The notes under the pieces are model-generated. The model was not told the origin of the DNA. It did not search any database and saw only the letters and a list, made by a program, of their open reading frames with translations. Positions 1 through 64,000 of a stretch of DNA of 64,000 nucleotides are shown piece after piece. The DNA comes from Nonlabens spongiae (GTDB taxonomy: Bacteria; Bacteroidota; Bacteroidia; Flavobacteriales; Flavobacteriaceae): positions 248,001 to 312,000 of the forward strand of contig NZ_CP019344.1 in the NCBI RefSeq assembly GCF_002117125.1, in the 5' to 3' direction. Numbering within the stretch: position 1 is the first letter of the stretch; each line of letters begins with the position of its first letter. The position numbers and the translations under genes are program-made.

Positions 1-2094
1 GATACTAGTAGTGAAACGGCATCAATTGAGCGAGTTGCTACAGAAACCATTGAAAAATACAGTGGCGCAACCCTAGGCGACGCTTTGGCAACCGTTGAAG
101 GCGTGAACATTCTCAAAACAGGTAACAGCATTACTAAACCTATTATTCATGGTCTTTTTGGGAGTCGAGTCGCTATAGTAAATAACGGCCTGCGTCAACA
201 AGATCAAGAATGGGGTGTGGAACACGCACCTAACATCGATCTCAATAATGCAGATGACATCCATGTTGTAAAGGGCGCTAGTGCGTTGCGATATGGAGGT
301 GATGCGATAGGAGGAACTATAGTGATCAATCCACGACGAGTCTTATCCAAGGACACGTTAATGGGAAAAGCCATTCTCACCGCGCAGAGCAATGGGCGAG
401 GTGGAACCGCGACTGCGAGCTTTAATAATTTTAATGAATCAGGCTGGTATCAGCAGGGAACGATTACTGCAAAAAGGCTGGGAGACTTTGAATCGCCAGA
501 TTACGTTTTGAGCAATACGGGAAGTGAAACTTATGCTGCAAACTTTACCGCTGGTTTCAAAAAGTTTGAATATGGAATTGAGGCAAACTATTCTTACTAT
601 CGAGCAGGTATAGGGATTCTAAGATCTGCACACATAGGGAACTCGGCTGATCTGGTGCGCAGTATCAATTCTGGAGAACCCTTTGTGATCAGAGATTTTA
701 CTTATGATATAGAAGCTCCCAAACAAGAAGTAGATCACCATGCAATTCAGCTCAAAGCTTTTAAGCGTTTTAGTGATCTAGGAAAACTCAGTCTGGACTA
801 TGGGTTACAGTTCAATAATCGGCTTGAGTTTGATATAAGAAGGGGGGAGCGTAGAGATCTTCCTTCTTTAGATATGGATTTGCTTACTCATAATCTCGCA
901 GCATATCTAGCAATAGATAAATATGATGATCTTACTCTAGAGGTAGGCCTTGACGGAATGTATCAAATCAACACGCCAGATGCTCGTACAGGTGTACGTA
1001 GACTCATACCTGACTATAACTCGTTTAGAATAGGATCATTTACCGCTGCAAAATGGGATTTTTCGAAAAAATGGCTGTTTGAAGCGGGTGTACGTTATGA
1101 TTACTTCGATATCAATGCCCAAAAATTTTACTTCACCTCGAGATGGGAAGAGCTAGGTTATGACCAGCAATTCCCACAATTTGAGGTAAGACAATCTACA
1201 AATCAGATCTATACGGAGCCAGAATTTGATTATAACCTGCTGGCCTTTACTGTAGGCAGTCGATATGAAATGGACGATCATCAAAGTCTCTCGTTTAATC
1301 TTAGCACCGCAAACCGTGCGCCTAACCCTAGTGAGTTGTTCAGCGATGGATTGCATCACGCGCTGGCAACTATTGAGTTGGGGCGATTGGATCTGGAAAA
1401 AGAAGCGTCCTATAAGTTTAATAGTAACTATCAGCTCAATCAGAACGGATTTAAATTAGGTATCAGCCCGCACTTAAACTTAATCCAAAACTACATACAG
1501 CTAGAGCCTCGAGGAGTAGAATTTACCACTAGGGGAAGTTTTCCCGTAGAAAAGTACCGCCAGTCAGATGCCCTTGTTGCCGGTATAGACGTGACCGCTT
1601 CTTATCAATTTGACAAGATCAGAAGCAATAACTCAGAGCAATCGATTACCGGTGTGCAGCCCGCAGCACTACTGAGTTCGAGCTTTTCATACATCTACGG
1701 TCAGGATCGTGATCTCGACCGCCCGTTGATAGATATGCCGCCTGCTCAATTTCAACTCGGGTTGACACTTTACGATGCTTTTTTGAACGACCTCGATTTT
1801 GAGGTGGGTATGAACCACGTTTGGGAACAAAAGCGCATTCCCGACACAGACTTCATGACTGATGTGATAAGGGATGATGGATCCATTGAGACAGTTGAAG
1901 TAAATGTCTCGCAACCTCCAGAAGCCTACACTTTGTTGAATGCTGGTGTGAGTTACGCTTTCGCGAAAGCGAGACTATCACTATCAGTTCAAAATCTCTT
2001 AAACACAAACTACAGAAATTATCTCAATCAGTTGCGCTACTACGCTGAAGATGTGGGGCGCAACGTACAATTACAATTTATCTATAAAATTTAA
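1..2094 (+). CDS. TonB-dependent outer-membrane receptor, 5' end outside window
   Basis: The reading frame is open from base 1, so the N-terminus (signal peptide, TonB box) lies outside the window. The first 110 residues are the end of the plug domain (LGDALATVEGVNI, then VKGASALRYGGDAIGG). The rest is a 22-strand-type barrel of alternating aromatic strands ending in QLQFIYKI with a terminal aromatic/hydrophobic pattern usual for BAM substrates. It should import a chelated metal or other large ligand across the outer membrane; the substrate cannot be read from sequence. A CGCTTTCGCGAAAGCG palindrome near the 3' end is translated as AFAKA. A lipoprotein gene follows after 70 bp and probably shares the transcript. 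Confidence 0.9.
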   Translation, partial: DTSSETASIERVATETIEKYSGATLGDALATVEGVNILKTGNSITKPIIHGLFGSRVAIVNNGLRQQDQEWGVEHAPNIDLNNADDIHVVKGASALRYGGDAIGGTIVINPRRVLSKDTLMGKAILTAQSNGRGGTATASFNNFNESGWYQQGTITAKRLGDFESPDYVLSNTGSETYAANFTAGFKKFEYGIEANYSYYRAGIGILRSAHIGNSADLVRSINSGEPFVIRDFTYDIEAPKQEVDHHAIQLKAFKRFSDLGKLSLDYGLQFNNRLEFDIRRGERRDLPSLDMDLLTHNLAAYLAIDKYDDLTLEVGLDGMYQINTPDARTGVRRLIPDYNSFRIGSFTAAKWDFSKKWLFEAGVRYDYFDINAQKFYFTSRWEELGYDQQFPQFEVRQSTNQIYTEPEFDYNLLAFTVGSRYEMDDHQSLSFNLSTANRAPNPSELFSDGLHHALATIELGRLDLEKEASYKFNSNYQLNQNGFKLGISPHLNLIQNYIQLEPRGVEFTTRGSFPVEKYRQSDALVAGIDVTASYQFDKIRSNNSEQSITGVQPAALLSSSFSYIYGQDRDLDRPLIDMPPAQFQLGLTLYDAFLNDLDFEVGMNHVWEQKRIPDTDFMTDVIRDDGSIETVEVNVSQPPEAYTLLNAGVSYAFAKARLSLSVQNLLNTNYRNYLNQLRYYAEDVGRNVQLQFIYKI
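1956..1971. repeat. 16-bp palindrome, perfect copy
   Basis: CGCTTTCGCGAAAGCG inside the TonB receptor gene, read as AFAKA near the C-terminus. Confidence 0.9.
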
Positions 2095-2163
2095 ATCTCA
2101 AGTAAAGCAATGGAAACAATAAATCAAAATATCAATTTTAAAACAATCATAAATTTTAAAATT

Positions 2164-2712
2164 ATGAAAACAACAATTAAAGCCTTAAGTCTAGCCGCGA
2201 TGGCACTCATTGTAACGACATCATGTGACGATGATGATCCAGTAGAAATTAACGAAGAGGAAGCTATTACTACGATAACTTGGACACTCACAAATACAGA
2301 TGGTTCAAATGATGTGGTTACATTTTCAAGTATCTCTGCAAATGAAGACGGTTCTAACCCGACGTTAACAGTAAGCGGTCCTCTTAGTGCGGATACTACT
2401 TATGAAGGGGAAATTACATTTTTAAATGACTTTGAAAACGAAAATATCACGCTCGAAATCATGGAAGAAGATGAGGAGCACGAAATTTTTTACTCAACTT
2501 CAATTGCTGAACTTACTATATCGAAGGACGATTTAGATGATAATGGTAACCCGGTAGGTCTGGAAACAACTGTTACAACAGGTGCTGCTGGCACGGGTAC
2601 TATGACTGTGACTTTGAGACATGAACCTATCAAGCCTAACGACGGTACGCTTTCTGGGGCTGGTGGTGAGACCGATGTTGAAGTAATCTTCACTGACGTA
2701 ACTATTCAGTAA
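2164..2712 (+). CDS. Acidic surface/periplasmic lipoprotein next to TonB receptor
   Basis: The start at 2164 (MKTTIKALSLAAM) gives a clean lipoprotein signal with the lipobox cysteine in TTSCDDDD; an upstream ATG at 2110 would only add a polar leader. After the cysteine comes a run of aspartates, which in Bacteroidota often directs lipoproteins to the outer-membrane surface. The rest (about 160 residues) is a beta-rich, Thr/Glu-rich domain with the acidic patch EEDEEHEIFY. Its position right after a TonB receptor suggests a ligand-capturing partner, but I do not recognise the family with certainty. A strong terminator follows. Confidence 0.75.
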   Translation: MKTTIKALSLAAMALIVTTSCDDDDPVEINEEEAITTITWTLTNTDGSNDVVTFSSISANEDGSNPTLTVSGPLSADTTYEGEITFLNDFENENITLEIMEEDEEHEIFYSTSIAELTISKDDLDDNGNPVGLETTVTTGAAGTGTMTVTLRHEPIKPNDGTLSGAGGETDVEVIFTDVTIQ

Positions 2713-2745
2713 GTAGCTGTAAAATTATAGATTTATAGAATAACC

Positions 2746-2777
2746 AAAACGGGAGGCATTTTGCCTCCCGTTTTTTT
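2746..2777. terminator. Bidirectional intrinsic terminator between converging genes
   Basis: Stem AACGGGAGGC / GCCTCCCGTT with a short loop and a T-run on the plus strand and an A-run before it. It separates the plus-strand lipoprotein from the converging minus-strand reductase gene. Confidence 0.85.
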
Positions 2778-4440
2778 ATACCCCTGCTAAGTATTCATGA
2801 ACAAACTTTATAGCCATCGCTCCCTCACCTACGGCGCTTGCAACACGATTCATTGCACCGCTGCGCACATCACCACTTGCGAAAATGCCTGGAGTACTGG
2901 TTTCAAGCAAGTAGGGCTCTCTTTTTAGCTTCCATATTTTCTTATACGACTTATCTAAGGTAACATCACGCCCAGTTTTCAAAAACTTTCGCTCATCCTT
3001 AAGAATATCATCTGTAATCCACTCGGTATGAGGTTTATTGCCTATGAAAATGAATAAGGCTTGAGCTTCCTTTTCAGTATTGGTATCACGATCATTTTTT
3101 TTCAAATAGATTTTTTGAAGTCGGTCATTCTCACCGGTCACAGCTACAATATTTGTCTCGCAAACCAAGTGGATGTTTTTGATTTGATCAATTTGATCAA
3201 TGAGATAACTCGACATACTACTCGATAAATCTGGTTTGCGGATTACGATGTATACATTTTTTGCAAAGTTGCTGAGATATACCGCGCTTTGTCCAGCACT
3301 GTTGCCACCACCTACAATGTAAACTTCGCGGTTTTCACAGGCTCTAGCTTCTGTCATACTACTACCGTAATAAACGCCTGCACCTGTATAGTCCTCGATT
3401 CCATCAGCAGGGAGTTTTCTATAATCCACACCAGTTGTAATGATTACTGAACGGGTTCTGATGCACTCACCACTATCGAGTTCAAGTGATTTGTATCCGT
3501 CTTTTTCTGAAATATTAACTACTTCACGCGGATTCAGAAATTCAATACCAAATCTTTTGGCTTGAGTTATCGCTCGGTGGGTAAGTTCTTGTCCACTCAA
3601 TCCGTTTGGGAAGCCTAAGTAATTTTCAATCCGTGAACTTGTACCTGCCTGACCACCAGGAGCCCTCTTCTCAATAAGTAAGGTTTTGAGCCCCTCGCTG
3701 CCTCCATAAACTGCTGCCGCTAGGCCACTAGGGCCAGCACCTATTATGGCAACATCATAAACCTCTTCTTTTGCGCTCGTGTTTAAACCTAATCTTTGTG
3801 CTAACTCATTTATAGAAGGATTTTTAAGACAAGAACCATCAGGGAATGCTATGACGGGCATGTCACTTGAATTGATTTGATGCAATTCCATAAGTTCTTG
3901 AGCTTCATTACTGGTCTCTGCGTCAAGCCACTTGTAGGGAAACAGATTTCCTGTTAAAAAATCTTTTATCTTGTGTGATGAAGGTGCATACTGAAACCCC
4001 AAAACTTTGATACCATCAAACTCTGGTTGAAAATCTCGTTGCCAAGCATCTAAAAGACCATCCAGCACGGGATAAAGCTTTTCCTCAGGTGGGTTCCATG
4101 GTTTAGTAAGGTAGTAATCTAGATTTACCTCATTAATCGCTTTGATTGCAGCGTCTGTGTCAGAATATGCTGTAAGCAATGCCTTTTTTGAAAACGGGAA
4201 AAGATGTTTTATGCGTTTAAGAAATTCTACTCCCAGCATTTGAGGCATGCGCTGGTCTACTAGAAATAAAGCTACAGTGTCATTCTTTTTCTTCAGTTCC
4301 TCGGCTGCTTCTATTGCCTCCTCAGGATTTTCTGTAGATAGGATTCTATAATCTTTGCGATAATTATTTCTTAGGTCGCGAGTTACCGCTCTGAGAACCT
4401 GAGGATCATCATCCACTGCAAAAATGATAGGTTTTTTCAT
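2776..4440 (-). CDS. Response regulator fused to thioredoxin-reductase-like flavoprotein
   Basis: Three parts are visible in 554 residues. Residues 1-130 are a CheY-like receiver (FAVDDDPQ acidic pair, phospho-acceptor D in LFLVDQRMP, T in LLTAYSD, K in YLTKPW). Residues about 145-220 look like a thioredoxin/glutaredoxin-fold linker (PYKWLDAE, MPVIAFPDG). Residues about 228-554 are an FAD/NAD(P) pyridine nucleotide oxidoreductase (GAGPSGLAAAVYG, GGGNSAGQSAVYLS, FASGDVRSGAM). The redox CxxC of true thioredoxin reductases is replaced by SSMTEA, so it should not reduce thioredoxin in the classical way. The start overlaps the kinase stop by 4 bp (ATGA), so the pair is a translationally coupled two-component system with an enzyme as output. 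Confidence 0.9.
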   Translation of the reverse strand: MKKPIIFAVDDDPQVLRAVTRDLRNNYRKDYRILSTENPEEAIEAAEELKKKNDTVALFLVDQRMPQMLGVEFLKRIKHLFPFSKKALLTAYSDTDAAIKAINEVNLDYYLTKPWNPPEEKLYPVLDGLLDAWQRDFQPEFDGIKVLGFQYAPSSHKIKDFLTGNLFPYKWLDAETSNEAQELMELHQINSSDMPVIAFPDGSCLKNPSINELAQRLGLNTSAKEEVYDVAIIGAGPSGLAAAVYGGSEGLKTLLIEKRAPGGQAGTSSRIENYLGFPNGLSGQELTHRAITQAKRFGIEFLNPREVVNISEKDGYKSLELDSGECIRTRSVIITTGVDYRKLPADGIEDYTGAGVYYGSSMTEARACENREVYIVGGGNSAGQSAVYLSNFAKNVYIVIRKPDLSSSMSSYLIDQIDQIKNIHLVCETNIVAVTGENDRLQKIYLKKNDRDTNTEKEAQALFIFIGNKPHTEWITDDILKDERKFLKTGRDVTLDKSYKKIWKLKREPYLLETSTPGIFASGDVRSGAMNRVASAVGEGAMAIKFVHEYLAGV

Positions 4441-5825
4441 GCTTGTTCAATAGGAAGACACACTTCAAAGCTAGTGCCTGAATTGTTAGATTTTACTTTA
4501 ATATGACCTTGATGCTGATCTATAATTCTCTGAGAAACCTCCAGTCCCATCCCAGTTCCCTCACCTATAGGTTTGGTAGTAAAAAATGGGTCAAATATGC
4601 TATCTATAACATCTTGCGGTATACCATGGCCAGTGTCTCTTATAGTTACATAGATGCTTTTATCAAATCTAGTGGTTACGGTAAGGACTCCGCCATTTTT
4701 CATGGCATCAATAGCGTTATCGATCAAGTTTGTCCAGACTTGATTGATTTCACTTACAAAAAGCGGTACCAGTGGACAATCTTCACAATAATCTTTCTCG
4801 ACCTTGACCTGATTTTTCTTGAGTTTATGCTTGAGCATCACTAGTGTATTGTCGAGACCTTTATGGACATCAGCAGGGGATTTCTCTGGTGAGCGATCCA
4901 TGTGAGTGTATCCTTTTACGCTGTTTACTAGTGTCTCTATGCGCTCGCTGGATTGTTCTATTTCATTGATGAGTTTTTCTGTGGTCAGAACATTTGTGAT
5001 CCAATTTACAACTCCTACAAAATCTTCGTTTCCTATAACTTTATGAACCTTTACCATGGTCTCCACATCCATGCAAAAATCTACGAGAACTTCTGCCAGT
5101 TCATAACCATCTTCTGTTCCGTGAGCTTCTAGATAGTCAGCTAGTTCATCTTCTTTCTCAGTTCTTTCCATTAAACTCAGGTTGTTCTCTGGTCTGTTTT
5201 CAATACGTGAGAAGATCAATTCATTGACGGGATCGATTTGTTCTAAAGTCAGTTTCATGGTCAGGACTTTTTTGAACTTGTCAGGGTACAGAGCGAGATT
5301 TTTCTTGAGTTCCAGGGCACTACGTCTTATAGCACTGGATGGGTTGTTAAGTTCATGTGCCAGACCAGCACTGAGCTTGCCCAGAGCCATCATTTTTTCT
5401 TGCTGTACATTTGATTTGGTAAACTCTCGTACACGGCTGGTCATTTTGTGGACCAGTGCCTCTGTGAGCTCGTAGTGTTTAGTGAGTTCTTTAAAGTGCG
5501 CTTTCGCGAAAGCGAGAATTTTACACTTCTCCACGACTACACCTACACCTATTGCTTGACTCATTCTTGAAAATGGAAGCAGCCCGCCTATACTGCGTGG
5601 CTCCATGAAGGCAATATGGCGATACTGTCCATTTTGCTCCATTTTGAGTTCTACCCGACCCGAGATCATTATAAACATCTGGTCGATTTTGTCGCCTTTC
5701 TCAAATAAATAATCACCTACTTGAAGATGGCTGGTAATGCCCTTGCTGCGCAACCAGTCGAGCTGTTCTTTGGGAACATTTGCTAGCTCAGGGATGAGGT
5801 GGAGTTCTTCTATACTGCAATTCAT
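4437..5825 (-). CDS. Cytosolic sensor histidine kinase with cNMP-binding domain
   Basis: 462 residues without membrane segments. Residues about 10-130 are a cyclic-nucleotide-binding/CAP-type sensor domain (GDYLFEKGDKIDQMFIMISG). Then comes a dimerisation helix with the H-box GLAHELNNP, and an ATPase domain with N-box (TNLIDNAIDAM) and G-boxes (DTGHGIP, GTGMGLEVS). It is the first gene of the pair with the receiver-flavoprotein fusion and is the obvious phosphodonor. A 16-bp palindrome encodes AFAKA at the end of the sensor domain, a position where the family tolerates variation. Confidence 0.9.
   Translation of the reverse strand: MNCSIEELHLIPELANVPKEQLDWLRSKGITSHLQVGDYLFEKGDKIDQMFIMISGRVELKMEQNGQYRHIAFMEPRSIGGLLPFSRMSQAIGVGVVVEKCKILAFAKAHFKELTKHYELTEALVHKMTSRVREFTKSNVQQEKMMALGKLSAGLAHELNNPSSAIRRSALELKKNLALYPDKFKKVLTMKLTLEQIDPVNELIFSRIENRPENNLSLMERTEKEDELADYLEAHGTEDGYELAEVLVDFCMDVETMVKVHKVIGNEDFVGVVNWITNVLTTEKLINEIEQSSERIETLVNSVKGYTHMDRSPEKSPADVHKGLDNTLVMLKHKLKKNQVKVEKDYCEDCPLVPLFVSEINQVWTNLIDNAIDAMKNGGVLTVTTRFDKSIYVTIRDTGHGIPQDVIDSIFDPFFTTKPIGEGTGMGLEVSQRIIDQHQGHIKVKSNNSGTSFEVCLPIEQA
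5499..5514. repeat. 16-bp palindrome, perfect copy
   Basis: CGCTTTCGCGAAAGCG inside the histidine kinase gene, read as LAFAKA. Confidence 0.9.
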
Positions 5826-5863
5826 TGCTTAAAATTACAGAAAATCTAAAAGTATCGCATAAA

Positions 5864-5887
5864 AAAAGCCGCTGGAAAAGCGGCTTT
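5864..5887 (-). terminator. Intrinsic terminator of small lipoprotein gene
   Basis: Stem AAAGCCGC / GCGGCTTT with loop TGGAAAA; on the minus strand it is followed by a T-run, so it ends transcripts from the 43-residue lipoprotein gene and shields the kinase operon. Confidence 0.8.
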
Positions 5888-5907
5888 CTATTTTATGGTG
5901 AACTTAG

Positions 5908-6039
5908 TTAGTCAACGCTATCCTCGATGTCATCTGCAACATCTTCAATCTCATCACCTACTGACTTCTCTTCTCTACAGCTGATCGTCCCAAAAGTAAA
6001 TGTCGCTGCAATTGCTATGATAAAAAGTTTTTTAATCAT
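5908..6039 (-). CDS. Small lipoprotein (43 aa), entericidin-like size
   Basis: A short gene reading MIKKLFIIAIAATFTF, then GTISC as lipobox, then an acidic tail (REEKSVGDEIEDVADD and IEDSVD). The signal peptide, lipidation cysteine and following terminator make it a convincing real gene. The tail would be a charged amphipathic helix of about 20 residues. Tiny lipoproteins of this layout are often stress-induced, and its neighbour is a DUF5670 membrane peptide, but no function can be assigned. Confidence 0.75.
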   Translation of the reverse strand: MIKKLFIIAIAATFTFGTISCREEKSVGDEIEDVADDIEDSVD

Positions 6040-6069
6040 GATTTTTAAATTTAAGGGTTAATGAATTTT

Positions 6070-6288
<219 letters not shown>

Positions 6289-6341
6289 TTAATCACGTGC
6301 GAATTATCTGAATTTTAACTTCTGGAGATGTAAGCTAGGAA

Positions 6342-7895
6342 CTAATACTTCCCTGGATTTTTGATTACATCATTAGCACGGTTTTTATGTCGTTCCAGTT
6401 TATCCTTGTTCATTTTGTTGAGTGTGCTTAACATCATGTTCATGCGCTGGTTATTCTTGAAAAACTCTTGTTTATCGTCGAGAAAATTCCAGTAGAGCGA
6501 GTTAAATGGACAGGCATCTTCCTCTGCATTCTTTTTGCTGACTTTGTATTTACAGCCCTTGCAGTAGTTACTCATTTGATTGATGTAGCTTCCACTGCTT
6601 ACGTACGGCTTTGTTGCGACTATACCACCGTCTGCCCATTGCGACATGCCTCGTGTATTTGTAATCTCGACCCATTCAATGGCATCGATATAAACACCTA
6701 GATACCAGTCGCAGACCTGATCAGGATGGGTTTGGGTAAGCAGGGCATAGTTACCGGTAATCATGAGTCGCTGTATGTGGTGGGCATAGGCATTGTCCAG
6801 CGAATTATTAATCGAGTGTTTTAAACAGTTCATATCTGTTTCTCCAGTCCAGTAAAATTCGGGCAAGTCGTATTGATTGTCTAGCTTATTGCAGCGGGCA
6901 TAGCTGGGCATTTCCTTCCAGTACACACCACGCATGAACTCACGCCATCCTAAGATTTGACGCACAAAACCTTCTACTTGAGAGATATCGATCTTGCGAT
7001 TGTCTTCTCGCCATTTATCCACCACTTTATCAATGACTTCCCTTGGGTGCAACATTTTTGAATTCAGCGCAAAGCTCACCCTAGAATGATAGAGGTATTC
7101 CTCATCAGTATGCATGGCATCTTGATAATCACCAAAATGTACCAGCAGATTATCACAAAAATAGTTGAGCACCTTGAGTGCATCTGCACGTGAGGTAGGC
7201 CAGTTGAAATTGGTTTTATCAATACGGCCAAAAGTCTTCACGCCTTCTTCCTCCAGCATGTCCACGATCTCGCTTACGTCCTTGCGAAATCCTTTTTCTT
7301 TGGGAATATCAGTATCGCCGTTCCACTTATTGCGATTGCTTTTATCGTAATTCCATTTACCGCCTTCTGGTTCTTTGTCACCCTCAATCATGATGTCGTG
7401 CTTCTTGCGCATATCACGGTAGAAATACTCCATGGTCATGCGCTTTTTACCTTCAAAATATTTCTCGACATCCTTCCTCTTAGTAAAAAAATGCTCCGTG
7501 TCGTAACCTTCCCATTCTATGTCCAGTGATTTACAAAATTCTTTGAGTTGTTGATCTAGACGGTATTCATCGGGTGCGAGGTATTCAAATTTCTCGATAT
7601 CGTGTTTCTTGATGAGCTGCTTTAAGTTTTTAGTGAGATCGTGAGTGTTCTCGCTTTCGCGAAAGCGGTAATACTCCACCTGCATCCCTTTATCTTCAAG
7701 CCATTCAGCAAACTCACGCATTGCCTGGAAAAATGCGACGACCTTCTGAATATGGTGCTTTACATAATCCGTTTCCTGGCGCATCTCGGCCATGTGATAA
7801 ATGATGTGGTCTTGATCACCTTTGAACCAACTGTGCTTGTGGTTGAGTTGATCGCCTAAAATGAATCTAAGAGTTTTGGGTTTTTTACCTGCCAT
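6342..7895 (-). CDS. Iron-sulfur cryptochrome/photolyase-related protein (PhrB/CryB type)
   Basis: 517 residues with an N-terminal Rossmann antenna domain (LRFILGDQLNHKHSWF) and a C-terminal FAD-binding helical domain (GFVRQILGWREFMRGVYW, NYALLTQTHPDQV). Cysteines CKGCKY and DACPF near the C-terminus fit the [4Fe-4S] cluster of FeS-BCP bacterial (6-4) photolyases. It should bind FAD and a lumazine-type antenna and repair (6-4) photoproducts in blue light. A 16-bp palindrome encodes RFRESE in the antenna domain, in a different frame from most other copies. Confidence 0.9.
   Translation of the reverse strand: MAGKKPKTLRFILGDQLNHKHSWFKGDQDHIIYHMAEMRQETDYVKHHIQKVVAFFQAMREFAEWLEDKGMQVEYYRFRESENTHDLTKNLKQLIKKHDIEKFEYLAPDEYRLDQQLKEFCKSLDIEWEGYDTEHFFTKRKDVEKYFEGKKRMTMEYFYRDMRKKHDIMIEGDKEPEGGKWNYDKSNRNKWNGDTDIPKEKGFRKDVSEIVDMLEEEGVKTFGRIDKTNFNWPTSRADALKVLNYFCDNLLVHFGDYQDAMHTDEEYLYHSRVSFALNSKMLHPREVIDKVVDKWREDNRKIDISQVEGFVRQILGWREFMRGVYWKEMPSYARCNKLDNQYDLPEFYWTGETDMNCLKHSINNSLDNAYAHHIQRLMITGNYALLTQTHPDQVCDWYLGVYIDAIEWVEITNTRGMSQWADGGIVATKPYVSSGSYINQMSNYCKGCKYKVSKKNAEEDACPFNSLYWNFLDDKQEFFKNNQRMNMMLSTLNKMNKDKLERHKNRANDVIKNPGKY
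7652..7667. repeat. 16-bp palindrome, perfect copy
   Basis: CGCTTTCGCGAAAGCG inside the photolyase-like gene, read as RFRES. Confidence 0.9.
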
Positions 7896-7955
7896 GCTGT
7901 AACAAAATCAATCCATGGACTACTGATATGCTATAGTAGAACAAAGCTTCAAGAT

Positions 7956-8129
7956 ATGGACACCAGGAAAAATTTATCGTTAATCATTTCTTTAATTTAT
8001 GCCTTGTCCTTTATAGGCTATGCGACCTTTACCGATGTAGAAGCCTTTGATATTTTGCTATATTCTATTTTAGGATTTGCAATGTTGAAGCTTTTTCAAA
8101 AGTGCAACATCAAGAAGTGTAAACAATAA
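7956..8129 (+). CDS. Small membrane protein (57 aa)
   Basis: An ORF starting MDTRKNLSLIISLIY and ending KCNIKKCKQ. It has two hydrophobic segments (about residues 8-24 and 30-48) and a basic, cysteine-containing tail. It runs in the same direction as, and 11 bp before, another small membrane protein with a similar basic Cys/Lys tail (FARCKKVK), so the two look like a pair. No family recognised. Confidence 0.55.
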   Translation: MDTRKNLSLIISLIYALSFIGYATFTDVEAFDILLYSILGFAMLKLFQKCNIKKCKQ

Positions 8130-8140
8130 AAATAGCTTTT

Positions 8141-8335
8141 ATGAAAAAACATATTCCCAAAAAATGGCTTTATGCGATAACGGCTCTCTGGCTGATGGTT
8201 TTAGTATCTATGAGTTTCATTTTTGAAGTATCTCAAACCACTTTATTGATGACTTATGTAACGGGACAGGGTTTTGTCATAGCCTTGTGGGTTCCTTACT
8301 GGTCAAAGTTTGCTAGGTGTAAAAAAGTTAAATAA
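8141..8335 (+). CDS. Small two-helix membrane protein (64 aa)
   Basis: MKKHIPKKWLYAITALWLM starts a basic leader followed by two transmembrane helices and the tail KFARCKKVK. It follows the 57-residue membrane protein by 11 bp and ends right before a terminator hairpin. Family and function not recognised. Confidence 0.65.
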   Translation: MKKHIPKKWLYAITALWLMVLVSMSFIFEVSQTTLLMTYVTGQGFVIALWVPYWSKFARCKKVK

Positions 8336-8337
8336 AA

Positions 8338-8366
8338 AATGGCCTGATTTTTTCAATCAGACCATT
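8338..8366. terminator. Probable bidirectional terminator
   Basis: Imperfect stem AATGGCCTGATT / AATCAGACCATT around a T-rich loop, preceded by an A-run, between the converging small membrane gene and ilvE. Confidence 0.6.
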
Positions 8367-8392
8367 AACGTTCTTCAAGCAGATGCTTGATT

Positions 8393-9454
8393 TTATACCT
8401 TTACCCTCCAGCCGTGCTTGTCTTCTACACGATTGTAGTGTATATCTTTAATTGATTCTTTGATATCGCTGGCGTAGCTGTCATTTAATACAGGCAATTC
8501 ATGGGTGTATTCCTCATGTTTAAAACCTTTTATAGGAACAATCACCGCTGCGGTTCCTGTTCCAAATATCTCCTTAAGTTCACCAGACTCTGCGGCTTCT
8601 TTTACCTCTGCGACTGAAATTTTACGTACTTCTACCTCGATACCTTTATCTTGAGCTAACTGGATCACACTTCTACGAGTAACTCCATTAAGGATACGGT
8701 CGTTGTTAGGGGCAGTAAGCAATTTGTCGCCTATACGCACAAAAATGTTCATGGTACCTGCTTCTTCCAGATACTCATGTGAAGCAGCATCAGTCCAAAT
8801 GATTTGCTGATAGCCTTCTTCTAGAGCTAAGTTATTAGGGTAGAAACTAGCCGCATAGTTACCGGCAGCTTTGGCATAACCTATACCACCGTCTGCAGCT
8901 CTGGAGAATTGCGACGCAATGATTACCCTCACATCGCCACGATAATAAGCAAAAGCCGGTGACATTACGACCATAAATTTATACTCTGTAGAAGGAGCAG
9001 CAGCTACACCATTCTCACTGGCGATCATAAAAGGCCTTAAGTACAGCGATAAGCCATCTCCATACCGTACCCATTCACGATCTAGATCCACCAGCTTTTT
9101 AAGCCCATACATAAAGATTTCTTCAGGAACTTCAGGCATTGCAAGCCTCTTTGCACTTTCATTAAATCGCTTCCAGTTGTCTTCAGGTCTGAAAAGAAAA
9201 ACGTTGTCATCTTCATCTCTGAAAGCTTTCATACCTTCAAAGATGGCTTGTCCATAATGAAAAACCTTAGCACTAGGCTCCATCATAATAGGACCGTATG
9301 GCTTAATAACTGGATTTTCCCAATTACCGTTGCGCCAAGTACATTCCAACATGTGGTCTGTAAAGGTTTTACCGAAAGTCAAATTGTCAAAATCTATATT
9401 ACCGATTTTACTTTCTTTGACCTTTTCTACAACGATTTCGTGGGTCTCTGTCAT
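8393..9454 (-). CDS. ilvE: Branched-chain amino-acid aminotransferase
   Basis: 353 residues of PLP fold-type IV. The motif YAKAAGNYAAS carries the lysine that binds PLP, and YLEEAGTMNIFV is the cofactor-phosphate signature of the class. It transfers amino groups between glutamate and leucine, isoleucine or valine in the cytosol, in both synthesis and breakdown. Length and motifs match the larger eukaryote-like BCAT group common in Bacteroidota. It appears monocistronic. Confidence 0.92.
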   Translation of the reverse strand: MTETHEIVVEKVKESKIGNIDFDNLTFGKTFTDHMLECTWRNGNWENPVIKPYGPIMMEPSAKVFHYGQAIFEGMKAFRDEDDNVFLFRPEDNWKRFNESAKRLAMPEVPEEIFMYGLKKLVDLDREWVRYGDGLSLYLRPFMIASENGVAAAPSTEYKFMVVMSPAFAYYRGDVRVIIASQFSRAADGGIGYAKAAGNYAASFYPNNLALEEGYQQIIWTDAASHEYLEEAGTMNIFVRIGDKLLTAPNNDRILNGVTRRSVIQLAQDKGIEVEVRKISVAEVKEAAESGELKEIFGTGTAAVIVPIKGFKHEEYTHELPVLNDSYASDIKESIKDIHYNRVEDKHGWRVKV

Positions 9455-9541
9455 GATTATTTATGATTTTTTGCAAAGATAGTTTAAAAATGAGGATGTA
9501 CTAAATTTTGAAGTTCATAAATTAGCCCCAAATTTTAACAA

Positions 9542-10108
9542 ATGAAACAGATATTAGTGTGTTTTGTTGCTGTTTTAGCAATGGTTTCCTGTAAAGAAAC
9601 TGAACAAAAAGAAGAAGAAATGCCCGCTGTAAATGATGAGCAACTTGAAGAAGTGGCCTATATGGATTATGGTGGTAAAATGAGCGATGCAGATGCTATT
9701 AGCGCCATGGAAATGGGAGAGAAGTATGCAACCATGCAAACTGGTGATACGGCTCAAGTAAAAGTCAAAGGCGTGATAGCCGACGTATGCTCAAAGAAAG
9801 GCTGCTGGGTAAAAGTTCCCGTAGGTCAGGACACGACATTTGTGCGTTTTGAAGACTATTCCTTTTTCTTACCAAAAAATGGTAAAGGGAAAGAGGTTGT
9901 TCTAGAAGGGATGGCTTTCAAATCTGTCACTCCGGTAGATGAATTGAAACACTATGCTATGGATGCTGGGAAGTCGCAAGAAGAGATTGATGCGATCACA
10001 GAGGAAGAAGTAACCCTCAAGTTTACTGCAACTGCGGCAAAGGTAGAGGCGTTTGAAAACCCAGACGTTTTTGAACCAGCTCCTGAGGCAACAGAGACTG
10101 AAGAGTAA
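9542..10108 (+). CDS. DUF4920-type lipoprotein
   Basis: 188 residues with a lipoprotein signal (MKQILVCFVAVLAMVSC). The core IADVCSKKGCWVKVPV followed by FVRFEDYSFFLPKNGKGKEVVLEG is the DUF4920 signature; its VCxxKGCW pair of cysteines suggests metal or redox binding in the periplasm. The C-terminus is Glu/Pro-rich. The next gene, mnmD, starts directly after its stop codon (TAAATG), so they are one transcript, although the two products have no obvious common task. Confidence 0.8.
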   Translation: MKQILVCFVAVLAMVSCKETEQKEEEMPAVNDEQLEEVAYMDYGGKMSDADAISAMEMGEKYATMQTGDTAQVKVKGVIADVCSKKGCWVKVPVGQDTTFVRFEDYSFFLPKNGKGKEVVLEGMAFKSVTPVDELKHYAMDAGKSQEEIDAITEEEVTLKFTATAAKVEAFENPDVFEPAPEATETEE

Positions 10109-10777
10109 ATGAAAAGAGAAATCATGACGACGGGCGATGGTTCCAAAACCATTCACATGCCCGACCTCAATGAACAATATCATTCTAAACATGGCGCCTT
10201 GCAAGAGGCGCTTCATGTTTTTATAGAAATGGGAATGAAGCCTATGCTTGAATCTCACAAAGATTCTTCAAAGCTGAACATCTCAGAATTTGGTTTTGGG
10301 ACAGGACTCAATGCCATGCATACCGCTCAATTTCCTACAGAAGTTCAAATTAACTATACAGGAATTGAAGCTTTCCCAGTTACTGCCGAGGAGCTAGAGG
10401 CCATGAATTATGGCGAGCTACTGAATGACCCAGATTTATTCCAACAACTTCACAATACCGAGTGGGAAAATTGGAGTCCGATCACTAATGATTTTCATTT
10501 ATTGAAACATCAATCCAAATTTGAATACCTACAAGGATCAGGAGATCAAGATCTGATCTACTTTGACGCCTTCGGCCCACGTACCCAACCCGAATTATGG
10601 ACGGTTGATATCTTCAAGATCTGCTATTCTATGCTTAAAACTGGCGGATTTCTTACCACTTATTGCGCACAAGGTCAAGCTCGTCGCAACATGATTGCCG
10701 CTGGTTTTGAAGTAGAACGATTGCCCGGTCCTCCTGGAAAGAGGGAGATGCTTAGAGCGGTGAAAGTGGGCAGGTGA
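10109..10777 (+). CDS. mnmD: tRNA 5-methylaminomethyl-2-thiouridine methyltransferase MnmD
   Basis: 222 residues of a Rossmann SAM-dependent methyltransferase (SEFGFGTGLNAMHT glycine-rich loop; DLIYFDAFGPRTQPELW catalytic region) matching the N-terminal domain of MnmC. It lacks the FAD oxidase half, as is usual for stand-alone MnmD. It methylates the wobble uridine of tRNAs for Lys, Glu and Gln. It starts immediately after the DUF4920 stop. Confidence 0.88.
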   Translation: MKREIMTTGDGSKTIHMPDLNEQYHSKHGALQEALHVFIEMGMKPMLESHKDSSKLNISEFGFGTGLNAMHTAQFPTEVQINYTGIEAFPVTAEELEAMNYGELLNDPDLFQQLHNTEWENWSPITNDFHLLKHQSKFEYLQGSGDQDLIYFDAFGPRTQPELWTVDIFKICYSMLKTGGFLTTYCAQGQARRNMIAAGFEVERLPGPPGKREMLRAVKVGR

Positions 10778-10782
10778 CAGTT

Positions 10783-11140
10783 GCAGTATGCAGTTTCTTA
10801 GCTAATTACTCGGACGCTGAGGTACTCGAAGCGTCATCTTGATTGTTGTTAGGGGACAATTGCAGTGAGTAGTTGCAGTATGCAGTTTCTTAGTTACTTA
10901 CTAGGACGCTGAGGCACTTGAAGCGTCATCTTGATTGTTATTAGTTGACAGTTGCAGTGAGCAGTTGCAGTATACAGTTTCTTAGCTAATTACTCGGACG
11001 CTGAGGCACTCGAAGCGTCATCTTGATTGTTGTTAGTTGACAGTTGCAGTGAGCAGTTGCAGTATGCAGTTTCTTAGCTGATTACTCGGACGCTGAGGCA
11101 CTCGAAGCGTCATCTTGATAGTTCTCAGTTGACACGCGTG
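10783..11140. repeat. Four tandem 92-bp repeats
   Basis: The string GCAGTATGCAGTTTCTTAG starts at 10783, 10875, 10967 and 11059, an exact 92-bp period. Each unit holds the hairpin GACGCT...AGCGTC and a GTTGCAGTGAGCAG stretch. Copies differ by a few substitutions. The block fills the mnmD-pepD gap and has no supported ORF. Confidence 0.9.
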
Positions 11141-11349
11141 ATTGAATAGACTCAAAGATTGACCAACCATCCTATAACTAATCCCTTATCCCCCAAAAAA
11201 AATCATTAACCCATTTCTTATATTACCTAGTGCTTACAGCTTACTGCTTACAGCTTACAGCTTACCACACCATGCACATCCCGTAAAATTTAAACCATAT
11301 TTAAAACAAAGGAAGCATCTCCTTTTTACCTTAGCGCAAAAAGCCATTT
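11141..11349. other. Intergenic region before pepD
   Basis: Holds a short CTTACTGCTTACAGCTTACAG slippage-type run near 11236-11265 and otherwise nothing recognised; the pepD promoter must lie here. Confidence 0.4.
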
Positions 11350-12810
11350 ATGTCAGAAAATGTAAGAGAACAGGAACCTCAATCACTTTGGAATCATTTT
11401 GCCGATTTGAACGCCGTGCCCAGACCTTCTAAAAAAGAAGAACGGGTTAGGCAATTTATCATTGAATTTGCCCAAGCTCACGATCTAATCTACCTAGAAG
11501 ATGCTATCGGAAATGTTGTCGTGAAGAAGCCTGCCACTCCTGGCATGGAAGACCGCGAGGGAATCATCATGCAGTCGCATCTGGATATGGTGCATCAAAA
11601 AAACAACGATACCCATTTTGATTTTCTCACTCAGGGAATCGATATGTACGTGGAAGATGGGAACGTCAAAGCCCGTGGTACCACGCTGGGAGCCGATAAT
11701 GGAATAGGCGTTGCTGCTATTATGGCGGTGCTTTCGTCGAGTGATATCGGGCATCCTGCGATCGAGGCCTTGTTTACTATAGATGAGGAAACGGGTATGA
11801 CGGGTGCCAAGGAATTGGATAAAAACATTCTGACCTCAAAGATTTTACTGAACCTGGATACCGAAGAAGATGACGAGATCGACATAGGTTGCGCTGGTGG
11901 AGTGGACATCACCGCTTCAAAACATTACCTCACGCACCAACTAGAAAATCAAGATTTCCAATTCAAAAAAATCACGGTCAAAGGATTGAAGGGTGGACAT
12001 AGCGGTATGGACATCATCAAAGGATTGGGGAATGCAAACAAACTCATCAACCGTCTTCTGGATTCCATGCAGAAAAAAGGAGAGGTTCACATCCATAGCT
12101 TCAACGGCGGTAGTCTGCGCAATGCCATTCCTAGAGAGGCGACGGTAACCGTTGCGTTCCGTTCTTCGGCGACAAATGATATCTGGAATGCTTATCAAAG
12201 CTGTAAGAATGCTATTGAAAACGAATACAAAAAACTAGAGTCTAATCTATCTATTCAGATTGAAGATGCTCAAGCGGGTAATGTAATTACAGCCTCAGAC
12301 AGTCGTACTCTAGTTTACGCGCTTCTAGGAATTCATAATGGTGTTTATCGCATGAGTCCTGAGATTGATGGGCTTGTGGAGACTTCAAATAATTTGGCTC
12401 GTGTAACTCTTGAAGACGGCAAGTTAGAGATTGCCTGTCTTACGAGATCCTCTGTAGAAAGTTCTAAAGAAGACCTTGCATCCAGTATCGTCGCTGTGAT
12501 GCATCTTGCAGGAATGGAAACCCAACTTTCTGGTGATTATCCTGGCTGGCAGCCTAATCGTGATAGCGCGATACTTGAAGTGGTTGAAAACAGCTATAAA
12601 GACTTATTTAAAGATCAACCCAGAGTCGTGGCCTGTCATGCAGGTTTGGAATGTGGTTTATTAGGCGAGCGTTATCCAGGACTTGATATGGTTTCATTTG
12701 GACCTAATATTAGAGGGGCACATAGTCCTGATGAGCGCGTGGAGATTGAGAGTGTTCAGAAATTCTGGAACTGGTTGCTGGACGTGTTGAAAAACATTCC
12801 TAAAAATTAA
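11350..12810 (+). CDS. pepD: Cytosolic M20 beta-Ala-His/aminoacyl-histidine dipeptidase
   Basis: 486 residues. Metal ligands of the M20 family are visible: H in QSHLDMVHQ, D in LGADNGIG, EE in IDEETGMTG, D in LNLDTEED and H in RGAHSPDE near the C-terminus. GGHSGMDI marks the lid/dimerisation domain. It hydrolyses dipeptides such as carnosine-like Xaa-His. Its 3' end overlaps the converging ABC ATPase gene by 11 bp. Confidence 0.92.
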   Translation: MSENVREQEPQSLWNHFADLNAVPRPSKKEERVRQFIIEFAQAHDLIYLEDAIGNVVVKKPATPGMEDREGIIMQSHLDMVHQKNNDTHFDFLTQGIDMYVEDGNVKARGTTLGADNGIGVAAIMAVLSSSDIGHPAIEALFTIDEETGMTGAKELDKNILTSKILLNLDTEEDDEIDIGCAGGVDITASKHYLTHQLENQDFQFKKITVKGLKGGHSGMDIIKGLGNANKLINRLLDSMQKKGEVHIHSFNGGSLRNAIPREATVTVAFRSSATNDIWNAYQSCKNAIENEYKKLESNLSIQIEDAQAGNVITASDSRTLVYALLGIHNGVYRMSPEIDGLVETSNNLARVTLEDGKLEIACLTRSSVESSKEDLASSIVAVMHLAGMETQLSGDYPGWQPNRDSAILEVVENSYKDLFKDQPRVVACHAGLECGLLGERYPGLDMVSFGPNIRGAHSPDERVEIESVQKFWNWLLDVLKNIPKN

Positions 12811-13555
12811 ATTGGATAGATCCGTTAATGAAAGAGATGTTTCTGGAAGGGAATATCTCTTTTAGCTTTTGGGAAGTATTGAATACTTCACGAGCGTGAA
12901 GTTCCGCCAATCCTTCGTGAATACTGACTACTTTATCGCTTAACGCTTGAGCAATTTGCAATTCGTGTGTTGCGTAGATGATCGTCTTATTGTGCGATTT
13001 GCAGTATTCTTTGAGGTGTAAAAGAAGGTCGGTTTTGTAATTGATGTCTAGATGGCTCGTGGGTTCATCCATGAGAATGTAGGGCGTGTCCTGCACCAGT
13101 GATCGCGCGATCAGCACGCGTTGCAATTGCCCATCACTTAGAGTTGAAAGGTTACGCTCAGCAAGTCCTGCCAACTCAAAATCGGAGAGTACTTGTTCTA
13201 TAATTTCCTGATCCTCGTCTCGCAACTTGCCGTAAAATGAGGTGTAGGGCGCGCGGCTCAGTTCCAGCAGTTCGCGCACTTTCAAGAAATGGCTGAAGGA
13301 CTTTTCTGTGAGTACTAACGCTATTTTTTTGGCTTTTTCCACAGCGTTTAGCGTCTCATAATCGTAACCATCGATATTAATGGTTCCGTCCAGTCTCAAG
13401 TTGCGGTCGTTGATGGACTTTAATAAAGTTGATTTTCCGGCTCCGTTTTTTCCTATGATGGATATGAATTCCGCTTTCGCGAAAGCGAGATCACTCTCAC
13501 ACCTCGCCACTTCACATTGCCCATAACCTATCCTATATTTTTCCAGTCGCATCAT
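12800..13555 (-). CDS. ABC importer ATPase, iron-siderophore/cobalamin type
   Basis: 251 residues with Walker A (GKNGAGKST), signature LSDGQLQR, Walker B (YILMDEPTSHLD) and switch histidine (YATHEL). This is the FecE/BtuD pattern, fitting the FecCD permease gene that precedes it and shares its boundary base. No binding protein is nearby. A 16-bp palindrome encodes DLAFAKAEF directly before the strand leading into Walker A, so the element lies in a structurally sensitive place but keeps the frame. Confidence 0.9.
   Translation of the reverse strand: MMRLEKYRIGYGQCEVARCESDLAFAKAEFISIIGKNGAGKSTLLKSINDRNLRLDGTINIDGYDYETLNAVEKAKKIALVLTEKSFSHFLKVRELLELSRAPYTSFYGKLRDEDQEIIEQVLSDFELAGLAERNLSTLSDGQLQRVLIARSLVQDTPYILMDEPTSHLDINYKTDLLLHLKEYCKSHNKTIIYATHELQIAQALSDKVVSIHEGLAELHAREVFNTSQKLKEIFPSRNISFINGSIQFNF
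13472..13487. repeat. 16-bp palindrome, perfect copy
   Basis: CGCTTTCGCGAAAGCG inside the ABC ATPase gene, read as LAFAKA about 10 residues before Walker A. Confidence 0.9.
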
Positions 13556-14556
13556 CAGAAATGGAGGTTGCGTTTTTTATAGATGAGCCAGATCACCAGC
13601 GGTGCGCCAAAGAGTGAGGTGACCGCGTTGATGGGGATGGAGTAGCTGGAGAAGGGGAGTTGCGCGATGAGGTCGCAAAGCAATAGGAGTACTGCGCCCA
13701 GTAAAACGACCAGCGGAATCAAGGTCTTATGGTTCATTTGTGGTTGTAGCAACCTTGCCAAATGCGGCACCGCGAGCCCAATGAATGCAATGGGACCGGC
13801 AAATGCGGTGATGGAACCCGCCAATAAACTGGAAATGATGATCAAGATCCATTTAGTTTTCTTGATGTCAATTCCCAAACTTTTTGCGTAGCTCTCTCCC
13901 AATAGTAAAATATTCAAGGGTTTGATGACGTAAATCAGTAAAGCGGCACAAATCATGAAAACGATCACTATCCACATGAGGTCGTTCCAGGAGAGGTTGC
14001 CCAAGCTTCCCAACGACCAAAACACATAACGTTGCAACTCCTCACTACTGCTGAAGTAACTTAAAATCCCCACCACGGCACCGCTCAGGCTTCCCATCAT
14101 GAGCCCCACTATGAGCAAACCCATCGTGTCCTTGATGCGCAGCGACAGCAATGTTATGAGCAAAAAAACCGCAATACTTCCCAAAATACTAGCGATGACC
14201 ACGTTCAGTCCAGAAAGCAACGACCAGCCGAGCACGCTACCGCCCAAAACAAGCAAAGCGACCCCTAATCCAGAACCGCTGGAAATTCCCAGCACAAACG
14301 GTCCCGCCAGCGGATTTCTAAACAAGGTTTGCATGAGCAGACCTGCAACGGCTAGTCCAGAACCGGTCAGAACTGCCATCAAGGCTCTTGGTAATCGTAA
14401 TTGGGTGATGATGAAATGCTCTGTGCTTTCTGGATTTGTGCTAGCGATGGAATTGAAAACATCAGCTGGATGAATGAAAATGGTTCCCAGGCATATATCT
14501 GCGAGGAAGAGTAGGAGTACTGCGACTCCAAACAACACGTACCACTTTTTATTCAA
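13555..14556 (-). CDS. FecCD-family ABC importer permease
   Basis: 333 residues, about nine or ten hydrophobic helices. The FecCD signatures RLPRALMAVLTGSGLAVAGLLMQTLFRNPLA and FIGLAVPHLARLL region are intact (quoted here in part: RLPRALMAVLTG, GPIAFIGLAVPH). It forms the inner-membrane channel for a metal chelate or corrinoid with the downstream ATPase; stop and start overlap, so the two are coupled. Confidence 0.92.
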   Translation of the reverse strand: MNKKWYVLFGVAVLLLFLADICLGTIFIHPADVFNSIASTNPESTEHFIITQLRLPRALMAVLTGSGLAVAGLLMQTLFRNPLAGPFVLGISSGSGLGVALLVLGGSVLGWSLLSGLNVVIASILGSIAVFLLITLLSLRIKDTMGLLIVGLMMGSLSGAVVGILSYFSSSEELQRYVFWSLGSLGNLSWNDLMWIVIVFMICAALLIYVIKPLNILLLGESYAKSLGIDIKKTKWILIIISSLLAGSITAFAGPIAFIGLAVPHLARLLQPQMNHKTLIPLVVLLGAVLLLLCDLIAQLPFSSYSIPINAVTSLFGAPLVIWLIYKKRNLHF

Positions 14557-14621
14557 ACCACTTCGTTATTACAAGTCGCGAAATTAGGGAAACAGATTCA
14601 TCTCAATTCTAGATATACACC

Positions 14622-17069
14622 TTAAATCCCACAACTCCCGATCGGGCTGCCATCAGGGATTTTAGAAACGGGTGCTTCTTTAAATCGTTCTGGGTGTTTC
14701 TCTGCCGTGCTAATCATTTCCAGCAATGCCTGATCGGTCTCATTTTTAGAAGACTGAAGCTCTTTTGTGATTTGGGTAAGGTTTCCTAGAATTTCTTGTT
14801 TTACATTGACGTTTACCCGCTCAGAAAATTTGAGCGTTAATAGTTTGCTGAGGTAGAGTTCTTTCAATCGGTTGGTGATCAACTCTTCGTAGGCTCCTCT
14901 GGTGTTGTATTCGAAAATCTGAGAGTGCAACTCGTTGAGAATATCATCTAACTCTAAGTTGTTCCCATAAATTTCTTGTTGCTCCACGCGGTTGAGTCGG
15001 GTGGGATTAAGTATGAAGTCTAGCGTGAAATCAGCGCTGGTGGTAGCAGCGGCGACTGGGTCAAAGGCAACACCGGTCTCGGATCTAAAGCTCTCGCGGC
15101 CGCGATAATACCCGTAAGCACGAGGTGGGAACTTCGCCAAAAGATCTTTTGGAATCTTGAGGAAATCGGGCTGTAGCGTTTTTGCGAGCGCTTTCAGAGC
15201 TTCTTTCTGCTCTTTTTTGCTCACGTACTCAAAATCGGTATCGCCTTTTGTGGCGTAGGTGTACTTCATACCGCCAATGATTTTTGAAGTAGCTTCCACC
15301 TGATAACGGTGCGAAAAATACACTGGTACAAAAACATCTTCTAGAACACTAAGTGGCTGACCGTCGGGAATGTTGTCTTCGCCGAATTGCTCTATCGCCA
15401 CCTTGCGTATCTCGATGATGCGATCGAGTTCTTCGGTGGCGTTTGTGCCGTTATCCCAAAGATGCGATGTAGCGTGTGCGCCACTGGTCGCTCTTGAGTC
15501 GCTATCGCTTATAAAATCCAGCTGAAGTTCTTTTGCTTTGATCAGAATGCTGTCGAGATAGGCTTCTTCGGTTTGATTTGCGGCGGGTGATCCGTAGGAA
15601 TATTGCACGGTAAGCTGGTCCCAAATCCCGATCCCGACATCGTAAGCATTAGATAGATCTATTTTTCCATCTTTTAGCTGGTATTTGGGATGCGGATAAT
15701 CCATCACGCTGGCGCGATCTCTGGCACTCGCGGCAAAATTATGTGCGAAGCCTAGCGTGTGTCCTACTTCATGCGCGCTGAGCTGTCTAATTCTTGCCAG
15801 CGCCATTTCCAGCATCTTGGGAGATTCCTGACCGTTTTTAAAAGGCGCTTCCAGCATGCCCTGCGCAAGCATGTAGTCTTGTCTGATTCTCAAACTTCCC
15901 AGACTCACGTGACCTTTTAGGATTTCGCCCGTTCTAGGGTCGGTAATGCTGGCGCCATAACTCCAGCCGCGTGTGCTGCGGTGCACCCACTGGATCATGT
16001 TGTAACGCAAATCCATGGGATCTGCATCTTCAGGGAGCATTTTTACCTGGAACGCATTTTCATAACCCGCCGACTCAAAGGCGTCGTTCCACCAGAGAGC
16101 GCCTTCCAGCAATGCGCTGCGTACCGGCTCTGGAGTACCAGGATCGAGGTAATAAATGATGGGTTCTACCGCGGGACTTGATGCTGCCTGCGGATTTTCC
16201 TTCTTCAATCGGTGCCGGGTGATCCATCTTTTTTCCAATGGCGTGCCTATCGGGCTGCTGTAATCATAGTAACTGGTGTAAAAAGAACCCGATCTTGGGT
16301 GAAACGCGCGTGGCTCGTAACCCTCATCGGGAAGTTCCACAAAACTATGGTGCTGGATCAGGCTCAGGCTGCTGGCATCTGGTGCTATGCTGCGTATGTT
16401 TCTGCCGCTGGGAGTGCCTTTGAAAGTGAGCAGGGCTTCAAATTCCACGTTTTTTGGGAATGCCTTTGTGTTTTCCATCCAGATCGCGCTGCGGCTTTTA
16501 TCGAGGCTGTAACTGCCCTCGCCGCCAGTTTTGAGCCTGCGGGCCACGCCATGTGCATCGCGTATCAAAAAGGGCGTGAGATCGATGTGATACACGTCGC
16601 TGGAATCTTTTTTGATCTCAAAACAGTGCAGAACTGATTTGGCAAAGGCCTGTTCCACACTTTTACGCTCTGGCTCATTGTCCGTAATCGCTCGATACCG
16701 CTGGTTAGGCTGCAGGAGCAACAACTTGTTCCCAGCTTTGACCCATTTTACCACCACACCGTCGCCCAGTTGCCCACGATCCAGTCCTATATCGTTAGAT
16801 CCCAGACCGGTAGCGATGGCGTGAACGTATAGGAACTCGCGATCCAGATCTGCTCTGGAGACTTTGAGGATAATCGTACCCTTCTTCTGGTTGTAGGTAA
16901 AGTCGTAGAGTCCTTGAAAGCTTTTGGTAGTTGTGGTGTCTGTGGATTGCACGCTTCCGCGAAAGCGTAACGCCCCATCAACAACTGCTCCCTCAAAGGC
17001 ATATCCAAAAAGTGAAACGGCTACGAAAAAGGAAGCAACGAATAGGGTAAAGGGTCTGGCGAAAATCAT
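14622..17069 (-). CDS. Secreted zinc metalloprotease (DUF5117 type)
   Basis: 815 residues with an N-terminal signal segment (PFTLFVASFFVAVSLFGYAF). The extended zinc motif HEVGHTLGFAHNF at about residue 435 is of the metzincin type HExxHxxGxxH. N-terminal DUF5118/DUF5117-like domains precede it and a helical C-terminal part (DUF4953-like) follows. The family is widespread in Bacteroidota and periplasmic or exported; substrates are not known to me. It ends SPIGSCGI. A palindrome with one mismatch encodes RFRGS just after the signal peptide. Confidence 0.88.
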   Translation of the reverse strand: MIFARPFTLFVASFFVAVSLFGYAFEGAVVDGALRFRGSVQSTDTTTTKSFQGLYDFTYNQKKGTIILKVSRADLDREFLYVHAIATGLGSNDIGLDRGQLGDGVVVKWVKAGNKLLLLQPNQRYRAITDNEPERKSVEQAFAKSVLHCFEIKKDSSDVYHIDLTPFLIRDAHGVARRLKTGGEGSYSLDKSRSAIWMENTKAFPKNVEFEALLTFKGTPSGRNIRSIAPDASSLSLIQHHSFVELPDEGYEPRAFHPRSGSFYTSYYDYSSPIGTPLEKRWITRHRLKKENPQAASSPAVEPIIYYLDPGTPEPVRSALLEGALWWNDAFESAGYENAFQVKMLPEDADPMDLRYNMIQWVHRSTRGWSYGASITDPRTGEILKGHVSLGSLRIRQDYMLAQGMLEAPFKNGQESPKMLEMALARIRQLSAHEVGHTLGFAHNFAASARDRASVMDYPHPKYQLKDGKIDLSNAYDVGIGIWDQLTVQYSYGSPAANQTEEAYLDSILIKAKELQLDFISDSDSRATSGAHATSHLWDNGTNATEELDRIIEIRKVAIEQFGEDNIPDGQPLSVLEDVFVPVYFSHRYQVEATSKIIGGMKYTYATKGDTDFEYVSKKEQKEALKALAKTLQPDFLKIPKDLLAKFPPRAYGYYRGRESFRSETGVAFDPVAAATTSADFTLDFILNPTRLNRVEQQEIYGNNLELDDILNELHSQIFEYNTRGAYEELITNRLKELYLSKLLTLKFSERVNVNVKQEILGNLTQITKELQSSKNETDQALLEMISTAEKHPERFKEAPVSKIPDGSPIGSCGI
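16952..16967. repeat. 16-bp palindrome, one mismatch
   Basis: CGCTTCCGCGAAAGCG near the 5' end of the metalloprotease gene, read as RFRGS. Confidence 0.8.
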
Positions 17070-17098
17070 GGTGTCGTGCTTTAATGAGTCAGCGTGAA

Positions 17099-17467
17099 CT
17101 ACTGCCGGTTGAAGTGTGGGCTCTGTTCCTTAGTCACCTCTGTGATGAAATATTTTGTGTCGCCCCAGAAGAAAAAGGTGCCAAATTTCTCCTCGTACTT
17201 GAGTTTCACGTAGTGGCCCTGATACTCCTTGAGTTTCTCGATGATCTCTTCCTCACTGTCCCTGACGCTGAAGGCAAAAATCTGCGCACCGCTGATGCCC
17301 TGGCTGATCTCGCCCTCCCAGGTCTTGACCAAGACGCCCTTGTGCGAGAACTTGATGAGCTCACCGCTGCGGTAACCGTCAGAAAAATCTGCGTAGTATA
17401 AAAAAGTGTACCAGAGCACCGCCATGATGACGATGGTGGCGAGTATGACTCCTAGAATGCGTTTCAT
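17099..17467 (-). CDS. Membrane-anchored hypothetical protein (122 aa)
   Basis: One N-terminal membrane helix (MKRILGVILATIVIMAVLWY) and a small beta-rich soluble part (GYRSGELIKFSHKG, LKTWEGE-like strand, HYVKLKYEE, FFWGDTKYFIT). Proteins with this GExxKFSxKGxxxKTWEGE pattern are common in Flavobacteria and have sometimes been mislabelled as 6-phosphogluconate dehydrogenase; the sequence shows no such domain. It sits 29 bp upstream of the metalloprotease gene in the same direction. Confidence 0.7.
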   Translation of the reverse strand: MKRILGVILATIVIMAVLWYTFLYYADFSDGYRSGELIKFSHKGVLVKTWEGEISQGISGAQIFAFSVRDSEEEIIEKLKEYQGHYVKLKYEEKFGTFFFWGDTKYFITEVTKEQSPHFNRQ

Positions 17468-17583
17468 CTTGATCTTTTTGTGGTGTTACAAATCTAGGAT
17501 AAGTTGAGCGAGTTTTTGCTGCCGTGCGCTAAAGGCTTGCCAAACGGGTAGGAGAGTAGCTCGTTTGCACTTATTTTTGGGGG

Positions 17584-18216
17584 ATGAAGTATACGGACCC
17601 ATCCTATTTCTTTGACTACGATCACCCAGCGATCCAGCGCATCACGAGTGCGTACCAGCACCTAGAAACCGAGCAGGAGATCATCCACAACTTATATGTT
17701 GAGGTGCGCGATGGCTGGCGGTACTCGCCTTTTGAAATAGGTCTAACCAAAGAGCATTTCAAAGCCAGCACGATAGCCCAGAAAAGGCAAGGTCACTGTA
17801 TCGATAAGGCGATTCTGCTCGTGGCGTGTCTGCGGGCGTTTGACATACCGGCGCGACTGCATCTTGCCAAAGTCTCCAACCATATCGCTACAGAACGCCT
17901 GGAGAAGGTGATAGGAACTAATGAACTGGCGCCTCACGGGCTGGTAGATGTTTACCACAACGGCAAGTGGGTAAAATGCTCACCGGCCTTTAACAAAGAA
18001 CTGTGTGCGATGTACCGGGTAGATGTTTTGGACTTTGACGGCACGGCAGACTCCGTCATGCAAGAATACAACCGCGATCAGGAGCAGTTTATGAGTTATC
18101 TGGAAGACTACGGCCACTTTGAGGACGTACCGCTGGATTTTATCATGGAAACCTTTAAAAAGAACTATCCTGAATTTTACGAGCAGTTTAAAGATCGGGA
18201 TCAGATTTCTATTTAG
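17584..18216 (+). CDS. Transglutaminase-like cysteine protein
   Basis: 210 residues. The core motif GHCIDKAILLVACLRAFDIP carries the nucleophile Cys, and HGLVDVYHNGKWVKCSP supplies the His and following acid of the transglutaminase/peptidase fold. No signal peptide, so it is cytosolic. Many relatives act as proteases or amidases rather than cross-linkers. It is the last clear chromosomal gene before the accessory array. Confidence 0.8.
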   Translation: MKYTDPSYFFDYDHPAIQRITSAYQHLETEQEIIHNLYVEVRDGWRYSPFEIGLTKEHFKASTIAQKRQGHCIDKAILLVACLRAFDIPARLHLAKVSNHIATERLEKVIGTNELAPHGLVDVYHNGKWVKCSPAFNKELCAMYRVDVLDFDGTADSVMQEYNRDQEQFMSYLEDYGHFEDVPLDFIMETFKKNYPEFYEQFKDRDQISI

Positions 18217-18227
18217 TGGGGGTTTTT

Positions 18228-18243
18228 TGCTTTCGCGAAAGTG
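18228..18243. repeat. 16-bp palindrome, imperfect ends
   Basis: GCTTTCGCGAAAG core just after the transglutaminase stop codon; intergenic copy. Confidence 0.8.
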
Positions 18244-18262
18244 GGGATGATATTGAGAAGCT

Positions 18263-18290
18263 GAATTTTAACTCAGTTCTTTGTTACCTG
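18263..18290 (+). repeat. Left array boundary: solitary IS110 right end or repeat end
   Basis: TTTTAACTCAGTTCT followed by TTGTTACCTGCTGGCTT. The first part matches the right termini of the IS110 elements ending at 32571, 37014, 41040 and 55146; the second matches the flank after the copy at 32571. No IS110 left half is present here, so it is either a deletion scar or the original end of a cassette repeat. Confidence 0.55.
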
Positions 18291-18297
18291 CTGGCTT

Positions 18298-18813
18298 TTA
18301 TTCATTATAATTTTTTATTTCCGCAATTTGTCTTCTCAAATTATCTCCCCAAAAATCGTGTTTGTCGTAAAACAATAAACAATCATCTAAAGTTTTTAGC
18401 ATTTCTAATTTAGGCAAAATGTCAATTTCAAAATCCGTTTTCAATTCGTTGGTAAAATCGGTTAAGTCGGTTTTGTCAGTCACTAAGTACCCAAGCCAAC
18501 CGTCTTGTCTGTATTTGCTTGATTTTCTGAATTCTGATAAATAAGATTCTTCTCTTAATTCTACAGCAAGGTCAAAATATGTTGGTTTTTTCTTTTTTGT
18601 GTCGTTCATATTTTCAGTCAGTCCGACACCAATGTTGAAGCAAAAACTCAATTCATCTTTACTATTCCATTGCGAGTTTTGAAGATTTATTAAAATAAAG
18701 AAATCGTCATAAAGTTTCCACCAATTATTTCCTGAAGTCCGAAATCCGCTTTCTTTCAATTTCGGTTTTAAGTAACCTTTAATAAATTCAGTCTGTTTTT
18801 CTTTTGCGTTCAT
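18298..18813 (-). CDS. DUF4304-type protein
   Basis: 171 residues without signal or membrane segment. The start FIKGYLKPKLKESGFRTSGN followed by NWWKLYDDFFILINLQ is typical of DUF4304, a small cytosolic family of unknown role often found as scattered accessory genes. It is much more AT-rich than the neighbouring chromosomal genes. The gene lies tightly between the boundary sequence (8 bp from its stop) and a family-4 repeat (16 bp from its start), a cassette-like packing. Confidence 0.75.
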   Translation of the reverse strand: MNAKEKQTEFIKGYLKPKLKESGFRTSGNNWWKLYDDFFILINLQNSQWNSKDELSFCFNIGVGLTENMNDTKKKKPTYFDLAVELREESYLSEFRKSSKYRQDGWLGYLVTDKTDLTDFTNELKTDFEIDILPKLEMLKTLDDCLLFYDKHDFWGDNLRRQIAEIKNYNE

Positions 18814-18915
18814 TTTTCAGCTTGCAGCTAACACCCACTGCATAAAGCGCGAGTGGCGTTTTCGCTGGATCGCGTTATCGGTGGTATTAGTTTCTGGTCT
18901 TTAAAAGTAGGTAAT

Positions 18916-19932
18916 ACCCGTTGTGCTAGTTAAAATTAAAAAACAGATTAAAAAAAGACCGTGCATTTTGTTGATATTCAGTATATTAATGGTTCCTAAT
19001 CTGTAATTCTGATACCATGCACGATCTACCTGCAATGTACAAAAAACACCTTTCCTACCTCATTGATCTCTACCAAACCGTCACGGTGGACGGAAACTTC
19101 ATCAAGCGACCGGTCAACACGAAAATGAATGACCTGGAGGTCATGGCACTCGCCATTACCGGAGAGGCGGCCTCGATCCCCAGCGAGAACCTATTGTTTG
19201 CCAAGATAAAGAAGCACTTTCGCGAGGACTTTCCCATGCTGGTCGACCGCACCAGGTTCAACCGGCGCAGGCGCTCGCTCGAGCCACGCTTCAAGGAGTC
19301 CGCGGGACTCTTGGGCGACCGTATGGATGATGGCAGATCTGCCCTTCTGGTGGACTCGATGCCCTGTCCCATCGTGCACAACGCCAGGGAGCACCGCATG
19401 AAGATCTGTATGGAAGATCTGGGCACGGCTCCGAGAAAGGGCTACTCGGCGGTTGACCGCCGCTACTACATTGGATACAAGCTCCACCTGCTCATGAGTA
19501 CGCAGGGCATCTTCCATGACATGGCAGTGACCCCAGCAAACGTACACGACATAAAGTTCCTGAAGGAAAGGCAGTACGACGGTAGCGAGGAGAGGCAGAT
19601 CATCGGCGATCGAGGCTATATATCCAGGGAGCTCCAGGCAGATCTGTTCACAAGCTACGGTATAGAACTTCTCACCCCACCCAGGAAAAACCAGCTGGTC
19701 AAAAGCGCATTCTCGCCCGAGAGGAGAAAGAACCGTAAGTTTATAGAGACAAGGTTTTCACAGTTATGCTCCCAGTTCTCCATCAAGATCAACCTGGCAA
19801 AGAGCTTCAAGGGCTTCCTGACAAGGGTCTCAAGCAAACTGGCCGCAGTTGCCATGCTGCAGATGTTCAATAGGGAAAACAACAGACCAATAAATAGGAT
19901 CAGGCATGCATGGAACTACTAGCACAACGGGT
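18916..19932 (+). mobile_element. IS982-family insertion sequence, copy 1 (1017 bp)
   Basis: Ends are inverted: ACCCGTTGTGCTAGT at the left and ACTAGCACAACGGGT at the right. An 8-bp target duplication TAGGTAAT lies at 18908-18915 and 19933-19940. The ACCC terminus and 8-bp duplication fit IS982. It is inserted in a family-4 repeat. Base composition is clearly more GC-rich than the array around it. Confidence 0.95.
19017..19922 (+). CDS. IS982-family DDE transposase
   Basis: 301 residues, intact. Catalytic residues are visible in LLVDSMPCPI (D), IIGDRGYIS (D) and RKFIETRFSQL (E). Upstream DNA-binding part contains RTRFNRRRRSLEP. It differs from the copy at 43143 by one residue (K for E in LLFAKIKKH), so the two copies are recent duplicates. 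Confidence 0.95.
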   Translation: MHDLPAMYKKHLSYLIDLYQTVTVDGNFIKRPVNTKMNDLEVMALAITGEAASIPSENLLFAKIKKHFREDFPMLVDRTRFNRRRRSLEPRFKESAGLLGDRMDDGRSALLVDSMPCPIVHNAREHRMKICMEDLGTAPRKGYSAVDRRYYIGYKLHLLMSTQGIFHDMAVTPANVHDIKFLKERQYDGSEERQIIGDRGYISRELQADLFTSYGIELLTPPRKNQLVKSAFSPERRKNRKFIETRFSQLCSQFSIKINLAKSFKGFLTRVSSKLAAVAMLQMFNRENNRPINRIRHAWNY

Positions 19933-20102
19933 TAGGTAATAGTTTTGGATTTTTGGCCGGCACACAGGGAGCTTATTGCCTACGATGAGTGTGGCGAGAG
20001 GAAAGAGAGAGGGGTTCTCAAATGCTATGTAAGTAACAAAGATTTAAAATGAAAGATTTTAACTTCAGCTCCTTCTAGCTCCTGATTTTATAATCATGTT
20101 TT

Positions 20103-20459
20103 CTAATAATCTTGAATCAGCACCTCAGTAGGAATTCTCAACTTTGTGTTTAGATTCCTTATCATTTCAAGGGTCAGTTTTCGCTTTTTGTTCATTATTT
20201 CACTTACACGACTTTTGAAGCCAATCATCTCAACCAAATCTTTTTGTTTGAGTCCCATTTGTTCCATTCGGAAGCGTATTGCAGAAATTGGATCTGGCAT
20301 ATCGATCGGAAAATTTTCAGTTTCATACTTATCAATTAATATTGAAAGTATTTCTAATTCGTCGCCCTCCTTTGTTCCACGCTTTGCGTCAAAAATTATT
20401 TCAAGCCTTTGAAGTGCTTTTTGGTAGTCGATATCCGTTCTAATTGGTGCTATGTCCAT
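20103..20459 (-). CDS. higA: HigA-type antitoxin with XRE helix-turn-helix
   Basis: 118 residues. The N-terminal half is the HigA oligomer part (DIDYQKALQRLEIIFDAKRG). The C-terminal half is an XRE DNA-binding domain (QMGLKQKDLVEMIGFKSRVSEIMNKKR). It follows the toxin gene by 2 bp, so the order is toxin first, and should neutralise it and repress the shared promoter. Confidence 0.88.
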   Translation of the reverse strand: MDIAPIRTDIDYQKALQRLEIIFDAKRGTKEGDELEILSILIDKYETENFPIDMPDPISAIRFRMEQMGLKQKDLVEMIGFKSRVSEIMNKKRKLTLEMIRNLNTKLRIPTEVLIQDY

Positions 20460-20461
20460 TT

Positions 20462-20755
20462 TTAAATTTCGTTTGCGTCTATTTTATCGTATTCAGCGTG
20501 AGTTCCGATAAACCGTATCCACGCTAGTTGATACTCAAAATTAAATCTTACAATCAACCTATAATCATTCCCTTTTATGTTAAAAACAATCCGGTTGTTC
20601 TTTAAGATACTGGCATTTGGATAATCACTTTTCAAATCGTTTATCGAAATCCAGTTAGACTTTTCGGTTTCGCGATACCACGTTTTTAGTTGCAACTCGC
20701 AGTCGCCGTGTTTCTCCCAAAAAGCCCTTAAAGTTCCTCGCGAAAAAATTTTCAA
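20462..20755 (-). CDS. higB: HigB-type mRNA interferase toxin
   Basis: The HigB_toxin family pattern is clear: SRGTLRAFWEKHGDCE, ARIVFNIKG-like (NNRIVFNIKGNDYRL) and AWIRFIGTHAEYDKID. I choose the TTG start at 20755, giving LKIFSRGTLRAFWEKH, because the longer frame to 20785 would run through the TAnnTTTG promoter box. The toxin would cleave mRNA on ribosomes. Confidence 0.85.
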   Translation of the reverse strand: MKIFSRGTLRAFWEKHGDCELQLKTWYRETEKSNWISINDLKSDYPNASILKNNRIVFNIKGNDYRLIVRFNFEYQLAWIRFIGTHAEYDKIDANEI

Positions 20756-20771
20756 ATTTCTAGGTTTGATA

Positions 20772-20779
20772 CAAAGATA
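20772..20779 (-). promoter_or_regulatory. Bacteroidota -7 box of higBA
   Basis: TATCTTTG on the minus strand matches TAnnTTTG, 17 bp before the chosen TTG start. This cassette therefore carries its own promoter. Confidence 0.55.
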
Positions 20780-20820
20780 AGTCAAAAGTTACCAATATGA
20801 TAACTTTTCTGAATACTTGT

Positions 20821-20980
20821 AATATCCACCGCATAAAGCGAGTGTGGCGTTTTCGGCTGGATCGCGTTACTGGTGGTCTTTGTTTCTCGCCCTTATTAGT
20901 AGGCAATAGTTTTGGATTCTGGTCGCCACACAGAGAGCTTTTGAATCCCGATAGCTATCGGGATGCTTTATGCCTTGTTG
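20821..20980. repeat. Family-4 cassette repeat
   Basis: Arms GCATAAAGCG (20831) and GCTTTATGC (20964) flank a conserved middle (AGTAGGCAATAGTTTTGGAT, CACACAGAGAGCTTTTGAA) and end in CTTGTTG. The loop contains the extra palindrome TCCCGATAGCTATCGGGA at 20946-20963. Confidence 0.85.
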
Positions 20981-21242
20981 TCGGTGGTGCGCTCACCGGT
21001 ATGGTTTTCCCCAAGTGGCTGGTTGGATTATTGGACATTTTCACGATGCCACCTACGCGCAAGTTTATGAGCAAGAGGATGGCACTGGCGGTTGTCGGTG
21101 ATTGAATGTTGAGGGAGCCTTGAAATTGGTTGATGGTCATCTGGTTCTTGGTTGTGCCACCGCTCGATGGATTGTGGGAACTGTTGTCTCGGATGGATGA
21201 TTTCATGGCGGAGCAACATGTCCCTTGGGCAATCACCGACAA
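20978..21242. repeat. 265-bp conserved unit U, copy 1
   Basis: Bounded by inverted TTGTCGGTG and CACCGACAA. Always found between a family-4 repeat and an AACGG repeat (four times in the window). Two overlapping frames stay open on the minus strand but no ORF is recognisable as protein. It could be a gene-less cassette or an RNA. Confidence 0.75.
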
Positions 21243-21364
21243 CGGTCTGGCTATGCGCAGTTGCGTGCCTTAGCCTTGTCTTCCCAAATATACCCAAACC
21301 GTAGAAAATTTCGCAGAAATTTTCGGAAGAGCAAGAACCGAGCAATTACGTATAGCACGTGTTG
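21241..21364. repeat. AACGG-type cassette repeat, family 3b
   Basis: Arms CTATGCGCAGTTGC and GCAATTACGTATAG pair imperfectly; an internal hairpin GAAAATTT/AAATTTTC is present; ends ACGTGTTG. It lies 10 bp from the stop of the following minus-strand gene. Confidence 0.8.
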
Positions 21365-21374
21365 TAAACAGTAC

Positions 21375-22055
21375 TTATCCCAAGATCTTATTACTTAGAA
21401 CTTTTTTTAGTTTTTGCGACTCTTGTTCGCTCAGGTCATTTCTCCAAAATCCAACTTCAATTTCCTTAATCAAGCCATAAACTTTGTTAGCATTCTTAAT
21501 ACCGATTTTATCTATCATAGTGAAAGCTAATTCAGGAACATATTTTGAATTTTGTGATATGAAGTCAGCATATTTTTTGAAATCAACTTTATCTATATAT
21601 TCTATGTATTCGTTGTATTCGCTAATTTCATTTTGGTAAGCATAAAAATCTGGATGGTTAGTCTTAAACGATTCTGGCAAATATGATTTTTCGTGATCTG
21701 ATTCAATGCGTTGTTTTCTTTCTTCAATACTTTTTTTAAGAGAAATAAATCGGCTCAGAGATCTTGTCTTATCTGGCGGATAAAGTTTAGTTCCTTCAAT
21801 CTTATCAAATAGATACTTGTAAGTTCCTTTAATCTTCTTATTGATTAAATCACCTTTATTATTGATTTGATTTTTAGTCTTTTTCGCTAGATTTTTACTA
21901 TCAGCTTTCATTTTATCAAAGTCATCTGGTCTTGCGATTGTTCCACCGTGTTTAGTTCCGACACTCATCCCAGTCATTTTAGAAACCCAAGCTGGGAGTA
22001 CAACGAACCCTACGATGATTACGACAATTATTAGTATAACTCCTAAAAAATCCAT
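21375..22055 (-). CDS. Membrane-anchored hypothetical cassette protein (226 aa)
   Basis: One N-terminal membrane helix (FLGVILIIVVIIVGFVVLPAW), then a highly charged, mostly helical cytoplasmic part rich in Lys, Asp and Glu (for example KKSIEERKQRIESDHEKSY). The C-terminal part (VDFKKYADFISQNSKYVPE) may be an all-alpha domain. No family recognised. Stop is 10 bp from the family-3b repeat and start 31 bp from the next repeat, leaving little room for a promoter. Confidence 0.6.
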   Translation of the reverse strand: MDFLGVILIIVVIIVGFVVLPAWVSKMTGMSVGTKHGGTIARPDDFDKMKADSKNLAKKTKNQINNKGDLINKKIKGTYKYLFDKIEGTKLYPPDKTRSLSRFISLKKSIEERKQRIESDHEKSYLPESFKTNHPDFYAYQNEISEYNEYIEYIDKVDFKKYADFISQNSKYVPELAFTMIDKIGIKNANKVYGLIKEIEVGFWRNDLSEQESQKLKKVLSNKILG

Positions 22056-22086
22056 TTTGGTCTGATTAGTTTGTAGTATTGTTTAC

Positions 22087-22195
22087 AACGCCCACCGAAT
22101 AAAGCGAGTGTGGCGTTTTCGGCTGGTTTCCGTTATGGGTGTTATTTGTTTCTTGCCTTTAAAAGTAGGTAATAGTTTTGGATTTTGGCCACTCC
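22087..22195. repeat. Family-4 cassette repeat, 5' part only
   Basis: AACGCCCACCGAATAAAGCG and the AGTAGGTAATAGTTTTGGAT middle are present; the rest is replaced by unrelated sequence from about 22190. Confidence 0.75.
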
Positions 22196-22243
22196 AAATT
22201 TTAGAAATATATGATCGGTCTGAAAAAGATAACGGCCATAGAC

Positions 22244-22290
22244 GGGCGCTTATGAAGTATGATTTTTATGGATTATAGGGTTGTGCAACG
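22244..22290. mobile_element. Relic of an IS1182-type right end
   Basis: GATTTTTATGGATTATAGGG followed by TTGTGCAACGG resembles the end of the IS1182 relic at 27031-27063 (GGATTTTTATGATTTATAAG, then GTTGTGCAACAG). Only the terminus is left. Confidence 0.5.
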
Positions 22291-22297
22291 GTTAGCG

Positions 22298-22801
22298 TTA
22301 TAGTCTTACATTTTGTTCCACAATGGTGATGCCGTTTTTCATTTCTTTATCGTTCGGTTTCTCAAACCAACTTTCCATAAAATCAAAATTTTCTTGGCTT
22401 ACTTCAAACTCAAAAGTTTCTCCTTTTTCGTTATTTCGTTTCATTACTCTTTCCAAACGTGTTTCTTTTGATATGTCCAAAAAATGGATTTTTAGTTCGT
22501 ATCCATTCGATTCCGCAAACTTTCTAAACTTCTCCCGATGCTTGAATTTAGAAAGTCCCAAATCAAGGATAGAGTCAGTTTTTACATTTTCTAATTGCGT
22601 CACTAATTCCATTATCATTTCTTCCGCTCTGTCAATTCTATCTAAAAACCATTCCAATCCGTCATCTGGTTTTTTATCGGTTAGAAATAAGGTTTTATTC
22701 CACTTATCAATGGAAAAGATTATTCCGTTATTTTTATTTTTCAATTTCGTTGAATAGGTTGTTTTTCCAGAACCAGTATTTCCAACTACAAGGTGAATCA
22801 T
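22298..22801 (-). CDS. Small P-loop kinase-like ATPase
   Basis: 167 residues starting with Walker A (VVGNTGSGKTTYS). ILDLGLSKFKHREKFRKFAE and LKIHFLDISKETRLERVMKRN follow the AAA_33/nucleoside-kinase pattern, the last arginines forming a lid. Such proteins phosphorylate small molecules or resemble zeta toxins; no antitoxin lies beside it. It is packed 42 bp after a GNAT gene in the same direction with no repeat between them, so the two may be one two-gene cassette. Confidence 0.75.
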   Translation of the reverse strand: MIHLVVGNTGSGKTTYSTKLKNKNNGIIFSIDKWNKTLFLTDKKPDDGLEWFLDRIDRAEEMIMELVTQLENVKTDSILDLGLSKFKHREKFRKFAESNGYELKIHFLDISKETRLERVMKRNNEKGETFEFEVSQENFDFMESWFEKPNDKEMKNGITIVEQNVRL

Positions 22802-22843
22802 TTAAGAGGTTTTTAAATGTGTGACAAAGGTTAGTATATAAAG

Positions 22844-23338
22844 TTAGTAGTTCGGGTTTATTTTTTTCTCCATCTTAAAATTTGTCAGTTCCACATTTTG
22901 TCGAACAACAGTTTGCTCTTTTGTCACTTCAAATCCAATTTTTTCAAAAAATGGTCGTGCTGTCTTACTTACATTAGAAGTTAAAGAGAATTGATTCTGT
23001 CGTTTCGCGACATTCTCAATATTTTCATACAAACTGTCAGCAATTCCCTTTCTTTGGTAATTTTTATGAACGTATAAGAAGTCAATGTAATTTCCATTCT
23101 GAAGAGCTATAAAGCCAACAATTTTATTTTTGATCGTAGCAACCAATACGATATGTTTTACTAAGATATCTATCCAACGTTGTTTATTCTCATTATTCTT
23201 AGTGTCGGAAATCCAAGCATCGATTTGGTCTTCATTGTAGTCAGCTTTGCATATTTCAGTTATTGTATCCAAAAACAATTTCTGTAATTCAGTCAAGTCA
23301 CTGATTTGACCTTTCCTAATTGTAAATTCTCTTTTCAC
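22844..23338 (-). CDS. GNAT-family N-acetyltransferase
   Basis: 164 residues. The acetyl-CoA pyrophosphate loop is seen in YQRKGIADSLYENIE, and GFIALQNGNYIDFLYVHKNY is the preceding beta-bulge strand. The C-terminus (RPFFEKIGFEVTKEQTV) is typical of YafP-like relatives. Substrate unknown. Start is 38 bp from a family-4 repeat. Confidence 0.82.
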   Translation of the reverse strand: MKREFTIRKGQISDLTELQKLFLDTITEICKADYNEDQIDAWISDTKNNENKQRWIDILVKHIVLVATIKNKIVGFIALQNGNYIDFLYVHKNYQRKGIADSLYENIENVAKRQNQFSLTSNVSKTARPFFEKIGFEVTKEQTVVRQNVELTNFKMEKKINPNY

Positions 23339-23376
23339 ACCTAATTTTTAGACCGTACTTGTTTTAACTGACCGCC

Positions 23377-23506
23377 AACGCCTACCGCATAAAGCGAGTG
23401 TGGCGTTTTCTGCTGGTTCGCGTTACTGGTGGTATTGGTTTGTTGCCTCTAAAAGTAGGTAATAGTTTTGGATTGTGGTTGCTACACAGAGAGCTTTTGA
23501 AAACGC
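23377..23506. repeat. Family-4 cassette repeat, cut by IS3 relic
   Basis: AACGCCTACCGCATAAAGCG through ACACAGAGAGCTTTTGAAAA; the second arm is lost at the IS3 boundary. Confidence 0.8.
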
Positions 23507-23574
23507 TGTAGGCTTCCCAAAAAATAGGACAGTAGTTAATTAGAATGTTCTAATTTTAAACAACAACTGTCATT

Positions 23575-23841
23575 ATGAAGATAAGCAAGTTTACGGAGAG
23601 CCAGATCATCAAGGCGCTCAAAGAAAATGAACAAGGTAGATCGGTAGGTGATCTATCCAGAGAACTGGGTATTGACAAGGGTACATTTTACTACTGGTGT
23701 AAGAAGTGGAGTGGAATGGATCGTCAAAAGCTAAAATGTCTTAAAGAGTTTGAAGAAGAAAACAAAAAACTCAAACAGATGTATGTTGATGTGAGTTTAG
23801 ATAACAAGATGCTAAAGGACATCCTCTCAAAAAAGTTTTAG
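23575..23841 (+). CDS. IS3 OrfA helix-turn-helix protein
   Basis: 88 residues: FTESQIIKALKENEQGRSV is the transposase helix-turn-helix and the C-terminal half is a leucine-zipper-like coil (EFEEENKKLKQMYVDVS). It is intact, unlike the downstream OrfB, and could at most act as an inhibitor of related elements. Confidence 0.85.
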   Translation: MKISKFTESQIIKALKENEQGRSVGDLSRELGIDKGTFYYWCKKWSGMDRQKLKCLKEFEEENKKLKQMYVDVSLDNKMLKDILSKKF

Positions 23842-23867
23842 GGCCTTCCGACAAGCGCTATCGAGCC

Positions 23868-24582
23868 ATGTACTTGGTCAAACAATATATTATTACCGTT
23901 GTCAAGGCTTGCCGTGTTGTAGGGCTTACACGATCAATGTGGTACCATCAAAGCAAGAAGGATGATAACGAGGTTGTCGATAAGCTTACAAAGCTTGCCG
24001 AGCGATATCCTACCAAAGGTTTTGATGAGTACTACCTGAAGATCCGTCGTGAAGGTCTGATATGGAACAGAAAACGTGTCTTGCGTGTCTATCGCGAGAT
24101 GAATCTATCACTGCGCCGCAAACACAAGAAGCGTATTGTAAAACGCGTACAACAGCCATTAGGAACACCCGGTGGGCTGAACGAGAGCTGGAGTATGAAT
24201 TTTATGAGCGATGCCTTACAGATGGCAGAAAGCTGAGGGGATTAAATATACTTGATGATTGTAACCGAGAAGCACTTACCGTGGAGGCTGGACTATACTA
24301 TCCTGCCAGAGCTCTTGTAGAAAAGTTAGAAAACCTAAAAGAAGAAATAGGAGTACTCAAGTACATATGATGTGATAACGGTCCAGAGTTCATCTCAAGG
24401 ACATTCGCCAACTACAAAAACTGAGTAATCAATGGAGGCTGGACTATAACTATAACCATCCACATCAATCACTAGGAAACAAAAGCCCAATGGAACATAA
24501 ATCAAGATTTGATGAAGAAGTTAATTTCTTCATCAAAGAACAATTAAATGAAAACTATTTGTCTAATTTTAAAGAGTCTTAA
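23868..24582 (+). pseudogene. IS3 OrfB, frameshifted and internally deleted
   Basis: Fragments are read in different frames: RKRVLRVYREMNLSLRRKHK, then NILDDCNREALTVEAGLYYP, then CDNGPEFISRTFANYKN, then DYNYNHPHQSLGNKSPMEHK. Part of the catalytic core around the last acidic residue is missing and stop codons interrupt it. Confidence 0.85.
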
Positions 24583-24752
24583 AAAAGGGAAGCCTACAGG
24601 ACAATTTATTTAATTATTTTAGGAAAACAGCAAAACGTTTTGTAATATTCATAAAGCTTGTTAAATTTCAATAGTTTTTACATTATCGGCTTATAAATTC
24701 CTATCTTTCAAACATTAATCAATTAATTACTTTTAGATTTAAAGAAATCATT

Positions 24753-25901
24753 ATGAAAGCACTTTGTTACCATGGGAAAGAGGATGTAAGAATTGATAAT
24801 GTTCCTGACCCTAAGATTGAAGATCCACAAGATATAATCATTAAAGTCACCTCTACTGCAATATGTGGTTCTGATCTCCACATTTATGGAGATCTTGTAC
24901 CTACCATGAAAGAAGGAGACGTATTAGGTCACGAATTTATGGGAGAAGTAGTAGAATTAGGAAAAGAAGTGAAAAAGTTTAAAAAGGGAGACAGAGTTGT
25001 AGTTCCGTTTACGATTGCCTGCGGAAATTGTGATTATTGTGATGATCACAAGTATTCTCTTTGTGACAATTCTAACCCGAATGAAGAACTTTGTAGAGAA
25101 AATTTAGGACACTCCATTTCCGGGCTATTTGGATTTTCGCACATGTTGGGAGGATTTTCTGGAGGGCAAGCTGAGTATGTGAGAGTACCATATGCAGATG
25201 TAGGACCAATTAAAGTTCCTGAATCGTTAACGGATGAACAAAGTTTATTTTTATCTGATATTTTCCCTACAGGTTATATGGGAGCTGAAAATGCTGATAT
25301 TAAAGAAGGTGACACCGTTGCAATATGGGGTTGTGGACCGGTAGGCCAATTTGCAATACAAAGTGCTTGGATGCTAGGAGCAAAACGTGTAATTGCTATA
25401 GACATGATTAAAGAACGTCTAGATATGGCTGAGAAACATAGTAAGGCTGAAGTTATTAGAACTGTAGATGCAGATGAAGTATATGCCAAACTGATGGAAA
25501 TGACAGGTGGCAAGGGCCCTGATTGTTGTATTGATGCGGTTGGTGCAGAAGCTCACGGTGCAGAGGGTTTCAATAAAAATCTTGATAAAGCACAGCCAAA
25601 TGCGTTGGCCCAAATATTTAAATCTTGTAAAAAAGGAGGAAATGTTTCTATACCAGGTGTTTATGCAGGAGAAGTTGATGGTCTACCAATGGGAGTAGCA
25701 ATGAATAAATCTCTTAATTTAAAAATGGGACAAACCCATATGCAACATTACTTAGATCCTCTACTTAAAAAAGTAGAAGAAGGAAAAATAGATCCTTCTT
25801 TTATTATCACACACAGAATGAAATTAAGTGAAGCTCCGGAAGCTTACAAGAAATTTAGAAATAAAGAAGATGGTTGTGTGAAAGTGGTTTTGACCCCTTG
25901 A
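24753..25901 (+). CDS. Zinc-dependent alcohol/formaldehyde-type dehydrogenase
   Basis: 382 residues of the medium-chain family. Catalytic zinc ligands lie in [11 protein letters not shown] and GHEFMGEV; structural zinc cysteines in [15 protein letters not shown]; the NAD(P) loop is [12 protein letters not shown]. The insert after residue 150 ([20 protein letters not shown]) is typical of the glutathione-independent formaldehyde dehydrogenase-like group. It is on the plus strand, against the polarity of the array, and follows an IS3 relic; codon use is AT-rich. Confidence 0.88.
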
Positions 25902-26032
25902 TTTTTTTAAAAATAAAATCTTTCATTTATGTATTGAATCCTTTGTAAAACTTTACAAAGGATTTTATATATGGAAATGATTTAATGAAGTCAAGATGAA
26001 ATGGAATTTGAAATCTTGTTAGTCTGACCGCT

Positions 26033-26163
26033 AACGGAAAATGTATTGGCGAAGTGAGGGGTTTCAAGGCTTGTGCTTTCTGTTTTATTGTGTTGTTATT
26101 TACTGTCATATCGTTTGGGTTTAGCACTTTGGCCCGCATTAGGCTTATACAATGTGCCTGTTG
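26033..26163. repeat. AACGG-type cassette repeat, family 5
   Basis: Starts AACGGAAAATGTATTGGCG and ends TAGGCTTATACAATGTGCCT then GTTG; TGTAT and ATACA pair. Cut at its end by the IS1182 relic. Confidence 0.6.
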
Positions 26164-26564
26164 CATAACTTGTTGAGGTAGTAGAGAGGGGTATATTTGG
26201 TCATGCAGGGAAAAAAGACCTATCAAGAGAAGCTCTTCAATAGCTACCAGTTGAGTTCCCGGGTTCCGGAGACCAACTTCTACCGTCGTCTAAAGGAAGT
26301 ACTCCACCTGTATCTTCTATAAAGCGGACCAGACGATTTTATGGGGAGAGCTACGCCTATCTTGAAAGAAAGGGTATCAATAGTTATATCTCGCCCCACG
26401 GAACTTACAGGGCCGGGCCAGAGGGGTTTGCCTACATAAAAGAACACGACCACTACACCTGCACGAACAATGAGATCGTGCCCTTCAAGAAGGTGTTCAA
26501 CGATTACCGCACCGGAACGAAGAAGGAGTAGTACCGCATAACAAGCAGGATATGTTCTGGATGC

Positions 26565-26580
26565 CGCTTTCGCGAAAGCT
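26565..26580. repeat. 16-bp palindrome, one end mismatch
   Basis: CGCTTTCGCGAAAGCT inside the IS1182 relic, read as RFRESC between two cysteines of the transposase. Confidence 0.8.
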
Positions 26581-26693
26581 GCCTGGGGAAGACCGCCAAG
26601 GAGAAGAAGATCAGTGTGACCTACTACTGTGATGAATATGAGCGCAACAAAGAGTGGCTGGCACCGAGAAGGGCAGGCGCATGAAGGCTACCT

Positions 26694-26728
26694 GTCACCG
26701 ACGAGCGAAGCATGAGCGAGAGGATGAC
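26694..26728. repeat. GACGAGC-type short palindromic repeat
   Basis: GTCACCGACGAGCGAAGC followed by ATGAGCGAGAGGATGAC; imperfect inverted repeat inserted in the IS1182 relic, related to those at 30894 and 32393. Confidence 0.6.
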
Positions 26729-27192
26729 ACCGCGAGCGTGGAGCCGTTTTTGGGACGCTCACCCAGTACATGGGACTACGGAAGATCAACACGATCGGGA
26801 TCAGGCAGGCCAACAAGGTGATGTACCTCTCGGCAGTGGCCTATAATCTCAAGAAGTACCTAAAGTTCAACAAAAAACTAGTCCAGAGTGGAGCGGGAGC
26901 ACGGCTTTTTACATTATTGGGAAAAAACGACCCATATAGATTCATAAAGAACTATCTCAGCCGAGAAAAAAAAACATGTCGTGGTCAGCTGCTGAAAACA
27001 AAAACGCTCTTAAAAGGGAGCGTTTGGGGTCGGATTTTTATGATTTATAAGGTTGTGCAACAGTTTCCGGTGTTATGAACTTTTTTACATTCTGGCTTGT
27101 CACAGGAAAATTGTCCATGCTTAAGTCTTTTATCTCCATTCCAAGACTCCTGATTTAGTTCCATTTTTGCAGTGTAACAAAAATAAGTCAAA

Positions 27193-27912
27193 ATGAAATT
27201 TAAAAGTTTAATCAAATTAAGTAGCTTAGTTCTAATTTTAGGGATAACAATTCAAACATTTTCTCAAACTAAAAAAAATAAAATTATGGATAACACAAAA
27301 AATGAAAACATCGGATTATTAGTAACCATGAAAGCGAAAGAAGGTAAGGAGCAAGAAGTGAAAGAGTTTCTTCTAGGTGGTTTATCATTGGTAAATGCAG
27401 AACCAAAAACTGAATCTTGGTTTGCATTTCAAATAGATGAACAAACTTTCGGAATTTATGACACATTTGGAACTGAAGAAGGCAGACAGACACACTTAAA
27501 AGGAGAAGTGGCAAAAGCCTTATTGGCCAATGCTGGAGATCTTTTAGAAGGTTTTGATTCTAGCAATGACATTAAGACTGTTGATGTTCAGGCAAGTAAT
27601 CATAAAGTGGGTGATCAGAATAAGGGATTGTTAGTGATTATGAAAGCCAAAGAAGGAAAAACATCTGCAGTGGAGGATTTCTTACAAGCTGGTAAATCCT
27701 TGGTAAGTTCTGAGCCTGCAACTTTATCATGGTATGCTTTTAAAATCAATGAAAAAACCTATGCCATTTTCGATACGTTTGCAGATGACGCTGGTAGAGA
27801 TGCTCATTTGACAGGGAAAGTAGCAGCAGCGTTGATGGAGAATGCGCCTGTAATTTTGGAAGGCTTTGATGCTTCAGCAATTCAAAAAATTAACATTCTA
27901 GCTTCAAAATAA
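27193..27912 (+). CDS. Exported protein with two tandem ABM (monooxygenase-like) domains
   Basis: 239 residues. An N-terminal signal peptide (LIKLSSLVLILGITIQTFSQ) is followed by two copies of an antibiotic-biosynthesis-monooxygenase-like domain: residues about 38-125 (GLLVTMKAKEGKEQEVKEFL) and about 140-235 (GLLVIMKAKEGKTSAVEDFL). The copies share ESWFAFQIDEQTFGIYDTF/SWYAFKINEKTYAIFDTF, so an internal duplication is evident. Such dimeric ferredoxin-like folds handle quinones or reactive carbonyls. An internal ATG at 27286 would give a cytosolic form. A plus-strand AraC regulator follows. Confidence 0.82.
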   Translation: MKFKSLIKLSSLVLILGITIQTFSQTKKNKIMDNTKNENIGLLVTMKAKEGKEQEVKEFLLGGLSLVNAEPKTESWFAFQIDEQTFGIYDTFGTEEGRQTHLKGEVAKALLANAGDLLEGFDSSNDIKTVDVQASNHKVGDQNKGLLVIMKAKEGKTSAVEDFLQAGKSLVSSEPATLSWYAFKINEKTYAIFDTFADDAGRDAHLTGKVAAALMENAPVILEGFDASAIQKINILASK

Positions 27913-27989
27913 ATATTTGATTTAAGAAAGGAGTGCGTTTAGCATTCCTTTCTTTTTAAATATGAATGAGCTAAAAAAATAAATTTAGT

Positions 27990-28853
27990 ATGGCCCAAAT
28001 AATTATAGACAAACGAAATGGGGAACTTGCGTTTAGATTAGAAGAATTCAACGACCTAAGCCAGTTTGATCATTTACAAAGAAGAAATTATTATTCTATC
28101 GTTTTGTTATTTGGAATTAGCTATGAACTAAGCGTTGATTTTCAAAGTTTTGAATTGCAAGGAAATCAAATGATTTGTTTGGCTCCCTATCAACCTTTCA
28201 TGATACGTTCTAAAGAAAAGTGTCAGGGTTATTTATTGAATTTTCATCCCGATTTCTTTTGTACATATAGACATCAAAACGAAATAGAGACCGAGGGATT
28301 CCTTTTTAATAATTTCCACGGTTTACCCTATTTTACTGTAAACGAGCAAAGCCTATTTCTTAATTTGATAGATCAAATTTCGAAAGAGATGGACAAAGAC
28401 TCAATCGCTCAGCATGAAGTTCTTGTAGCATATTTAAAAGTGTTTTTAATAGAAGCGGTCAGACATAAGAAACAATTTGATCAACAAATAACTCCTAGAT
28501 TGTCAGATTCAAAAACAGAAATTTTACAAAATTTAGTGGATGCAATTGAGAATAATTATTGCAAACTCCATTCTCCCCAAGAATACGCAGATGAACTAAG
28601 TGTAAGTCCTAAAACTTTAGCCGGTATCGTCAAGAAATACCTCAATCAAACGACTTCCTCCTTAATTTCAAATAGGATCATTATTGAGGCGAAACGAGAA
28701 CTTTACCTAACTTCTAAAACAGTGAAACAAATTGCTGCTTTTTTAGGTTATGACGATGAATTCTATTTCAGTCGTTTTTTTAAAAAGAAGGTAGGAGTAT
28801 CACCTGATATTTATCGTAAGACAGTTGGTTTTGCTAAACTTGAGTCAAATTAA
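27990..28853 (+). CDS. AraC-family transcription regulator
   Basis: 287 residues: an N-terminal cupin-like sensor part and a C-terminal double helix-turn-helix (SPQEYADELSVSPKTLAGIV and VKQIAAFLGYDDEFYFSRFF). It lies 77 bp after the ABM gene in the same direction, so it may regulate that gene. A family-6 repeat starts 8 bp after its stop. Confidence 0.88.
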   Translation: MAQIIIDKRNGELAFRLEEFNDLSQFDHLQRRNYYSIVLLFGISYELSVDFQSFELQGNQMICLAPYQPFMIRSKEKCQGYLLNFHPDFFCTYRHQNEIETEGFLFNNFHGLPYFTVNEQSLFLNLIDQISKEMDKDSIAQHEVLVAYLKVFLIEAVRHKKQFDQQITPRLSDSKTEILQNLVDAIENNYCKLHSPQEYADELSVSPKTLAGIVKKYLNQTTSSLISNRIIIEAKRELYLTSKTVKQIAAFLGYDDEFYFSRFFKKKVGVSPDIYRKTVGFAKLESN

Positions 28854-28861
28854 TTGCTTAT

Positions 28862-28987
28862 AACGGTCTCGGTCATCGCCAGTTGGCGGAGTAAGAGACG
28901 CGAATTTGTCGACTTAGTACTGGTTAATTGGTCAAGTTAATTATTTTCTTACCAGCGGAGCCATTTATTGGCGATGAACCGTTGTTG
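28862..28987. repeat. AACGG-type cassette repeat, family 6
   Basis: Arms TCATCGCCA and TGGCGATGA; starts AACGGTCTCGG and ends CCGTTGTTG. Confidence 0.8.
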
Positions 28988-29013
28988 TGCACAGGCTTAT
29001 TAAAATTAATGTT

Positions 29014-29310
29014 TTAAATATGCATTTTCTCATTATTTTGGTAATCCGACAAGAAGCTTGGAAATACTGGTAATAACTTTTGCTTTTGTTCTTCAATTCC
29101 AATTTTAATAATCTCGATATATTCCGCTTGAGTGAATTCCGCTTGAATCTTTGCAGTTGAACATTTACAATACTCTTTAGTCAACTCAGGATATTTTACT
29201 GCCATTTCTTTAGAATCTGCTAAACATTTTTCCGTTAATATATTAGCGCTTTCATTGGTACAACTTTGGTTTTTCTGTTCAGCCAGTACGGGTTTTATTA
29301 CTTTACAGGG
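29014..29310 (-). pseudogene. 5'-truncated cysteine-containing protein gene
   Basis: The frame reads QKNQSCTNESANILTEKCLA, then PELTKEYCKCSTAKIQAEF to a stop 26 bp from the family-6 repeat. Four conserved-looking cysteines suggest a periplasmic domain of a larger protein. The frame has no start: it runs into unrelated sequence near 29310. Confidence 0.5.
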
Positions 29311-29605
29311 AAGAATTGGTAGAAGACATTCGAAGAAGCAGGTGGCACGGTGGCCTTATTGATTTATTAATGGATTCAGTAGGTGGAATGGTTAGAACTG
29401 CCAATTTAATTTCTAAAGAATATAAATTCGGAACTATTGATCTTAGAATTGATTATTTACAAGGTGCAAAAGCATTTGATCAGTTGAAGATAATCGAGTA
29501 CTTTTGGACAATAGACTAATGGTAACAAGTATGCAAGCTCTCCAGGAATGTCAATTGGTTACCGAAGGAAAGGTCGTTTACAATTTCGTTAAAAGTACAT
29601 CCTAA
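29311..29605 (+). pseudogene. Thioesterase (PaaI/4HBT-like) fragment
   Basis: The fragment SRWHGGLIDLLMDSVGGMV followed by GTIDLRIDYLQGAK matches the central part of hot-dog thioesterases (HGG loop and DLRIDYL strand). It has no N-terminus and shifts frame after about 67 residues (MQALQECQLVTEGKVVYNF continues in another frame). Confidence 0.55.
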
Positions 29606-29616
29606 AAATTTAATAT

Positions 29617-30750
29617 TTGGAATATTTTCTAAAACACCGCCATGCTACCTGGCTCGAACTATTCTTTGACCTCGTTTTTGTATCCAGCATTGGAGTAGTG
29701 ACCCATAATCTGGCGCATACTCATAATAACCATTTAAATCCTGAACAGATTTGGCTATTCCCTTTACAATTTATTATAATTTGGTGGATCTGGATCGTAC
29801 ATACCTTATTTTCCAATCGATTCAATCATGATAATAGGACTGAAAGAATCTTTAGTCTTACAATTATGTTCTTGATGATAATCATGTCTGCATTTTTTGG
29901 AGATGATCTCTTTCAGGATTATCCTGCTTTTGTAAGTTTTTATGCGGTTATAAAATTAATATTGGTGCTTTTATTTTTTAGAGCATCTAATCAAGACCGG
30001 CATTCTGTAAGTTATGCTAGGAAAAGTGGTTATATAATTCTATTAGGCACGGGAATTTCAGCTATTTCCATTTTCAAGGAAACCCCCTTAAGGGAAATTA
30101 TTTTGGTTTCCGGAATTTTAGTTGAAATGCTCGGTATTTATCTTGTAAGTACACGGAATTCAGAGAAACCAAAACCAGTCCATCGCGAACATATGGTAGA
30201 ACGAGTAGGATTGCTTTCAATAATACTTCTGGGAGAATCTATCATAAGTCTTACAGGTACTTTAAGAAATGTCAATTGGGATATTTTAAGCATTGTGGCA
30301 GCAGTTACGGGTTTTATTATGATTGGGCTTATTTGGTGGATATATTATGACAGTTTTCCTATCAATGAGCGGATTAAATCTATGACCAACGGGTTTCCTA
30401 TGTTGTATTCCCACTTGTTTTTAGCTATGGGTTTTGTGATCTTGGCTAATGTGATTCGACATGCTATTTTAAATGATCTAAATATGAATGAGTTTAGAAT
30501 TCTGGCGATTACGGGAATGAGCTTTTTTTACATCGGAAAACAAACCGTTTATATTGTTTTTATTCCTCCCTTCCGTAAAAGGATGACAATTAATACACTG
30601 GTATGTATTTTTATAACCATAGCATCTACCTATTTGCCGAAAATGGAATATACGCTTGTTGGAATTACAATAGGTATGCTTGTTTACACATTCGCCAATT
30701 TCAAGTTTATCTTAACCAAGGATATATCTGAGTATGTTTCGAAAGAATAA
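29617..30750 (+). CDS. LtrA-family membrane protein
   Basis: 377 residues with about ten hydrophobic helices. The family hallmark RHATWLELFFDLVFVSSIG opens the protein, and HMVERVGLLSIILLGESII is the second conserved block. The start is a TTG at 29617 with a very short leader, so a few residues may be missing at the junction with the thioesterase fragment. LtrA proteins are membrane proteins of unclear role, named for low-temperature growth in Listeria. Plus strand, against array polarity. Confidence 0.8.
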   Translation: MEYFLKHRHATWLELFFDLVFVSSIGVVTHNLAHTHNNHLNPEQIWLFPLQFIIIWWIWIVHTLFSNRFNHDNRTERIFSLTIMFLMIIMSAFFGDDLFQDYPAFVSFYAVIKLILVLLFFRASNQDRHSVSYARKSGYIILLGTGISAISIFKETPLREIILVSGILVEMLGIYLVSTRNSEKPKPVHREHMVERVGLLSIILLGESIISLTGTLRNVNWDILSIVAAVTGFIMIGLIWWIYYDSFPINERIKSMTNGFPMLYSHLFLAMGFVILANVIRHAILNDLNMNEFRILAITGMSFFYIGKQTVYIVFIPPFRKRMTINTLVCIFITIASTYLPKMEYTLVGITIGMLVYTFANFKFILTKDISEYVSKE

Positions 30751-30770
30751 AAATATATAGGCTTGCACAC

Positions 30771-30950
30771 AACGCCCACCGCATAAAGCGCGAGTGGCGT
30801 TTTCGGCTGGTTCGCGTTATCGGTGGTATTGGTTTGTAGCCTCTTAAAGTAGGCAATAGTTTTGGATTTCGGCCGCCACACAGAGAGCTAATTGCTTCCG
30901 ACGAGCGCAGCGAGAGGAAAGCATGCCACATTAGTTTTATGCGTTATTGT
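30771..30950. repeat. Family-4 cassette repeat
   Basis: AACGCCCACCGCATAAAGCG to TTTTATGCGTTATTG, with the usual AGTAGGCAATAGTTTTGGAT middle. The loop carries a GACGAGC-type palindrome at 30894-30922 in place of the GATAGCTATC palindrome of other copies. Confidence 0.85.
30894..30922. repeat. GACGAGC-type short palindromic repeat
   Basis: GCTTCCGACGAGCGC followed by AGCGAGAGGAAAGC; imperfect inverted repeat nested in the family-4 repeat. Confidence 0.65.
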
Positions 30951-31211
30951 CGGTGGTGCGCTCACCTGTATGGTCTTCCCCAGGTGGCTGGTTGATTTAT
31001 TGGGCATTTTCATGCTGCCACTTACGCGCGAGTTTACGAGCAAGAGGATGGCACAGGCGGTTGTCGGTGATTGAATGTTGTGGGAGCCTTGAAATTGGTT
31101 GATGCACATCTGGTCCTTGGTTGTGCCACTACTACGTGAATTGTGGGAACTGTTGTCACGGATGGATGATGTCATGGCTGAGCAACGTGTCCTTTGGGCA
31201 ATCACCGACAA
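30947..31211. repeat. 265-bp conserved unit U, copy 2
   Basis: TTGTCGGTG to CACCGACAA, same length as the copy at 20978 with scattered substitutions. Confidence 0.75.
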
Positions 31212-31329
31212 CGGTTTTGTAAAACAATCCGCTGCGGATTGATTAAAAACTAAGATAGCTAAAATTCCCGACTTTTATGTTTGATCGGTTGTGTAGGCAG
31301 GACACAAAGTCACAATTATTGTTATACGG
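31210..31329. repeat. AACGG-type cassette repeat, family 2, cut by IS110
   Basis: AACGGTTTTGTAAAACAATC to CACAATTATTGTTATACGG, where IS110 enters at the CT core; TTGTTACTTGC continues the repeat at 32573. Confidence 0.75.
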
Positions 31330-31369
31330 CTTAAGTTAGCAATCACTTAGTTTTAATGTTATTAATCAT

Positions 31370-31535
31370 AAAGAACCAGAGCGTAGAATAAGGTTATGAT
31401 ATACGTAGAAACCCAGATTTCGTCAACATTGATAATCCCTACGCTCTTCTACTAGAAATTCGTTCAGTTCTGTGAGACCTTGGATCTCGATTTTAAGTTG
31501 TTGAGTATCCAGTAGATCGGCTCTTTACAATCTTC
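31370..31535 (+). ncRNA. Putative IS110 bridge RNA (element a)
   Basis: Stem GAGCGTAG (31379-31386) / CTACGCTC (31439-31446) encloses TATACG (31400-31405), which equals the left target flank at 31323-31328, and CAACA (31424-31428), which is complementary to the TTGTTG box right of the core. Further on CAGTTCT (31465-31471) equals the element's right terminus plus core. The stem covaries with that of element b (AAAGAGAGG/CCTCTCTTT). This is the target-loop/donor-loop layout known for IS621-type bridge RNAs; transcription is inferred. Confidence 0.55.
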
Positions 31536-31652
31536 TTTTCCTATGGATAAAGGTAAACAAATCTATGGTATCGACATCAGCAAGGATGTCTATGATGTAT
31601 GCACCCCAGAGGGTGGGCTGTTACAGTTTGAAAACAGTGAGGGTGGTTTTAG

Positions 31653-31668
31653 AGCTTTCGCGAAAGCG
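31653..31668. repeat. 16-bp palindrome, first base differs
   Basis: AGCTTTCGCGAAAGCG inside the IS110 recombinase gene, read as RAFAKA. Confidence 0.85.
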
Positions 31669-32392
31669 ATACCCAAAAACGCTCATTGCGTTATGGAATC
31701 TACCGGTTATTACCACCTGCAGCTGGCCTATTTTTTAAGAGACAGGGACTTTGCTGTATCGATTGTAAACCCGCTAAAGATCAAGCGTTTTATCCAGATG
31801 AACCTGTCCAGGATCAAGACCGATAAGAGCGATGCTGTCTGGATCATGAAATATGGGGCCCGCCAAGACCTGGAATTATGGGAAGGCGATAGTGAGTTGA
31901 TGCAGGAGAACCTCCAGCTCACGCGCTTGTTGAGTGTCTGCATAAAACAGAGTACGCAATTAAAGAACAAGATACAGGGAGAGCATACCCTGGGCAATCC
32001 TTCAAAAGTCGTGGTAAGCTCCTTGAAACGCCAACTCAGGTCGTTATCAAAAGAGATCAAGAAATTGGAGGAGAGGCTAGGTGAAAATGTAAGATCAGAG
32101 CATCAAAAGTCTCTGACTCTACTAAAAGGCATACCGGGAATAGGGGAGAAGACCGCCATATCCCTAATCGTCCTGACCGATAACTTTACGCGATTCGACT
32201 CCTATAAGGGCTTGTGTAGCTAGGCAGGGATCACGCCCGTGATACGTGAATCTGGGAGCAGTGTAAAAGGGCGGCCCAGGATCAGTAAGATGGGCAATGC
32301 AAAACTGAGGAACCTGCTGTTTATGTGCAGCTTCAATGCCTGCAGGTTCAATACTGCCTGCAGGGCTTTGTATGAACGTTTGGTGGGCCTCT

Positions 32393-32421
32393 GTCTCCGA
32401 CGAGCAAAGCGAGAGGAAGAC
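32393..32421. repeat. GACGAGC-type short palindromic repeat
   Basis: GTCTCCGACGAGCAAAGC followed by GAGAGGAAGAC. Comparison with the intact recombinase shows it is a recent insertion/replacement within the coding sequence. Confidence 0.75.
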
Positions 32422-32589
32422 AACTAGCAAGAAACTGGAGTTGATCGCCGTATGCAACAAGCTGCTGAAACAGACTTATTCGATAGCTGATCAGGACTGC
32501 CTTATGACCCGAATCATTGTAGTGTGATCAAATGAAAAAGTGCTAAAAAGAGTTGTTTTTTACCTCAGTTCTTTGTTACTTGCTGGCTT

Positions 32590-33230
32590 CTATTCCGTTT
32601 TATAAATTCCTTTCCAAACAAACATTGCTACTATTGATCCTAATGTTGGAGCCGTAATATAAATCCAAAGAGCTGTAAAGTTTCCTGATACCATTGCAGG
32701 AGCTAAACTTCTTGCAGGATTAAATGAGCCACCAGAAATTGGTCCTGCAAAAAGGATAATTCCAGTAACTACTATTCCAATTATAAGTCCTGCTAAATTA
32801 GAAAATTCTTATTTGATGTTACCCCCAAAATAGTGAGCATTAAAAAGAAAGTCAGTACAAATTCTAAAATGAATGATTGCACTAATTCGCCAGAAGGAAT
32901 TGTAGCACCTAATGTTAGGTCTTCTGAAAACATAATTTTAAGTAGAACACTTGCCAATATTGCTCCCAAAATTTGTGCGAAAATATAATATGATGCTTCT
33001 TTTAATGTTGTTAATTTCCCTATTACCAAAGCTATAGTCACAGAAGGGTTTATATGTGTTCTAGAAATATTACCGAAAACATAGATCATAGCACTAATTA
33101 TTATTCCGAAAGTTAGGGCGATTCCTATTAATCCTAAACTTCCATTGGATTGCTCGTTTACAATAATTGCTCCTGTACCACAAAATACTAGAGCAAACGT
33201 TCCAATGAATTCGGCTAAATATTTGTTCAT
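32590..33230 (-). pseudogene. Aquaporin (MIP family), single-base frameshift
   Basis: The N-terminal part (MNKYLAEFIGTFALVFCGTG, first pore motif INPSVT) runs to residue 145. The remainder continues in the next frame with GPISGGSFNPARSLAPAM, the second NPA pore motif, and ends GIYKTE. One T is missing in a T-run near 32805-32810. With the base restored it would be a full-length six-helix channel for water or small solutes; a sequencing error or phase variation cannot be excluded. Stop is 10 bp after the repeat end that follows IS110. Confidence 0.85.
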
Positions 33231-33299
33231 AATTAGTCAATAAAAAAAAAAGAGGATAATTTATTTTAATTATCCTCTTTTATATTAATTAAACTGTGA

Positions 33300-33698
33300 T
33301 TAAATTGCTGATGCTCCAGCTTCTGCAACAGTATGGTCATTCTCAACCACACTTCCGCTTACCCCAATTGCTCCAATAATTTCGCCATTTGCGTTTTTAA
33401 TTGGCACGCCTCCAGGGAAAGTAATTAATCCGTTATTTGAATGTTCTATATTATATAGAGAACCTCCTGGTTGTGATAATTCTCCAATACTTCCAGTATT
33501 CATATCAAAGTAACGAGCTGTTTTTGCTTTTTTGATAGATATGTCAAGTGAGCCTAACCAAGCACCATCCATTCTTCCAAATGCTACTAAATTTGCTCCA
33601 GCATCTACAACTGCAATATTCATTTTTGTGTCAATTTCCGTAGCTTTTTGTTTTGCTGCTACAATTGCCTTTTCTGCATGTTCTAATGTAATATTCAT
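33300..33698 (-). CDS. GlcG/HbpS-family haem-binding protein
   Basis: 132 residues: [19 protein letters not shown], then [19 protein letters not shown] and [20 protein letters not shown] are the family hallmarks. These small alpha/beta proteins bind haem or related ligands; some act as redox sensors. A possible operator/promoter region separates it from the AraC gene upstream; an aquaporin gene follows in the same direction. Confidence 0.85.
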
Positions 33699-33818
33699 AA
33701 TTTTATATTTTAGTTTTATTATTGTTTCTGATGTAAATTTACAATGGGAGTTGTATTTTTGAATTACTAAAACAGTTCAATTACTTATGAAAAAAGGTCA
33801 TTATTAAAAATAAGAAAT

Positions 33819-34658
33819 TTAGGAAGTTATTTCACTTGGATTAATTCCGAATTTGTTTTTAAAAGCAATACTAAAGTTTGAAAGATTGTTATAGCCAAAA
33901 TCCAAATAGATGTCGGAAGGTTTTAAATTACCGAGCTCTAAAGTTTCTTTTACTTTTTGAAGTCGTTTGTCCTTAAGCCATTTCCCGGGTGATGTTTTAT
34001 ATTCTTTAATAAAATGGCGTTTAAAAGTTGATAAACTCATATTACATAAGAAAGCAATTTCTTCTAGCTTTAGATTTGAATGTATTTTGCTTTCCACAAT
34101 TTTTTTAAAAGATGAAGTTTCTTCAATAATTAAAGAATGTAGGAATAGTTCAAATTTTCTCCCATGTTTTTGTAAAAAATAAAGCATTAATTCTTCAAAT
34201 TTGACTGAAAGTAAATTATCAGCAAAAACTGATGGTGCTTCATTAATTGTAGATAATGAATTTAGATATGAACTAATGTATGAGTCATTTCTAATTATGA
34301 AATAAGGTGTTTCTTCTTTTGCTATTTTGCTATTTTTTGTGTGATTTTCTAAAAACCCTTTCAATTTTTTTGCTGAAAAGAAGAAGAGTTTACAATAATA
34401 TATAGTTTCTGTATCCAGTAATTCTGTCCAAAGCCAATTTCCTTTTTTTAATAATAAAGATTGGTCTTTGTTTACTGCAACTGTTGTTCCTGCAAAGTGT
34501 ACTTGCTTTTTCCCAACTTGTAAAAAGCTAAACATATTCATTCCTAAATTGACCTTACTTTTAACAACATCACTGGTCATTTTAAAGTCATACATGAACA
34601 AATCAGATTTCTTTTGATCGTTCTTAATGTAAATTTCAGGTATGTTTTCTATTGGCAT
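33819..34658 (-). CDS. AraC-family transcription regulator
   Basis: The C-terminal double helix-turn-helix is clear (LEEIAFLCNMSLSTFKRHFI; SDIYLDFGYNNLSNFSIAFK). I prefer the ATG at 34658 (MPIENIPEIY): the upstream ATG at 34682 lies inside the left end of the neighbouring IS3 element. Being next to and in line with the GlcG-like and aquaporin genes, it may control them. About 280 residues, normal for the family. Confidence 0.82.
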   Translation of the reverse strand: MPIENIPEIYIKNDQKKSDLFMYDFKMTSDVVKSKVNLGMNMFSFLQVGKKQVHFAGTTVAVNKDQSLLLKKGNWLWTELLDTETIYYCKLFFFSAKKLKGFLENHTKNSKIAKEETPYFIIRNDSYISSYLNSLSTINEAPSVFADNLLSVKFEELMLYFLQKHGRKFELFLHSLIIEETSSFKKIVESKIHSNLKLEEIAFLCNMSLSTFKRHFIKEYKTSPGKWLKDKRLQKVKETLELGNLKPSDIYLDFGYNNLSNFSIAFKNKFGINPSEITS

Positions 34659-34714
34659 TATAATGTTTTTCAGCTGTTTCATCCTAAAAGATGGCTACAG
34701 ATTAAAATTAATTT

Positions 34715-35530
34715 AAGAGGTTAATTTATATACAATTTCAGATTTTTTTAGTCTAAAGATAATGTAATCTAATAGAGTTGTAAAAATTGATTGTATTTTT
34801 CCCTGCATGCTTTGCGTGTGGCAGGCTATCATAGGTTTGATCGAGATAAAACTCGTCTTTCAAGATTCCATTTACGCGCTCTGCCAGGGCATTTTCGTAG
34901 AATGGCTGTCTTAGGTCATACTGATTTTAATTTTTTTGTTTATCCAGATATTGGTGTATACATACATTACTGCAATATTGTATGCCATGGTCTGAGTGGT
35001 GTATTTGTGGAGGCCGCTTGCCAGACCGCTTCAGGGCTTTTTTAAGAGCCCTTACGCAGCCTGCCAGTTCCAAGACTGTCACTAAGTTCGTGACCCACTA
35101 TCTTATGGCTGCACATATCTGTAATGAGCGCAAGGTAGCAGAAGCCAATTATGGTTCTTATATAAGTGATATCGCTTACCCAGACCTGGTTAGGCTTAGT
35201 TGCTTTCATATTCTTGATGATGTTCTTGTATTTATAGAACCTGTGGAACGAATTTGTAGTTCTATGATGTGCTTTTTTTCTATGAATGAGGATGTTGTGT
35301 TTTCTTAAGATGTTGAATAAATTGTCCCTACCTACTTTAAGGTATGCTTGCTTGAAGTTGGCATCCAGAGACTTAATAAGCTTTCTGGTGCCTTCTCTGG
35401 GAAGGGATTTGCGTCTTTGTCTGACTATCTCGACTATCTTCTGTTCCTTCTCTGAACGCTTGTCTGCTCTACGTTTGTATTTGTAGTAGGCATCACGTTT
35501 AAGGTCAAAGCATTTGCAAATAGTGGACAA
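34715..35530 (-). pseudogene. IS3 OrfB, frameshifted
   Basis: Matches the intact OrfB at 46575 to GHELSDSL, then loses frame (GTGRLRKGS and stop). Later parts are diverged, and the second and third catalytic acids are not in one frame with the first. Confidence 0.85.
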
Positions 35531-35565
35531 GGAAGCAAATCCCTTGGACTTCTCCCTGGCTTTAA

Positions 35566-35937
35566 TTAGGGCTTGATACTTAGCTTTTTTTTTAGCTCCA
35601 GGACTGATTTGTAGCCCAGCTGTTCTGCAGCAACTTCAAGGTAGGATTCATCCACAAGGGCATCCATATCCTTTTTCAAGAGTAGTTTTTTAAGCTGTTC
35701 AATCTCTTTCTGAAGCTGTTTGATACGTGTTATTTCATCTTTTGTTTTCACGGTCACACGGGTATTCATAAGGTCTTTACGGTTGTATTTCTTAATCCAT
35801 TCATTGATGGTAGAAGGAGCGATACCGTAGGTCTTACCTAATTGATACTTGTTTAGTTTTCCGGTGGTAAGTTCGTCCAGAATCTTGAGTTTAAAAGACT
35901 CTGAATACCGTCTGATTACTTTGTCATTTTTGTACAT
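35566..35937 (-). CDS. IS3 OrfA helix-turn-helix protein
   Basis: 123 residues, one residue different from the copy at 47426 (T for A in LGKTYGIAPSTINEWIKKYN). Helix-turn-helix in the N-terminal half, coiled coil in the C-terminal half. Its A9 slippery run for -1 frameshifting is present at 35585-35593. Confidence 0.88.
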   Translation of the reverse strand: MYKNDKVIRRYSESFKLKILDELTTGKLNKYQLGKTYGIAPSTINEWIKKYNRKDLMNTRVTVKTKDEITRIKQLQKEIEQLKKLLLKKDMDALVDESYLEVAAEQLGYKSVLELKKKLSIKP

Positions 35938-36012
35938 AATTGTCTAAGATTATGTAGCCTTTATTCAGGACGGGTCATCCAGTAGATCGGCTCTTTACAA
36001 TCTTCTTTTCCT

Positions 36013-36978
36013 ATGGATAAAGGTAAACAAATCTATGGTATCGACATCAGCAAGGATGTCTATGATGTATGCACCCCAGAGGGTGGGCTGTTACAGTTTG
36101 AAAACAGTGAGGGTGGTTTTAGAGCTTTCGCGAAAGCGATACCCAAAAACGCTCATTGCGTTATGGAATCTACCGGTTATTACCACCTGCAGCTGGCCTA
36201 TTTTTTAAGTGACAGGGACTTTGCTGTATCGATTGTAAACCCACTAAAGATCAAGCGTTTTATCCAGATGAACCTGTCCAGGATCAAGACCGATAAGAGC
36301 GATGCTGTCTGGATCATGAAATATGGGGCCAGCCAAGACCTGGAATTATGGGAAGGCGATAGTGAGTTGATGCAGGAGAACCTCCAACTCACGCGCTTGT
36401 TGAGTGTCTACATAAAACAGAGTACGCAATTAAAGAACAAGATACACGGAGAGCATACATTGGGCAATCCTTCAAAAGTCGTGGTAAGCTCCTTGAAACG
36501 CCAACTCAGGTCGTTATCAAAAGAGATCAAGAAATTGGAGGAGAGGCTAGGTGAAAATGTAAGATCAGAGCATCAAAAGTCTCTGACTCTACTAAAAGGC
36601 ATACCGGGAATAGGGGAGAAGACCGCCATATCCCTGATCGTCCTGACCGATAACTTTACGCGATTCGACTCCTATAAGGGCTTGTGTAGCTATGCAGGGA
36701 TCACGCCCGTGATACGTGAATCTGGAAGCAGTGTAAAAGGGCGTCCCAGGATCAGTAAGATGGGCAATGCAAAACTGAGGAACCTGCTGTTTATGTGCAG
36801 CTTCAATGCCTGTAGGTTCAATACTGCCTGCAGGGCTCTGTATGAACGTTTGGTGGCCAAGGGCAAGAGTAAGAAACTGGCGTTGATCGCCGTATGCAAC
36901 AAGCTGCTGAAACAGGCTTTTTCGATTGTCAGATCAGGATTGCCATACGACCCGAATCATTGTAGTGTGATCAAATGA
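36013..36978 (+). CDS. IS110-family DEDD recombinase, intact (element a)
   Basis: 321 residues. The RuvC-like DEDD residues are visible in IYGIDISKDVYDV (D), CVMESTGYYH (E) and KTDKSDAVWI (D, D). The C-terminal Tnp_20 domain holds GIPGIGEKTA and the catalytic serine in IRESGSSVKGRPRIS. It could act in trans on the left end retained by copy 1. A 16-bp palindrome encodes AFAKA in a loop of the first domain. Confidence 0.93.
   Translation: MDKGKQIYGIDISKDVYDVCTPEGGLLQFENSEGGFRAFAKAIPKNAHCVMESTGYYHLQLAYFLSDRDFAVSIVNPLKIKRFIQMNLSRIKTDKSDAVWIMKYGASQDLELWEGDSELMQENLQLTRLLSVYIKQSTQLKNKIHGEHTLGNPSKVVVSSLKRQLRSLSKEIKKLEERLGENVRSEHQKSLTLLKGIPGIGEKTAISLIVLTDNFTRFDSYKGLCSYAGITPVIRESGSSVKGRPRISKMGNAKLRNLLFMCSFNACRFNTACRALYERLVAKGKSKKLALIAVCNKLLKQAFSIVRSGLPYDPNHCSVIK
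36123..36138. repeat. 16-bp palindrome, first base differs
   Basis: AGCTTTCGCGAAAGCG inside the intact IS110 recombinase, read as RAFAKA; same position as in the copy at 31653. Confidence 0.85.
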
Positions 36979-37033
36979 AAAAGTGCTAAAAAGAGTTGTT
37001 TTTTACCTCAGTTCTTTGTTGTACCTAATGCTT

Positions 37034-37618
37034 TTATTTTCTTAACCATCCTAAAATTCTATTATTTTTTATTCTCCATTTTCCGTTTTCCATTGTTAAA
37101 TCAAACTTCTCTCTCGACTTTCCAAAAGGTCCAGGGTTTTGTTGTATGATTTCAATTTCATTTTCAGACACGTTGCTTATAATTGAAACGTGTCCATATT
37201 TATTCATAGTTGTTCCCGAATAAACAACCAAATCGTTTATTTGCGGTTTAGATTTACTCGGGTTCGTGAATTGATTTAAATTCCGCTGTTTATTTTTTTC
37301 TCCGTCCTTTAAATTTGAATTGAAGAAATCTTTTGCGTGGCCATAAGAGTCAGGCATTTTATGGTTTAATTCTTCGTAGTAATATCGTTTTACGAATTCC
37401 ACGCATTGATATTTAAGTCCAAGATTATATCCGCCATCAGATAATCTTCGACCGCTTACATTTCCAACTCCGCCGTTGTAATAGACGTCAACTCCGTTTA
37501 ATTCGTCAATTTTTTGTCCGACTTTGTAATTCGGATTAAGATTAATTCTCTTTGCAACGAAGAATCCAATTACTGTTAGAGTTAGGATTCCAAAAATGAC
37601 TAAAATTCGTTTTTTCAA
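37034..37618 (-). CDS. CHAP-domain amidase/peptidase, membrane-anchored or secreted
   Basis: 194 residues. An N-terminal hydrophobic helix (ILVIFGILTLTVIGFFVA) is followed by a CHAP domain with the Cys in LKYQCVEFVKRYYYEE and the His in NKYGHVSIISNV; a later acidic/Asn residue completes the triad. CHAP enzymes cut peptidoglycan cross-links or glutathionylspermidine. Stop is 10 bp from the repeat end after IS110 and start 33 bp from a family-1 repeat. Confidence 0.82.
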   Translation of the reverse strand: MKKRILVIFGILTLTVIGFFVAKRINLNPNYKVGQKIDELNGVDVYYNGGVGNVSGRRLSDGGYNLGLKYQCVEFVKRYYYEELNHKMPDSYGHAKDFFNSNLKDGEKNKQRNLNQFTNPSKSKPQINDLVVYSGTTMNKYGHVSIISNVSENEIEIIQQNPGPFGKSREKFDLTMENGKWRIKNNRILGWLRK

Positions 37619-37651
37619 TTCTATTTTACGGATTTTTGGTGCATTAGGTAC

Positions 37652-37778
37652 AACGGTCTCGTATAACCGTCAGTTACGGGTTAAAGTACACAAATTTTTC
37701 GGTTTGGCACAGACTTTAGCAATTCCGAGTGGATTCGGACGTAGTTGAATCCGCCGTAATTGCGGTTATACATTGTTG
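37652..37778. repeat. AACGG-type cassette repeat, family 1
   Basis: Arms GTATAACCGTCAGTTACGG and CCGTAATTGCGGTTATAC; inner hairpin GGATTC...GAATCC (one mismatch zone); ends CATTGTTG. Confidence 0.88.
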
Positions 37779-37796
37779 TGGTTAGTGTTTTTTTAT

Positions 37797-38591
37797 TTAT
37801 TTACTCAATTTTAAAATTCTAAAAGCACCTTGAATTACCAAAACAAAAACTATTGTTCCGATAATCAAATCAGGTTTGCTTGAACTCAACCAGTTTACCA
37901 AAAGTCCAGCTGTTATTACTCCTAAATTTATAATCACATCGTTTGAAGTGAAAATCATACTTGCTTTCATATGTGCCTCTTCCTTACTTTTTGACTTTTG
38001 TAAAATGTAAAGACAAATTCCGTTTGCAATAAGTGCGAAAATTGAAACGATAATCATTGTCGAAAAGTTTGGTAATTTCTCGTCTCCGAAAAATCTCCTT
38101 AAAACTTCTACAAATCCGATAATTGCAAGTGTTATTTGAAAATATCCAGCAAGTTTGGCAATCCGTTTTTTCTTTATTACTGTTCCACCAACCGCAAACA
38201 AGCTAATTCCGTAAACGAAACTGTCCGCAAGCATATCTAAACTGTCGGCAACCAATCCCATTGATTTTGAGATTATTCCTGTTGTCATTTCAATTATGAA
38301 AAACGCAAAATTTATGGCAAGTACAGACCAAAGTAGTTTTTTTTGGTTTGCATTTTCATTAAATTCTGTTTGGTGGGTTTGTTCAGTCGAGATTTTCTTT
38401 CCGCCTAAATTCAGTTCGATAACTGATTTTTCGATTTGGACAGTTTCTCCGCTGTGAAAAACGGTCAGTTTTCGGTTGGGAATGTCAAAGTCCAAATTCG
38501 CAATACTTGGAATTCCGTCCAATTTCATTCGGATTAGATTTTCCTCTGAAGGACAGTCCATTTTAGTAATTTCAAATATTGTTTTATTCAT
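37797..38591 (-). CDS. Cation-diffusion-facilitator-like transporter with HMA-like N-terminus
   Basis: 264 residues. Residues 1-70 resemble a heavy-metal-associated domain (ITKMDCPSEENLIRMKLDGI) with a single cysteine rather than CxxC. Five to six helices follow, with the CDF metal-site helix ADSLDMLADSFVYG and a second half-site HMKASMIFTSNDVIIN, where the usual Asp is Asn. It probably moves a divalent cation across the inner membrane. Stop is 18 bp from one family-1 repeat, start 31 bp from the next. Confidence 0.82.
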   Translation of the reverse strand: MNKTIFEITKMDCPSEENLIRMKLDGIPSIANLDFDIPNRKLTVFHSGETVQIEKSVIELNLGGKKISTEQTHQTEFNENANQKKLLWSVLAINFAFFIIEMTTGIISKSMGLVADSLDMLADSFVYGISLFAVGGTVIKKKRIAKLAGYFQITLAIIGFVEVLRRFFGDEKLPNFSTMIIVSIFALIANGICLYILQKSKSKEEAHMKASMIFTSNDVIINLGVITAGLLVNWLSSSKPDLIIGTIVFVLVIQGAFRILKLSK

Positions 38592-38622
38592 TTAGTTACT
38601 CGGTTTTTTTTACATTAACCAC

Positions 38623-38749
38623 AACGGTCTCGTATAACCGTCAGTTACGGGTTAAAGTACACAAATTTTTCGGTTTATCACAGGCTTTAGCAATTCCGAG
38701 TGGATTCGGACGTAGTCGAATCCGCCGTAATTGCGGTTATACATTGTTA
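38623..38749. repeat. AACGG-type cassette repeat, family 1
   Basis: Nearly identical to the copy at 37652; the two flank the CDF transporter gene as direct repeats. Ends ACATTGTTAG. Confidence 0.88.
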
Positions 38750-38760
38750 GCCACAGTATT

Positions 38761-39069
38761 TTATCCCAAGTTGTCTTTAAATGCATTCATTATTTTGTCA
38801 TTAGGCGAGGAAAAGAGAGCAAAAATATTGTCCGAATTCGCAGTTGATTTTACGTTAATATTCGTTTTGTCATTTTGTTCCGTCAATACAATTTGTATTT
38901 TTCCAACTACTGTTGCTTTTTTATAATTTGCTGAAATTTCGTTGAGCAAATCATTCGACGATACTTTGCTAAATCCGCCATTATTAAGTGCAGTCAAACA
39001 CTTTTCCTTTATTTCGGTAACATTTCCGCTAACTTGGAAATTCTGTTCCTTGCTTTTTCTTACAGCCAT
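38761..39069 (-). CDS. Hypothetical cassette protein (102 aa)
   Basis: A small soluble alpha/beta protein (VSGNVTEIKEKCLTALNNGG, VVGKIQIVLTEQNDKTNINV). The pattern of a helix followed by amphipathic strands resembles small lipid- or ligand-binding folds but no family can be named. Start overlaps the stop of the upstream nuclease-like gene by one base, so the two form a two-gene cassette; stop lies 11 bp from a family-1 repeat. Confidence 0.6.
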   Translation of the reverse strand: MAVRKSKEQNFQVSGNVTEIKEKCLTALNNGGFSKVSSNDLLNEISANYKKATVVGKIQIVLTEQNDKTNINVKSTANSDNIFALFSSPNDKIMNAFKDNLG

Positions 39070-39584
39070 TAAAATTCTTGTTTTTTGTATTGGTTATTTT
39101 CTCTTAAAATTCGAATGATTTTTATTTTTTCGTCCGTTGTGTTTCTCAATTCGATTATTTCTTTTTTTCGGTTGATGTTTAAATAGTCGTGATAGTCAAA
39201 TATCAAGATAAATTTAGGGACGTTCAATTTGAGAAGTCCGACTTTTTCAATGTCCTCTTTCAAATATTTAAACCGCTTTCGTAGTTGACTATTTGTAAAT
39301 CCGTTTGAAAATATCTTACATTCTATGACTAACTCTGGATTTACAGAAGGTCTTTTATTTTCGTTAGTAACTTTTCCAATTGCAAAGTCAATCCGTTTCC
39401 CCTCAATATTTAAAATTCGAGTTTTGATATGAATTTTATTCAGCAATTCTTTTTCGGTAAGCAAGTAACAATGAAATAGAAGAGCGACTAAATCCGATTC
39501 CATTAGTATTTCAAATCCCGAATTTAAAAACTCAATCAGTTGGTTTAAAGACTGTTTATTAATTTGTTCGAGATTTTTATTCAT
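39069..39584 (-). CDS. PD-(D/E)XK nuclease-like protein
   Basis: 171 residues. ESDLVALLFHCYLL, then KRIDFAIGK, then PELVIECKIFSNG give the E...D...ExK spacing of PD-(D/E)XK nucleases; a C-terminal helix (SQLRKRFKYLKEDIEKVG) follows as in that fold. It could cut DNA or RNA in defence or repair; the assignment is by motif only. The start is only 9 bp from the AACGG repeat, so it cannot have a promoter of its own between them. Confidence 0.6.
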   Translation of the reverse strand: MNKNLEQINKQSLNQLIEFLNSGFEILMESDLVALLFHCYLLTEKELLNKIHIKTRILNIEGKRIDFAIGKVTNENKRPSVNPELVIECKIFSNGFTNSQLRKRFKYLKEDIEKVGLLKLNVPKFILIFDYHDYLNINRKKEIIELRNTTDEKIKIIRILRENNQYKKQEF

Positions 39585-39593
39585 ATTGTGGCT

Positions 39594-39712
39594 AACGGTC
39601 TCGGCTATGAGTAGTTGCGTGGTTTAGCACTTAACTTTGCAAGTACACACCAAACTGAAAATCCGCGAGGATTTTCAGAAGTAGGCGAGAACAAGCAATT
39701 ACTTATAGCCAT
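39594..39712. repeat. AACGG-type cassette repeat, family 3a, cut by IS110 b
   Basis: Arms GGCTATGAGTAGTTGC and GCAATTACTTATAGCC; inner hairpin CTGAAAATCC/GGATTTTCAG. The repeat ends after IS110 with TTGTTGTG at 41042. Confidence 0.85.
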
Positions 39713-39744
39713 CTTAAGTTTGATTTCAGTTAATTTTATTAGAT

Positions 39745-39920
39745 AAACCAGAAAGAACAAAAGAGAGGATTAAGGTCAATATAGCCAGAGGAACTTTAGA
39801 TTCCGTCAACATTGATGATCACCTCTCTTTTCCACTTTTAGTTCGTTCAGTTCTGTGAGACCTTTGGATCTCGTTTTTAAGTTGTTGAAGCCTAGGTGGA
39901 TCGTTCTTTCCCAATTAAAT
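39745..39920 (+). ncRNA. Putative IS110 bridge RNA (element b, copy 1)
   Basis: Stem AAAGAGAGG (39760-39768) / CCTCTCTTT (39822-39830) encloses TATAGCCA (39780-39787), identical to the left target flank at 39704-39711, and CAACA (39807-39811), complementary to the TTGTTG right flank. CAGTTCT (39848-39854) equals the element's right terminus plus core. The stem sequence differs from that of element a but pairing is kept. Confidence 0.6.
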
Positions 39921-39924
39921 ATCT

Positions 39925-40896
39925 ATGGATAAATATAGTAAAATCCACGGTGTGGATATCAGTAAGGATTTCTTTGATGTAATTGACGATCTGGGCAACC
40001 ACTACCAGTTTGACAACAGCCTGAATGGTTTCAGGAAGTACCTCAAGACATTGGACGCTGAGAGCCTTGTTGTCATGGAGGCGACGGGCTATTACCACTA
40101 TCTGCTGGCTCAGTTCCTGCACGACTCTGACATCGCCGTCTCGGTAGTCAATCCATTGTCGGTAAAGCGTTTTCTGCAGATGAAGCTTACCAAGGTAAAG
40201 ACCGACAAGAGCGATGCAATGGGCATCAGGGACTATGCAATGGTCAATGAGGTTCCGCTCTACGATGGCAAGGGAGCCGTACAGGCGGAATGTCTACAAT
40301 TGCTGGCCCTGATGGACATCTACCTCAAACAGCGCACTCAGGTCAAAAACAAGATCCACGGAGAGAAGGTACTGGGCACGCCTTCAAAAGCGGTGTTTGG
40401 TTCCTTAAAAAGAACCTTGAAGATGCTGGACAGGGAACTGGTCTCGCTCAACGAGCGCCTATTGTCGCTGGTCAAGCAGGATCAACAGGTACAGCTTACC
40501 AATCTTAAGAGCATACCTGGTCTGGGCGATAGGACATCTGCGCTGTTGATCGTACTCACAGAGGGCTTTACCAAGTTTGACAACGCCTCACAGCTGCGTA
40601 ACTATGCCGGCATCACACCCACGATAAGGCGGTCTGGCAGCAGCATAAGGGGTAGGAGCAGAATAAGCAAGGTGGGCAACCGAAAGCTTCGTAACCACTT
40701 GTTTTTGTGCGCTTTCTCTGCAAGTAGACACAACAAGGCATGTAGGGAGCTCTACGAACGTATCACGGCCAAGGGCAAGAGCAAGAAGTTGGCACTTATC
40801 GCCGTATCCAACAAACTATTGAAACAGGCATTTGCCATTGCAAAATCCGGCCTGCCCTATGACGATGGCTACGTTTCCCGTCTGGTCAAGGAGTAG
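39925..40896 (+). CDS. IS110-family DEDD recombinase (element b)
   Basis: 323 residues, intact, identical to the copy at 54031. DEDD residues in IHGVDISKDFFDV, VVMEATGYYH and KTDKSDAMGI; catalytic serine region RRSGSSIRGRSRIS. It should recombine circular IS110 DNA into sites chosen by the bridge RNA. About half identical to element a by eye. Confidence 0.95.
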   Translation: MDKYSKIHGVDISKDFFDVIDDLGNHYQFDNSLNGFRKYLKTLDAESLVVMEATGYYHYLLAQFLHDSDIAVSVVNPLSVKRFLQMKLTKVKTDKSDAMGIRDYAMVNEVPLYDGKGAVQAECLQLLALMDIYLKQRTQVKNKIHGEKVLGTPSKAVFGSLKRTLKMLDRELVSLNERLLSLVKQDQQVQLTNLKSIPGLGDRTSALLIVLTEGFTKFDNASQLRNYAGITPTIRRSGSSIRGRSRISKVGNRKLRNHLFLCAFSASRHNKACRELYERITAKGKSKKLALIAVSNKLLKQAFAIAKSGLPYDDGYVSRLVKE

Positions 40897-41059
40897 AAAT
40901 GAAGTTAAAAAATACTGGTGGTGTTGATGGCTTGTTGGACTGGAGGCAAACCTGATAGGGTTTGTCCCATTTCAACAATGCCACGTAGCCGGATCGTGCC
41001 TAAAATTAACGAGTAATTTGCTTGGTTTTAAACTCAGTTCTTTGTTGTGCGTAGTTTTT

Positions 41060-41359
41060 TTATTCGGTTATTCTGTTTTTCAAATCCATTCTTTCGTGTA
41101 AAATTCTAATAATTTCAATTCTTTCTGGATTAATTATTTGATAGAAAATTATATGCTTTTCAGATTTCACTCCTAAAAGGTTTTTGTTAATTCCATCATA
41201 TTCTTTTCCAACATTTGGATTATCGGCGATTCCATTACACGCCATTTTTATCGTTGCGTAATATTTGTCTGCTTGAGTTTCAGACCAAGTTTCGAAAGTA
41301 TAAAACCAAATATTATTTAAATCGTCAATGGCTTCTTGTCTTAATACAACTTTAGCCAT
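41060..41359 (-). CDS. parE: ParE/RelE-family toxin
   Basis: 99 residues: LRQEAIDDLNNIWFYTFETW, then GVKSEKHIIFYQIINPERIE and IIRILHERMDLKNRI are the ParE hallmarks. It should poison DNA gyrase as in known ParE proteins, though RelE-type activity is possible. Start overlaps the antitoxin stop by 8 bp; stop lies 12 bp from the repeat end. Confidence 0.9.
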   Translation of the reverse strand: MAKVVLRQEAIDDLNNIWFYTFETWSETQADKYYATIKMACNGIADNPNVGKEYDGINKNLLGVKSEKHIIFYQIINPERIEIIRILHERMDLKNRITE

Positions 41360-41603
41360 TTTTTCTTCTTTCTGATTTTAATTTTTTCAGATTTTCGTCA
41401 AAGTCAAAATCCTCAACAATAGGACTATTTAAGCCTTGTTGAATTGCATTTCTCAGAGCAATAACTTTACTTTCCTCATTTTCTAATAATCTCAGTCCAG
41501 CTCTTATTACTTCGCTAACGTTTTTATATCTTCCAGCAGAAACTTGGCTACTCACAAATTGGTCAAAATAATTTCCGAGTGATATTGATGTGTTCTTACT
41601 CAT
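41352..41603 (-). CDS. parD: ParD-family antitoxin
   Basis: The start at 41603 (MSKNTSISLGNYFDQFVSSQ) gives an 83-residue ribbon-helix-helix antitoxin; GRYKNVSEVIRAGLRLLENE is the family core. A longer frame to 41678 would run through the promoter and into the repeat. The acidic tail (VEDFDFDENLKKL) is the toxin-binding part. Confidence 0.9.
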   Translation of the reverse strand: MSKNTSISLGNYFDQFVSSQVSAGRYKNVSEVIRAGLRLLENEESKVIALRNAIQQGLNSPIVEDFDFDENLKKLKSERRKNG

Positions 41604-41620
41604 AATTTCAAATTTAAACT

Positions 41621-41628
41621 CAAAAATA
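41621..41628 (-). promoter_or_regulatory. Bacteroidota -7 box of parDE
   Basis: TATTTTTG on the minus strand (TAnnTTTG), 17 bp before the parD start; same spacing as in the higBA cassette. Confidence 0.55.
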
Positions 41629-41660
41629 CCAAAAATTGGTAAAGTTTCCAAATTACACCC

Positions 41661-41785
41661 AACGGTCTTGTATAACAATCAGTTGCGGATTGGTTTGAAA
41701 CTAAGATAGCTAAAATTACCGACTTTTATGCTAGCGCGGTTGTGTCCGCAGGACACAAAGCCGCAATTGTTGTTATACTGTGTTG
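41661..41785. repeat. AACGG-type cassette repeat, family 2
   Basis: Arms GTATAACAATCAGTTGCGG and CCGCAATTGTTGTTATAC; inner hairpin TGTGTCCGCAGGACACA; ends TGTGTTGG. Confidence 0.9.
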
Positions 41786-41797
41786 GCAGTAGTAATT

Positions 41798-42358
41798 TTA
41801 CGCTAATGCTAAATCGTCTTTACTTAATTTCAATTTTGGATTATCCAATTTTTTAATTGTTGTTCTAATTTTCACTCTATCAGATTGTGGCAAAAAAGTT
41901 GGAACTAAATCGATTAAATCAATTTTTAAAATTCTATTAATAACAATCAAATCTTTTAATGAAAAAGGACTTACTCCATTTATCAGTTCAGATATATAAG
42001 ATTTGCTTTGATGTCCCAAAACTTTTCCAAAGTCTTGTTGTGTTAGATTTAAATTCTTTAATTTTTTTCGGATAAGCTCTTTTCTTCGCTGGATAAATAG
42101 TCTTTCTTTTTCGGCTATCAATTCTGCAAGGTCGCTTTCTCGAAGTTTTTTGTTAGAAATGTTAGAATCAGCACTCCAATTTTTATTTTCGTACTGCTCA
42201 ATTAAATCTCTTAATTTTTTTCGTACGGATTTGAATTTCGGGTTTTCCTTTGCAAGAACACGTAGTTTTCTGTCCGCTATCATTGCCCTTTCAAAATCCA
42301 ATTCATTTAGGATTTCTCCATTTTCAATAAGTTCTGATATGTCGAATTGTGTTTTCAT
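41798..42358 (-). CDS. HigA-like antitoxin with XRE domain
   Basis: The start at 42358 (MKTQFDISELIENGEILNEL) gives 186 residues. The N-terminal part is charged and helical; the XRE domain is LNLTQQDFGKVLGHQSKSYI with ELINGVSPFSLKDLIVIN; a basic tail follows. It is downstream of a HigB-like toxin gene, again toxin first. Stop is 12 bp from a family-2 repeat. Confidence 0.82.
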   Translation of the reverse strand: MKTQFDISELIENGEILNELDFERAMIADRKLRVLAKENPKFKSVRKKLRDLIEQYENKNWSADSNISNKKLRESDLAELIAEKERLFIQRRKELIRKKLKNLNLTQQDFGKVLGHQSKSYISELINGVSPFSLKDLIVINRILKIDLIDLVPTFLPQSDRVKIRTTIKKLDNPKLKLSKDDLALA

Positions 42359-42369
42359 AATCTTATTTT

Positions 42370-42708
42370 TTAAATCCAATCATTAGACTTTAACCACTTT
42401 CTAATAGTATTTCTGTTGTTTTTAAAGGTCGTTTCATATTCTTGATGTGTTCCAACCCAAACAGCAGTAGCTTCGTTGTCATCAAACTCAATTAAAATCA
42501 TTGTTCTGTGAATATTAATATTAAAAAAATAAAACCCATCGCTATGAACATTGTCTGCATCTTTTCTTGTCTTATTCAGTTCAGTTTGATTCTTCCAATT
42601 ATTATCGATAATATCCTTAATCAGTTGGTCGATAGCTTTTGTCAAAGGAATATTTCCTCTGTTCTTTCTTTTAAGTTTTTCTAATATTTTCTTATTGGTC
42701 AGTCTCAT
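42370..42708 (-). CDS. HigB-like toxin
   Basis: The start at 42708 (MRLTNKKILEKLKRKNRGNI) gives 112 residues. GFYFFNINIHRTMILIEFDD and TAVWVGTHQEYETTFKNNRN match the HigB_toxin family. It should cleave mRNA. A TATATTTG box lies just upstream at 42718-42725. Confidence 0.82.
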   Translation of the reverse strand: MRLTNKKILEKLKRKNRGNIPLTKAIDQLIKDIIDNNWKNQTELNKTRKDADNVHSDGFYFFNINIHRTMILIEFDDNEATAVWVGTHQEYETTFKNNRNTIRKWLKSNDWI

Positions 42709-42717
42709 CTGCGATTG

Positions 42718-42725
42718 CAAATATA
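42718..42725 (-). promoter_or_regulatory. Bacteroidota -7 box of second higBA-like pair
   Basis: TATATTTG on the minus strand, 10 bp before the chosen toxin start; a near-leaderless transcript would result. Confidence 0.5.
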
Positions 42726-42777
42726 TAAAAAAGTTCTGATTAAAACCGAACTTTGTAGATTTTCTTTTATTACTGCC

Positions 42778-42902
42778 AACGGTCTTGTATAACGATCAGT
42801 TGCGGATTGTTTAGAAACTAAGATAGCTAAAATTACCGACTTTTAAGCTTGCGCGGTTGTATCCGCAGGACACAAAGCCGCAATTGTTGTTATACGTTGT
42901 TG
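42778..42902. repeat. AACGG-type cassette repeat, family 2
   Basis: As at 41661 with CGATC for CAATC in the arm; ends ATACGTTGTTG. The two copies flank the HigBA-like pair as direct repeats. Confidence 0.9.
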
Positions 42903-42904
42903 TG

Positions 42905-43041
42905 TGGCGTTTTTTAAGTCACTTTTCAAACCTAAATTCGCCAATATCAGCCGTAAAGTAACTTGTCTCAAACAGAAAATTTGAGTTTTCAAATCTTTTT
43001 CTTTTATCGAGTTGACACTTCCGTGTGTTAATTTATCTCTT
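42905..43041 (-). pseudogene. 3' gene remnant cut by IS982
   Basis: On the minus strand about 35 codons are open (KRFENSNFLFETSYFTADIG, EFRFEK, stop) directly before a repeat; the 5' part is absent beyond IS982. Weak evidence, but the position is where a cassette gene should end. Confidence 0.35.
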
Positions 43042-44058
43042 ACCCGTTGTGCTAGTTAAAATTAAAAAACAGATTAAAAAAAGACCGTGCATTTTGTTGA
43101 TATTCAGTATATTAATGGTGCCTAATCTGTAATTCTGATACCATGCACGATCTACCTGCAATGTACAAAAAACACCTTTCCTACCTCATTGATCTCTACC
43201 AAACCGTCACGGTGGACGGAAACTTCATCAAGCGACCGGTCAACACGAAAATGAATGACCTGGAGGTCATGGCACTCGCCATTACCGGAGAGGCGGCCTC
43301 GATCCCCAGCGAGAACCTATTGTTTGCCGAGATAAAGAAGCACTTTCGCGAGGACTTTCCCATGCTGGTCGACCGCACCAGGTTCAACCGGCGCAGGCGC
43401 TCGCTCGAGCCACGCTTCAAGGAGTCCGCGGGACTCTTGGGCGACCGTATGGATGATGGCAGATCTGCCCTTCTGGTGGACTCGATGCCCTGTCCCATCG
43501 TGCACAACGCCAGGGAGCACCGCATGAAGATCTGTATGGAAGATCTGGGCACGGCTCCGAGAAAGGGCTACTCGGCGGTTGACCGCCGCTACTACATTGG
43601 ATACAAGCTCCACCTGCTCATGAGTACGCAGGGCATCTTCCATGACATGGCAGTGACCCCAGCAAACGTACACGACATAAAGTTCCTGAAGGAAAGGCAG
43701 TACGACGGTAGCGAGGAGAGGCAGATCATCGGCGATCGAGGCTATATATCCAGGGAGCTCCAGGCAGATCTGTTCACAAGCTACGGTATAGAACTTCTCA
43801 CCCCACCCAGGAAAAACCAGCTGGTCAAAAGCGCATTCTCGCCCGAGAGGAGAAAGAACCGTAAGTTTATAGAGACAAGGTTTTCACAGTTATGCTCCCA
43901 GTTCTCCATCAAGATCAACCTGGCAAAGAGCTTCAAGGGCTTCCTGACAAGGGTCTCAAGCAAACTGGCCGCAGTTGCCATGCTGCAGATGTTCAATAGG
44001 GAGAACAACAGACCAATAAATAGGATCAGGCATGCATGGAACTACTAGCACAACGGGT
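43042..44058 (+). mobile_element. IS982-family insertion sequence, copy 2 (1017 bp)
   Basis: Same ends and length as copy 1. The flanking octamers (TATCTCTT left, TTTCCTAG right) do not match, so the target duplication is lost; a deletion or recombination next to the IS is likely. Confidence 0.95.
43143..44048 (+). CDS. IS982-family DDE transposase
   Basis: 301 residues, intact and one residue different from the copy at 19017. Same DDE motifs (LLVDSMPCPI, IIGDRGYIS, KFIETRFSQL). Confidence 0.95.
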   Translation: MHDLPAMYKKHLSYLIDLYQTVTVDGNFIKRPVNTKMNDLEVMALAITGEAASIPSENLLFAEIKKHFREDFPMLVDRTRFNRRRRSLEPRFKESAGLLGDRMDDGRSALLVDSMPCPIVHNAREHRMKICMEDLGTAPRKGYSAVDRRYYIGYKLHLLMSTQGIFHDMAVTPANVHDIKFLKERQYDGSEERQIIGDRGYISRELQADLFTSYGIELLTPPRKNQLVKSAFSPERRKNRKFIETRFSQLCSQFSIKINLAKSFKGFLTRVSSKLAAVAMLQMFNRENNRPINRIRHAWNY

Positions 44059-44075
44059 TTTCCTAGTCTATTCTA

Positions 44076-46046
44076 TTAACTTTTTATTTTGGCTAATTTT
44101 ATTTTCATGTTCTTAAATTTATCATCCATAGTTAAATGTTCATAAATATTCATTAAAGTTCGTACGACATCCGTATGATTCGGACGAAGCGCATGCGCTT
44201 TTTCTAAATAAACCATCGCATCTTTATACACTTGGGTCCTTTGCTTACTCAATTTATTATACTCAAGATCCTCTGCTTCTGACCTTCCCAATCCATTCAT
44301 TTGCGTTACAATTTGATTTTCCTTTGAAAGGATGGTGGCCGAAATATTTAATAAGACCTTAAAAGAGTCCGGATTTATTTCAATAGCTTTTTTATAGTTT
44401 TCAATAGCTGATTCGATGTTACCACTTTCTGCATTCATTACCCCTAGATTGTACAGTAATTCAGAATCGTTGGGTGTGGCTTTAAGTCTCGTCTCTAACA
44501 GCTCTATTGCTTTCTCAAGATTACCATTTTTATAATGCATTTCAATGAGCTTAGTATATAATGCGGTTTGTGGAAATTTTTCTTCATTTGGATGTAGGTA
44601 TTTAAAGTCTTCAGAATAGAATTGCAACGTCTCTTTATCTAAAAAAACAACCTCCTCGCCAGTGCTTTTTTCCTCCGCCACATAGAGGGTATAAGAAATG
44701 TCTTTGTTCAGGTTAATTAATTTATTATACATCGCCTTTGTCTGCTCTTTGTTAGGAATTTCTTCATAGGCTGTGATTGCATAAAGTAAAAAATAGGGCT
44801 CATTGGTAAGCATTGACAATTTTTGATATTGAACGGCTGCTTTATCGTAGTTTTGATTGTTGAAAGAAGTAAGTGCACTATTGTACAATCTATTTTTAAC
44901 AGCTACTGCGGCTCTTCTTATCTTTTCCTCATAGAGGTAGTTATTATCCTTCAACACTTCAGCTTCTTTTTCCAGAAGCGTACGATCTAAGGAATCCGGG
45001 TCACCGATACTAGCCATTGCTTTTAAAAGTCTTACGGTCTGTTTTTGGGAATTACTTAAGGTGCTTAGATATTTTTCCTTGCTAAGTTTTTCAGCAGTTG
45101 ATTTGAAATCCTCATACCTACCCATTTGAAGGTATGCCGGCAAAAGACCATATAAGTTTTCCCCTTCCTTATTTGGATCCTCAACATACTTAGGCGTATC
45201 ATTATACTGCGACGTAGTATTGTATTGCTGACGTACCGATGCATCTACGTACCTTGTAATACCGGTATTATAGTTGGCACTACTAAAAATGCTTTTAATA
45301 AAACTTTTTGCCCTTGCATTGTTATCCATTGTTTGCTGATATTGTCGTTGGTTTGCCTCTACTTGCCTTTGGATTTGAGCATTTCTTGCATTTTGATATT
45401 GCTGGGCTTGCCGTTGTCTTATTTGGTAAATCGATTCTTGTGATTGGTTATTATCAGTATAACTATCACTTTGTCCGCTTGAAGTATATGCTTTTTCATC
45501 TGATGTGCTACTTATTGTGTGGGTTTTGGATTGTTCTTTTTCACGTAATCGGTTAATTTCTGCTCGTTTATGCGCCACATCCTGTTCTATAGCATTAACA
45601 TTGTTTTTCATTCCAAAACGTTGATTCATTTCTTTTAGAAGCCCAATGACTTTTTCATTGTACCCTATGTATTCTTCCAAAAAGGCAATTTTAGCTTGCT
45701 TCTTTGTATCAAAATTGGAGTCGTCGTCAGTCAAACTTATTTGATACGCTTTTCGTTTGGCCTTATTAGCTTTGTCTATTAACGCATCTCTTTGCGCGTA
45801 CATATTATCAATCTCTGCCTGCATTTTTCCTTTGCTAGTTTCCGTGGCTGAACTGTGTTTGCATTTGCATTTGGCATAGGCACTACCAGTTTCCTGAGCA
45901 ACGTCGCACCAGCTTTTTCCATCTGGCAAGACAATACTTCCGTTTCGGTCAGGATCCAAGAGGTGCTCACACGGGTCGTCTTGTGCAAACACTGAAGTAC
46001 CAAGAAATAATATCAGGATTATCGAGTAAATATTCTTATGGTTCAT
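44076..46046 (-). CDS. Secreted/periplasmic TPR protein (656 aa)
   Basis: Signal peptide (NIYSIILILFLGTSVFAQ), then a cysteine-rich segment (CEHLLDPDRNG, SWCDVAQ, AKCKCKHSS), a Lys/Glu coiled coil to about residue 170, a Gln/Tyr/Asn-rich low-complexity linker (about 195-270), and a helical repeat region. Two or three TPRs are clear near residues 500-600 (GNLEKAIELLETRLKATPND; GNIESAIENYKKAIEINPDS). Probably a scaffold; partner unknown. It is far larger than other cassette genes and its 3' side is bounded by IS982, not a repeat, so it may be part of a longer lost unit. Confidence 0.75.
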   Translation of the reverse strand: MNHKNIYSIILILFLGTSVFAQDDPCEHLLDPDRNGSIVLPDGKSWCDVAQETGSAYAKCKCKHSSATETSKGKMQAEIDNMYAQRDALIDKANKAKRKAYQISLTDDDSNFDTKKQAKIAFLEEYIGYNEKVIGLLKEMNQRFGMKNNVNAIEQDVAHKRAEINRLREKEQSKTHTISSTSDEKAYTSSGQSDSYTDNNQSQESIYQIRQRQAQQYQNARNAQIQRQVEANQRQYQQTMDNNARAKSFIKSIFSSANYNTGITRYVDASVRQQYNTTSQYNDTPKYVEDPNKEGENLYGLLPAYLQMGRYEDFKSTAEKLSKEKYLSTLSNSQKQTVRLLKAMASIGDPDSLDRTLLEKEAEVLKDNNYLYEEKIRRAAVAVKNRLYNSALTSFNNQNYDKAAVQYQKLSMLTNEPYFLLYAITAYEEIPNKEQTKAMYNKLINLNKDISYTLYVAEEKSTGEEVVFLDKETLQFYSEDFKYLHPNEEKFPQTALYTKLIEMHYKNGNLEKAIELLETRLKATPNDSELLYNLGVMNAESGNIESAIENYKKAIEINPDSFKVLLNISATILSKENQIVTQMNGLGRSEAEDLEYNKLSKQRTQVYKDAMVYLEKAHALRPNHTDVVRTLMNIYEHLTMDDKFKNMKIKLAKIKS

Positions 46047-46159
46047 AATTTATGGTTTTTATTTCGAGCAATGCTTAGTCCGGTTTTTATACTATAAGTT
46101 TATGATAAATAATTTATTATCGAAATACCCAATAATAGGGCATTTTTCAGCTTGTTGCC

Positions 46160-46320
46160 AACGCCCACCGCATAAAGCGAGTGTGGCATTTTCGGCTGGT
46201 TCGCGTTATCGGTGGTATTGGTTTGTTGCCTCTAAAAGTAGGCAATAGTTTTGGATTCTGGCCGCCACACAGAGAGCTTTTGAATCCCGATAGCTATCGG
46301 GACGCTTTATGCACTGTTGT
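46160..46320. repeat. Family-4 cassette repeat
   Basis: AACGCCCACCGCATAAAGCG to CGCTTTATGCACTGTTG; loop palindrome TCCCGATAGCTATCGGGA at 46285-46302. Confidence 0.88.
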
Positions 46321-46534
46321 CGGTGGTGCGCTCACCGGTATGGTTTTCCCCAGGTGGCTGGTTTGTTTATTGGGCATTTTCACGCGGTGGGCGTTGTCGG
46401 TGATTGAATGTTGTGGGAGCCTTGAAATTGGTTGATGCACATCTGTTTCTTGGTTGTGCCACCGCTCGGTGGATCGTGGGGACCTTTGTCTCGGATGGAT
46501 GATTTCATGGCGGAGCAACATGTCCCTTGGGCAA
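46317..46534. repeat. Conserved unit U, copy 3, split by IS3
   Basis: TTGTCGGTG start; a stretch of about 35 bp present in copies 1-2 is missing; interrupted at 46535 by IS3, with CACCGACAA resuming at 47842. Confidence 0.75.
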
Positions 46535-46574
46535 TGTCACGTCCTGAAATATGGCTACAGGTTAATAATTGTTT

Positions 46575-47390
46575 TTACGCTGCATTTTGGTGCACATAAT
46601 CTGGTGTTTTATAGTCTAAAGATAAATGTAATCTGATAGAGTTGTATAAGTTGATTGCATTTTTTGCTGCGCGCCTTGCGTGTAGCAGATTATCAAAGGT
46701 TTGGTCGAGATAGAACTCGTCCTTGAGGATTCCGTTTACACGCTCCGCGAGAGCGTTTTCGTAGCAATGATTATCCTCTGTCATGCTGATTCTGATATTT
46801 TTTCTAATCAAGATGTTTGTATAGACATTGCTGCAATATTGTATGCCACGGTCAGAATGGTGTATTTGTGGTGACCGCTTGCCAGACTGCTTCAGGGCTT
46901 TTTGGAGAGCCCTTACGCAGCCTGCCAGCTCAAGGCTGTCACTGAGGTCGTAGCCTACTATCTTACGGCTGTACATATCTGTTATGAGCGCGAGGTAGCA
47001 AAAGCCCTTGACGGTCCTTATGTAAGTGATATCGCTGACCCATACTTGGTTGGGTTTGGTAATCTCCATATCCTTGATGATGTTCTTGTACTTGTAGAAC
47101 CTGTGAAATGAGTTTGTGGTTCTGTGGTGTGCTTTCTTTCTGTGTATCAACATATCGTGTTTTCTTAAGATGTTAAATAAAGTGTCCCTGCCTACTTTAA
47201 GATTTGCTTGCTTGAAGCTGGCATCCAGAGACTTAATAAGCTTTCTGGTGCCTTCTCTGGGAAGGGATTTGCGTCTTTGTCTGACTATCTCGACTATCTT
47301 CTGTTCCTTCTCTGAACGCTTGTCTGCTCTACGTTTGTATTTGTAGTAGGCATCACGTTTAAGGTCAAAGCATTTGCAAATAGTGGACAA
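46575..47390 (-). CDS. IS3 OrfB transposase (DDE)
   Basis: 271 residues from a TTG; in practice it is made as an OrfA-OrfB fusion by -1 frameshifting. HTH_21 region RKSLPREGTRKLIKSL, then the catalytic triad in VWVSDITYIRT (D), QIHHSDRGIQYCS (D) and YENALAERVNGILKDEF (E, 35 residues after the second D). Confidence 0.93.
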   Translation of the reverse strand: MSTICKCFDLKRDAYYKYKRRADKRSEKEQKIVEIVRQRRKSLPREGTRKLIKSLDASFKQANLKVGRDTLFNILRKHDMLIHRKKAHHRTTNSFHRFYKYKNIIKDMEITKPNQVWVSDITYIRTVKGFCYLALITDMYSRKIVGYDLSDSLELAGCVRALQKALKQSGKRSPQIHHSDRGIQYCSNVYTNILIRKNIRISMTEDNHCYENALAERVNGILKDEFYLDQTFDNLLHARRAAKNAINLYNSIRLHLSLDYKTPDYVHQNAA

Positions 47391-47425
47391 GGAAGCAAAT
47401 CCCTTGGACTTCTCCCTGGCTTTAA

Positions 47426-47797
47426 TTAGGGCTTGATACTTAGCTTTTTTTTTAGCTCCAGGACTGATTTGTAGCCCAGCTGTTCTGCAGCAACTTCAAG
47501 ATAGGATTCATCCACAAGGGCATCCATATCCTTTTTCAAGAGTAGTTTTTTAAGCTGTTCAATCTCTTTCTGAAGCTGTTTGATACGTGTTATTTCATCT
47601 TTTGTTTTCACGGTCACACGGGTATTCATAAGGTCTTTACGGTTGTATTTCTTAATCCATTCATTGATGGTAGAAGGAGCGATACCGTAGGCCTTACCTA
47701 ATTGATACTTGTTTAGTTTTCCGGTGGTAAGTTCGTCCAGAATCTTGAGTTTAAAAGACTCTGAATACCGTCTGATTACTTTGTCATTTTTGTACAT
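47426..47797 (-). CDS. IS3 OrfA helix-turn-helix protein
   Basis: 123 residues: GIAPSTINEWIKKYN helix-turn-helix, then a leucine-rich coil (IKQLQKEIEQLKKLLLKKD). The end overlaps the A9 slippery run that fuses it to OrfB. Confidence 0.92.
   Translation of the reverse strand: MYKNDKVIRRYSESFKLKILDELTTGKLNKYQLGKAYGIAPSTINEWIKKYNRKDLMNTRVTVKTKDEITRIKQLQKEIEQLKKLLLKKDMDALVDESYLEVAAEQLGYKSVLELKKKLSIKP
47445..47453 (-). other. Programmed -1 frameshift site (A9)
   Basis: Nine A residues on the minus strand in codons for LELKKKLS of OrfA. Slipping back one base leads to KKKAKYQALIKAREKS and on into OrfB without a stop. Confidence 0.8.
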
Positions 47798-47848
47798 AAT
47801 TGTTTAAGATTATGTAGCCTTTATTCAGGACGGGTCACAATCACCGAC

Positions 47849-47973
47849 AACGGTCTCGTATAACCGTCAGTTACGGGTTAATATGCGTTAATTTTCGGTT
47901 TAGCACTGGCGTTAGCAATTTCGAGTGGATTCGGACGTAGTCGAATCCGCCGTAATTGCGGTTATACATTGTT
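47849..47973. repeat. AACGG-type cassette repeat, family 1
   Basis: GTATAACCGTCAGTTACGG and CCGTAATTGCGGTTATAC arms as at 37652; follows the end of unit U (CACCGACAACGG). Confidence 0.88.
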
Positions 47974-47985
47974 GTAAAACGTTGT

Positions 47986-48546
47986 TTATTCCTTTTTTTT
48001 AATAAGTTCATTTCCAAAGTATAATACAGATAGACTAATTAAAAGACAAGGGAATAATCCAGTGACGAATCCTGTTGGAAATCCGGGTTTTACCATAACC
48101 AAAATAAAGTAAACGATATAACCAAATCCGAATTTGAGCATTCTTTCCATTCCGATCATTCTCTTTGTCATTACAACTATGAAAAATGGAAGAAATACAC
48201 TCAATAAATATCCGCCAAACACGCTATTCATATTTGCGTTTGAATCTAAAGTTAGAAAACCGATAATTCCCATTAAAACCATATTCAGAGCTATGAGAAA
48301 AAGTCCGTTAACAATTTTCGTCCCAATATTTTTTTCTTGGATAGAATTTTCCGTTATAATCAATTCCTTTGAGTCAATTTCTAAAACTTCACAAATCAAA
48401 TTTAGAGTTTTTCCTCTCGGTTCACTTTCAGAGTTTTCAATCCGTTGAATTGTTCTCAAATTTATTTTTGCTTGTTCAGCCAATTCTTCTTGAGTTAATC
48501 CTTTAATTTTTCGAGTTTCGCTTATTTTCTTTGCAATCCAGTTCAT
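47986..48546 (-). CDS. XRE-family regulator with membrane tail
   Basis: 186 residues. The N-terminal XRE helix-turn-helix is textbook (ETRKIKGLTQEELAEQAKIN, then LRTIQRIENSESEPRGKTL). From about residue 80 there are four hydrophobic helices (GLFLIALNMVLMGIIGFLTL and more). DNA-binding proteins of this layout are tethered to the membrane and may sense envelope state; no target gene can be named. Stop is 12 bp from a family-1 repeat. Confidence 0.85.
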   Translation of the reverse strand: MNWIAKKISETRKIKGLTQEELAEQAKINLRTIQRIENSESEPRGKTLNLICEVLEIDSKELIITENSIQEKNIGTKIVNGLFLIALNMVLMGIIGFLTLDSNANMNSVFGGYLLSVFLPFFIVVMTKRMIGMERMLKFGFGYIVYFILVMVKPGFPTGFVTGLFPCLLISLSVLYFGNELIKKKE

Positions 48547-48675
48547 TCTATTAGTTACTTTTATTTAAATCTAAAAGTAGTTATTCGGTCAAAATATGAT
48601 AACGGTTTTCATCTGATTTTTATACGACATTTGCTTTGTCATTAAAAGTCGTAAAGTTTTTTACAAATGTTTTAC

Positions 48676-48799
48676 AACGGTCTTGTATATCTTTCAGTTG
48701 TGGGAATTTGGGACTAAAGATAGTAAAAAGAACTGACTTTAACGCGTGAGCGTTTGTGTCCGCAGGACACATAGCCACAATTGAAGATATACGTTGTTG
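48676..48799. repeat. AACGG-type cassette repeat, family 2 variant
   Basis: Arms GTATATCTTTCAGTTGTGG and CCACAATTGAAGATATAC. Compared with family 2, both arms changed together (AACAA/TTGTT to ATCTT/AAGAT), which preserves pairing. Confidence 0.88.
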
Positions 48800-49236
48800 C
48801 CAAAAGTATTTTTCTTTTAAAAAATAACTTTTCGGTTTTGTTTTAAACTCACTTTCTAAAGAATACATTTAAAAGAAACTTTTTTTGCGTTCAGATCCGC
48901 CGCAAAGATTTTTAAATTTATTGAGCAAGAGTGAGTGCGCAAAGATTATCCTTTTTTTCTTTTTTTAGCGTTTTCATTTTTGCGTCCAGATCAGCCATCA
49001 GGATTTTTTTAATTTTTTTAGAGCAGGAGTGAGCACGCTCTATTTTTAATTTTTTTGTGTTCAGCTATTTTTAGTCAATTGAAAACCGCAACAACTTTTC
49101 ACAAAATTTATTTTCAAGAGTTTTGTTTAGAGATTTTCCAGTTTTAAAAATCTAGAACTTAAATGAAATAAATGTTTTTCGGTTTTAAAACACATTTAAA
49201 AGCTGAAACTTACGTTTTTTGTTTCATATTTTTGGC
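48800..49236. other. Gene-less cassette between two repeats
   Basis: About 437 bp without a supported ORF. It holds two diverged direct repeats: GCGTTCAGATCCGCCGCAAA near 48887 and GCGTCCAGATCAGCCATCAG near 48985, each followed by an A/T-rich run and a (G/A)AG(A/C)A(A/G)GAGTGAG(T/C) motif. Could be an RNA gene or a decayed cassette. Confidence 0.5.
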
Positions 49237-49361
49237 AACGGTATTGTATATAAAAAGTTGCGGATTTTATGCACTAACTTTTCGGTTTGGTACTGACCGT
49301 TAAATTTATGCAATTCACTTTAGATTTAGCACTTAAACCGCTATTTTTTATATACGTTGTT
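49237..49361. repeat. AACGG-type cassette repeat, family 7
   Basis: Arms GTATATAAAAAGTTGCGG and CCGCTATTTTTTATATAC; ends GTTGTT. Third arm variant with compensating changes. Confidence 0.85.
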
Positions 49362-49378
49362 ACCACACGTTTTTTTCA

Positions 49379-49933
49379 TCATTCTGTAACATTGTCAAAT
49401 TCTACTAGTGTCTTTTTAATACCTTCAATTCTTTTAAGCCAATTTCTGTTCGATAAATATACCAATAGTATTAAGGTCATTATCATACCAACAAGTATAA
49501 AATATTTTCCTTGTGTAAAATCAATGGATGAAGTGAAAAAAGATATTATTGCTGAACCAAATAGAAATGAGGTTAATAAAATAAAAATAGACATTCGCTT
49601 TAATGTATTTTGAAAACTGATTAGTGATTCTTTCAAGTTGTCTCCTTTTATAGGATTTCTTAATACAAACCATCCGATAAATCGAGAAATTATATATACA
49701 ATTGAAGTGATAACCAACAATATATTTGTCCAAAGAGGTTTAGTATTAGCATCAAAACCTTTATAATATACTGCCAAAAAAACAATTACCATTGTAGTTT
49801 CAATCATTAATTTTATCCGCATTCTTTTGATATTGGAATGATTCTTTATTTTAGTCATCATAGATAATTCTGTTTGGTTTCTTTTACCTTGTCCTGTTTT
49901 CTTCCAGTTTGATTTTATGTTATCGAGTTCCAT
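49379..49933 (-). CDS. Membrane protein, probable anti-sigma partner
   Basis: 184 residues. The cytosolic start MELDNIKSNWKKTGQGKRNQ is typical of small proteins encoded right after ECF sigma factors in Bacteroidota; four membrane helices follow (starting at about residues 41, 66, 113 and 141) and a charged tail. It begins 6 bp after the sigma gene, so it may hold the sigma factor at the membrane. No classical zinc anti-sigma motif is present. Confidence 0.7.
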   Translation of the reverse strand: MELDNIKSNWKKTGQGKRNQTELSMMTKIKNHSNIKRMRIKLMIETTMVIVFLAVYYKGFDANTKPLWTNILLVITSIVYIISRFIGWFVLRNPIKGDNLKESLISFQNTLKRMSIFILLTSFLFGSAIISFFTSSIDFTQGKYFILVGMIMTLILLVYLSNRNWLKRIEGIKKTLVEFDNVTE

Positions 49934-49939
49934 AGTTTT

Positions 49940-50410
49940 CTATTCTAAAATGTTTTTGAGTTTTTCTTTAATTCTACTGATTTTTACGCCTACATAATTT
50001 TCAGTTATTCCAGTAATTTCACCAATTTCGTTGTACGGATAATCTTCTAAATACAAGGCAATTATTGCTCTTTCTGCTTTATTTAAAGTTCTAATGGCTT
50101 CAAACAATCGTTCCTCGTTTTCAGATGATGTTTCCATATACTTTGAATGATGTTCTTTAGGAATCTTCTCGTTGAATTCAAGCTCTATTTTATTTTTTCT
50201 AAATATTGCTATTGCTGTGTTTAAAGCTATGCGATACATCCAAGTGCTTACTTTTGATTCTCTTCGGAATTTGGGATATGATTTCCATAATTGAAGTACA
50301 ATTTCTTGAAATAAATCTTCTTGGTCCTCTCTTGTGTCCCTATACATTTTGCAGACCTTGTAAATAATCCCTTGATTATCTTCTACTATTTTTAAAAAGT
50401 CTTTCTCCAC
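49940..50410 (-). CDS. ECF RNA polymerase sigma factor
   Basis: 156 residues with region 2 (DQEDLFQEIVLQLWKSYPKF, STWMYRIALNTAI) and region 4 (LNKAERAIIALYLEDYPYNE, IGEITGITENYVGVKISRIK). It should direct polymerase to a small regulon, probably including its own operon. Start and the upstream hydrolase stop share a base (50410), so translation is coupled. Confidence 0.9.
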   Translation of the reverse strand: MEKDFLKIVEDNQGIIYKVCKMYRDTREDQEDLFQEIVLQLWKSYPKFRRESKVSTWMYRIALNTAIAIFRKNKIELEFNEKIPKEHHSKYMETSSENEERLFEAIRTLNKAERAIIALYLEDYPYNEIGEITGITENYVGVKISRIKEKLKNILE

Positions 50411-51783
50411 TATTTAGTTTCTTTTTTGAAGTTAAAAGTTTTCCCCATTCTTTCTGCCATTAAACCAGAAACCAAATCATTATCAATTTGAAATGTTATT
50501 TCAATTTCTATTTTTTTACCAAAAAATTGGTGATTTCCTTTCGGGTAAATTTTAAATGGTGGATTGTTTCCAAGCTTTGCATAAAGACTGTTTTCTACAT
50601 TTTTTATAATGAGTACCATTTTACTTGTTTCTGAAATGAAACTTCCACTATACATTTCGAGATTGACAGATTTTTCAGATATTTTTTCTATTGACGGTAT
50701 TCGAAAAGGTTGTCCAAATACAATTTTCTCAACGTCTGATGCAATTGATGAAATTGGTAATGTGGAAATGTTACTTAAAATAATGATACTTATTTGTTTA
50801 TTACGGTACATTGAATTGTAGGTAGAATATCCCCAAGTTCCGCCACCGTGATATTGTTTTTTGGGCACACTAGAACTCTTATACCACCCATAATTGTAAC
50901 TTTCACTATTCTTTTTGGTCTGTTGAGTAAATATATTTGCTTTAGTTTTTTCGCTCAAAAGTGTATTTGAGAAGAAGCTGTTGTTCCATTTTAATAAATC
51001 CGTTGTGGTAGAATACATATCTCCAGCTCCTTTTAACATAGAATAATTTCGATATGGTGCAGCTACTAAACTATCATCAGTAACTAAATGATAGCCCGAA
51101 GTCAGTTGTGGGATTATTTTTAAGTCGTCAACGATGCCGGTTTCTGTCATTTGCAGTTTGGTCAAGATTTTATCCTTCAATATATTCTCAAAGCTGCTAT
51201 TATAAACGCTCTCAAGTATTGTTGCTAAAAGATGATATCCCAAACTTGAATAATGCATTTGTGAACCTGGTTCAAAAAGTAAATCAAGAGTATTGATTTC
51301 CGTTATGAATTGTTCTGGTGTCATTTGTAGTTTTGATTTTATATGCCAATAATCTTTAATGCCTTCATTGTGTGGTAAGCCTGAAGTATGTGACAATAAT
51401 TGCTCTATTGTTATATCTTTAAATTTTGGTGATACTGCACTTATGTAGTCAATGGCTTTATCTTGAATATTTAATTTACCTTCCTCTTGAGCGATTGCGA
51501 TAAGTGTTCCAGTAAAAGTTTTAGTAATTGAGGCTATTCGATATTTAGCATCTTTTTTCAATTTGAGATTATTCTCGTAGGATGCCAAACCAACTGTTTG
51601 TTGAAAGAGGATATTTTTTCCTTTGGCTACAAGTATTTCTCCATTAAAACCTTCTTTTAAATGGATGGCATTGAGATAGGTTTCGAGCTTTTTTGAATCT
51701 ATAAAACCTTTTGTTTGGGAATTAGCAGTTAAAGATAATCCAAGTAGTAGAGAGATTATGTATAATGTTTTTATTGAGTTCAT
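50410..51783 (-). CDS. Serine beta-lactamase-like hydrolase
   Basis: 457 residues with a signal peptide (IISLLLGLSLTANSQ). The SxxK motif is in RIASITKTFTG, the YxN-like motif in MHYSSLGYHLLATI and the third box in HGGGTWGYSTYNS. This is the class C/penicillin-binding-protein-like esterase group; substrates range from D-peptides to esters. A C-terminal beta domain of about 100 residues follows. First gene of an operon with an ECF sigma factor and its partner; start is 110 bp from a family-2 repeat, enough for a promoter. Confidence 0.85.
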   Translation of the reverse strand: MNSIKTLYIISLLLGLSLTANSQTKGFIDSKKLETYLNAIHLKEGFNGEILVAKGKNILFQQTVGLASYENNLKLKKDAKYRIASITKTFTGTLIAIAQEEGKLNIQDKAIDYISAVSPKFKDITIEQLLSHTSGLPHNEGIKDYWHIKSKLQMTPEQFITEINTLDLLFEPGSQMHYSSLGYHLLATILESVYNSSFENILKDKILTKLQMTETGIVDDLKIIPQLTSGYHLVTDDSLVAAPYRNYSMLKGAGDMYSTTTDLLKWNNSFFSNTLLSEKTKANIFTQQTKKNSESYNYGWYKSSSVPKKQYHGGGTWGYSTYNSMYRNKQISIIILSNISTLPISSIASDVEKIVFGQPFRIPSIEKISEKSVNLEMYSGSFISETSKMVLIIKNVENSLYAKLGNNPPFKIYPKGNHQFFGKKIEIEITFQIDNDLVSGLMAERMGKTFNFKKETK

Positions 51784-51893
51784 AAGACAACGTTTTAATT
51801 TCTATTTTCTTTATAGGTTGTCTTAAATGTTCAAAATCTTACACGTTTTAATATTTTTTCTTGGTTACTCGATTTTTTTTTCAAATGTGTGGT

Positions 51894-52018
51894 AACGGTC
51901 TTGTATAACAATCAGTTGCGGATTGTTTGGAAACTAAGATAGCTAAAATTACCGACTTTTATGCCTGCGCGGTTGTGTCCGCAGGACACAAAGCCGCAAT
52001 TGTTGTTATACGGTGTTG
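51894..52018. repeat. AACGG-type cassette repeat, family 2
   Basis: GTATAACAATCAGTTGCGG / CCGCAATTGTTGTTATAC, inner hairpin TGTGTCCGCAGGACACA; ends CGGTGTTGG. Confidence 0.9.
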
Positions 52019-53301
52019 GTAACAGTATTTTCTAATTCTATTTTGTATAACTCTCCATTCTCAATTAAAAATTCTTGTGGTTTTTCTATATTTCGTATAA
52101 AGTTATTTAGTAACGTAGAATTTTGGTCAAATATTAATTCATTTTCAATTCTTAATTCATTTACAAAATTTCTATTAGAATTAACTATTTCCTTTTTTTC
52201 TATTGTTTTGTTTCTTTTGTTATTTCTAAAAAAATACCATTTATCAAACCATTTTGTATTAATTGAATTTCCTAAATTATGAAGTTCTCCTTCGTGTTTC
52301 TTGAAAAAATTAAAATAGTCTTTTTGCATTTCTTTAAATTCATCGGTTAAGTCGTTTACGATTGCTTTATTAAATTCGTTAGCATACTTAAATTCCAATA
52401 TTTTTCCAAAAATGAACAATTCTTGTAATGAAAGAAAATATTGAATACTCTTTTGGAAATTACTTTCTTCATCTTTTTTTATTTTCTCAATAGAATTTTT
52501 ATAGAAATGGATTAATTCATAGACTTCTATGTTTTTAGCTATAATGTTTGATAAAACTGCATTTTTATAATTTTCGTTTTCACTAATCAAATCAAACTGT
52601 GAAAAAGCTTTCTTGTAAAACACAATCATTGCTTCAATTTTGGCTTCTTTCTTAATAAATTCGAGGTCGATTAAGGTTTCTAATCTTTCGTTAATCTCCT
52701 TTAAATTGAAATTTATTTTTGCAAGATAATGTTGTTTAATAATCATATTTCCTGCGCTGTAAGCAAGCATAGGTGCAGAGACCATTAAATTTGACACATA
52801 ACTTCCGTGAGCTAAAATTTTTCCACCACTCATTATTGCTGTTCCTTGTCCATTTGCAATATTCATAACATTTCCAGTAACACCTTTGGGAAAATTGAAC
52901 AGATATGATTGTGATAATAAACCACCTGAAATAAATTCGGGAATATTTCCGATTGCTTGTAATATTCGATTTGGCTTATTATCTAATGATTTTTTGTTAG
53001 TGACTTGAGGGTTTGTTTTTGCTAATTTTTGAAATGAAAAAATGGAATCTTTAGTTAGTGAGTCAATAATCTTAAATTCGGTTGGAATAGTTTTTCTAGG
53101 CTTTAATAATTGAGTCATTTTTAACAACTCATTTTCTATTTTTCTGCTTTTTTCTTGGTGGTCTTTATTGTAATCAGAAACAGTTTTAAGTGAAGTTTGT
53201 AATTTAAAAAATTCCGACTTTATTTCAGAAAGTTCAGATTTTATGGTCTCTGAATTTTCATTCAATTCTTTAAATCCAAAAAGTTTTTTAAATATGTTCA
53301 T
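52006..53301 (-). CDS. Hypothetical cassette protein (431 aa) ending inside the repeat
   Basis: No family recognised. Residues 1-70 are a coiled coil (ESETIKSELSEIK-like: NSETIKSELSEIKSEFFKLQ). Residues about 115-210 are Gly/Ser/hydrophobic (GGLLSQSYLFNFPKGVTGNV, LMVSAPMLAYSAGNMI) and may touch a membrane. The rest is helical and charged. The last residues NTV use the GTATAA of the family-2 repeat as stop codon. Start is 22 bp from a family-4 repeat. Layout loosely recalls pore-forming effector proteins, but that is a guess. Confidence 0.65.
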   Translation of the reverse strand: MNIFKKLFGFKELNENSETIKSELSEIKSEFFKLQTSLKTVSDYNKDHQEKSRKIENELLKMTQLLKPRKTIPTEFKIIDSLTKDSIFSFQKLAKTNPQVTNKKSLDNKPNRILQAIGNIPEFISGGLLSQSYLFNFPKGVTGNVMNIANGQGTAIMSGGKILAHGSYVSNLMVSAPMLAYSAGNMIIKQHYLAKINFNLKEINERLETLIDLEFIKKEAKIEAMIVFYKKAFSQFDLISENENYKNAVLSNIIAKNIEVYELIHFYKNSIEKIKKDEESNFQKSIQYFLSLQELFIFGKILEFKYANEFNKAIVNDLTDEFKEMQKDYFNFFKKHEGELHNLGNSINTKWFDKWYFFRNNKRNKTIEKKEIVNSNRNFVNELRIENELIFDQNSTLLNNFIRNIEKPQEFLIENGELYKIELENTVTNTV

Positions 53302-53323
53302 ATGTCTGTCTCATATTGTTACC

Positions 53324-53476
53324 AACGCCCACCGCATAAAGCGAGTGTGGCGTTTTCGGCTGGTTCGCGTTATCGGTGGAATCGGTTTGTTGCCTCTAAA
53401 AGTAGGCAATAGTTTTGGATTCTGGCCGCCACACAGAGAGCTTTTGAAAATGCCACATTCGCTTTATGCCTTGTTG
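53324..53476. repeat. Family-4 cassette repeat
   Basis: AACGCCCACCGCATAAAGCG to CGCTTTATGCCTTGTTG; simplest copy without a loop palindrome. Confidence 0.88.
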
Positions 53477-53701
53477 TCGGTGGTGCGCTCACCGGTATGG
53501 TTTTCCCCAGGTGGCTGGTTTGTTTATTGGGCATTTTCACGCGGTGGGCGTTGTCGGTGATTGAATGTTGTGGGAGCCTTGAAATTGGTTGATGGTCATC
53601 TGGTTCTTGGTTGTGCCACCGCTCGGTGGATTGTGGGGACTTTTGTCTCGGATGGATGATTTCATGGCGGAGCAACATGTCCCTTGGGCAATCACCGACA
53701 A
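53474..53701. repeat. Conserved unit U, copy 4 (228 bp)
   Basis: TTGTCGGTG to CACCGACAA; lacks about 37 internal bp, like copy 3. Confidence 0.75.
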
Positions 53702-53818
53702 CGGTCTCGGCTATGAGTAGTTGCGTGGTTTAGCACTTAACTTAGCAAGTATGCACCAAACTGAAAATCCGCGAGGATTTTCAGAAATAGGCAATAACAA
53801 GCAATTACTTATAGCCAT
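53700..53818. repeat. AACGG-type cassette repeat, family 3a, cut by IS110 b
   Basis: Nearly identical to that at 39594; cut at the same CT by IS110 and continued by TTGTTGTG at 55148. Confidence 0.88.
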
Positions 53819-53850
53819 CTTAAGTTTGATTTCAGTTAATTTTATTAGAT

Positions 53851-54026
53851 AAACCAGAAAGAACAAAAGAGAGGATTAAGGTCAATATAGCCAGAGGAAC
53901 TTTAGATTCCGTCAACATTGATGATCACCTCTCTTTTCCACTTTTAGTTCGTTCAGTTCTGTGAGACCTTTGGATCTCGTTTTTAAGTTGTTGAAGCCTA
54001 GGTGGATCGTTCTTTCCCAATTAAAT
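53851..54026 (+). ncRNA. Putative IS110 bridge RNA (element b, copy 2)
   Basis: Stem AAAGAGAGG (53866-53874) / CCTCTCTTT (53928-53936), target guide TATAGCCA (53886-53893), donor guide CAGTTCT (53954-53960). Confidence 0.6.
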
Positions 54027-54030
54027 ATCT

Positions 54031-55002
54031 ATGGATAAATATAGTAAAATCCACGGTGTGGATATCAGTAAGGATTTCTTTGATGTAATTGACGATCTGG
54101 GCAACCACTACCAGTTTGACAACAGCCTGAATGGTTTCAGGAAGTACCTCAAGACATTGGACGCTGAGAGCCTTGTTGTCATGGAGGCGACGGGCTATTA
54201 CCACTATCTGCTGGCTCAGTTCCTGCACGACTCTGACATCGCCGTCTCGGTAGTCAATCCATTGTCGGTAAAGCGTTTTCTGCAGATGAAGCTTACCAAG
54301 GTAAAGACCGACAAGAGCGATGCAATGGGCATCAGGGACTATGCAATGGTCAATGAGGTTCCGCTCTACGATGGCAAGGGAGCCGTACAGGCGGAATGTC
54401 TACAATTGCTGGCCCTGATGGACATCTACCTCAAACAGCGCACTCAGGTCAAAAACAAGATCCACGGAGAGAAGGTACTGGGCACGCCTTCAAAAGCGGT
54501 GTTTGGTTCCTTAAAAAGAACCTTGAAGATGCTGGACAGGGAACTGGTCTCGCTCAACGAGCGCCTATTGTCGCTGGTCAAGCAGGATCAACAGGTACAG
54601 CTTACCAATCTTAAGAGCATACCTGGTCTGGGCGATAGGACATCTGCGCTGTTGATCGTACTCACAGAGGGCTTTACCAAGTTTGACAACGCCTCACAGC
54701 TGCGTAACTATGCCGGCATCACACCCACGATAAGGCGGTCTGGCAGCAGCATAAGGGGTAGGAGCAGAATAAGCAAGGTGGGCAACCGAAAGCTTCGTAA
54801 CCACTTGTTTTTGTGCGCTTTCTCTGCAAGTAGACACAACAAGGCATGTAGGGAGCTCTACGAACGTATCACGGCCAAGGGCAAGAGCAAGAAGTTGGCA
54901 CTTATCGCCGTATCCAACAAACTATTGAAACAGGCATTTGCCATTGCAAAATCCGGCCTGCCCTATGACGATGGCTACGTTTCCCGTCTGGTCAAGGAGT
55001 AG
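54031..55002 (+). CDS. IS110-family DEDD recombinase (element b)
   Basis: 323 residues, identical to the product at 39925; same DEDD and serine motifs. Confidence 0.95.
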   Translation: MDKYSKIHGVDISKDFFDVIDDLGNHYQFDNSLNGFRKYLKTLDAESLVVMEATGYYHYLLAQFLHDSDIAVSVVNPLSVKRFLQMKLTKVKTDKSDAMGIRDYAMVNEVPLYDGKGAVQAECLQLLALMDIYLKQRTQVKNKIHGEKVLGTPSKAVFGSLKRTLKMLDRELVSLNERLLSLVKQDQQVQLTNLKSIPGLGDRTSALLIVLTEGFTKFDNASQLRNYAGITPTIRRSGSSIRGRSRISKVGNRKLRNHLFLCAFSASRHNKACRELYERITAKGKSKKLALIAVSNKLLKQAFAIAKSGLPYDDGYVSRLVKE

Positions 55003-55111
55003 AAATGAAGTTAAAAAATACTGGTGGTGTTGATGGCTTGTTGGACTGGAGGCAAACCTGATAGGGTTTGTCCCATTTCAACAATGCCACGTAGCCGGAT
55101 CGTGCCTAAAA

Positions 55112-55498
55112 TTAACGAGTAATTTGCTTGGTTTTAAACTCAGTTCTTTGTTGTGTGTAGGTTTTATTTTTATTTATCAATTCAGTTATTTTTTTCGCTT
55201 TTCCATAATCCGCATCATTCAGCCATATTTTTAAATTCCGCTTTTCAGTTTTCAGAATTAAATTTGCTTTCGTTTTAAATTTCCCTCCGTTTCCACTTCC
55301 AGTTAAAAAGTCGACTACTACGCTCAAAATTGAAATCAGCCAATTAGTTCGTTCAGAGTTCAATTCCGCACTTTTTATTTCAGTGTATGAGTAAGTTCCG
55401 TTATTTTCCGGTTCGGAAGCATCAATGACATTAAATTCATCCGTATTCAGGATAAATTTTAATTCAGGTTTATTTCTCAATTCAACAGTTTCTGTCAT
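55112..55498 (-). CDS. Hypothetical cassette protein (128 aa), tail altered by IS110
   Basis: A soluble beta-rich start (PELKFILNTDEFNVIDASEP) followed by SERTNWLISILSVVVDFLTG, a hydrophobic stretch, and a beta/helix end (LILKTEKRNLKIWLNDADYG). The last dozen residues (RTEFKTKQITR) are encoded by the right end of IS110 b. Rejoining the repeat across the IS gives TQQRWL and a stop from the repeat's CTATAA, so the original protein was shorter. It is the outermost gene of the array, 36 bp from the candidate entry site. Confidence 0.6.
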   Translation of the reverse strand: MTETVELRNKPELKFILNTDEFNVIDASEPENNGTYSYTEIKSAELNSERTNWLISILSVVVDFLTGSGNGGKFKTKANLILKTEKRNLKIWLNDADYGKAKKITELINKNKTYTQQRTEFKTKQITR

Positions 55499-55534
55499 TC
55501 AGCGTTCTGATTTTTTAACTTACACACAACTAGT

Positions 55535-55627
55535 GTATATCCGCAATATATCAAAAACTACCATATATACACCTCATTCTAGCGGTATATCCGCAAGTTT
55601 TTGAGCAAATATCTATATTGCGGTATA
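55535..55627. other. Candidate recombination (attI-like) site at right array edge
   Basis: GTATATCCGCAA occurs directly at 55535-55546 and 55585-55596, and TTGCGGTATA in inverted orientation at 55618-55627. These clustered 10-12 bp sites in an AT-rich stretch, exactly between the first cassette gene and the chromosome, resemble binding sites of a tyrosine recombinase. No recombinase gene is adjacent. Confidence 0.35.
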
Positions 55628-55851
55628 AATGGTATATAAGCATGTTTGACGATTTTATAACGCCTATCGAGATCAGAAAATACCGCCCAAAGCCGTAAAA
55701 ACTTTGAATGGTTTAATGTTCGCATTTCAAAGACTTATAGAACATCTCTCGCGCATCTATTTTGTAGAATCTCATTTTTGAAACCAATGTATTAGAACGA
55801 CCTGCTATAAGTTTTAACAACATCATCTGCGATAAATAAATTTTAACCTTT
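55628..55851. other. Non-coding junction to chromosome
   Basis: About 220 bp without a supported gene; only short open stretches (for example FDDFITPIEIRKYRPKP ended by a stop). May hold remains of a lost gene. Confidence 0.4.
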
Positions 55852-56379
55852 CTAACTACTCCTCACTTTTTCACTACCCGGCACATTCCAGTCACCGCGC
55901 ACCTTCATCACCTGCTCGATCACGTCGCGCACGCAGGCATCACCACCGCGCCTGTGGGACACGTAGTCGCTCACGGCCTTGATCTCGGGAATCGCGTCTT
56001 GCGGGCAGGTGGCAAGACCGGCATATTCCAGTGCGGGAACATCGGGCATGTCGTCGCCCATGTAGAGAATTTCTTCCGGTTTCAGGTCGTTTTGCGCCAC
56101 GTAGTCGTGCATTTGTACCATTTTCTCACTGGCGTTCAGGAAAACATCAGTCACGCCCAGGCCTTCCAGTCTGGATTTTACGCCCTCGTTGCGGCCGCCG
56201 GTGATGATGCACACCTTGTAACCGGCATAAAGCGCCGCCTTCATGGCATAACCGTCCTTGGCATTCATCGTGCGCAGCAGCTCGCCACTTTCTGAAATCA
56301 GCAGCCGGCCGTCAGTCAGCACGCCGTCCACGTCCAGTATAAAAGTGGTAATGTTTCTCAGTTTCTGTTTATAGCTCAT
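55852..56379 (-). CDS. kdsC: KdsC-like HAD phosphatase
   Basis: 175 residues of the HAD C0 type: nucleophile and acid in FILDVDGVLTDGR, motif II in CIITGGRNEG, motif III/IV in YMGDDMPDVPAL. It should remove phosphate from KDO-8-phosphate in lipopolysaccharide core synthesis. It has a C-terminal extension after VIEQVMKV. Start overlaps the upstream DUF2520 gene by 4 bp, a pairing usual in Flavobacteria. Confidence 0.85.
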   Translation of the reverse strand: MSYKQKLRNITTFILDVDGVLTDGRLLISESGELLRTMNAKDGYAMKAALYAGYKVCIITGGRNEGVKSRLEGLGVTDVFLNASEKMVQMHDYVAQNDLKPEEILYMGDDMPDVPALEYAGLATCPQDAIPEIKAVSDYVSHRRGGDACVRDVIEQVMKVRGDWNVPGSEKVRSS

Positions 56380-57167
56380 TTTTTGAATTCGTTTTGAATG
56401 GAATTTGACAGCACGCGGTACAACTCGCGGTCGGTTGCAGGCAACAGTTCCAGGTGGCTGTTCATGGTTTTTATATCGTTTCTCAGCGCTGGTCCTGTCT
56501 GCGATGTTGCAGGGGAGAGGGATCTCGCTTTCGCGAAAGTTTCTTCCATCAACGCATCGAGAATAGCTGGATCTATAGCACCATTTTCAAGAATCTGCTG
56601 GCTTTTATGATAACAGTGATTCACAAAGTTGTTCATGAAAACGGCAGCAAGATGCAAATGTTGACGTTTTTCTGAGGGCAAATGGTGGATTTGAGATCCC
56701 ATCGTGCTTGCGAGACTTTCCAAAATATCTCCCGTGGTAGCAGTATTCCATTCTAGGCAGATCGGTATCTTGCTGAAATCTGGGACTCTGCTTTTACTAA
56801 AACTCTGCGGCAGGTAAAACACCCCACGGTTCTTATGTTTTGAGAGCGCGTCCAGGCTTGTGTTCCCGCTGGTATGCGCCACGACCGCATCAGTCATTGG
56901 AATTTGTTCTGATAGGTCACGGATCTTATCATCTGGCACTGCAATGAGGATCAGATCGGTAGGAGGGAGCTCCTCGAGTGTTTCCGCTCTTGGTGCACTT
57001 ACTCCGGGCACACTAGCACCCGACTTGTTGTAGTAGCCCGTGAGCTGGATTTCTACGGGTGTTTTTTGATTTCCCGCTTTCGCGAAAGCGAGATCACCAC
57101 CAGCCTCAAACCTTCTACAAAGATGTCCACCCAGGTTACCGGTTCCTATGACAAATATCTTGATCAT
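56376..57167 (-). CDS. Rossmann-like / DUF2520 protein
   Basis: The start at 57167 (MIKIFVIGTGNLGGHLCRRF) puts the NAD(P)-binding GxGNLG loop at the N-terminus; the frame's earlier start adds an unlikely leader. The C-terminal DUF2520 helical domain is clear (FMNNFVNHCYHKSQQILEN). Relatives resemble pyrroline-5-carboxylate or ketopantoate reductases but the substrate is unknown. Two palindromes insert AFAKA (after the loop) and TFAKAR (in DUF2520). Confidence 0.85.
   Translation of the reverse strand: MIKIFVIGTGNLGGHLCRRFEAGGDLAFAKAGNQKTPVEIQLTGYYNKSGASVPGVSAPRAETLEELPPTDLILIAVPDDKIRDLSEQIPMTDAVVAHTSGNTSLDALSKHKNRGVFYLPQSFSKSRVPDFSKIPICLEWNTATTGDILESLASTMGSQIHHLPSEKRQHLHLAAVFMNNFVNHCYHKSQQILENGAIDPAILDALMEETFAKARSLSPATSQTGPALRNDIKTMNSHLELLPATDRELYRVLSNSIQNEFKK
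56526..56541. repeat. 16-bp palindrome, imperfect right end
   Basis: CGCTTTCGCGAAAGTT inside the DUF2520 gene, read as TFAKAR. Confidence 0.8.
57075..57090. repeat. 16-bp palindrome, perfect copy
   Basis: CGCTTTCGCGAAAGCG inside the DUF2520 gene, read as LAFAKAG close to the nucleotide loop. Confidence 0.9.
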
Positions 57168-57255
57168 GACTGTAAAAATAAGCACTGGAACGCGACCCAA
57201 CAGCCAAGGCTAAGACGCTTTTGTGAAGTATCTTTGCCACCAGTTTTAAAAGCTT

Positions 57256-60200
57256 ATGAAAGAGCGTATATACGGCCTGTTATTTGGAACCCGAACGATG
57301 ACATTTTTACTGCTGGCTTTTGCCCTGAGCATGGCCGCAGGAACCTTTATAGAAAATTCCTACGACACGCCCACCAGTAAGATGTGGGTGTATAACGAGT
57401 GGTGGTTTTCCCTACTCATGCTGTGGTTGATGCTCAATTTTATAGGGAACATAAAACGTTACCAGCTGTTGCAATGGAAAAAATGGGCTACACTTACCTT
57501 ACACCTTTCTTGGATACTCATAATCATAGGTGCCGGTATCACCCGATACATTTCATTTGAAGGGATGATGCTCATAAGAGAAGGCCAGACCGAGAATACT
57601 TTCTTTAGCGAAGAGACTTATTACGACGTCATCATCCAGGGAGAGGACGCAAATGGAAATCCCATGCAAAGATCTGTCAAGGAAGAATTATTGATCTCCC
57701 AGTACGATTACAAGCGCAGCGATGATTTTAAATTTTATGATAAAACGGTCACGGTAACCATAGACAGCTTGATCTACGACGCAGTAGAAGGCTTAAAACC
57801 TACCGCTGACGGTTCTGGTGAGCGCTACCTCAAGATCGTGGAAGCTGGTGGCGGGAACCGTCACGACCACTTGCTGAAAGAAGGAGAAGAGGCGAGCATC
57901 CACGGTGTGCTTTTTGGCGTGAACGTAGATCCAGAAGAAGCGGCCGAAAAGGGTTTGATCAACATCATCGAGAACTGGGACGGTTATACCATCCAGACAC
58001 CATTTGACGGTGAATACATGCGCATGGCAGACCAGCAAAAGGGAACGGTGGTCAAAGACAGCATACAACCTTTACAGCTGCGATCGCTCTACACCATGGC
58101 GGGAATGCAATTTGTTATCCCGCAGCCAATTATGGAAGGCGAGCTGGGTATCGTTCAAAGCCCAGAACCTACCGCTGCAAAAGCTTTTGGTTTGCTGGCC
58201 ACGGTAACCAGCGGCGACGAGTCCAAAAAAATCGAGATGCGTGGGCAAAAAGGCATCATCTCTGATTATACTGATGTAGACATCAACGGTCTGAAAGTTT
58301 ACATAAAGTACGGATCCATCGCGCGTGAGCTGCCTTTCCAGATCAAGTTGAACGATTTTATCGCTAATAAATACCCGGGAACCGAGAAAGCTTACAGTTC
58401 GTTTGAAAGCAAGGTTACCGTGATCGATGAAGATGGTGAAAGCGATGAACACATCTACATGAACCACGTTCTTGATAAAGAAGGCTACCGTTTCTTCCAG
58501 GCTGGTTTTGATCCCGATGAGGGCGGGACACACCTTTCCGTAAATCATGATTTCTGGGGTAAAACGATTACCTATGCAGGTTATTATTTATTATATATAG
58601 GTCTGCTGGCGTTGCTTTTTGATCCCAATACCCGTTTTGGTGAACTGCGCAAACTGATTGAAAGAATCAATAAAAGAAAGAAAAAACAACTGGCTACTGC
58701 CGTGGTTATGCTCTTTGCATTTATGGGCGTGGCTCAGAATGGAACGGTCGCCCAAGATCACAACCACGATCACGACCACACGCAACAAAACCAGCAGGAG
58801 ACACATGATCACACGCACGATTCCCACAGTACCGCCATGCAAGTGCGCGAGGGAACGAGCACTAATCTGGACGAGGCAGAGCTGAACCGAGCAGCTGATA
58901 GCGTTGCGGTTCCTGACATGCCTCAAATTTTTGAGCCCATCCCTAAAAAGCTCGCTGATAGTATTATCGTAGCCAATATGGTTCCTATCGCGCAAGCAGA
59001 GCGATTTGGTAGAGTGGTGGTACAAGATAATGGGCGTATGAAACCCATGTCCACGCTGGCAAGCGAGATTCTACGCAGGCTCTCAGAACATGATTACTAT
59101 GAGGCTGAAGTGAACGACAGTATTGTAAAACTCACTCCAGAGCAGACCATGTTAAGCATGATGCAGTTTGGTCAAATGTGGTTTGACGTACCGGTCATTA
59201 AATTAAATTATAAAAATGATTCTTTAAAGGACATTCTAGGGGTAGATCGTAGTACCAAATATGCTCGAGGAATGGATTTCTTTAGACTAGAGGACAACTC
59301 GCTAGGTGGCTATAAAATCTCACCTTACCTGGACGAGGCTAACACCGCTGATGTGAAGACGAGCATCCAGCAAGGTTTTATTGATATTAACTACACCGTT
59401 GGACTTTTAGACCAAGTGATCTCGGGATCCATTTTTAAAATCTTTCCGAGCCCAGTTGCCGAAAATAATAAATGGTACTCACCGGTAGAGTGGAACGAGG
59501 CCGGTTTTGAAGATGAACCTACCCGCAATTTCTTGAGGGATTTTGTTCCAGCTTATGTTTCATTATTACGCCAGGGAAATGAAACCGGAAATTACTTACG
59601 AGCAAATACGGTACTCAACAACTTACTGGAATTCCAGCGCACCTATGGCGCAGACGTGATTCCCAGCGAGGAAAAAATCGAGGCAGAAATACTTTATAAC
59701 AAGTACGACGTTTTCAAAAATCTATATAAATGGTACGTATGGTTTGGCGTCCTTATGTTGATTCTCTTGATTGTGGAGATCTTGAGGCCTATGAAAGAAA
59801 TACGCTGGAGTATCAAATTTCACAAATGGGTGATTTTTGGACTATTCCTGGTGCACACAGCTGGGCTTGGAATGCGATGGTACTTGAGTGGTCATGCGCC
59901 TTGGTCAGATGCTTATGAATCATTGATCTATGTGGCGTGGGCAACGATGGGCTTCGGTTTGGCATTCGGGCGTAAGAGTGAAATGACCATTGCTTCCACA
60001 GCTTTTGTGGTATCCATTATATTATGGGTGGCGCAATTGAACTGGCTTGATCCAGCAATTGCCAATTTACAGCCGGTTCTGGATTCTTACTGGTTGATGA
60101 TCCACGTGGCAGTCATTGTGGGTAGTTACGGTCCTTTTGCGCTGGGGATGATTCTAGGTTTAGTGACTTTGCTCTTGATGATATTTTCGACTAAAAAGAA

Positions 60201-60660
60201 CCGCAAGAAAATGGATCTCAACATCAAGGAGCTCACCTACATCAACGAGATTGCCTTAACCGTAGGTTTGATTATGCTCACCATCGGGAACTTTCTGGGT
60301 GGTATGTGGGCCAATGAATCTTGGGGACGTTACTGGGGCTGGGATCCTAAGGAGACTTGGGCATTGATTACCATTTTTATTTATGCCTTTGTGCTGCACT
60401 TGAGACTTGTTCCCGGTTTGAAAGGTAGATGGACGTTTAATCTGTGGTCTATTCTGGCTTTTGGGAGTGTGTTGATGACCTATTTTGGGGTTAACTTTTA
60501 TTTATCGGGCTTACACAGTTATGCCAGCGGTGACCAGATCATTTCTTATCAGTTCATCGTGGTATCGCTTGTGAGTATACTAATCATTGCATTCATTGCG
60601 CGCTGGAGGGAGTTCAAGATTCATAAGAATGTGCGGGTTAAGCGTGATAGTGGGAAGTAG
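57256..60660 (+). CDS. ccsA: Cytochrome c biogenesis CcsB-CcsA fusion
   Basis: 1134 residues. The N-terminal ResB/CcsB-like half has helices MTFLLLAFALSMAAGTFIEN and LTLHLSWILIIIGAGITRYI and a large periplasmic domain. A His/Asp-rich linker follows a helix at about residue 490 (DHNHDHDHTQQNQ). The C-terminal CcsA half has the haem-handling WWD-type motif (WGRYWGWDPKETWALIT) and conserved histidines (HTAGLGMRWY, MIHVAVIVGSYG). It exports haem and attaches it to CXXCH of periplasmic apocytochromes. Length fits the Bacteroidota fused form. Confidence 0.92.
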   Translation: MKERIYGLLFGTRTMTFLLLAFALSMAAGTFIENSYDTPTSKMWVYNEWWFSLLMLWLMLNFIGNIKRYQLLQWKKWATLTLHLSWILIIIGAGITRYISFEGMMLIREGQTENTFFSEETYYDVIIQGEDANGNPMQRSVKEELLISQYDYKRSDDFKFYDKTVTVTIDSLIYDAVEGLKPTADGSGERYLKIVEAGGGNRHDHLLKEGEEASIHGVLFGVNVDPEEAAEKGLINIIENWDGYTIQTPFDGEYMRMADQQKGTVVKDSIQPLQLRSLYTMAGMQFVIPQPIMEGELGIVQSPEPTAAKAFGLLATVTSGDESKKIEMRGQKGIISDYTDVDINGLKVYIKYGSIARELPFQIKLNDFIANKYPGTEKAYSSFESKVTVIDEDGESDEHIYMNHVLDKEGYRFFQAGFDPDEGGTHLSVNHDFWGKTITYAGYYLLYIGLLALLFDPNTRFGELRKLIERINKRKKKQLATAVVMLFAFMGVAQNGTVAQDHNHDHDHTQQNQQETHDHTHDSHSTAMQVREGTSTNLDEAELNRAADSVAVPDMPQIFEPIPKKLADSIIVANMVPIAQAERFGRVVVQDNGRMKPMSTLASEILRRLSEHDYYEAEVNDSIVKLTPEQTMLSMMQFGQMWFDVPVIKLNYKNDSLKDILGVDRSTKYARGMDFFRLEDNSLGGYKISPYLDEANTADVKTSIQQGFIDINYTVGLLDQVISGSIFKIFPSPVAENNKWYSPVEWNEAGFEDEPTRNFLRDFVPAYVSLLRQGNETGNYLRANTVLNNLLEFQRTYGADVIPSEEKIEAEILYNKYDVFKNLYKWYVWFGVLMLILLIVEILRPMKEIRWSIKFHKWVIFGLFLVHTAGLGMRWYLSGHAPWSDAYESLIYVAWATMGFGLAFGRKSEMTIASTAFVVSIILWVAQLNWLDPAIANLQPVLDSYWLMIHVAVIVGSYGPFALGMILGLVTLLLMIFSTKKNRKKMDLNIKELTYINEIALTVGLIMLTIGNFLGGMWANESWGRYWGWDPKETWALITIFIYAFVLHLRLVPGLKGRWTFNLWSILAFGSVLMTYFGVNFYLSGLHSYASGDQIISYQFIVVSLVSILIIAFIARWREFKIHKNVRVKRDSGK

Positions 60661-60670
60661 GCGCGTGGTC

Positions 60671-61216
60671 AAACCCTTTTCGTTCGAAAGCAAGCTTTCG
60701 GACATCTTTCCCTTCGTCTGAAGGGAAATGCTTTTACTCAGGAGCAGAAGAGCCTCTCCCTTCTTGGAAGGGAGACAGGTCGGCGACGAGGCAGCGTAGC
60801 TGGTGAGCGACCAGAGGGTTTTACGGTTGCATTTCCATCATCACGCTCAGTGAAACCCTTTTCGTTCGAAAGCAAGCTTTCGGACATCTTTCCCTTCCTC
60901 TGAACGGAAATGCTTTTACTCAGGAGCAGAAGAGCTTCTCCCTTGGTGGAAGGGAGACAGGTCGGCGACGAGGCAGCGTAGCTGGTGAGCGACCAGAGGG
61001 TTTTACGGTTGCATTTCCATCATCACGCTCAGTGAAACCCTTTTCGTTCGAAAGCAAGCTTTCGGACATCTTTCCCTTCGTCTGAAGGGAAATGCTTTTA
61101 CTCAGGAGCAGAAGAGCTTCTCCCTTGGTGGAAGGGAGGCAGGTCAGCGACGAGGCAGCGTAGCTGGTGAGCGACCAGAGGGTTTTACGGTTGCTATTCC
61201 TGCCTAAAGCTCGGTA
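60671..61216. repeat. Three tandem 182-bp repeats
   Basis: AAACCCTTTTCGTTCGAAAG begins at 60671, 60853 and 61035, an exact 182-bp period. Units contain nested inverted repeats (CGAAAGC/GCTTTCG; CCCTTC/GAAGGG) and a GGCGACGAGGCAGCG motif distantly like the GACGAGC repeat. Fills the gap between ccsA and the next gene; no ORF supported. Confidence 0.9.
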
Positions 61217-61267
61217 AAACACAAGCGAGCGCTAGGTTCCACACCATGAATTAAAAAGTTTGGTGAG

Positions 61268-61924
61268 TCAATCTTGACCAAATTCCATCACGACCACTTG
61301 ATTACTATATCTCAAGGTAGATATAACCGTAATGTAATAGTCATAAAATCCATGGGGCCTTTTCCTATAAGAAGGAATACAGTCTTGATCCATGATATAG
61401 TAAACTCTATGTTCTGGAGTGTGATGAGCGAGTAAAAGGAGTGATTTTTTAAAGATTTCTTTGAAGTCTTGAATTTGTTGATCATCACAATCATAATATT
61501 TTAAGAGTCTTAGATAGTCTTTCATGTAGGAAACAAATCCATCAAAATCTGTTTTTATAAAATCATCTGAGTCTATATCAACAATTGGGATATTCCCGTA
61601 GAGTTCAGGGACATCCACAGTGGGTATTCCCTCAGTAACAATGTGTCTTTCCCATGCAGCATTCATTCTTTCGCGCTCCTTTTCCGTAAAAAAGAAGGCA
61701 TATTTAAAAATTTTATATTTAAGTAAATTGCCTAGGGAATGCCTAAGGTTTTTGGTTTCTATGACATTGAAATTCAAAAAATCACAGATGGAATTTCGCC
61801 AGAATTCATGTTCAATATTTCTTAGTGCAGGTTTAAAAAGACTTTTTCTGAAGAATGATAAATTCTCTTTCAAAGAAATTTTCAGTTTCGACTTTGAAAT
61901 GATTCTCAAGCGATCATCTTCCAT
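61268..61924 (-). CDS. Hypothetical protein (218 aa)
   Basis: Cytosolic, no recognised family. Charged, helical N-terminus (KSKLKISLKENLSFFRKSLF) and a C-terminal part with VYYIMDQDCIPSYRKRPHGF and YYITVISTLRYSNQ that could be beta strands. GC content is lower than that of neighbouring chromosomal genes. Confidence 0.6.
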   Translation of the reverse strand: MEDDRLRIISKSKLKISLKENLSFFRKSLFKPALRNIEHEFWRNSICDFLNFNVIETKNLRHSLGNLLKYKIFKYAFFFTEKERERMNAAWERHIVTEGIPTVDVPELYGNIPIVDIDSDDFIKTDFDGFVSYMKDYLRLLKYYDCDDQQIQDFKEIFKKSLLLLAHHTPEHRVYYIMDQDCIPSYRKRPHGFYDYYITVISTLRYSNQVVVMEFGQD

Positions 61925-61981
61925 AAAGTTCTACGTGGTTGAAATGCTTTGGTTCTATGCAAACGATGTTTGAAATGTTCT

Positions 61982-61997
61982 CGCTTTCGCGAAAGCG
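61982..61997. repeat. 16-bp palindrome, perfect copy
   Basis: CGCTTTCGCGAAAGCG in the short gap between the 218-residue protein gene and the following lipoprotein gene; one of two intergenic copies. Confidence 0.9.
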
Positions 61998-62011
61998 GAA
62001 TCTGTAAATAT

Positions 62012-62617
62012 TTATCGATTCATATCGAATTTAGGCTCTGGATCAAATTTACCTTCCTTGAGCATGATTTCAAAAATACGCGGATCGCGAGCTGCCCAGT
62101 ATCGTTTATAAAACTCTTTGTTCTCCTCGTTGTTCTGTCTTATGAGTGCAGCCATTTCCTCGATTAATTCTTGACGATACGAGCTACCTGCAACCAGTAA
62201 ATCGTTACCTTTCATATCAAATGCTGCAAATGATGCCTTTGTAGTATAGGGGTTTTCATCACCACTCGTAATAATATTTACTGGAGTTCTGTCGCGAGTA
62301 ATGATAACTTCTCGCCATAGGATAAACTCACGATTTTGATCATTATCAAAATAAAATTTTGACCAGGTGTCGTGATTATCAAACATGGCCTTGCCGGTGT
62401 AAAAAGTACTCGCAGTACCATTAAACTGTATAAAAGTTAGATCACGGTTGAGATAGGGAACGTAATAGGAATCGTCTCTCAGGTTATGAAAATCATTCAG
62501 CAGATTAGGCTCGCCGGTATCATACTTTTCTATATACTCTTTTGAAAACTGTGAGCTGCCACAGGATGTTAGAATCATTAAAAGCATGACGAGTATCACC
62601 TTTTGAAAACTGCTCAT
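62012..62617 (-). CDS. Lipoprotein of unknown function
   Basis: The start at 62617 (MSSFQKVILVMLLMILTSCG) gives a standard lipoprotein signal with lipobox cysteine. The mature part (about 180 residues) is mixed alpha/beta (YVPYLNRDLTFIQFNGTAST, FILWREVIITRDRTPVN) with a helical C-terminus. Not recognised. The DUF1456 gene lies directly upstream in the same direction, so both are likely co-transcribed. Confidence 0.7.
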   Translation of the reverse strand: MSSFQKVILVMLLMILTSCGSSQFSKEYIEKYDTGEPNLLNDFHNLRDDSYYVPYLNRDLTFIQFNGTASTFYTGKAMFDNHDTWSKFYFDNDQNREFILWREVIITRDRTPVNIITSGDENPYTTKASFAAFDMKGNDLLVAGSSYRQELIEEMAALIRQNNEENKEFYKRYWAARDPRIFEIMLKEGKFDPEPKFDMNR

Positions 62618-62631
62618 TGTCAAATTCATTA

Positions 62632-63105
62632 CTAAGAGTTTTTGCGTTGTTTAATACGTTGTTTTTGAAAACCGTTTAAGAACGCTCTCAAGTACTGGTC
62701 GTTACAGTGCATATATTTTGCGTGTTTGGGATTCCTGAAAAACGATGTCAATTCACTTTCAGAAACCTTCTGACCGCCCAATTTCATAAGATAGACGATT
62801 TCATCACTTTTAAAATTAAAAGCAATTTTGAGCTTACGTAAGATGATATTGTTATTTAGTACAACCTCGGCTATGGGCGTTTGACCATCCTTTTTGCCGC
62901 GGTAGTTTACTATGAGACCATTGAGAAAAACGGCTAGGTTCTCATCGATGACCGCATCAAAATCTTCATGCTCTTCTTTTTTTAACCAGTCGCTGATCTC
63001 TGCGCGTGAAACCTCTTCACCGCCCTTTTTGTAGGTATCGATCATTGCATCATCGCTCAAATCTAGCGTAAAACGTAAGCGTCTTAAAATCTCATTATTA
63101 TCCAT
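62632..63105 (-). CDS. DUF1456 (YehS-type) protein
   Basis: 157 residues made of two similar halves: ILRRLRFTLDLSDDAMIDTY and ILRKLKIAFNFKSDEIVYLM each start a DUF1456 repeat, followed by FLNGLIVNYRGKKDG and FLNGFQKQRIKQRKN. Cytosolic, function unknown. Confidence 0.88.
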   Translation of the reverse strand: MDNNEILRRLRFTLDLSDDAMIDTYKKGGEEVSRAEISDWLKKEEHEDFDAVIDENLAVFLNGLIVNYRGKKDGQTPIAEVVLNNNIILRKLKIAFNFKSDEIVYLMKLGGQKVSESELTSFFRNPKHAKYMHCNDQYLRAFLNGFQKQRIKQRKNS

Positions 63106-63177
63106 CTACAACAAAATAAGGCAGCAAGATTAACTCTTGCTGCCAAGTAAAATATAAATTTGATTAAAAGTATTTGA

Positions 63178-64000
63178 TTATTTGTGTCCCGTCATGTCTT
63201 CTGGACGTACCCACTCATCAAATTCTGCTTCGGTAACGTAGCCTAAACTGAGTGCAGCTGCTTTGAGCGTGGTTCCTTCATCGTGCGCCTTGTTAGCTAT
63301 TTCTGCAGCTTTGTAGTACCCTATTTTTGTATTGAGTGCCGTGACAAGCATCAAAGAGTTTTCTAAAAGCGACTTGATTTTTTCATGATTGGGCTCTATT
63401 CCCACGGCACAATTTTCATCAAAACTTCTGCAGGCATCTCCTATAAGTTTTGCGCTTTCCAAAACTGCTGCCGCCATAACTGGTTTGAAAACGTTCAGCT
63501 CAAAGTGCCCTTGCATACCACCTACAGTAACCGTAGTATCGTTACCCATTACGCGCGCACAAACCATGGTGATGGCTTCAGCCTGTGTAGGATTTACTTT
63601 TCCCGGCATGATGGAACTTCCAGGTTCATTTGCAGGTATGATGATCTCGCCTATTCCGCTACGAGGTCCACTCGCCAGCATTCTGATGTCGTGTGCAATT
63701 TTGTTGAGTGAAACCGCGACTTGTTTTAAGGCACCGTGAGTCTCCACCATTGCATCATGAGCAGCTAGTGCTTCAAACTTATTATCGGCCGTTTTGAATG
63801 GAAGCTCTGTAAAATCAGCTATGTAGGCTGCTACCTTGCGGTCGTAGCCTTTTGGTGTGTTAAGACCTGTACCCACTGCGGTTCCACCAAGTGCGAGTTC
63901 GCTCAAGTGCTCTAGGGTTGCTTCAATTGCGATAATACCATGGTCCAATTGAGAAACATAACCCGAGAATTCCTGACCTAAGGTTAATGGTGTAGCGTCC
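63178..64000 (-). CDS. fumC: Fumarate hydratase class II, N-terminus outside window
   Basis: The frame stays open to base 64000 ([20 protein letters not shown]). The family signature [13 protein letters not shown] holds the catalytic serine loop, and [16 protein letters not shown] forms part of the active site. It interconverts fumarate and malate in the TCA cycle. Ends DMTGHK. Confidence 0.93.

Follow-up and report, generated by a model that had tools for sequence, protein, structure and literature searches.

An array in Nonlabens spongiae that very probably belongs to an integron-like cassette system, without its integrase at this locus

The window analysed here (64,000 nucleotides of Nonlabens spongiae, contig NZ_CP019344.1) contains small genes alternating with long imperfect inverted repeats, which raises the question of whether genes and repeats together form mobile cassettes. 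The first-pass annotation had proposed an integron-like cassette array, and this is supported by the polarity of the repeats, the co-occurrence of a recombinase and a one-cassette difference between two versions of one locus. We consider it very likely that this is an integron-like cassette system, present in the window as an array lacking its integrase; judged from the sequences, it resembles an integron in its working but fails the defining IntI and attC criteria.

The window repeats, counted earlier at about 21, are real and share one orientation, but their number is 20, and they fall into two types. The main type, matched by model R1 with E from 7.5e-8 to 1.7e-28, comprises 13 minus-strand repeats of about 130 bp, and the second type has seven copies ('AACGCCCACCGC'). 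As R1 was trained on 10 of the 13 window repeats it matches, the proof of the repeats lies in the matches in other genomes. Two weak plus-strand R1 matches (E 0.006 and 0.27) overlie two of the 13 minus-strand repeats, due to the near-palindromic structure of the latter. The Rfam search of the window yielded no family above its gathering score. The array begins at the insertion site 55526-55657, at the right edge of the interval delimited previously, and is broken up by insertion elements: IS110-type stretches at four places (Pfam was applied to one, of which the others are repeats), a DDE element in duplicate, with one copy tested, and another two to three elements which we take to be IS3-type. 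Most of 23.5-28.9 kb and of 31.3-37.0 kb does not look like cassettes, and the genes are not nearly all on the minus strand, as had been stated, since plus-strand genes occupy 24753-30750 (alcohol dehydrogenase, ABM, AraC, LtrA). The units are listed in Table 1.

Table 1. Insertion site, cassettes and other units of the window array, in the order from the insertion site ("ends", matching positions between unit start and end)
Feature	Position	Strand	Details
Insertion site (attI-like)	55526..55657	-	first cassette begins GTT 55530-55528; two direct copies of GCGGATATAC
Integrase-gene remnant, 16 bases	55642..55657	+	ATG and next 13 bases, then sequence diverges (alignment to sister array)
Cassette 1	53702..55529	-	gene 55112-55498; repeat 53700-53827 split by IS110-type element ~53828-55149; start GTTGTGTGTAAGTT vs end box beyond IS at 55150, 13/14 by eye
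376-bp cassette, no obvious gene	53326..53701	-	type A repeat 53324-53480; ends 11/14
Cassette	51896..53325	-	gene 52006-53301, no Pfam match; repeat 51894-52022; ends 13/14
Three-gene cassette	49239..51895	-	unknown protein, sigma-70-like factor, beta-lactamase-family serine hydrolase (Pfam); repeat 49237-49366; ends 13/14
Cassette without long gene	48678..49238	-	no 60-aa frame in body; repeat 48676-48803; ends 13/14
Cassette	47851..48677	-	HTH protein 47986-48546 (Pfam); repeat 47849-47978; ends 12/14
376-bp-type cassette split by insertion element (presumably IS3-type)	46162..47850	-	type A repeat 46160-46323; ends 11/14; 94% to 376-bp unit
TPR-protein unit	42780..46161	-	TPR protein 44076-46046; DDE element ~43041-44060; repeat 42778-42906; probably fused cassettes, as ends do not match (5/14)
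Cassette	41663..42779	-	HigB-like toxin and HTH antitoxin (Pfam); repeat 41661-41789; ends 13/14
Cassette	39596..41662	-	ParDE pair 41060-41678 (Pfam); repeat 39594-39721 split by IS110-type element ~39722-41043; end box at 41044 vs start 11/14 by eye
Cassette	38625..39595	-	two genes 38761-39584, no Pfam match; repeat 38623-38753; ends 13/14
Cassette	37654..38624	-	cation-efflux protein 37797-38591 (Pfam); repeat 37652-37782; ends 13/14
CHAP-domain unit	31212..37653	-	CHAP gene 37034-37618, its end box (37018) vs start 14/14 by eye, with insertion elements separating it from any hairpin; genes 32793-34682 not of cassette type; repeat 31210-31342
376-type cassette, degenerate	30773..31211	-	type A repeat 30771-30953; ends 10/14
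Unit with LtrA-family gene on + strand (Pfam)	28864..30772	-	repeat 28862-28991; ends 10/14
Unit	22089..23378	-	genes for GNAT and P-loop kinase at 22298-23338; repeat of type A at 22087 lacks one end; ends 4/14
Cassette	21243..22088	-	gene 21375-22055; repeat 21241-21371; start GTTGTAAACAATAC vs end box at 21361, 13/14 once shifted (by eye)
376-type cassette	20823..21242	-	type A repeat 20821-20984; ends 11/14
Unit	18832..20822	-	HigB-like toxin with HTH antitoxin (20103-20785); DDE element 18915-~19935 interrupts type A repeat 18830-~18930; ends 4/14
Last cassette	18283..18831	-	gene 18298-18813 (DUF4304); end box at 18283, GTTACCTGCTGGC, vs start 11/14 by eye

The complementarity between the start and the end of a cassette, missed by the first-pass annotation, is the strongest evidence obtained. 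In 280 units of gene plus repeat, with gaps of at most 3000 bases, the 10 opening bases can pair with the 10 closing ones, complementarity being 61-100% per position, and a fixed A/C mismatch follows in position 11, where A occupies the start in 99% and G the reversed end in 81% (226/280 units have A/C on the gene strand, that is T.G on the opposite one). The ends pair within one unit only, so the recombination site would be complete only in the excised circle. Summed over 12 arrays, 186 of 290 adjacent start/end pairs agree in at least 8 of 10 positions, compared to two cases for the repeats' own two flanks, and other pairs average 2.4-4.1. The same pattern is observed in nine later arrays (adjacent 71/83, own flanks 3/92, other pairs 23/843), one of which, L099, comes from G159, a source of model R2, the other eight (seven genomes) having fed no model. 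In array G215 end pairing is not enriched (mean 3.4 versus 3.0; 1/5 pairs). A set of 20 regions was selected by eye from the integrase and repeat search results. In the window, the automatic comparison matches the ends of 12/20 units at 10 or more of 14 positions and those of 8/20 at 3-6; four of these eight (53702-55529, 39596-41662, 31212-37653, 21243-22088) pair when read by eye, taking into account an end box displaced by an IS110-type element or a shifted match, and four (42780-46161, 23379-28863, 22089-23378, 18832-20822) stay unpaired.

The repeats separate genes with one polarity, as the cassette proposal predicted. All 304 counted matches in 12 arrays point one way (the count leaves out five weak opposite-strand matches with E 0.006-0.43, four of them atop a stronger match, at window 49232 and 47858, L014 1577, L013 11413 and L017 6968, and the same-strand L016 13512 with E 0.005; contig C2 does not figure among the arrays), and so do 92/92 in nine more (leaving out L096 16238, 23.8 bits, opposite a stronger match at the same place). 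Gene ends do lie close to the repeat: the AAC box ends a median of 17 bp from the stop codon, and in 75% the distance is 40 bp or less (213 units from 10 arrays, longest frame on the gene strand, gaps of at most 2500 bases).

R1 repeats occur in 210/249 genomes of Flavobacteriaceae and the array integrase (E<=1e-40) in 147/249, hence some arrays have no detected integrase partner; repeat model matches were also found in 60 genomes outside the family (phylum draw of 296), and one array has up to 87 detected sites. Inside 12 genomes chosen for having both integrase and repeats, and using the best 150 of 607 R1 matches, an array-type integrase lies within 15 kb of a repeat in 15/16 cases, compared to 9/80 for other tyrosine recombinases (the G121 integrase was placed separately), thus the co-occurrence looked for is observed. 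For the remaining integrase, G159:2190249, no repeat is listed within 15 kb. With flanks of 1-1.5 kb, 15/29 integrase loci have an R1 match at E<=0.5, and in G010, a genome of the same genus, the integrase locus (a frame with one TAG) has none in 10.9 kb (L071). The integrase search of wider genome contigs gave five loci, four in Shewanella and one in Clostridia, with no R1 match at E<=0.5; no R2 match was returned for the four Shewanella genomes, an empty answer being no proof of absence.

In the alignment of the own integrase with 41 relatives, picked from at least 120 listed, R132, K157, H221, R224, H247 and Y256, which we take to be the catalytic residues of a tyrosine recombinase, are invariant. 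Its best NCBIfam match, below the cut-off (183.6 bits, cut-off 220), is NF040815 of XerA-like simple tyrosine recombinases ('site-specific tyrosine recombinase/integron integrase'). In the tree, the own recombinase groups with IntI and not with XerC/XerD. The array integrases are on one side of the best tree, with support of only 33/27; in the first tree, with two Xer rows, they need two changes, and 13% of bootstraps have one. A long-branch multi-copy recombinase labelled Xer (L091) fell among the array integrases.

Like canonical integrons (IntI/attI/attC), the Flavobacteriaceae arrays have an integrase by the insertion site, a one-way array of small genes, a foldable site per gene and a crossover in GTT, which in the canonical case falls between bases 1 and 2 (PMC8876359); gene-less cassettes are also known there (PMC11014356). 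They could be diverged canonical integrons with IntI of the known type and attC that lost their consensus, a reading that we regard as unlikely. The IntI-specific insert (additional domain, patch III) is absent in 7/7 array integrases aligned (of 30 extracted) and present in 3/3 Shewanella IntI aligned; the own integrase scores 153.4 bits on TIGR02249, under the cut-off of 265, compared to 346-370 for five Shewanella IntI; IntI form one clade (100/100) beside the array integrases. Moreover, GTTRRRY is found only at 38/280 cassette starts and RYYYAAC at 37/280, and the letters of the outer stem vary, its pairing being kept by covariation. The array sites further differ from the canonical ones in the outer stem of about 14 bp with a fixed G.T at position 11, closed only in the circle, and the host group is different. 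The stronger reading of the integron-like system, that of a second self-standing integron class, sister to IntI integrons, ordinary in Bacteroidota and having a 'circle-only' site code, appears to us evenly balanced.

The models of IntegronFinder represent canonical IntI and attC. This program was used in PMC9024848, where one complete integron of Bacteroidota is reported for Salinibacter ruber. Integrons of the Bacteroidetes/Chlorobi group, from the same phylum as the window, are treated in PMC2426708, which retained a gene only if it had the IntI additional domain or patch. Searches for IntI domains or canonical attC would be expected to miss the system. Bacteroidota are listed among integron carriers in PMC8618304 and PMC9668308, and the section of PMC8138268 naming an 'integron-like subgroup' of tyrosine recombinases does not describe arrays or sites. 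No description of the Flavobacteriaceae system was found among the open PMC papers searched. The window array fits the layout of CALIN, defined in PMC9668308 as at least two attC, spaced by under 4 kb, in the absence of IntI, but it keeps an attI-like site with 16 integrase-gene bases, and its sites are not canonical attC.

The absence of an integrase noted initially holds for the window locus, but not for the genome, where a sister array at C1:1.21 Mb, 0.9 Mb from the window array, adjoins a tyrosine recombinase gene. The 132 bases of window 55526-55657 have one mismatch to the interval between integrase and first cassette of that array, which supports the view that the window array is a copy of the capture system that lost its integrase, with the attI-like site and 16 gene bases remaining. 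The first cassette lies 88 bp from the listed TTG start of the own integrase (112 from the ATG), 48-193 bp from the stretch matching the integrase in 9/9 later arrays, and 81-118 bp from the integrase in 6/10 earlier arrays; G201, at 397 bp, brings the attI positions counted to 7/10, and G101 and G006, among the same ten, have no clear first cassette.

Two versions of one locus differ by gain or loss of exactly one cassette, as the cassette model anticipated: contig C2 of the assembly has an additional 376-bp cassette at attI compared to C1, and without it 1388 bases around attI agree exactly, though C2 could be an assembly product. This C2 cassette and two cassettes in the 1.21-Mb array are each 100% identical to window positions 53326-53701 over exactly 376 bp. 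When the same cassette is found in different surroundings, 94/106 copy pairs diverge 2-4 bases past G, at or in GTT (10 of the 12 arrays, gaps up to 2500 bases), which locates the crossover to within GTT, not to a single bond. Movement by homologous recombination between repeats, or old static arrays with an incidental integrase, would agree with the blocks of neighbouring cassettes recurring in array G101 and with the likeness of repeats within an array, but is improbable, as the copies part near GTT and not inside the repeat or randomly, hundreds of cassettes that differ in their letters maintain the start/end pairing, and C2 has its extra cassette at attI; static arrays were rejected on polarity, clustering and divergence at GTT. 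Finally, REP/MITE-like or IS-borne repeats spreading independently among genes, suggested by many near-identical copies and by IS110-type elements inside several of them, are highly improbable and were rejected, as 44/45 own-genome matches are clustered in three arrays and one contig (one is solitary) with one polarity rather than dispersed in both orientations and independent of genes, copies diverge at unit edges, complementarity spans gene plus repeat, and integrase and attI stand at the array start.

The features demonstrated by sequence comparison, namely the anatomy, polarity and unit boundaries, the crossover at or within GTT, attI with integrase beside arrays and one insertion at attI, suggest how the integron-like system may work. 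A cassette comprises one gene (or none, or few) and the repeat behind it, and once excised would form a circle with the repeat framed by its own complementary ends. On the bottom strand, the outer stem would have about 14 bp (GTT/AAC, seven more pairs, a G.T wobble at position 11, three pairs). An internal loop, with 3 bases on one side and 6-7 on the other, would separate it from an inner stem of 11 bp, with a bulged T in the main type; a G.T wobble with six pairs and a variable loop would follow. A dedicated XerA/IntI-like tyrosine recombinase, encoded by a gene adjoining the array, would recognise the two stems as a pair of binding arms and join G^TT on the folded strand with G^TT in attI beside that gene, so that cassettes would enter the first place in one orientation. 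After insertion the outer stem would be split, since the bases past GTT belong to the next cassette. We infer that the reaction is done by this recombinase, with the single bottom strand as its substrate, and that the splitting makes storage more stable than uptake.

If this is true, the outer hairpin arm lies half at each cassette end and is closed only in the free cassette, which gives a testable rule for the direction of cassette traffic: free cassettes would be good substrates and stored ones poor, making a built-in ratchet for uptake. The system may also show integrons before IntI acquired its extra domain, giving IntI a likely sister group for testing integron origin, and it opens a store of accessory genes in Flavobacteriaceae.

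By DNA-energy folding, the bottom-strand structure is more favourable than that of the top strand in 263/268 modelled circle junctions and in 246/268 array sites, and the circle junction folds better than the array site in 244/268 (5 equal, 19 worse), by 5.4 kcal/mol on average. Among four single window repeats folded as DNA, the bottom strand is better in two, equal in one and worse in one. Covariation in the inner stem amounts to 494 double-change cells, compared to 165 in shuffled and 19-79 in slid controls, in an alignment fitted to the tested structure, which favours it. An R stem, an unpaired spacer and an L stem are found on one folded strand by sequence and energy only. The inner stem of the main repeat type has a bulged base; in canonical attC, where extrahelical bases set the strand choice, the bulged base sits on the opposite arm from that observed here.

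The decisive sign that the cassette (a repeat together with the gene or genes in front of it, if any) is the unit of this system is the complementarity of its ends. On the gene strand, each repeat begins with AAC and ends with GTT, and the bases after GTT, which start a cassette, are complementary to those before the next AAC, at the end of the same cassette. Among 280 cassettes, the ends agree at 84-93% in positions 4-9, 61% in position 10, 75-78% in positions 12-14, and no more than 33% from position 15 on. Since the letters vary between cassettes, this match is covariation. Position 11 is a fixed break of the pairing rule, with A at 99% of the starts and G in 81% of the reversed ends. In 12 arrays, the flanks on either side of one repeat showed no match, and neither did those of other cassettes.

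Nine later arrays, of which eight come from genomes not used for any model, repeat this result: at least 8 of 10 positions match in 71/83 adjacent pairs (controls: 3/92 own-flank pairs, 23/843 other pairs), with A at position 11 in 83/83 starts and G in 87% of the reversed ends. Among the 12 earlier arrays, that of genome G215, with sparse repeat matches, has no excess of end pairing (1/5 pairs). The repeats have one polarity in 304 of 304 matches counted in 12 arrays, the count omitting five weak opposite-strand matches.

The window contains 20 repeats, every one on the minus strand, which is the gene strand. R1, a model built from 10 window repeats, detects 13 of them; the remaining 7 belong to a second type that has the same general layout. 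R1 also gives two weak plus-strand matches here, overlapping two of the 13. On the gene strand, a repeat begins shortly after the gene end and consists of AAC, 3 bases, a stem arm, a variable loop, the other arm, 6-7 bases and GTT. The inner stem comprises 11 bp, an A/C mismatch (a G.T pair on the opposite strand) and 6 bp; in the main type it also has one bulged base. The array is broken up by two non-cassette stretches and by IS110-type and DDE-type insertion elements; some of the insertion elements are presumably IS3-type. Three IS110-type elements lie between a cassette end box and the hairpin, as if targeting repeat sites; IS1111-attC elements are the comparison case for such targeting.

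Coordinates of features in the window, and of copies of the 376-bp cassette in the fetched region L013
Feature	Position	Remarks
IS110-type elements	window ~31350-32577, ~35977-37017, ~39722-41043, ~53828-55149	PF01548/PF02371 in the one copy tested
Ordinary-looking genes inside the array	window 24753-30750	alcohol dehydrogenase, ABM, AraC, LtrA
Ordinary-looking genes inside the array	window 32793-34682	aquaporin, HbpS, AraC
Serine hydrolase of the beta-lactamase family	window 50410-51783	PF00144; shares a cassette with a sigma-70-like factor
376-bp cassette	window 53326-53701	no obvious gene
376-bp cassette, copies	L013 5779-6154, 9056-9431, 12476-12851, 17326-17701	
attI-like insertion site	window 55526-55657	

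Cassettes found twice give 111 full-length pairs. In 106 of them the cassette that follows differs between the two copies, and 94 of the 106 diverge 2-4 bases past the cassette's final G (27 at 2, 53 at 3, 14 at 4), which places the exchange point at G^TT or inside GTT. The other 12 diverge at 5-29 bases; in the subset with at least 97% identity, 24 of 29 pairs diverge at 2 or 3 bases. Cassettes are also shared across genera. One own-genome cassette of 904 bases is 100% identical over 902 of them in genome G101, and a second, of 1584 bases, is 94% identical. In the joined region of G101 (L062-L065), cassettes 36-40 and 42-45 form runs whose order recurs, which suggests that blocks are duplicated alongside single-cassette movement.

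Contig C2 of the own genome (13,959 bases) duplicates a region of contig C1 at 99.9% identity and has one additional 376-base unit, placed precisely at the insertion site's G^TT. With this unit removed, C1 and C2 show no difference over the 600 bases before that point and the 788 behind it. Farther out the ungapped comparison fails, probably because of a short indel, as the gapped alignment remains at 99.9%. The unit has 8 differences from its new neighbour, so it is not a copy of it, and agrees fully with two cassettes farther along the array and with the 376-bp cassette of the window, whose ends had been fixed before this comparison. Either a true variant or an assembly artefact is possible, the latter still needing a cut at the crossover point. 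Copies of the 376-bp cassette, located between gene cassettes, are 97.9-100% identical. Gene-less Vibrio cassettes carry a promoter, according to PMC11014356, and the 376-bp cassette could carry one too.

At the sister array on C1 (1.21 Mb), a tyrosine recombinase of 275-283 aa is oriented away from the array, the first cassette lying 88 bases from its listed TTG start and 112 from its ATG. In all nine further arrays, the first cassette is 48-193 bases from the matched stretch of an integrase relative. Among the ten earlier ones, the distance is 81-118 bases in six and 397 in G201, the own array was resolved by eye, and no first cassette was resolved in G101 and G006. Integrase and array are parallel in 13 of the 19 arrays and divergent in 6. 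The insertion site of the window has 1 mismatch in 132 with the integrase-side stretch of the sister array and retains 16 bases of the integrase gene, after which the sequence departs; thus, the window holds the head of an integron that no longer has its integrase gene. The third own-genome array begins at the same insertion-site motif.

As the own ends of a cassette pair, the outer arm of the site is whole only once these ends meet, i.e. in the excised circle. Of the 268 circle junctions modelled, 263 have a better fold on the bottom strand than on the top, G.T pairs standing where the top strand has A/C mismatches. The site as set in the array is modelled to fold worse than the circle by a mean of 5.4 kcal/mol, the circle being lower in 244 of the 268. 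The two stems, of about 11 bp each with a 6-base spacer on one side, we liken to the paired arms of a Xer-type core site in a single-strand fold. In the proposed mechanism, the bottom strand would recombine at attI, which is the known integron route, and the split outer stem would make a cassette a poorer substrate when stored than when free as a circle; this second point, if true, would be new.

The own genome (3.39 Mb, two contigs) has 45 R1 places at E<=0.1: three C1 arrays (269-302 kb, 1067-1089 kb and 1210-1227 kb), C2 and one weak single match. R1 matches at E<=0.001 occur in 210 of 249 family genomes, own included, with at most 13 candidates scored per genome. R2, a broader model built from 150 of 266 repeat matches, yields matches at E<=1e-5 in 79 of 296 genomes across the phylum (19 inside the family, 60 outside). 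From close integrase relatives in named organisms, among them Nonlabens, Maribacter, Dokdonia and Costertonia aggregata, we infer that the family and phylum searched are Flavobacteriaceae and Bacteroidota. The system is common in the former and also present in other Bacteroidota, and some of its arrays hold many repeats: the fetched stretches of G068 (80 kb), G113 (78 kb) and G101 (76 kb) contain 87, 70 and 54.

The IntegronFinder 2.0 authors (PMC9024848) state that Bacteroidetes had at first yielded nothing but In0 elements and that a single complete integron, from Salinibacter ruber, followed. An older survey (PMC2426708) required the IntI domain or patch of every integrase it accepted. According to PMC8138268, the insertion is not fully conserved in an integron-like subgroup, and therefore such integrase proteins may already have been seen as sequences. 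Our literature search, which covered open PMC papers, found no description of such arrays or sites. Judged from sequence, the system works like an integron overall, yet is not canonical by the tested features: its integrase has no IntI insert, and canonical core boxes occur in a minority only. We regard it as a new variant of the known integron kind, its recombination being putative.

Near-equal scores were obtained for tyrosine recombinase frames of 304 aa at eight places of contig G100:C1 (e.g. 1275201, 2299341). Five of the eight lie within 15 kb of listed repeats, and they perhaps belong to a mobile element using the arrays. On a Shewanella contig (G250:C30; L079, L074), a canonical IntI (2531) lies 13 kb from a 283-aa protein (15587) related to the array integrase.
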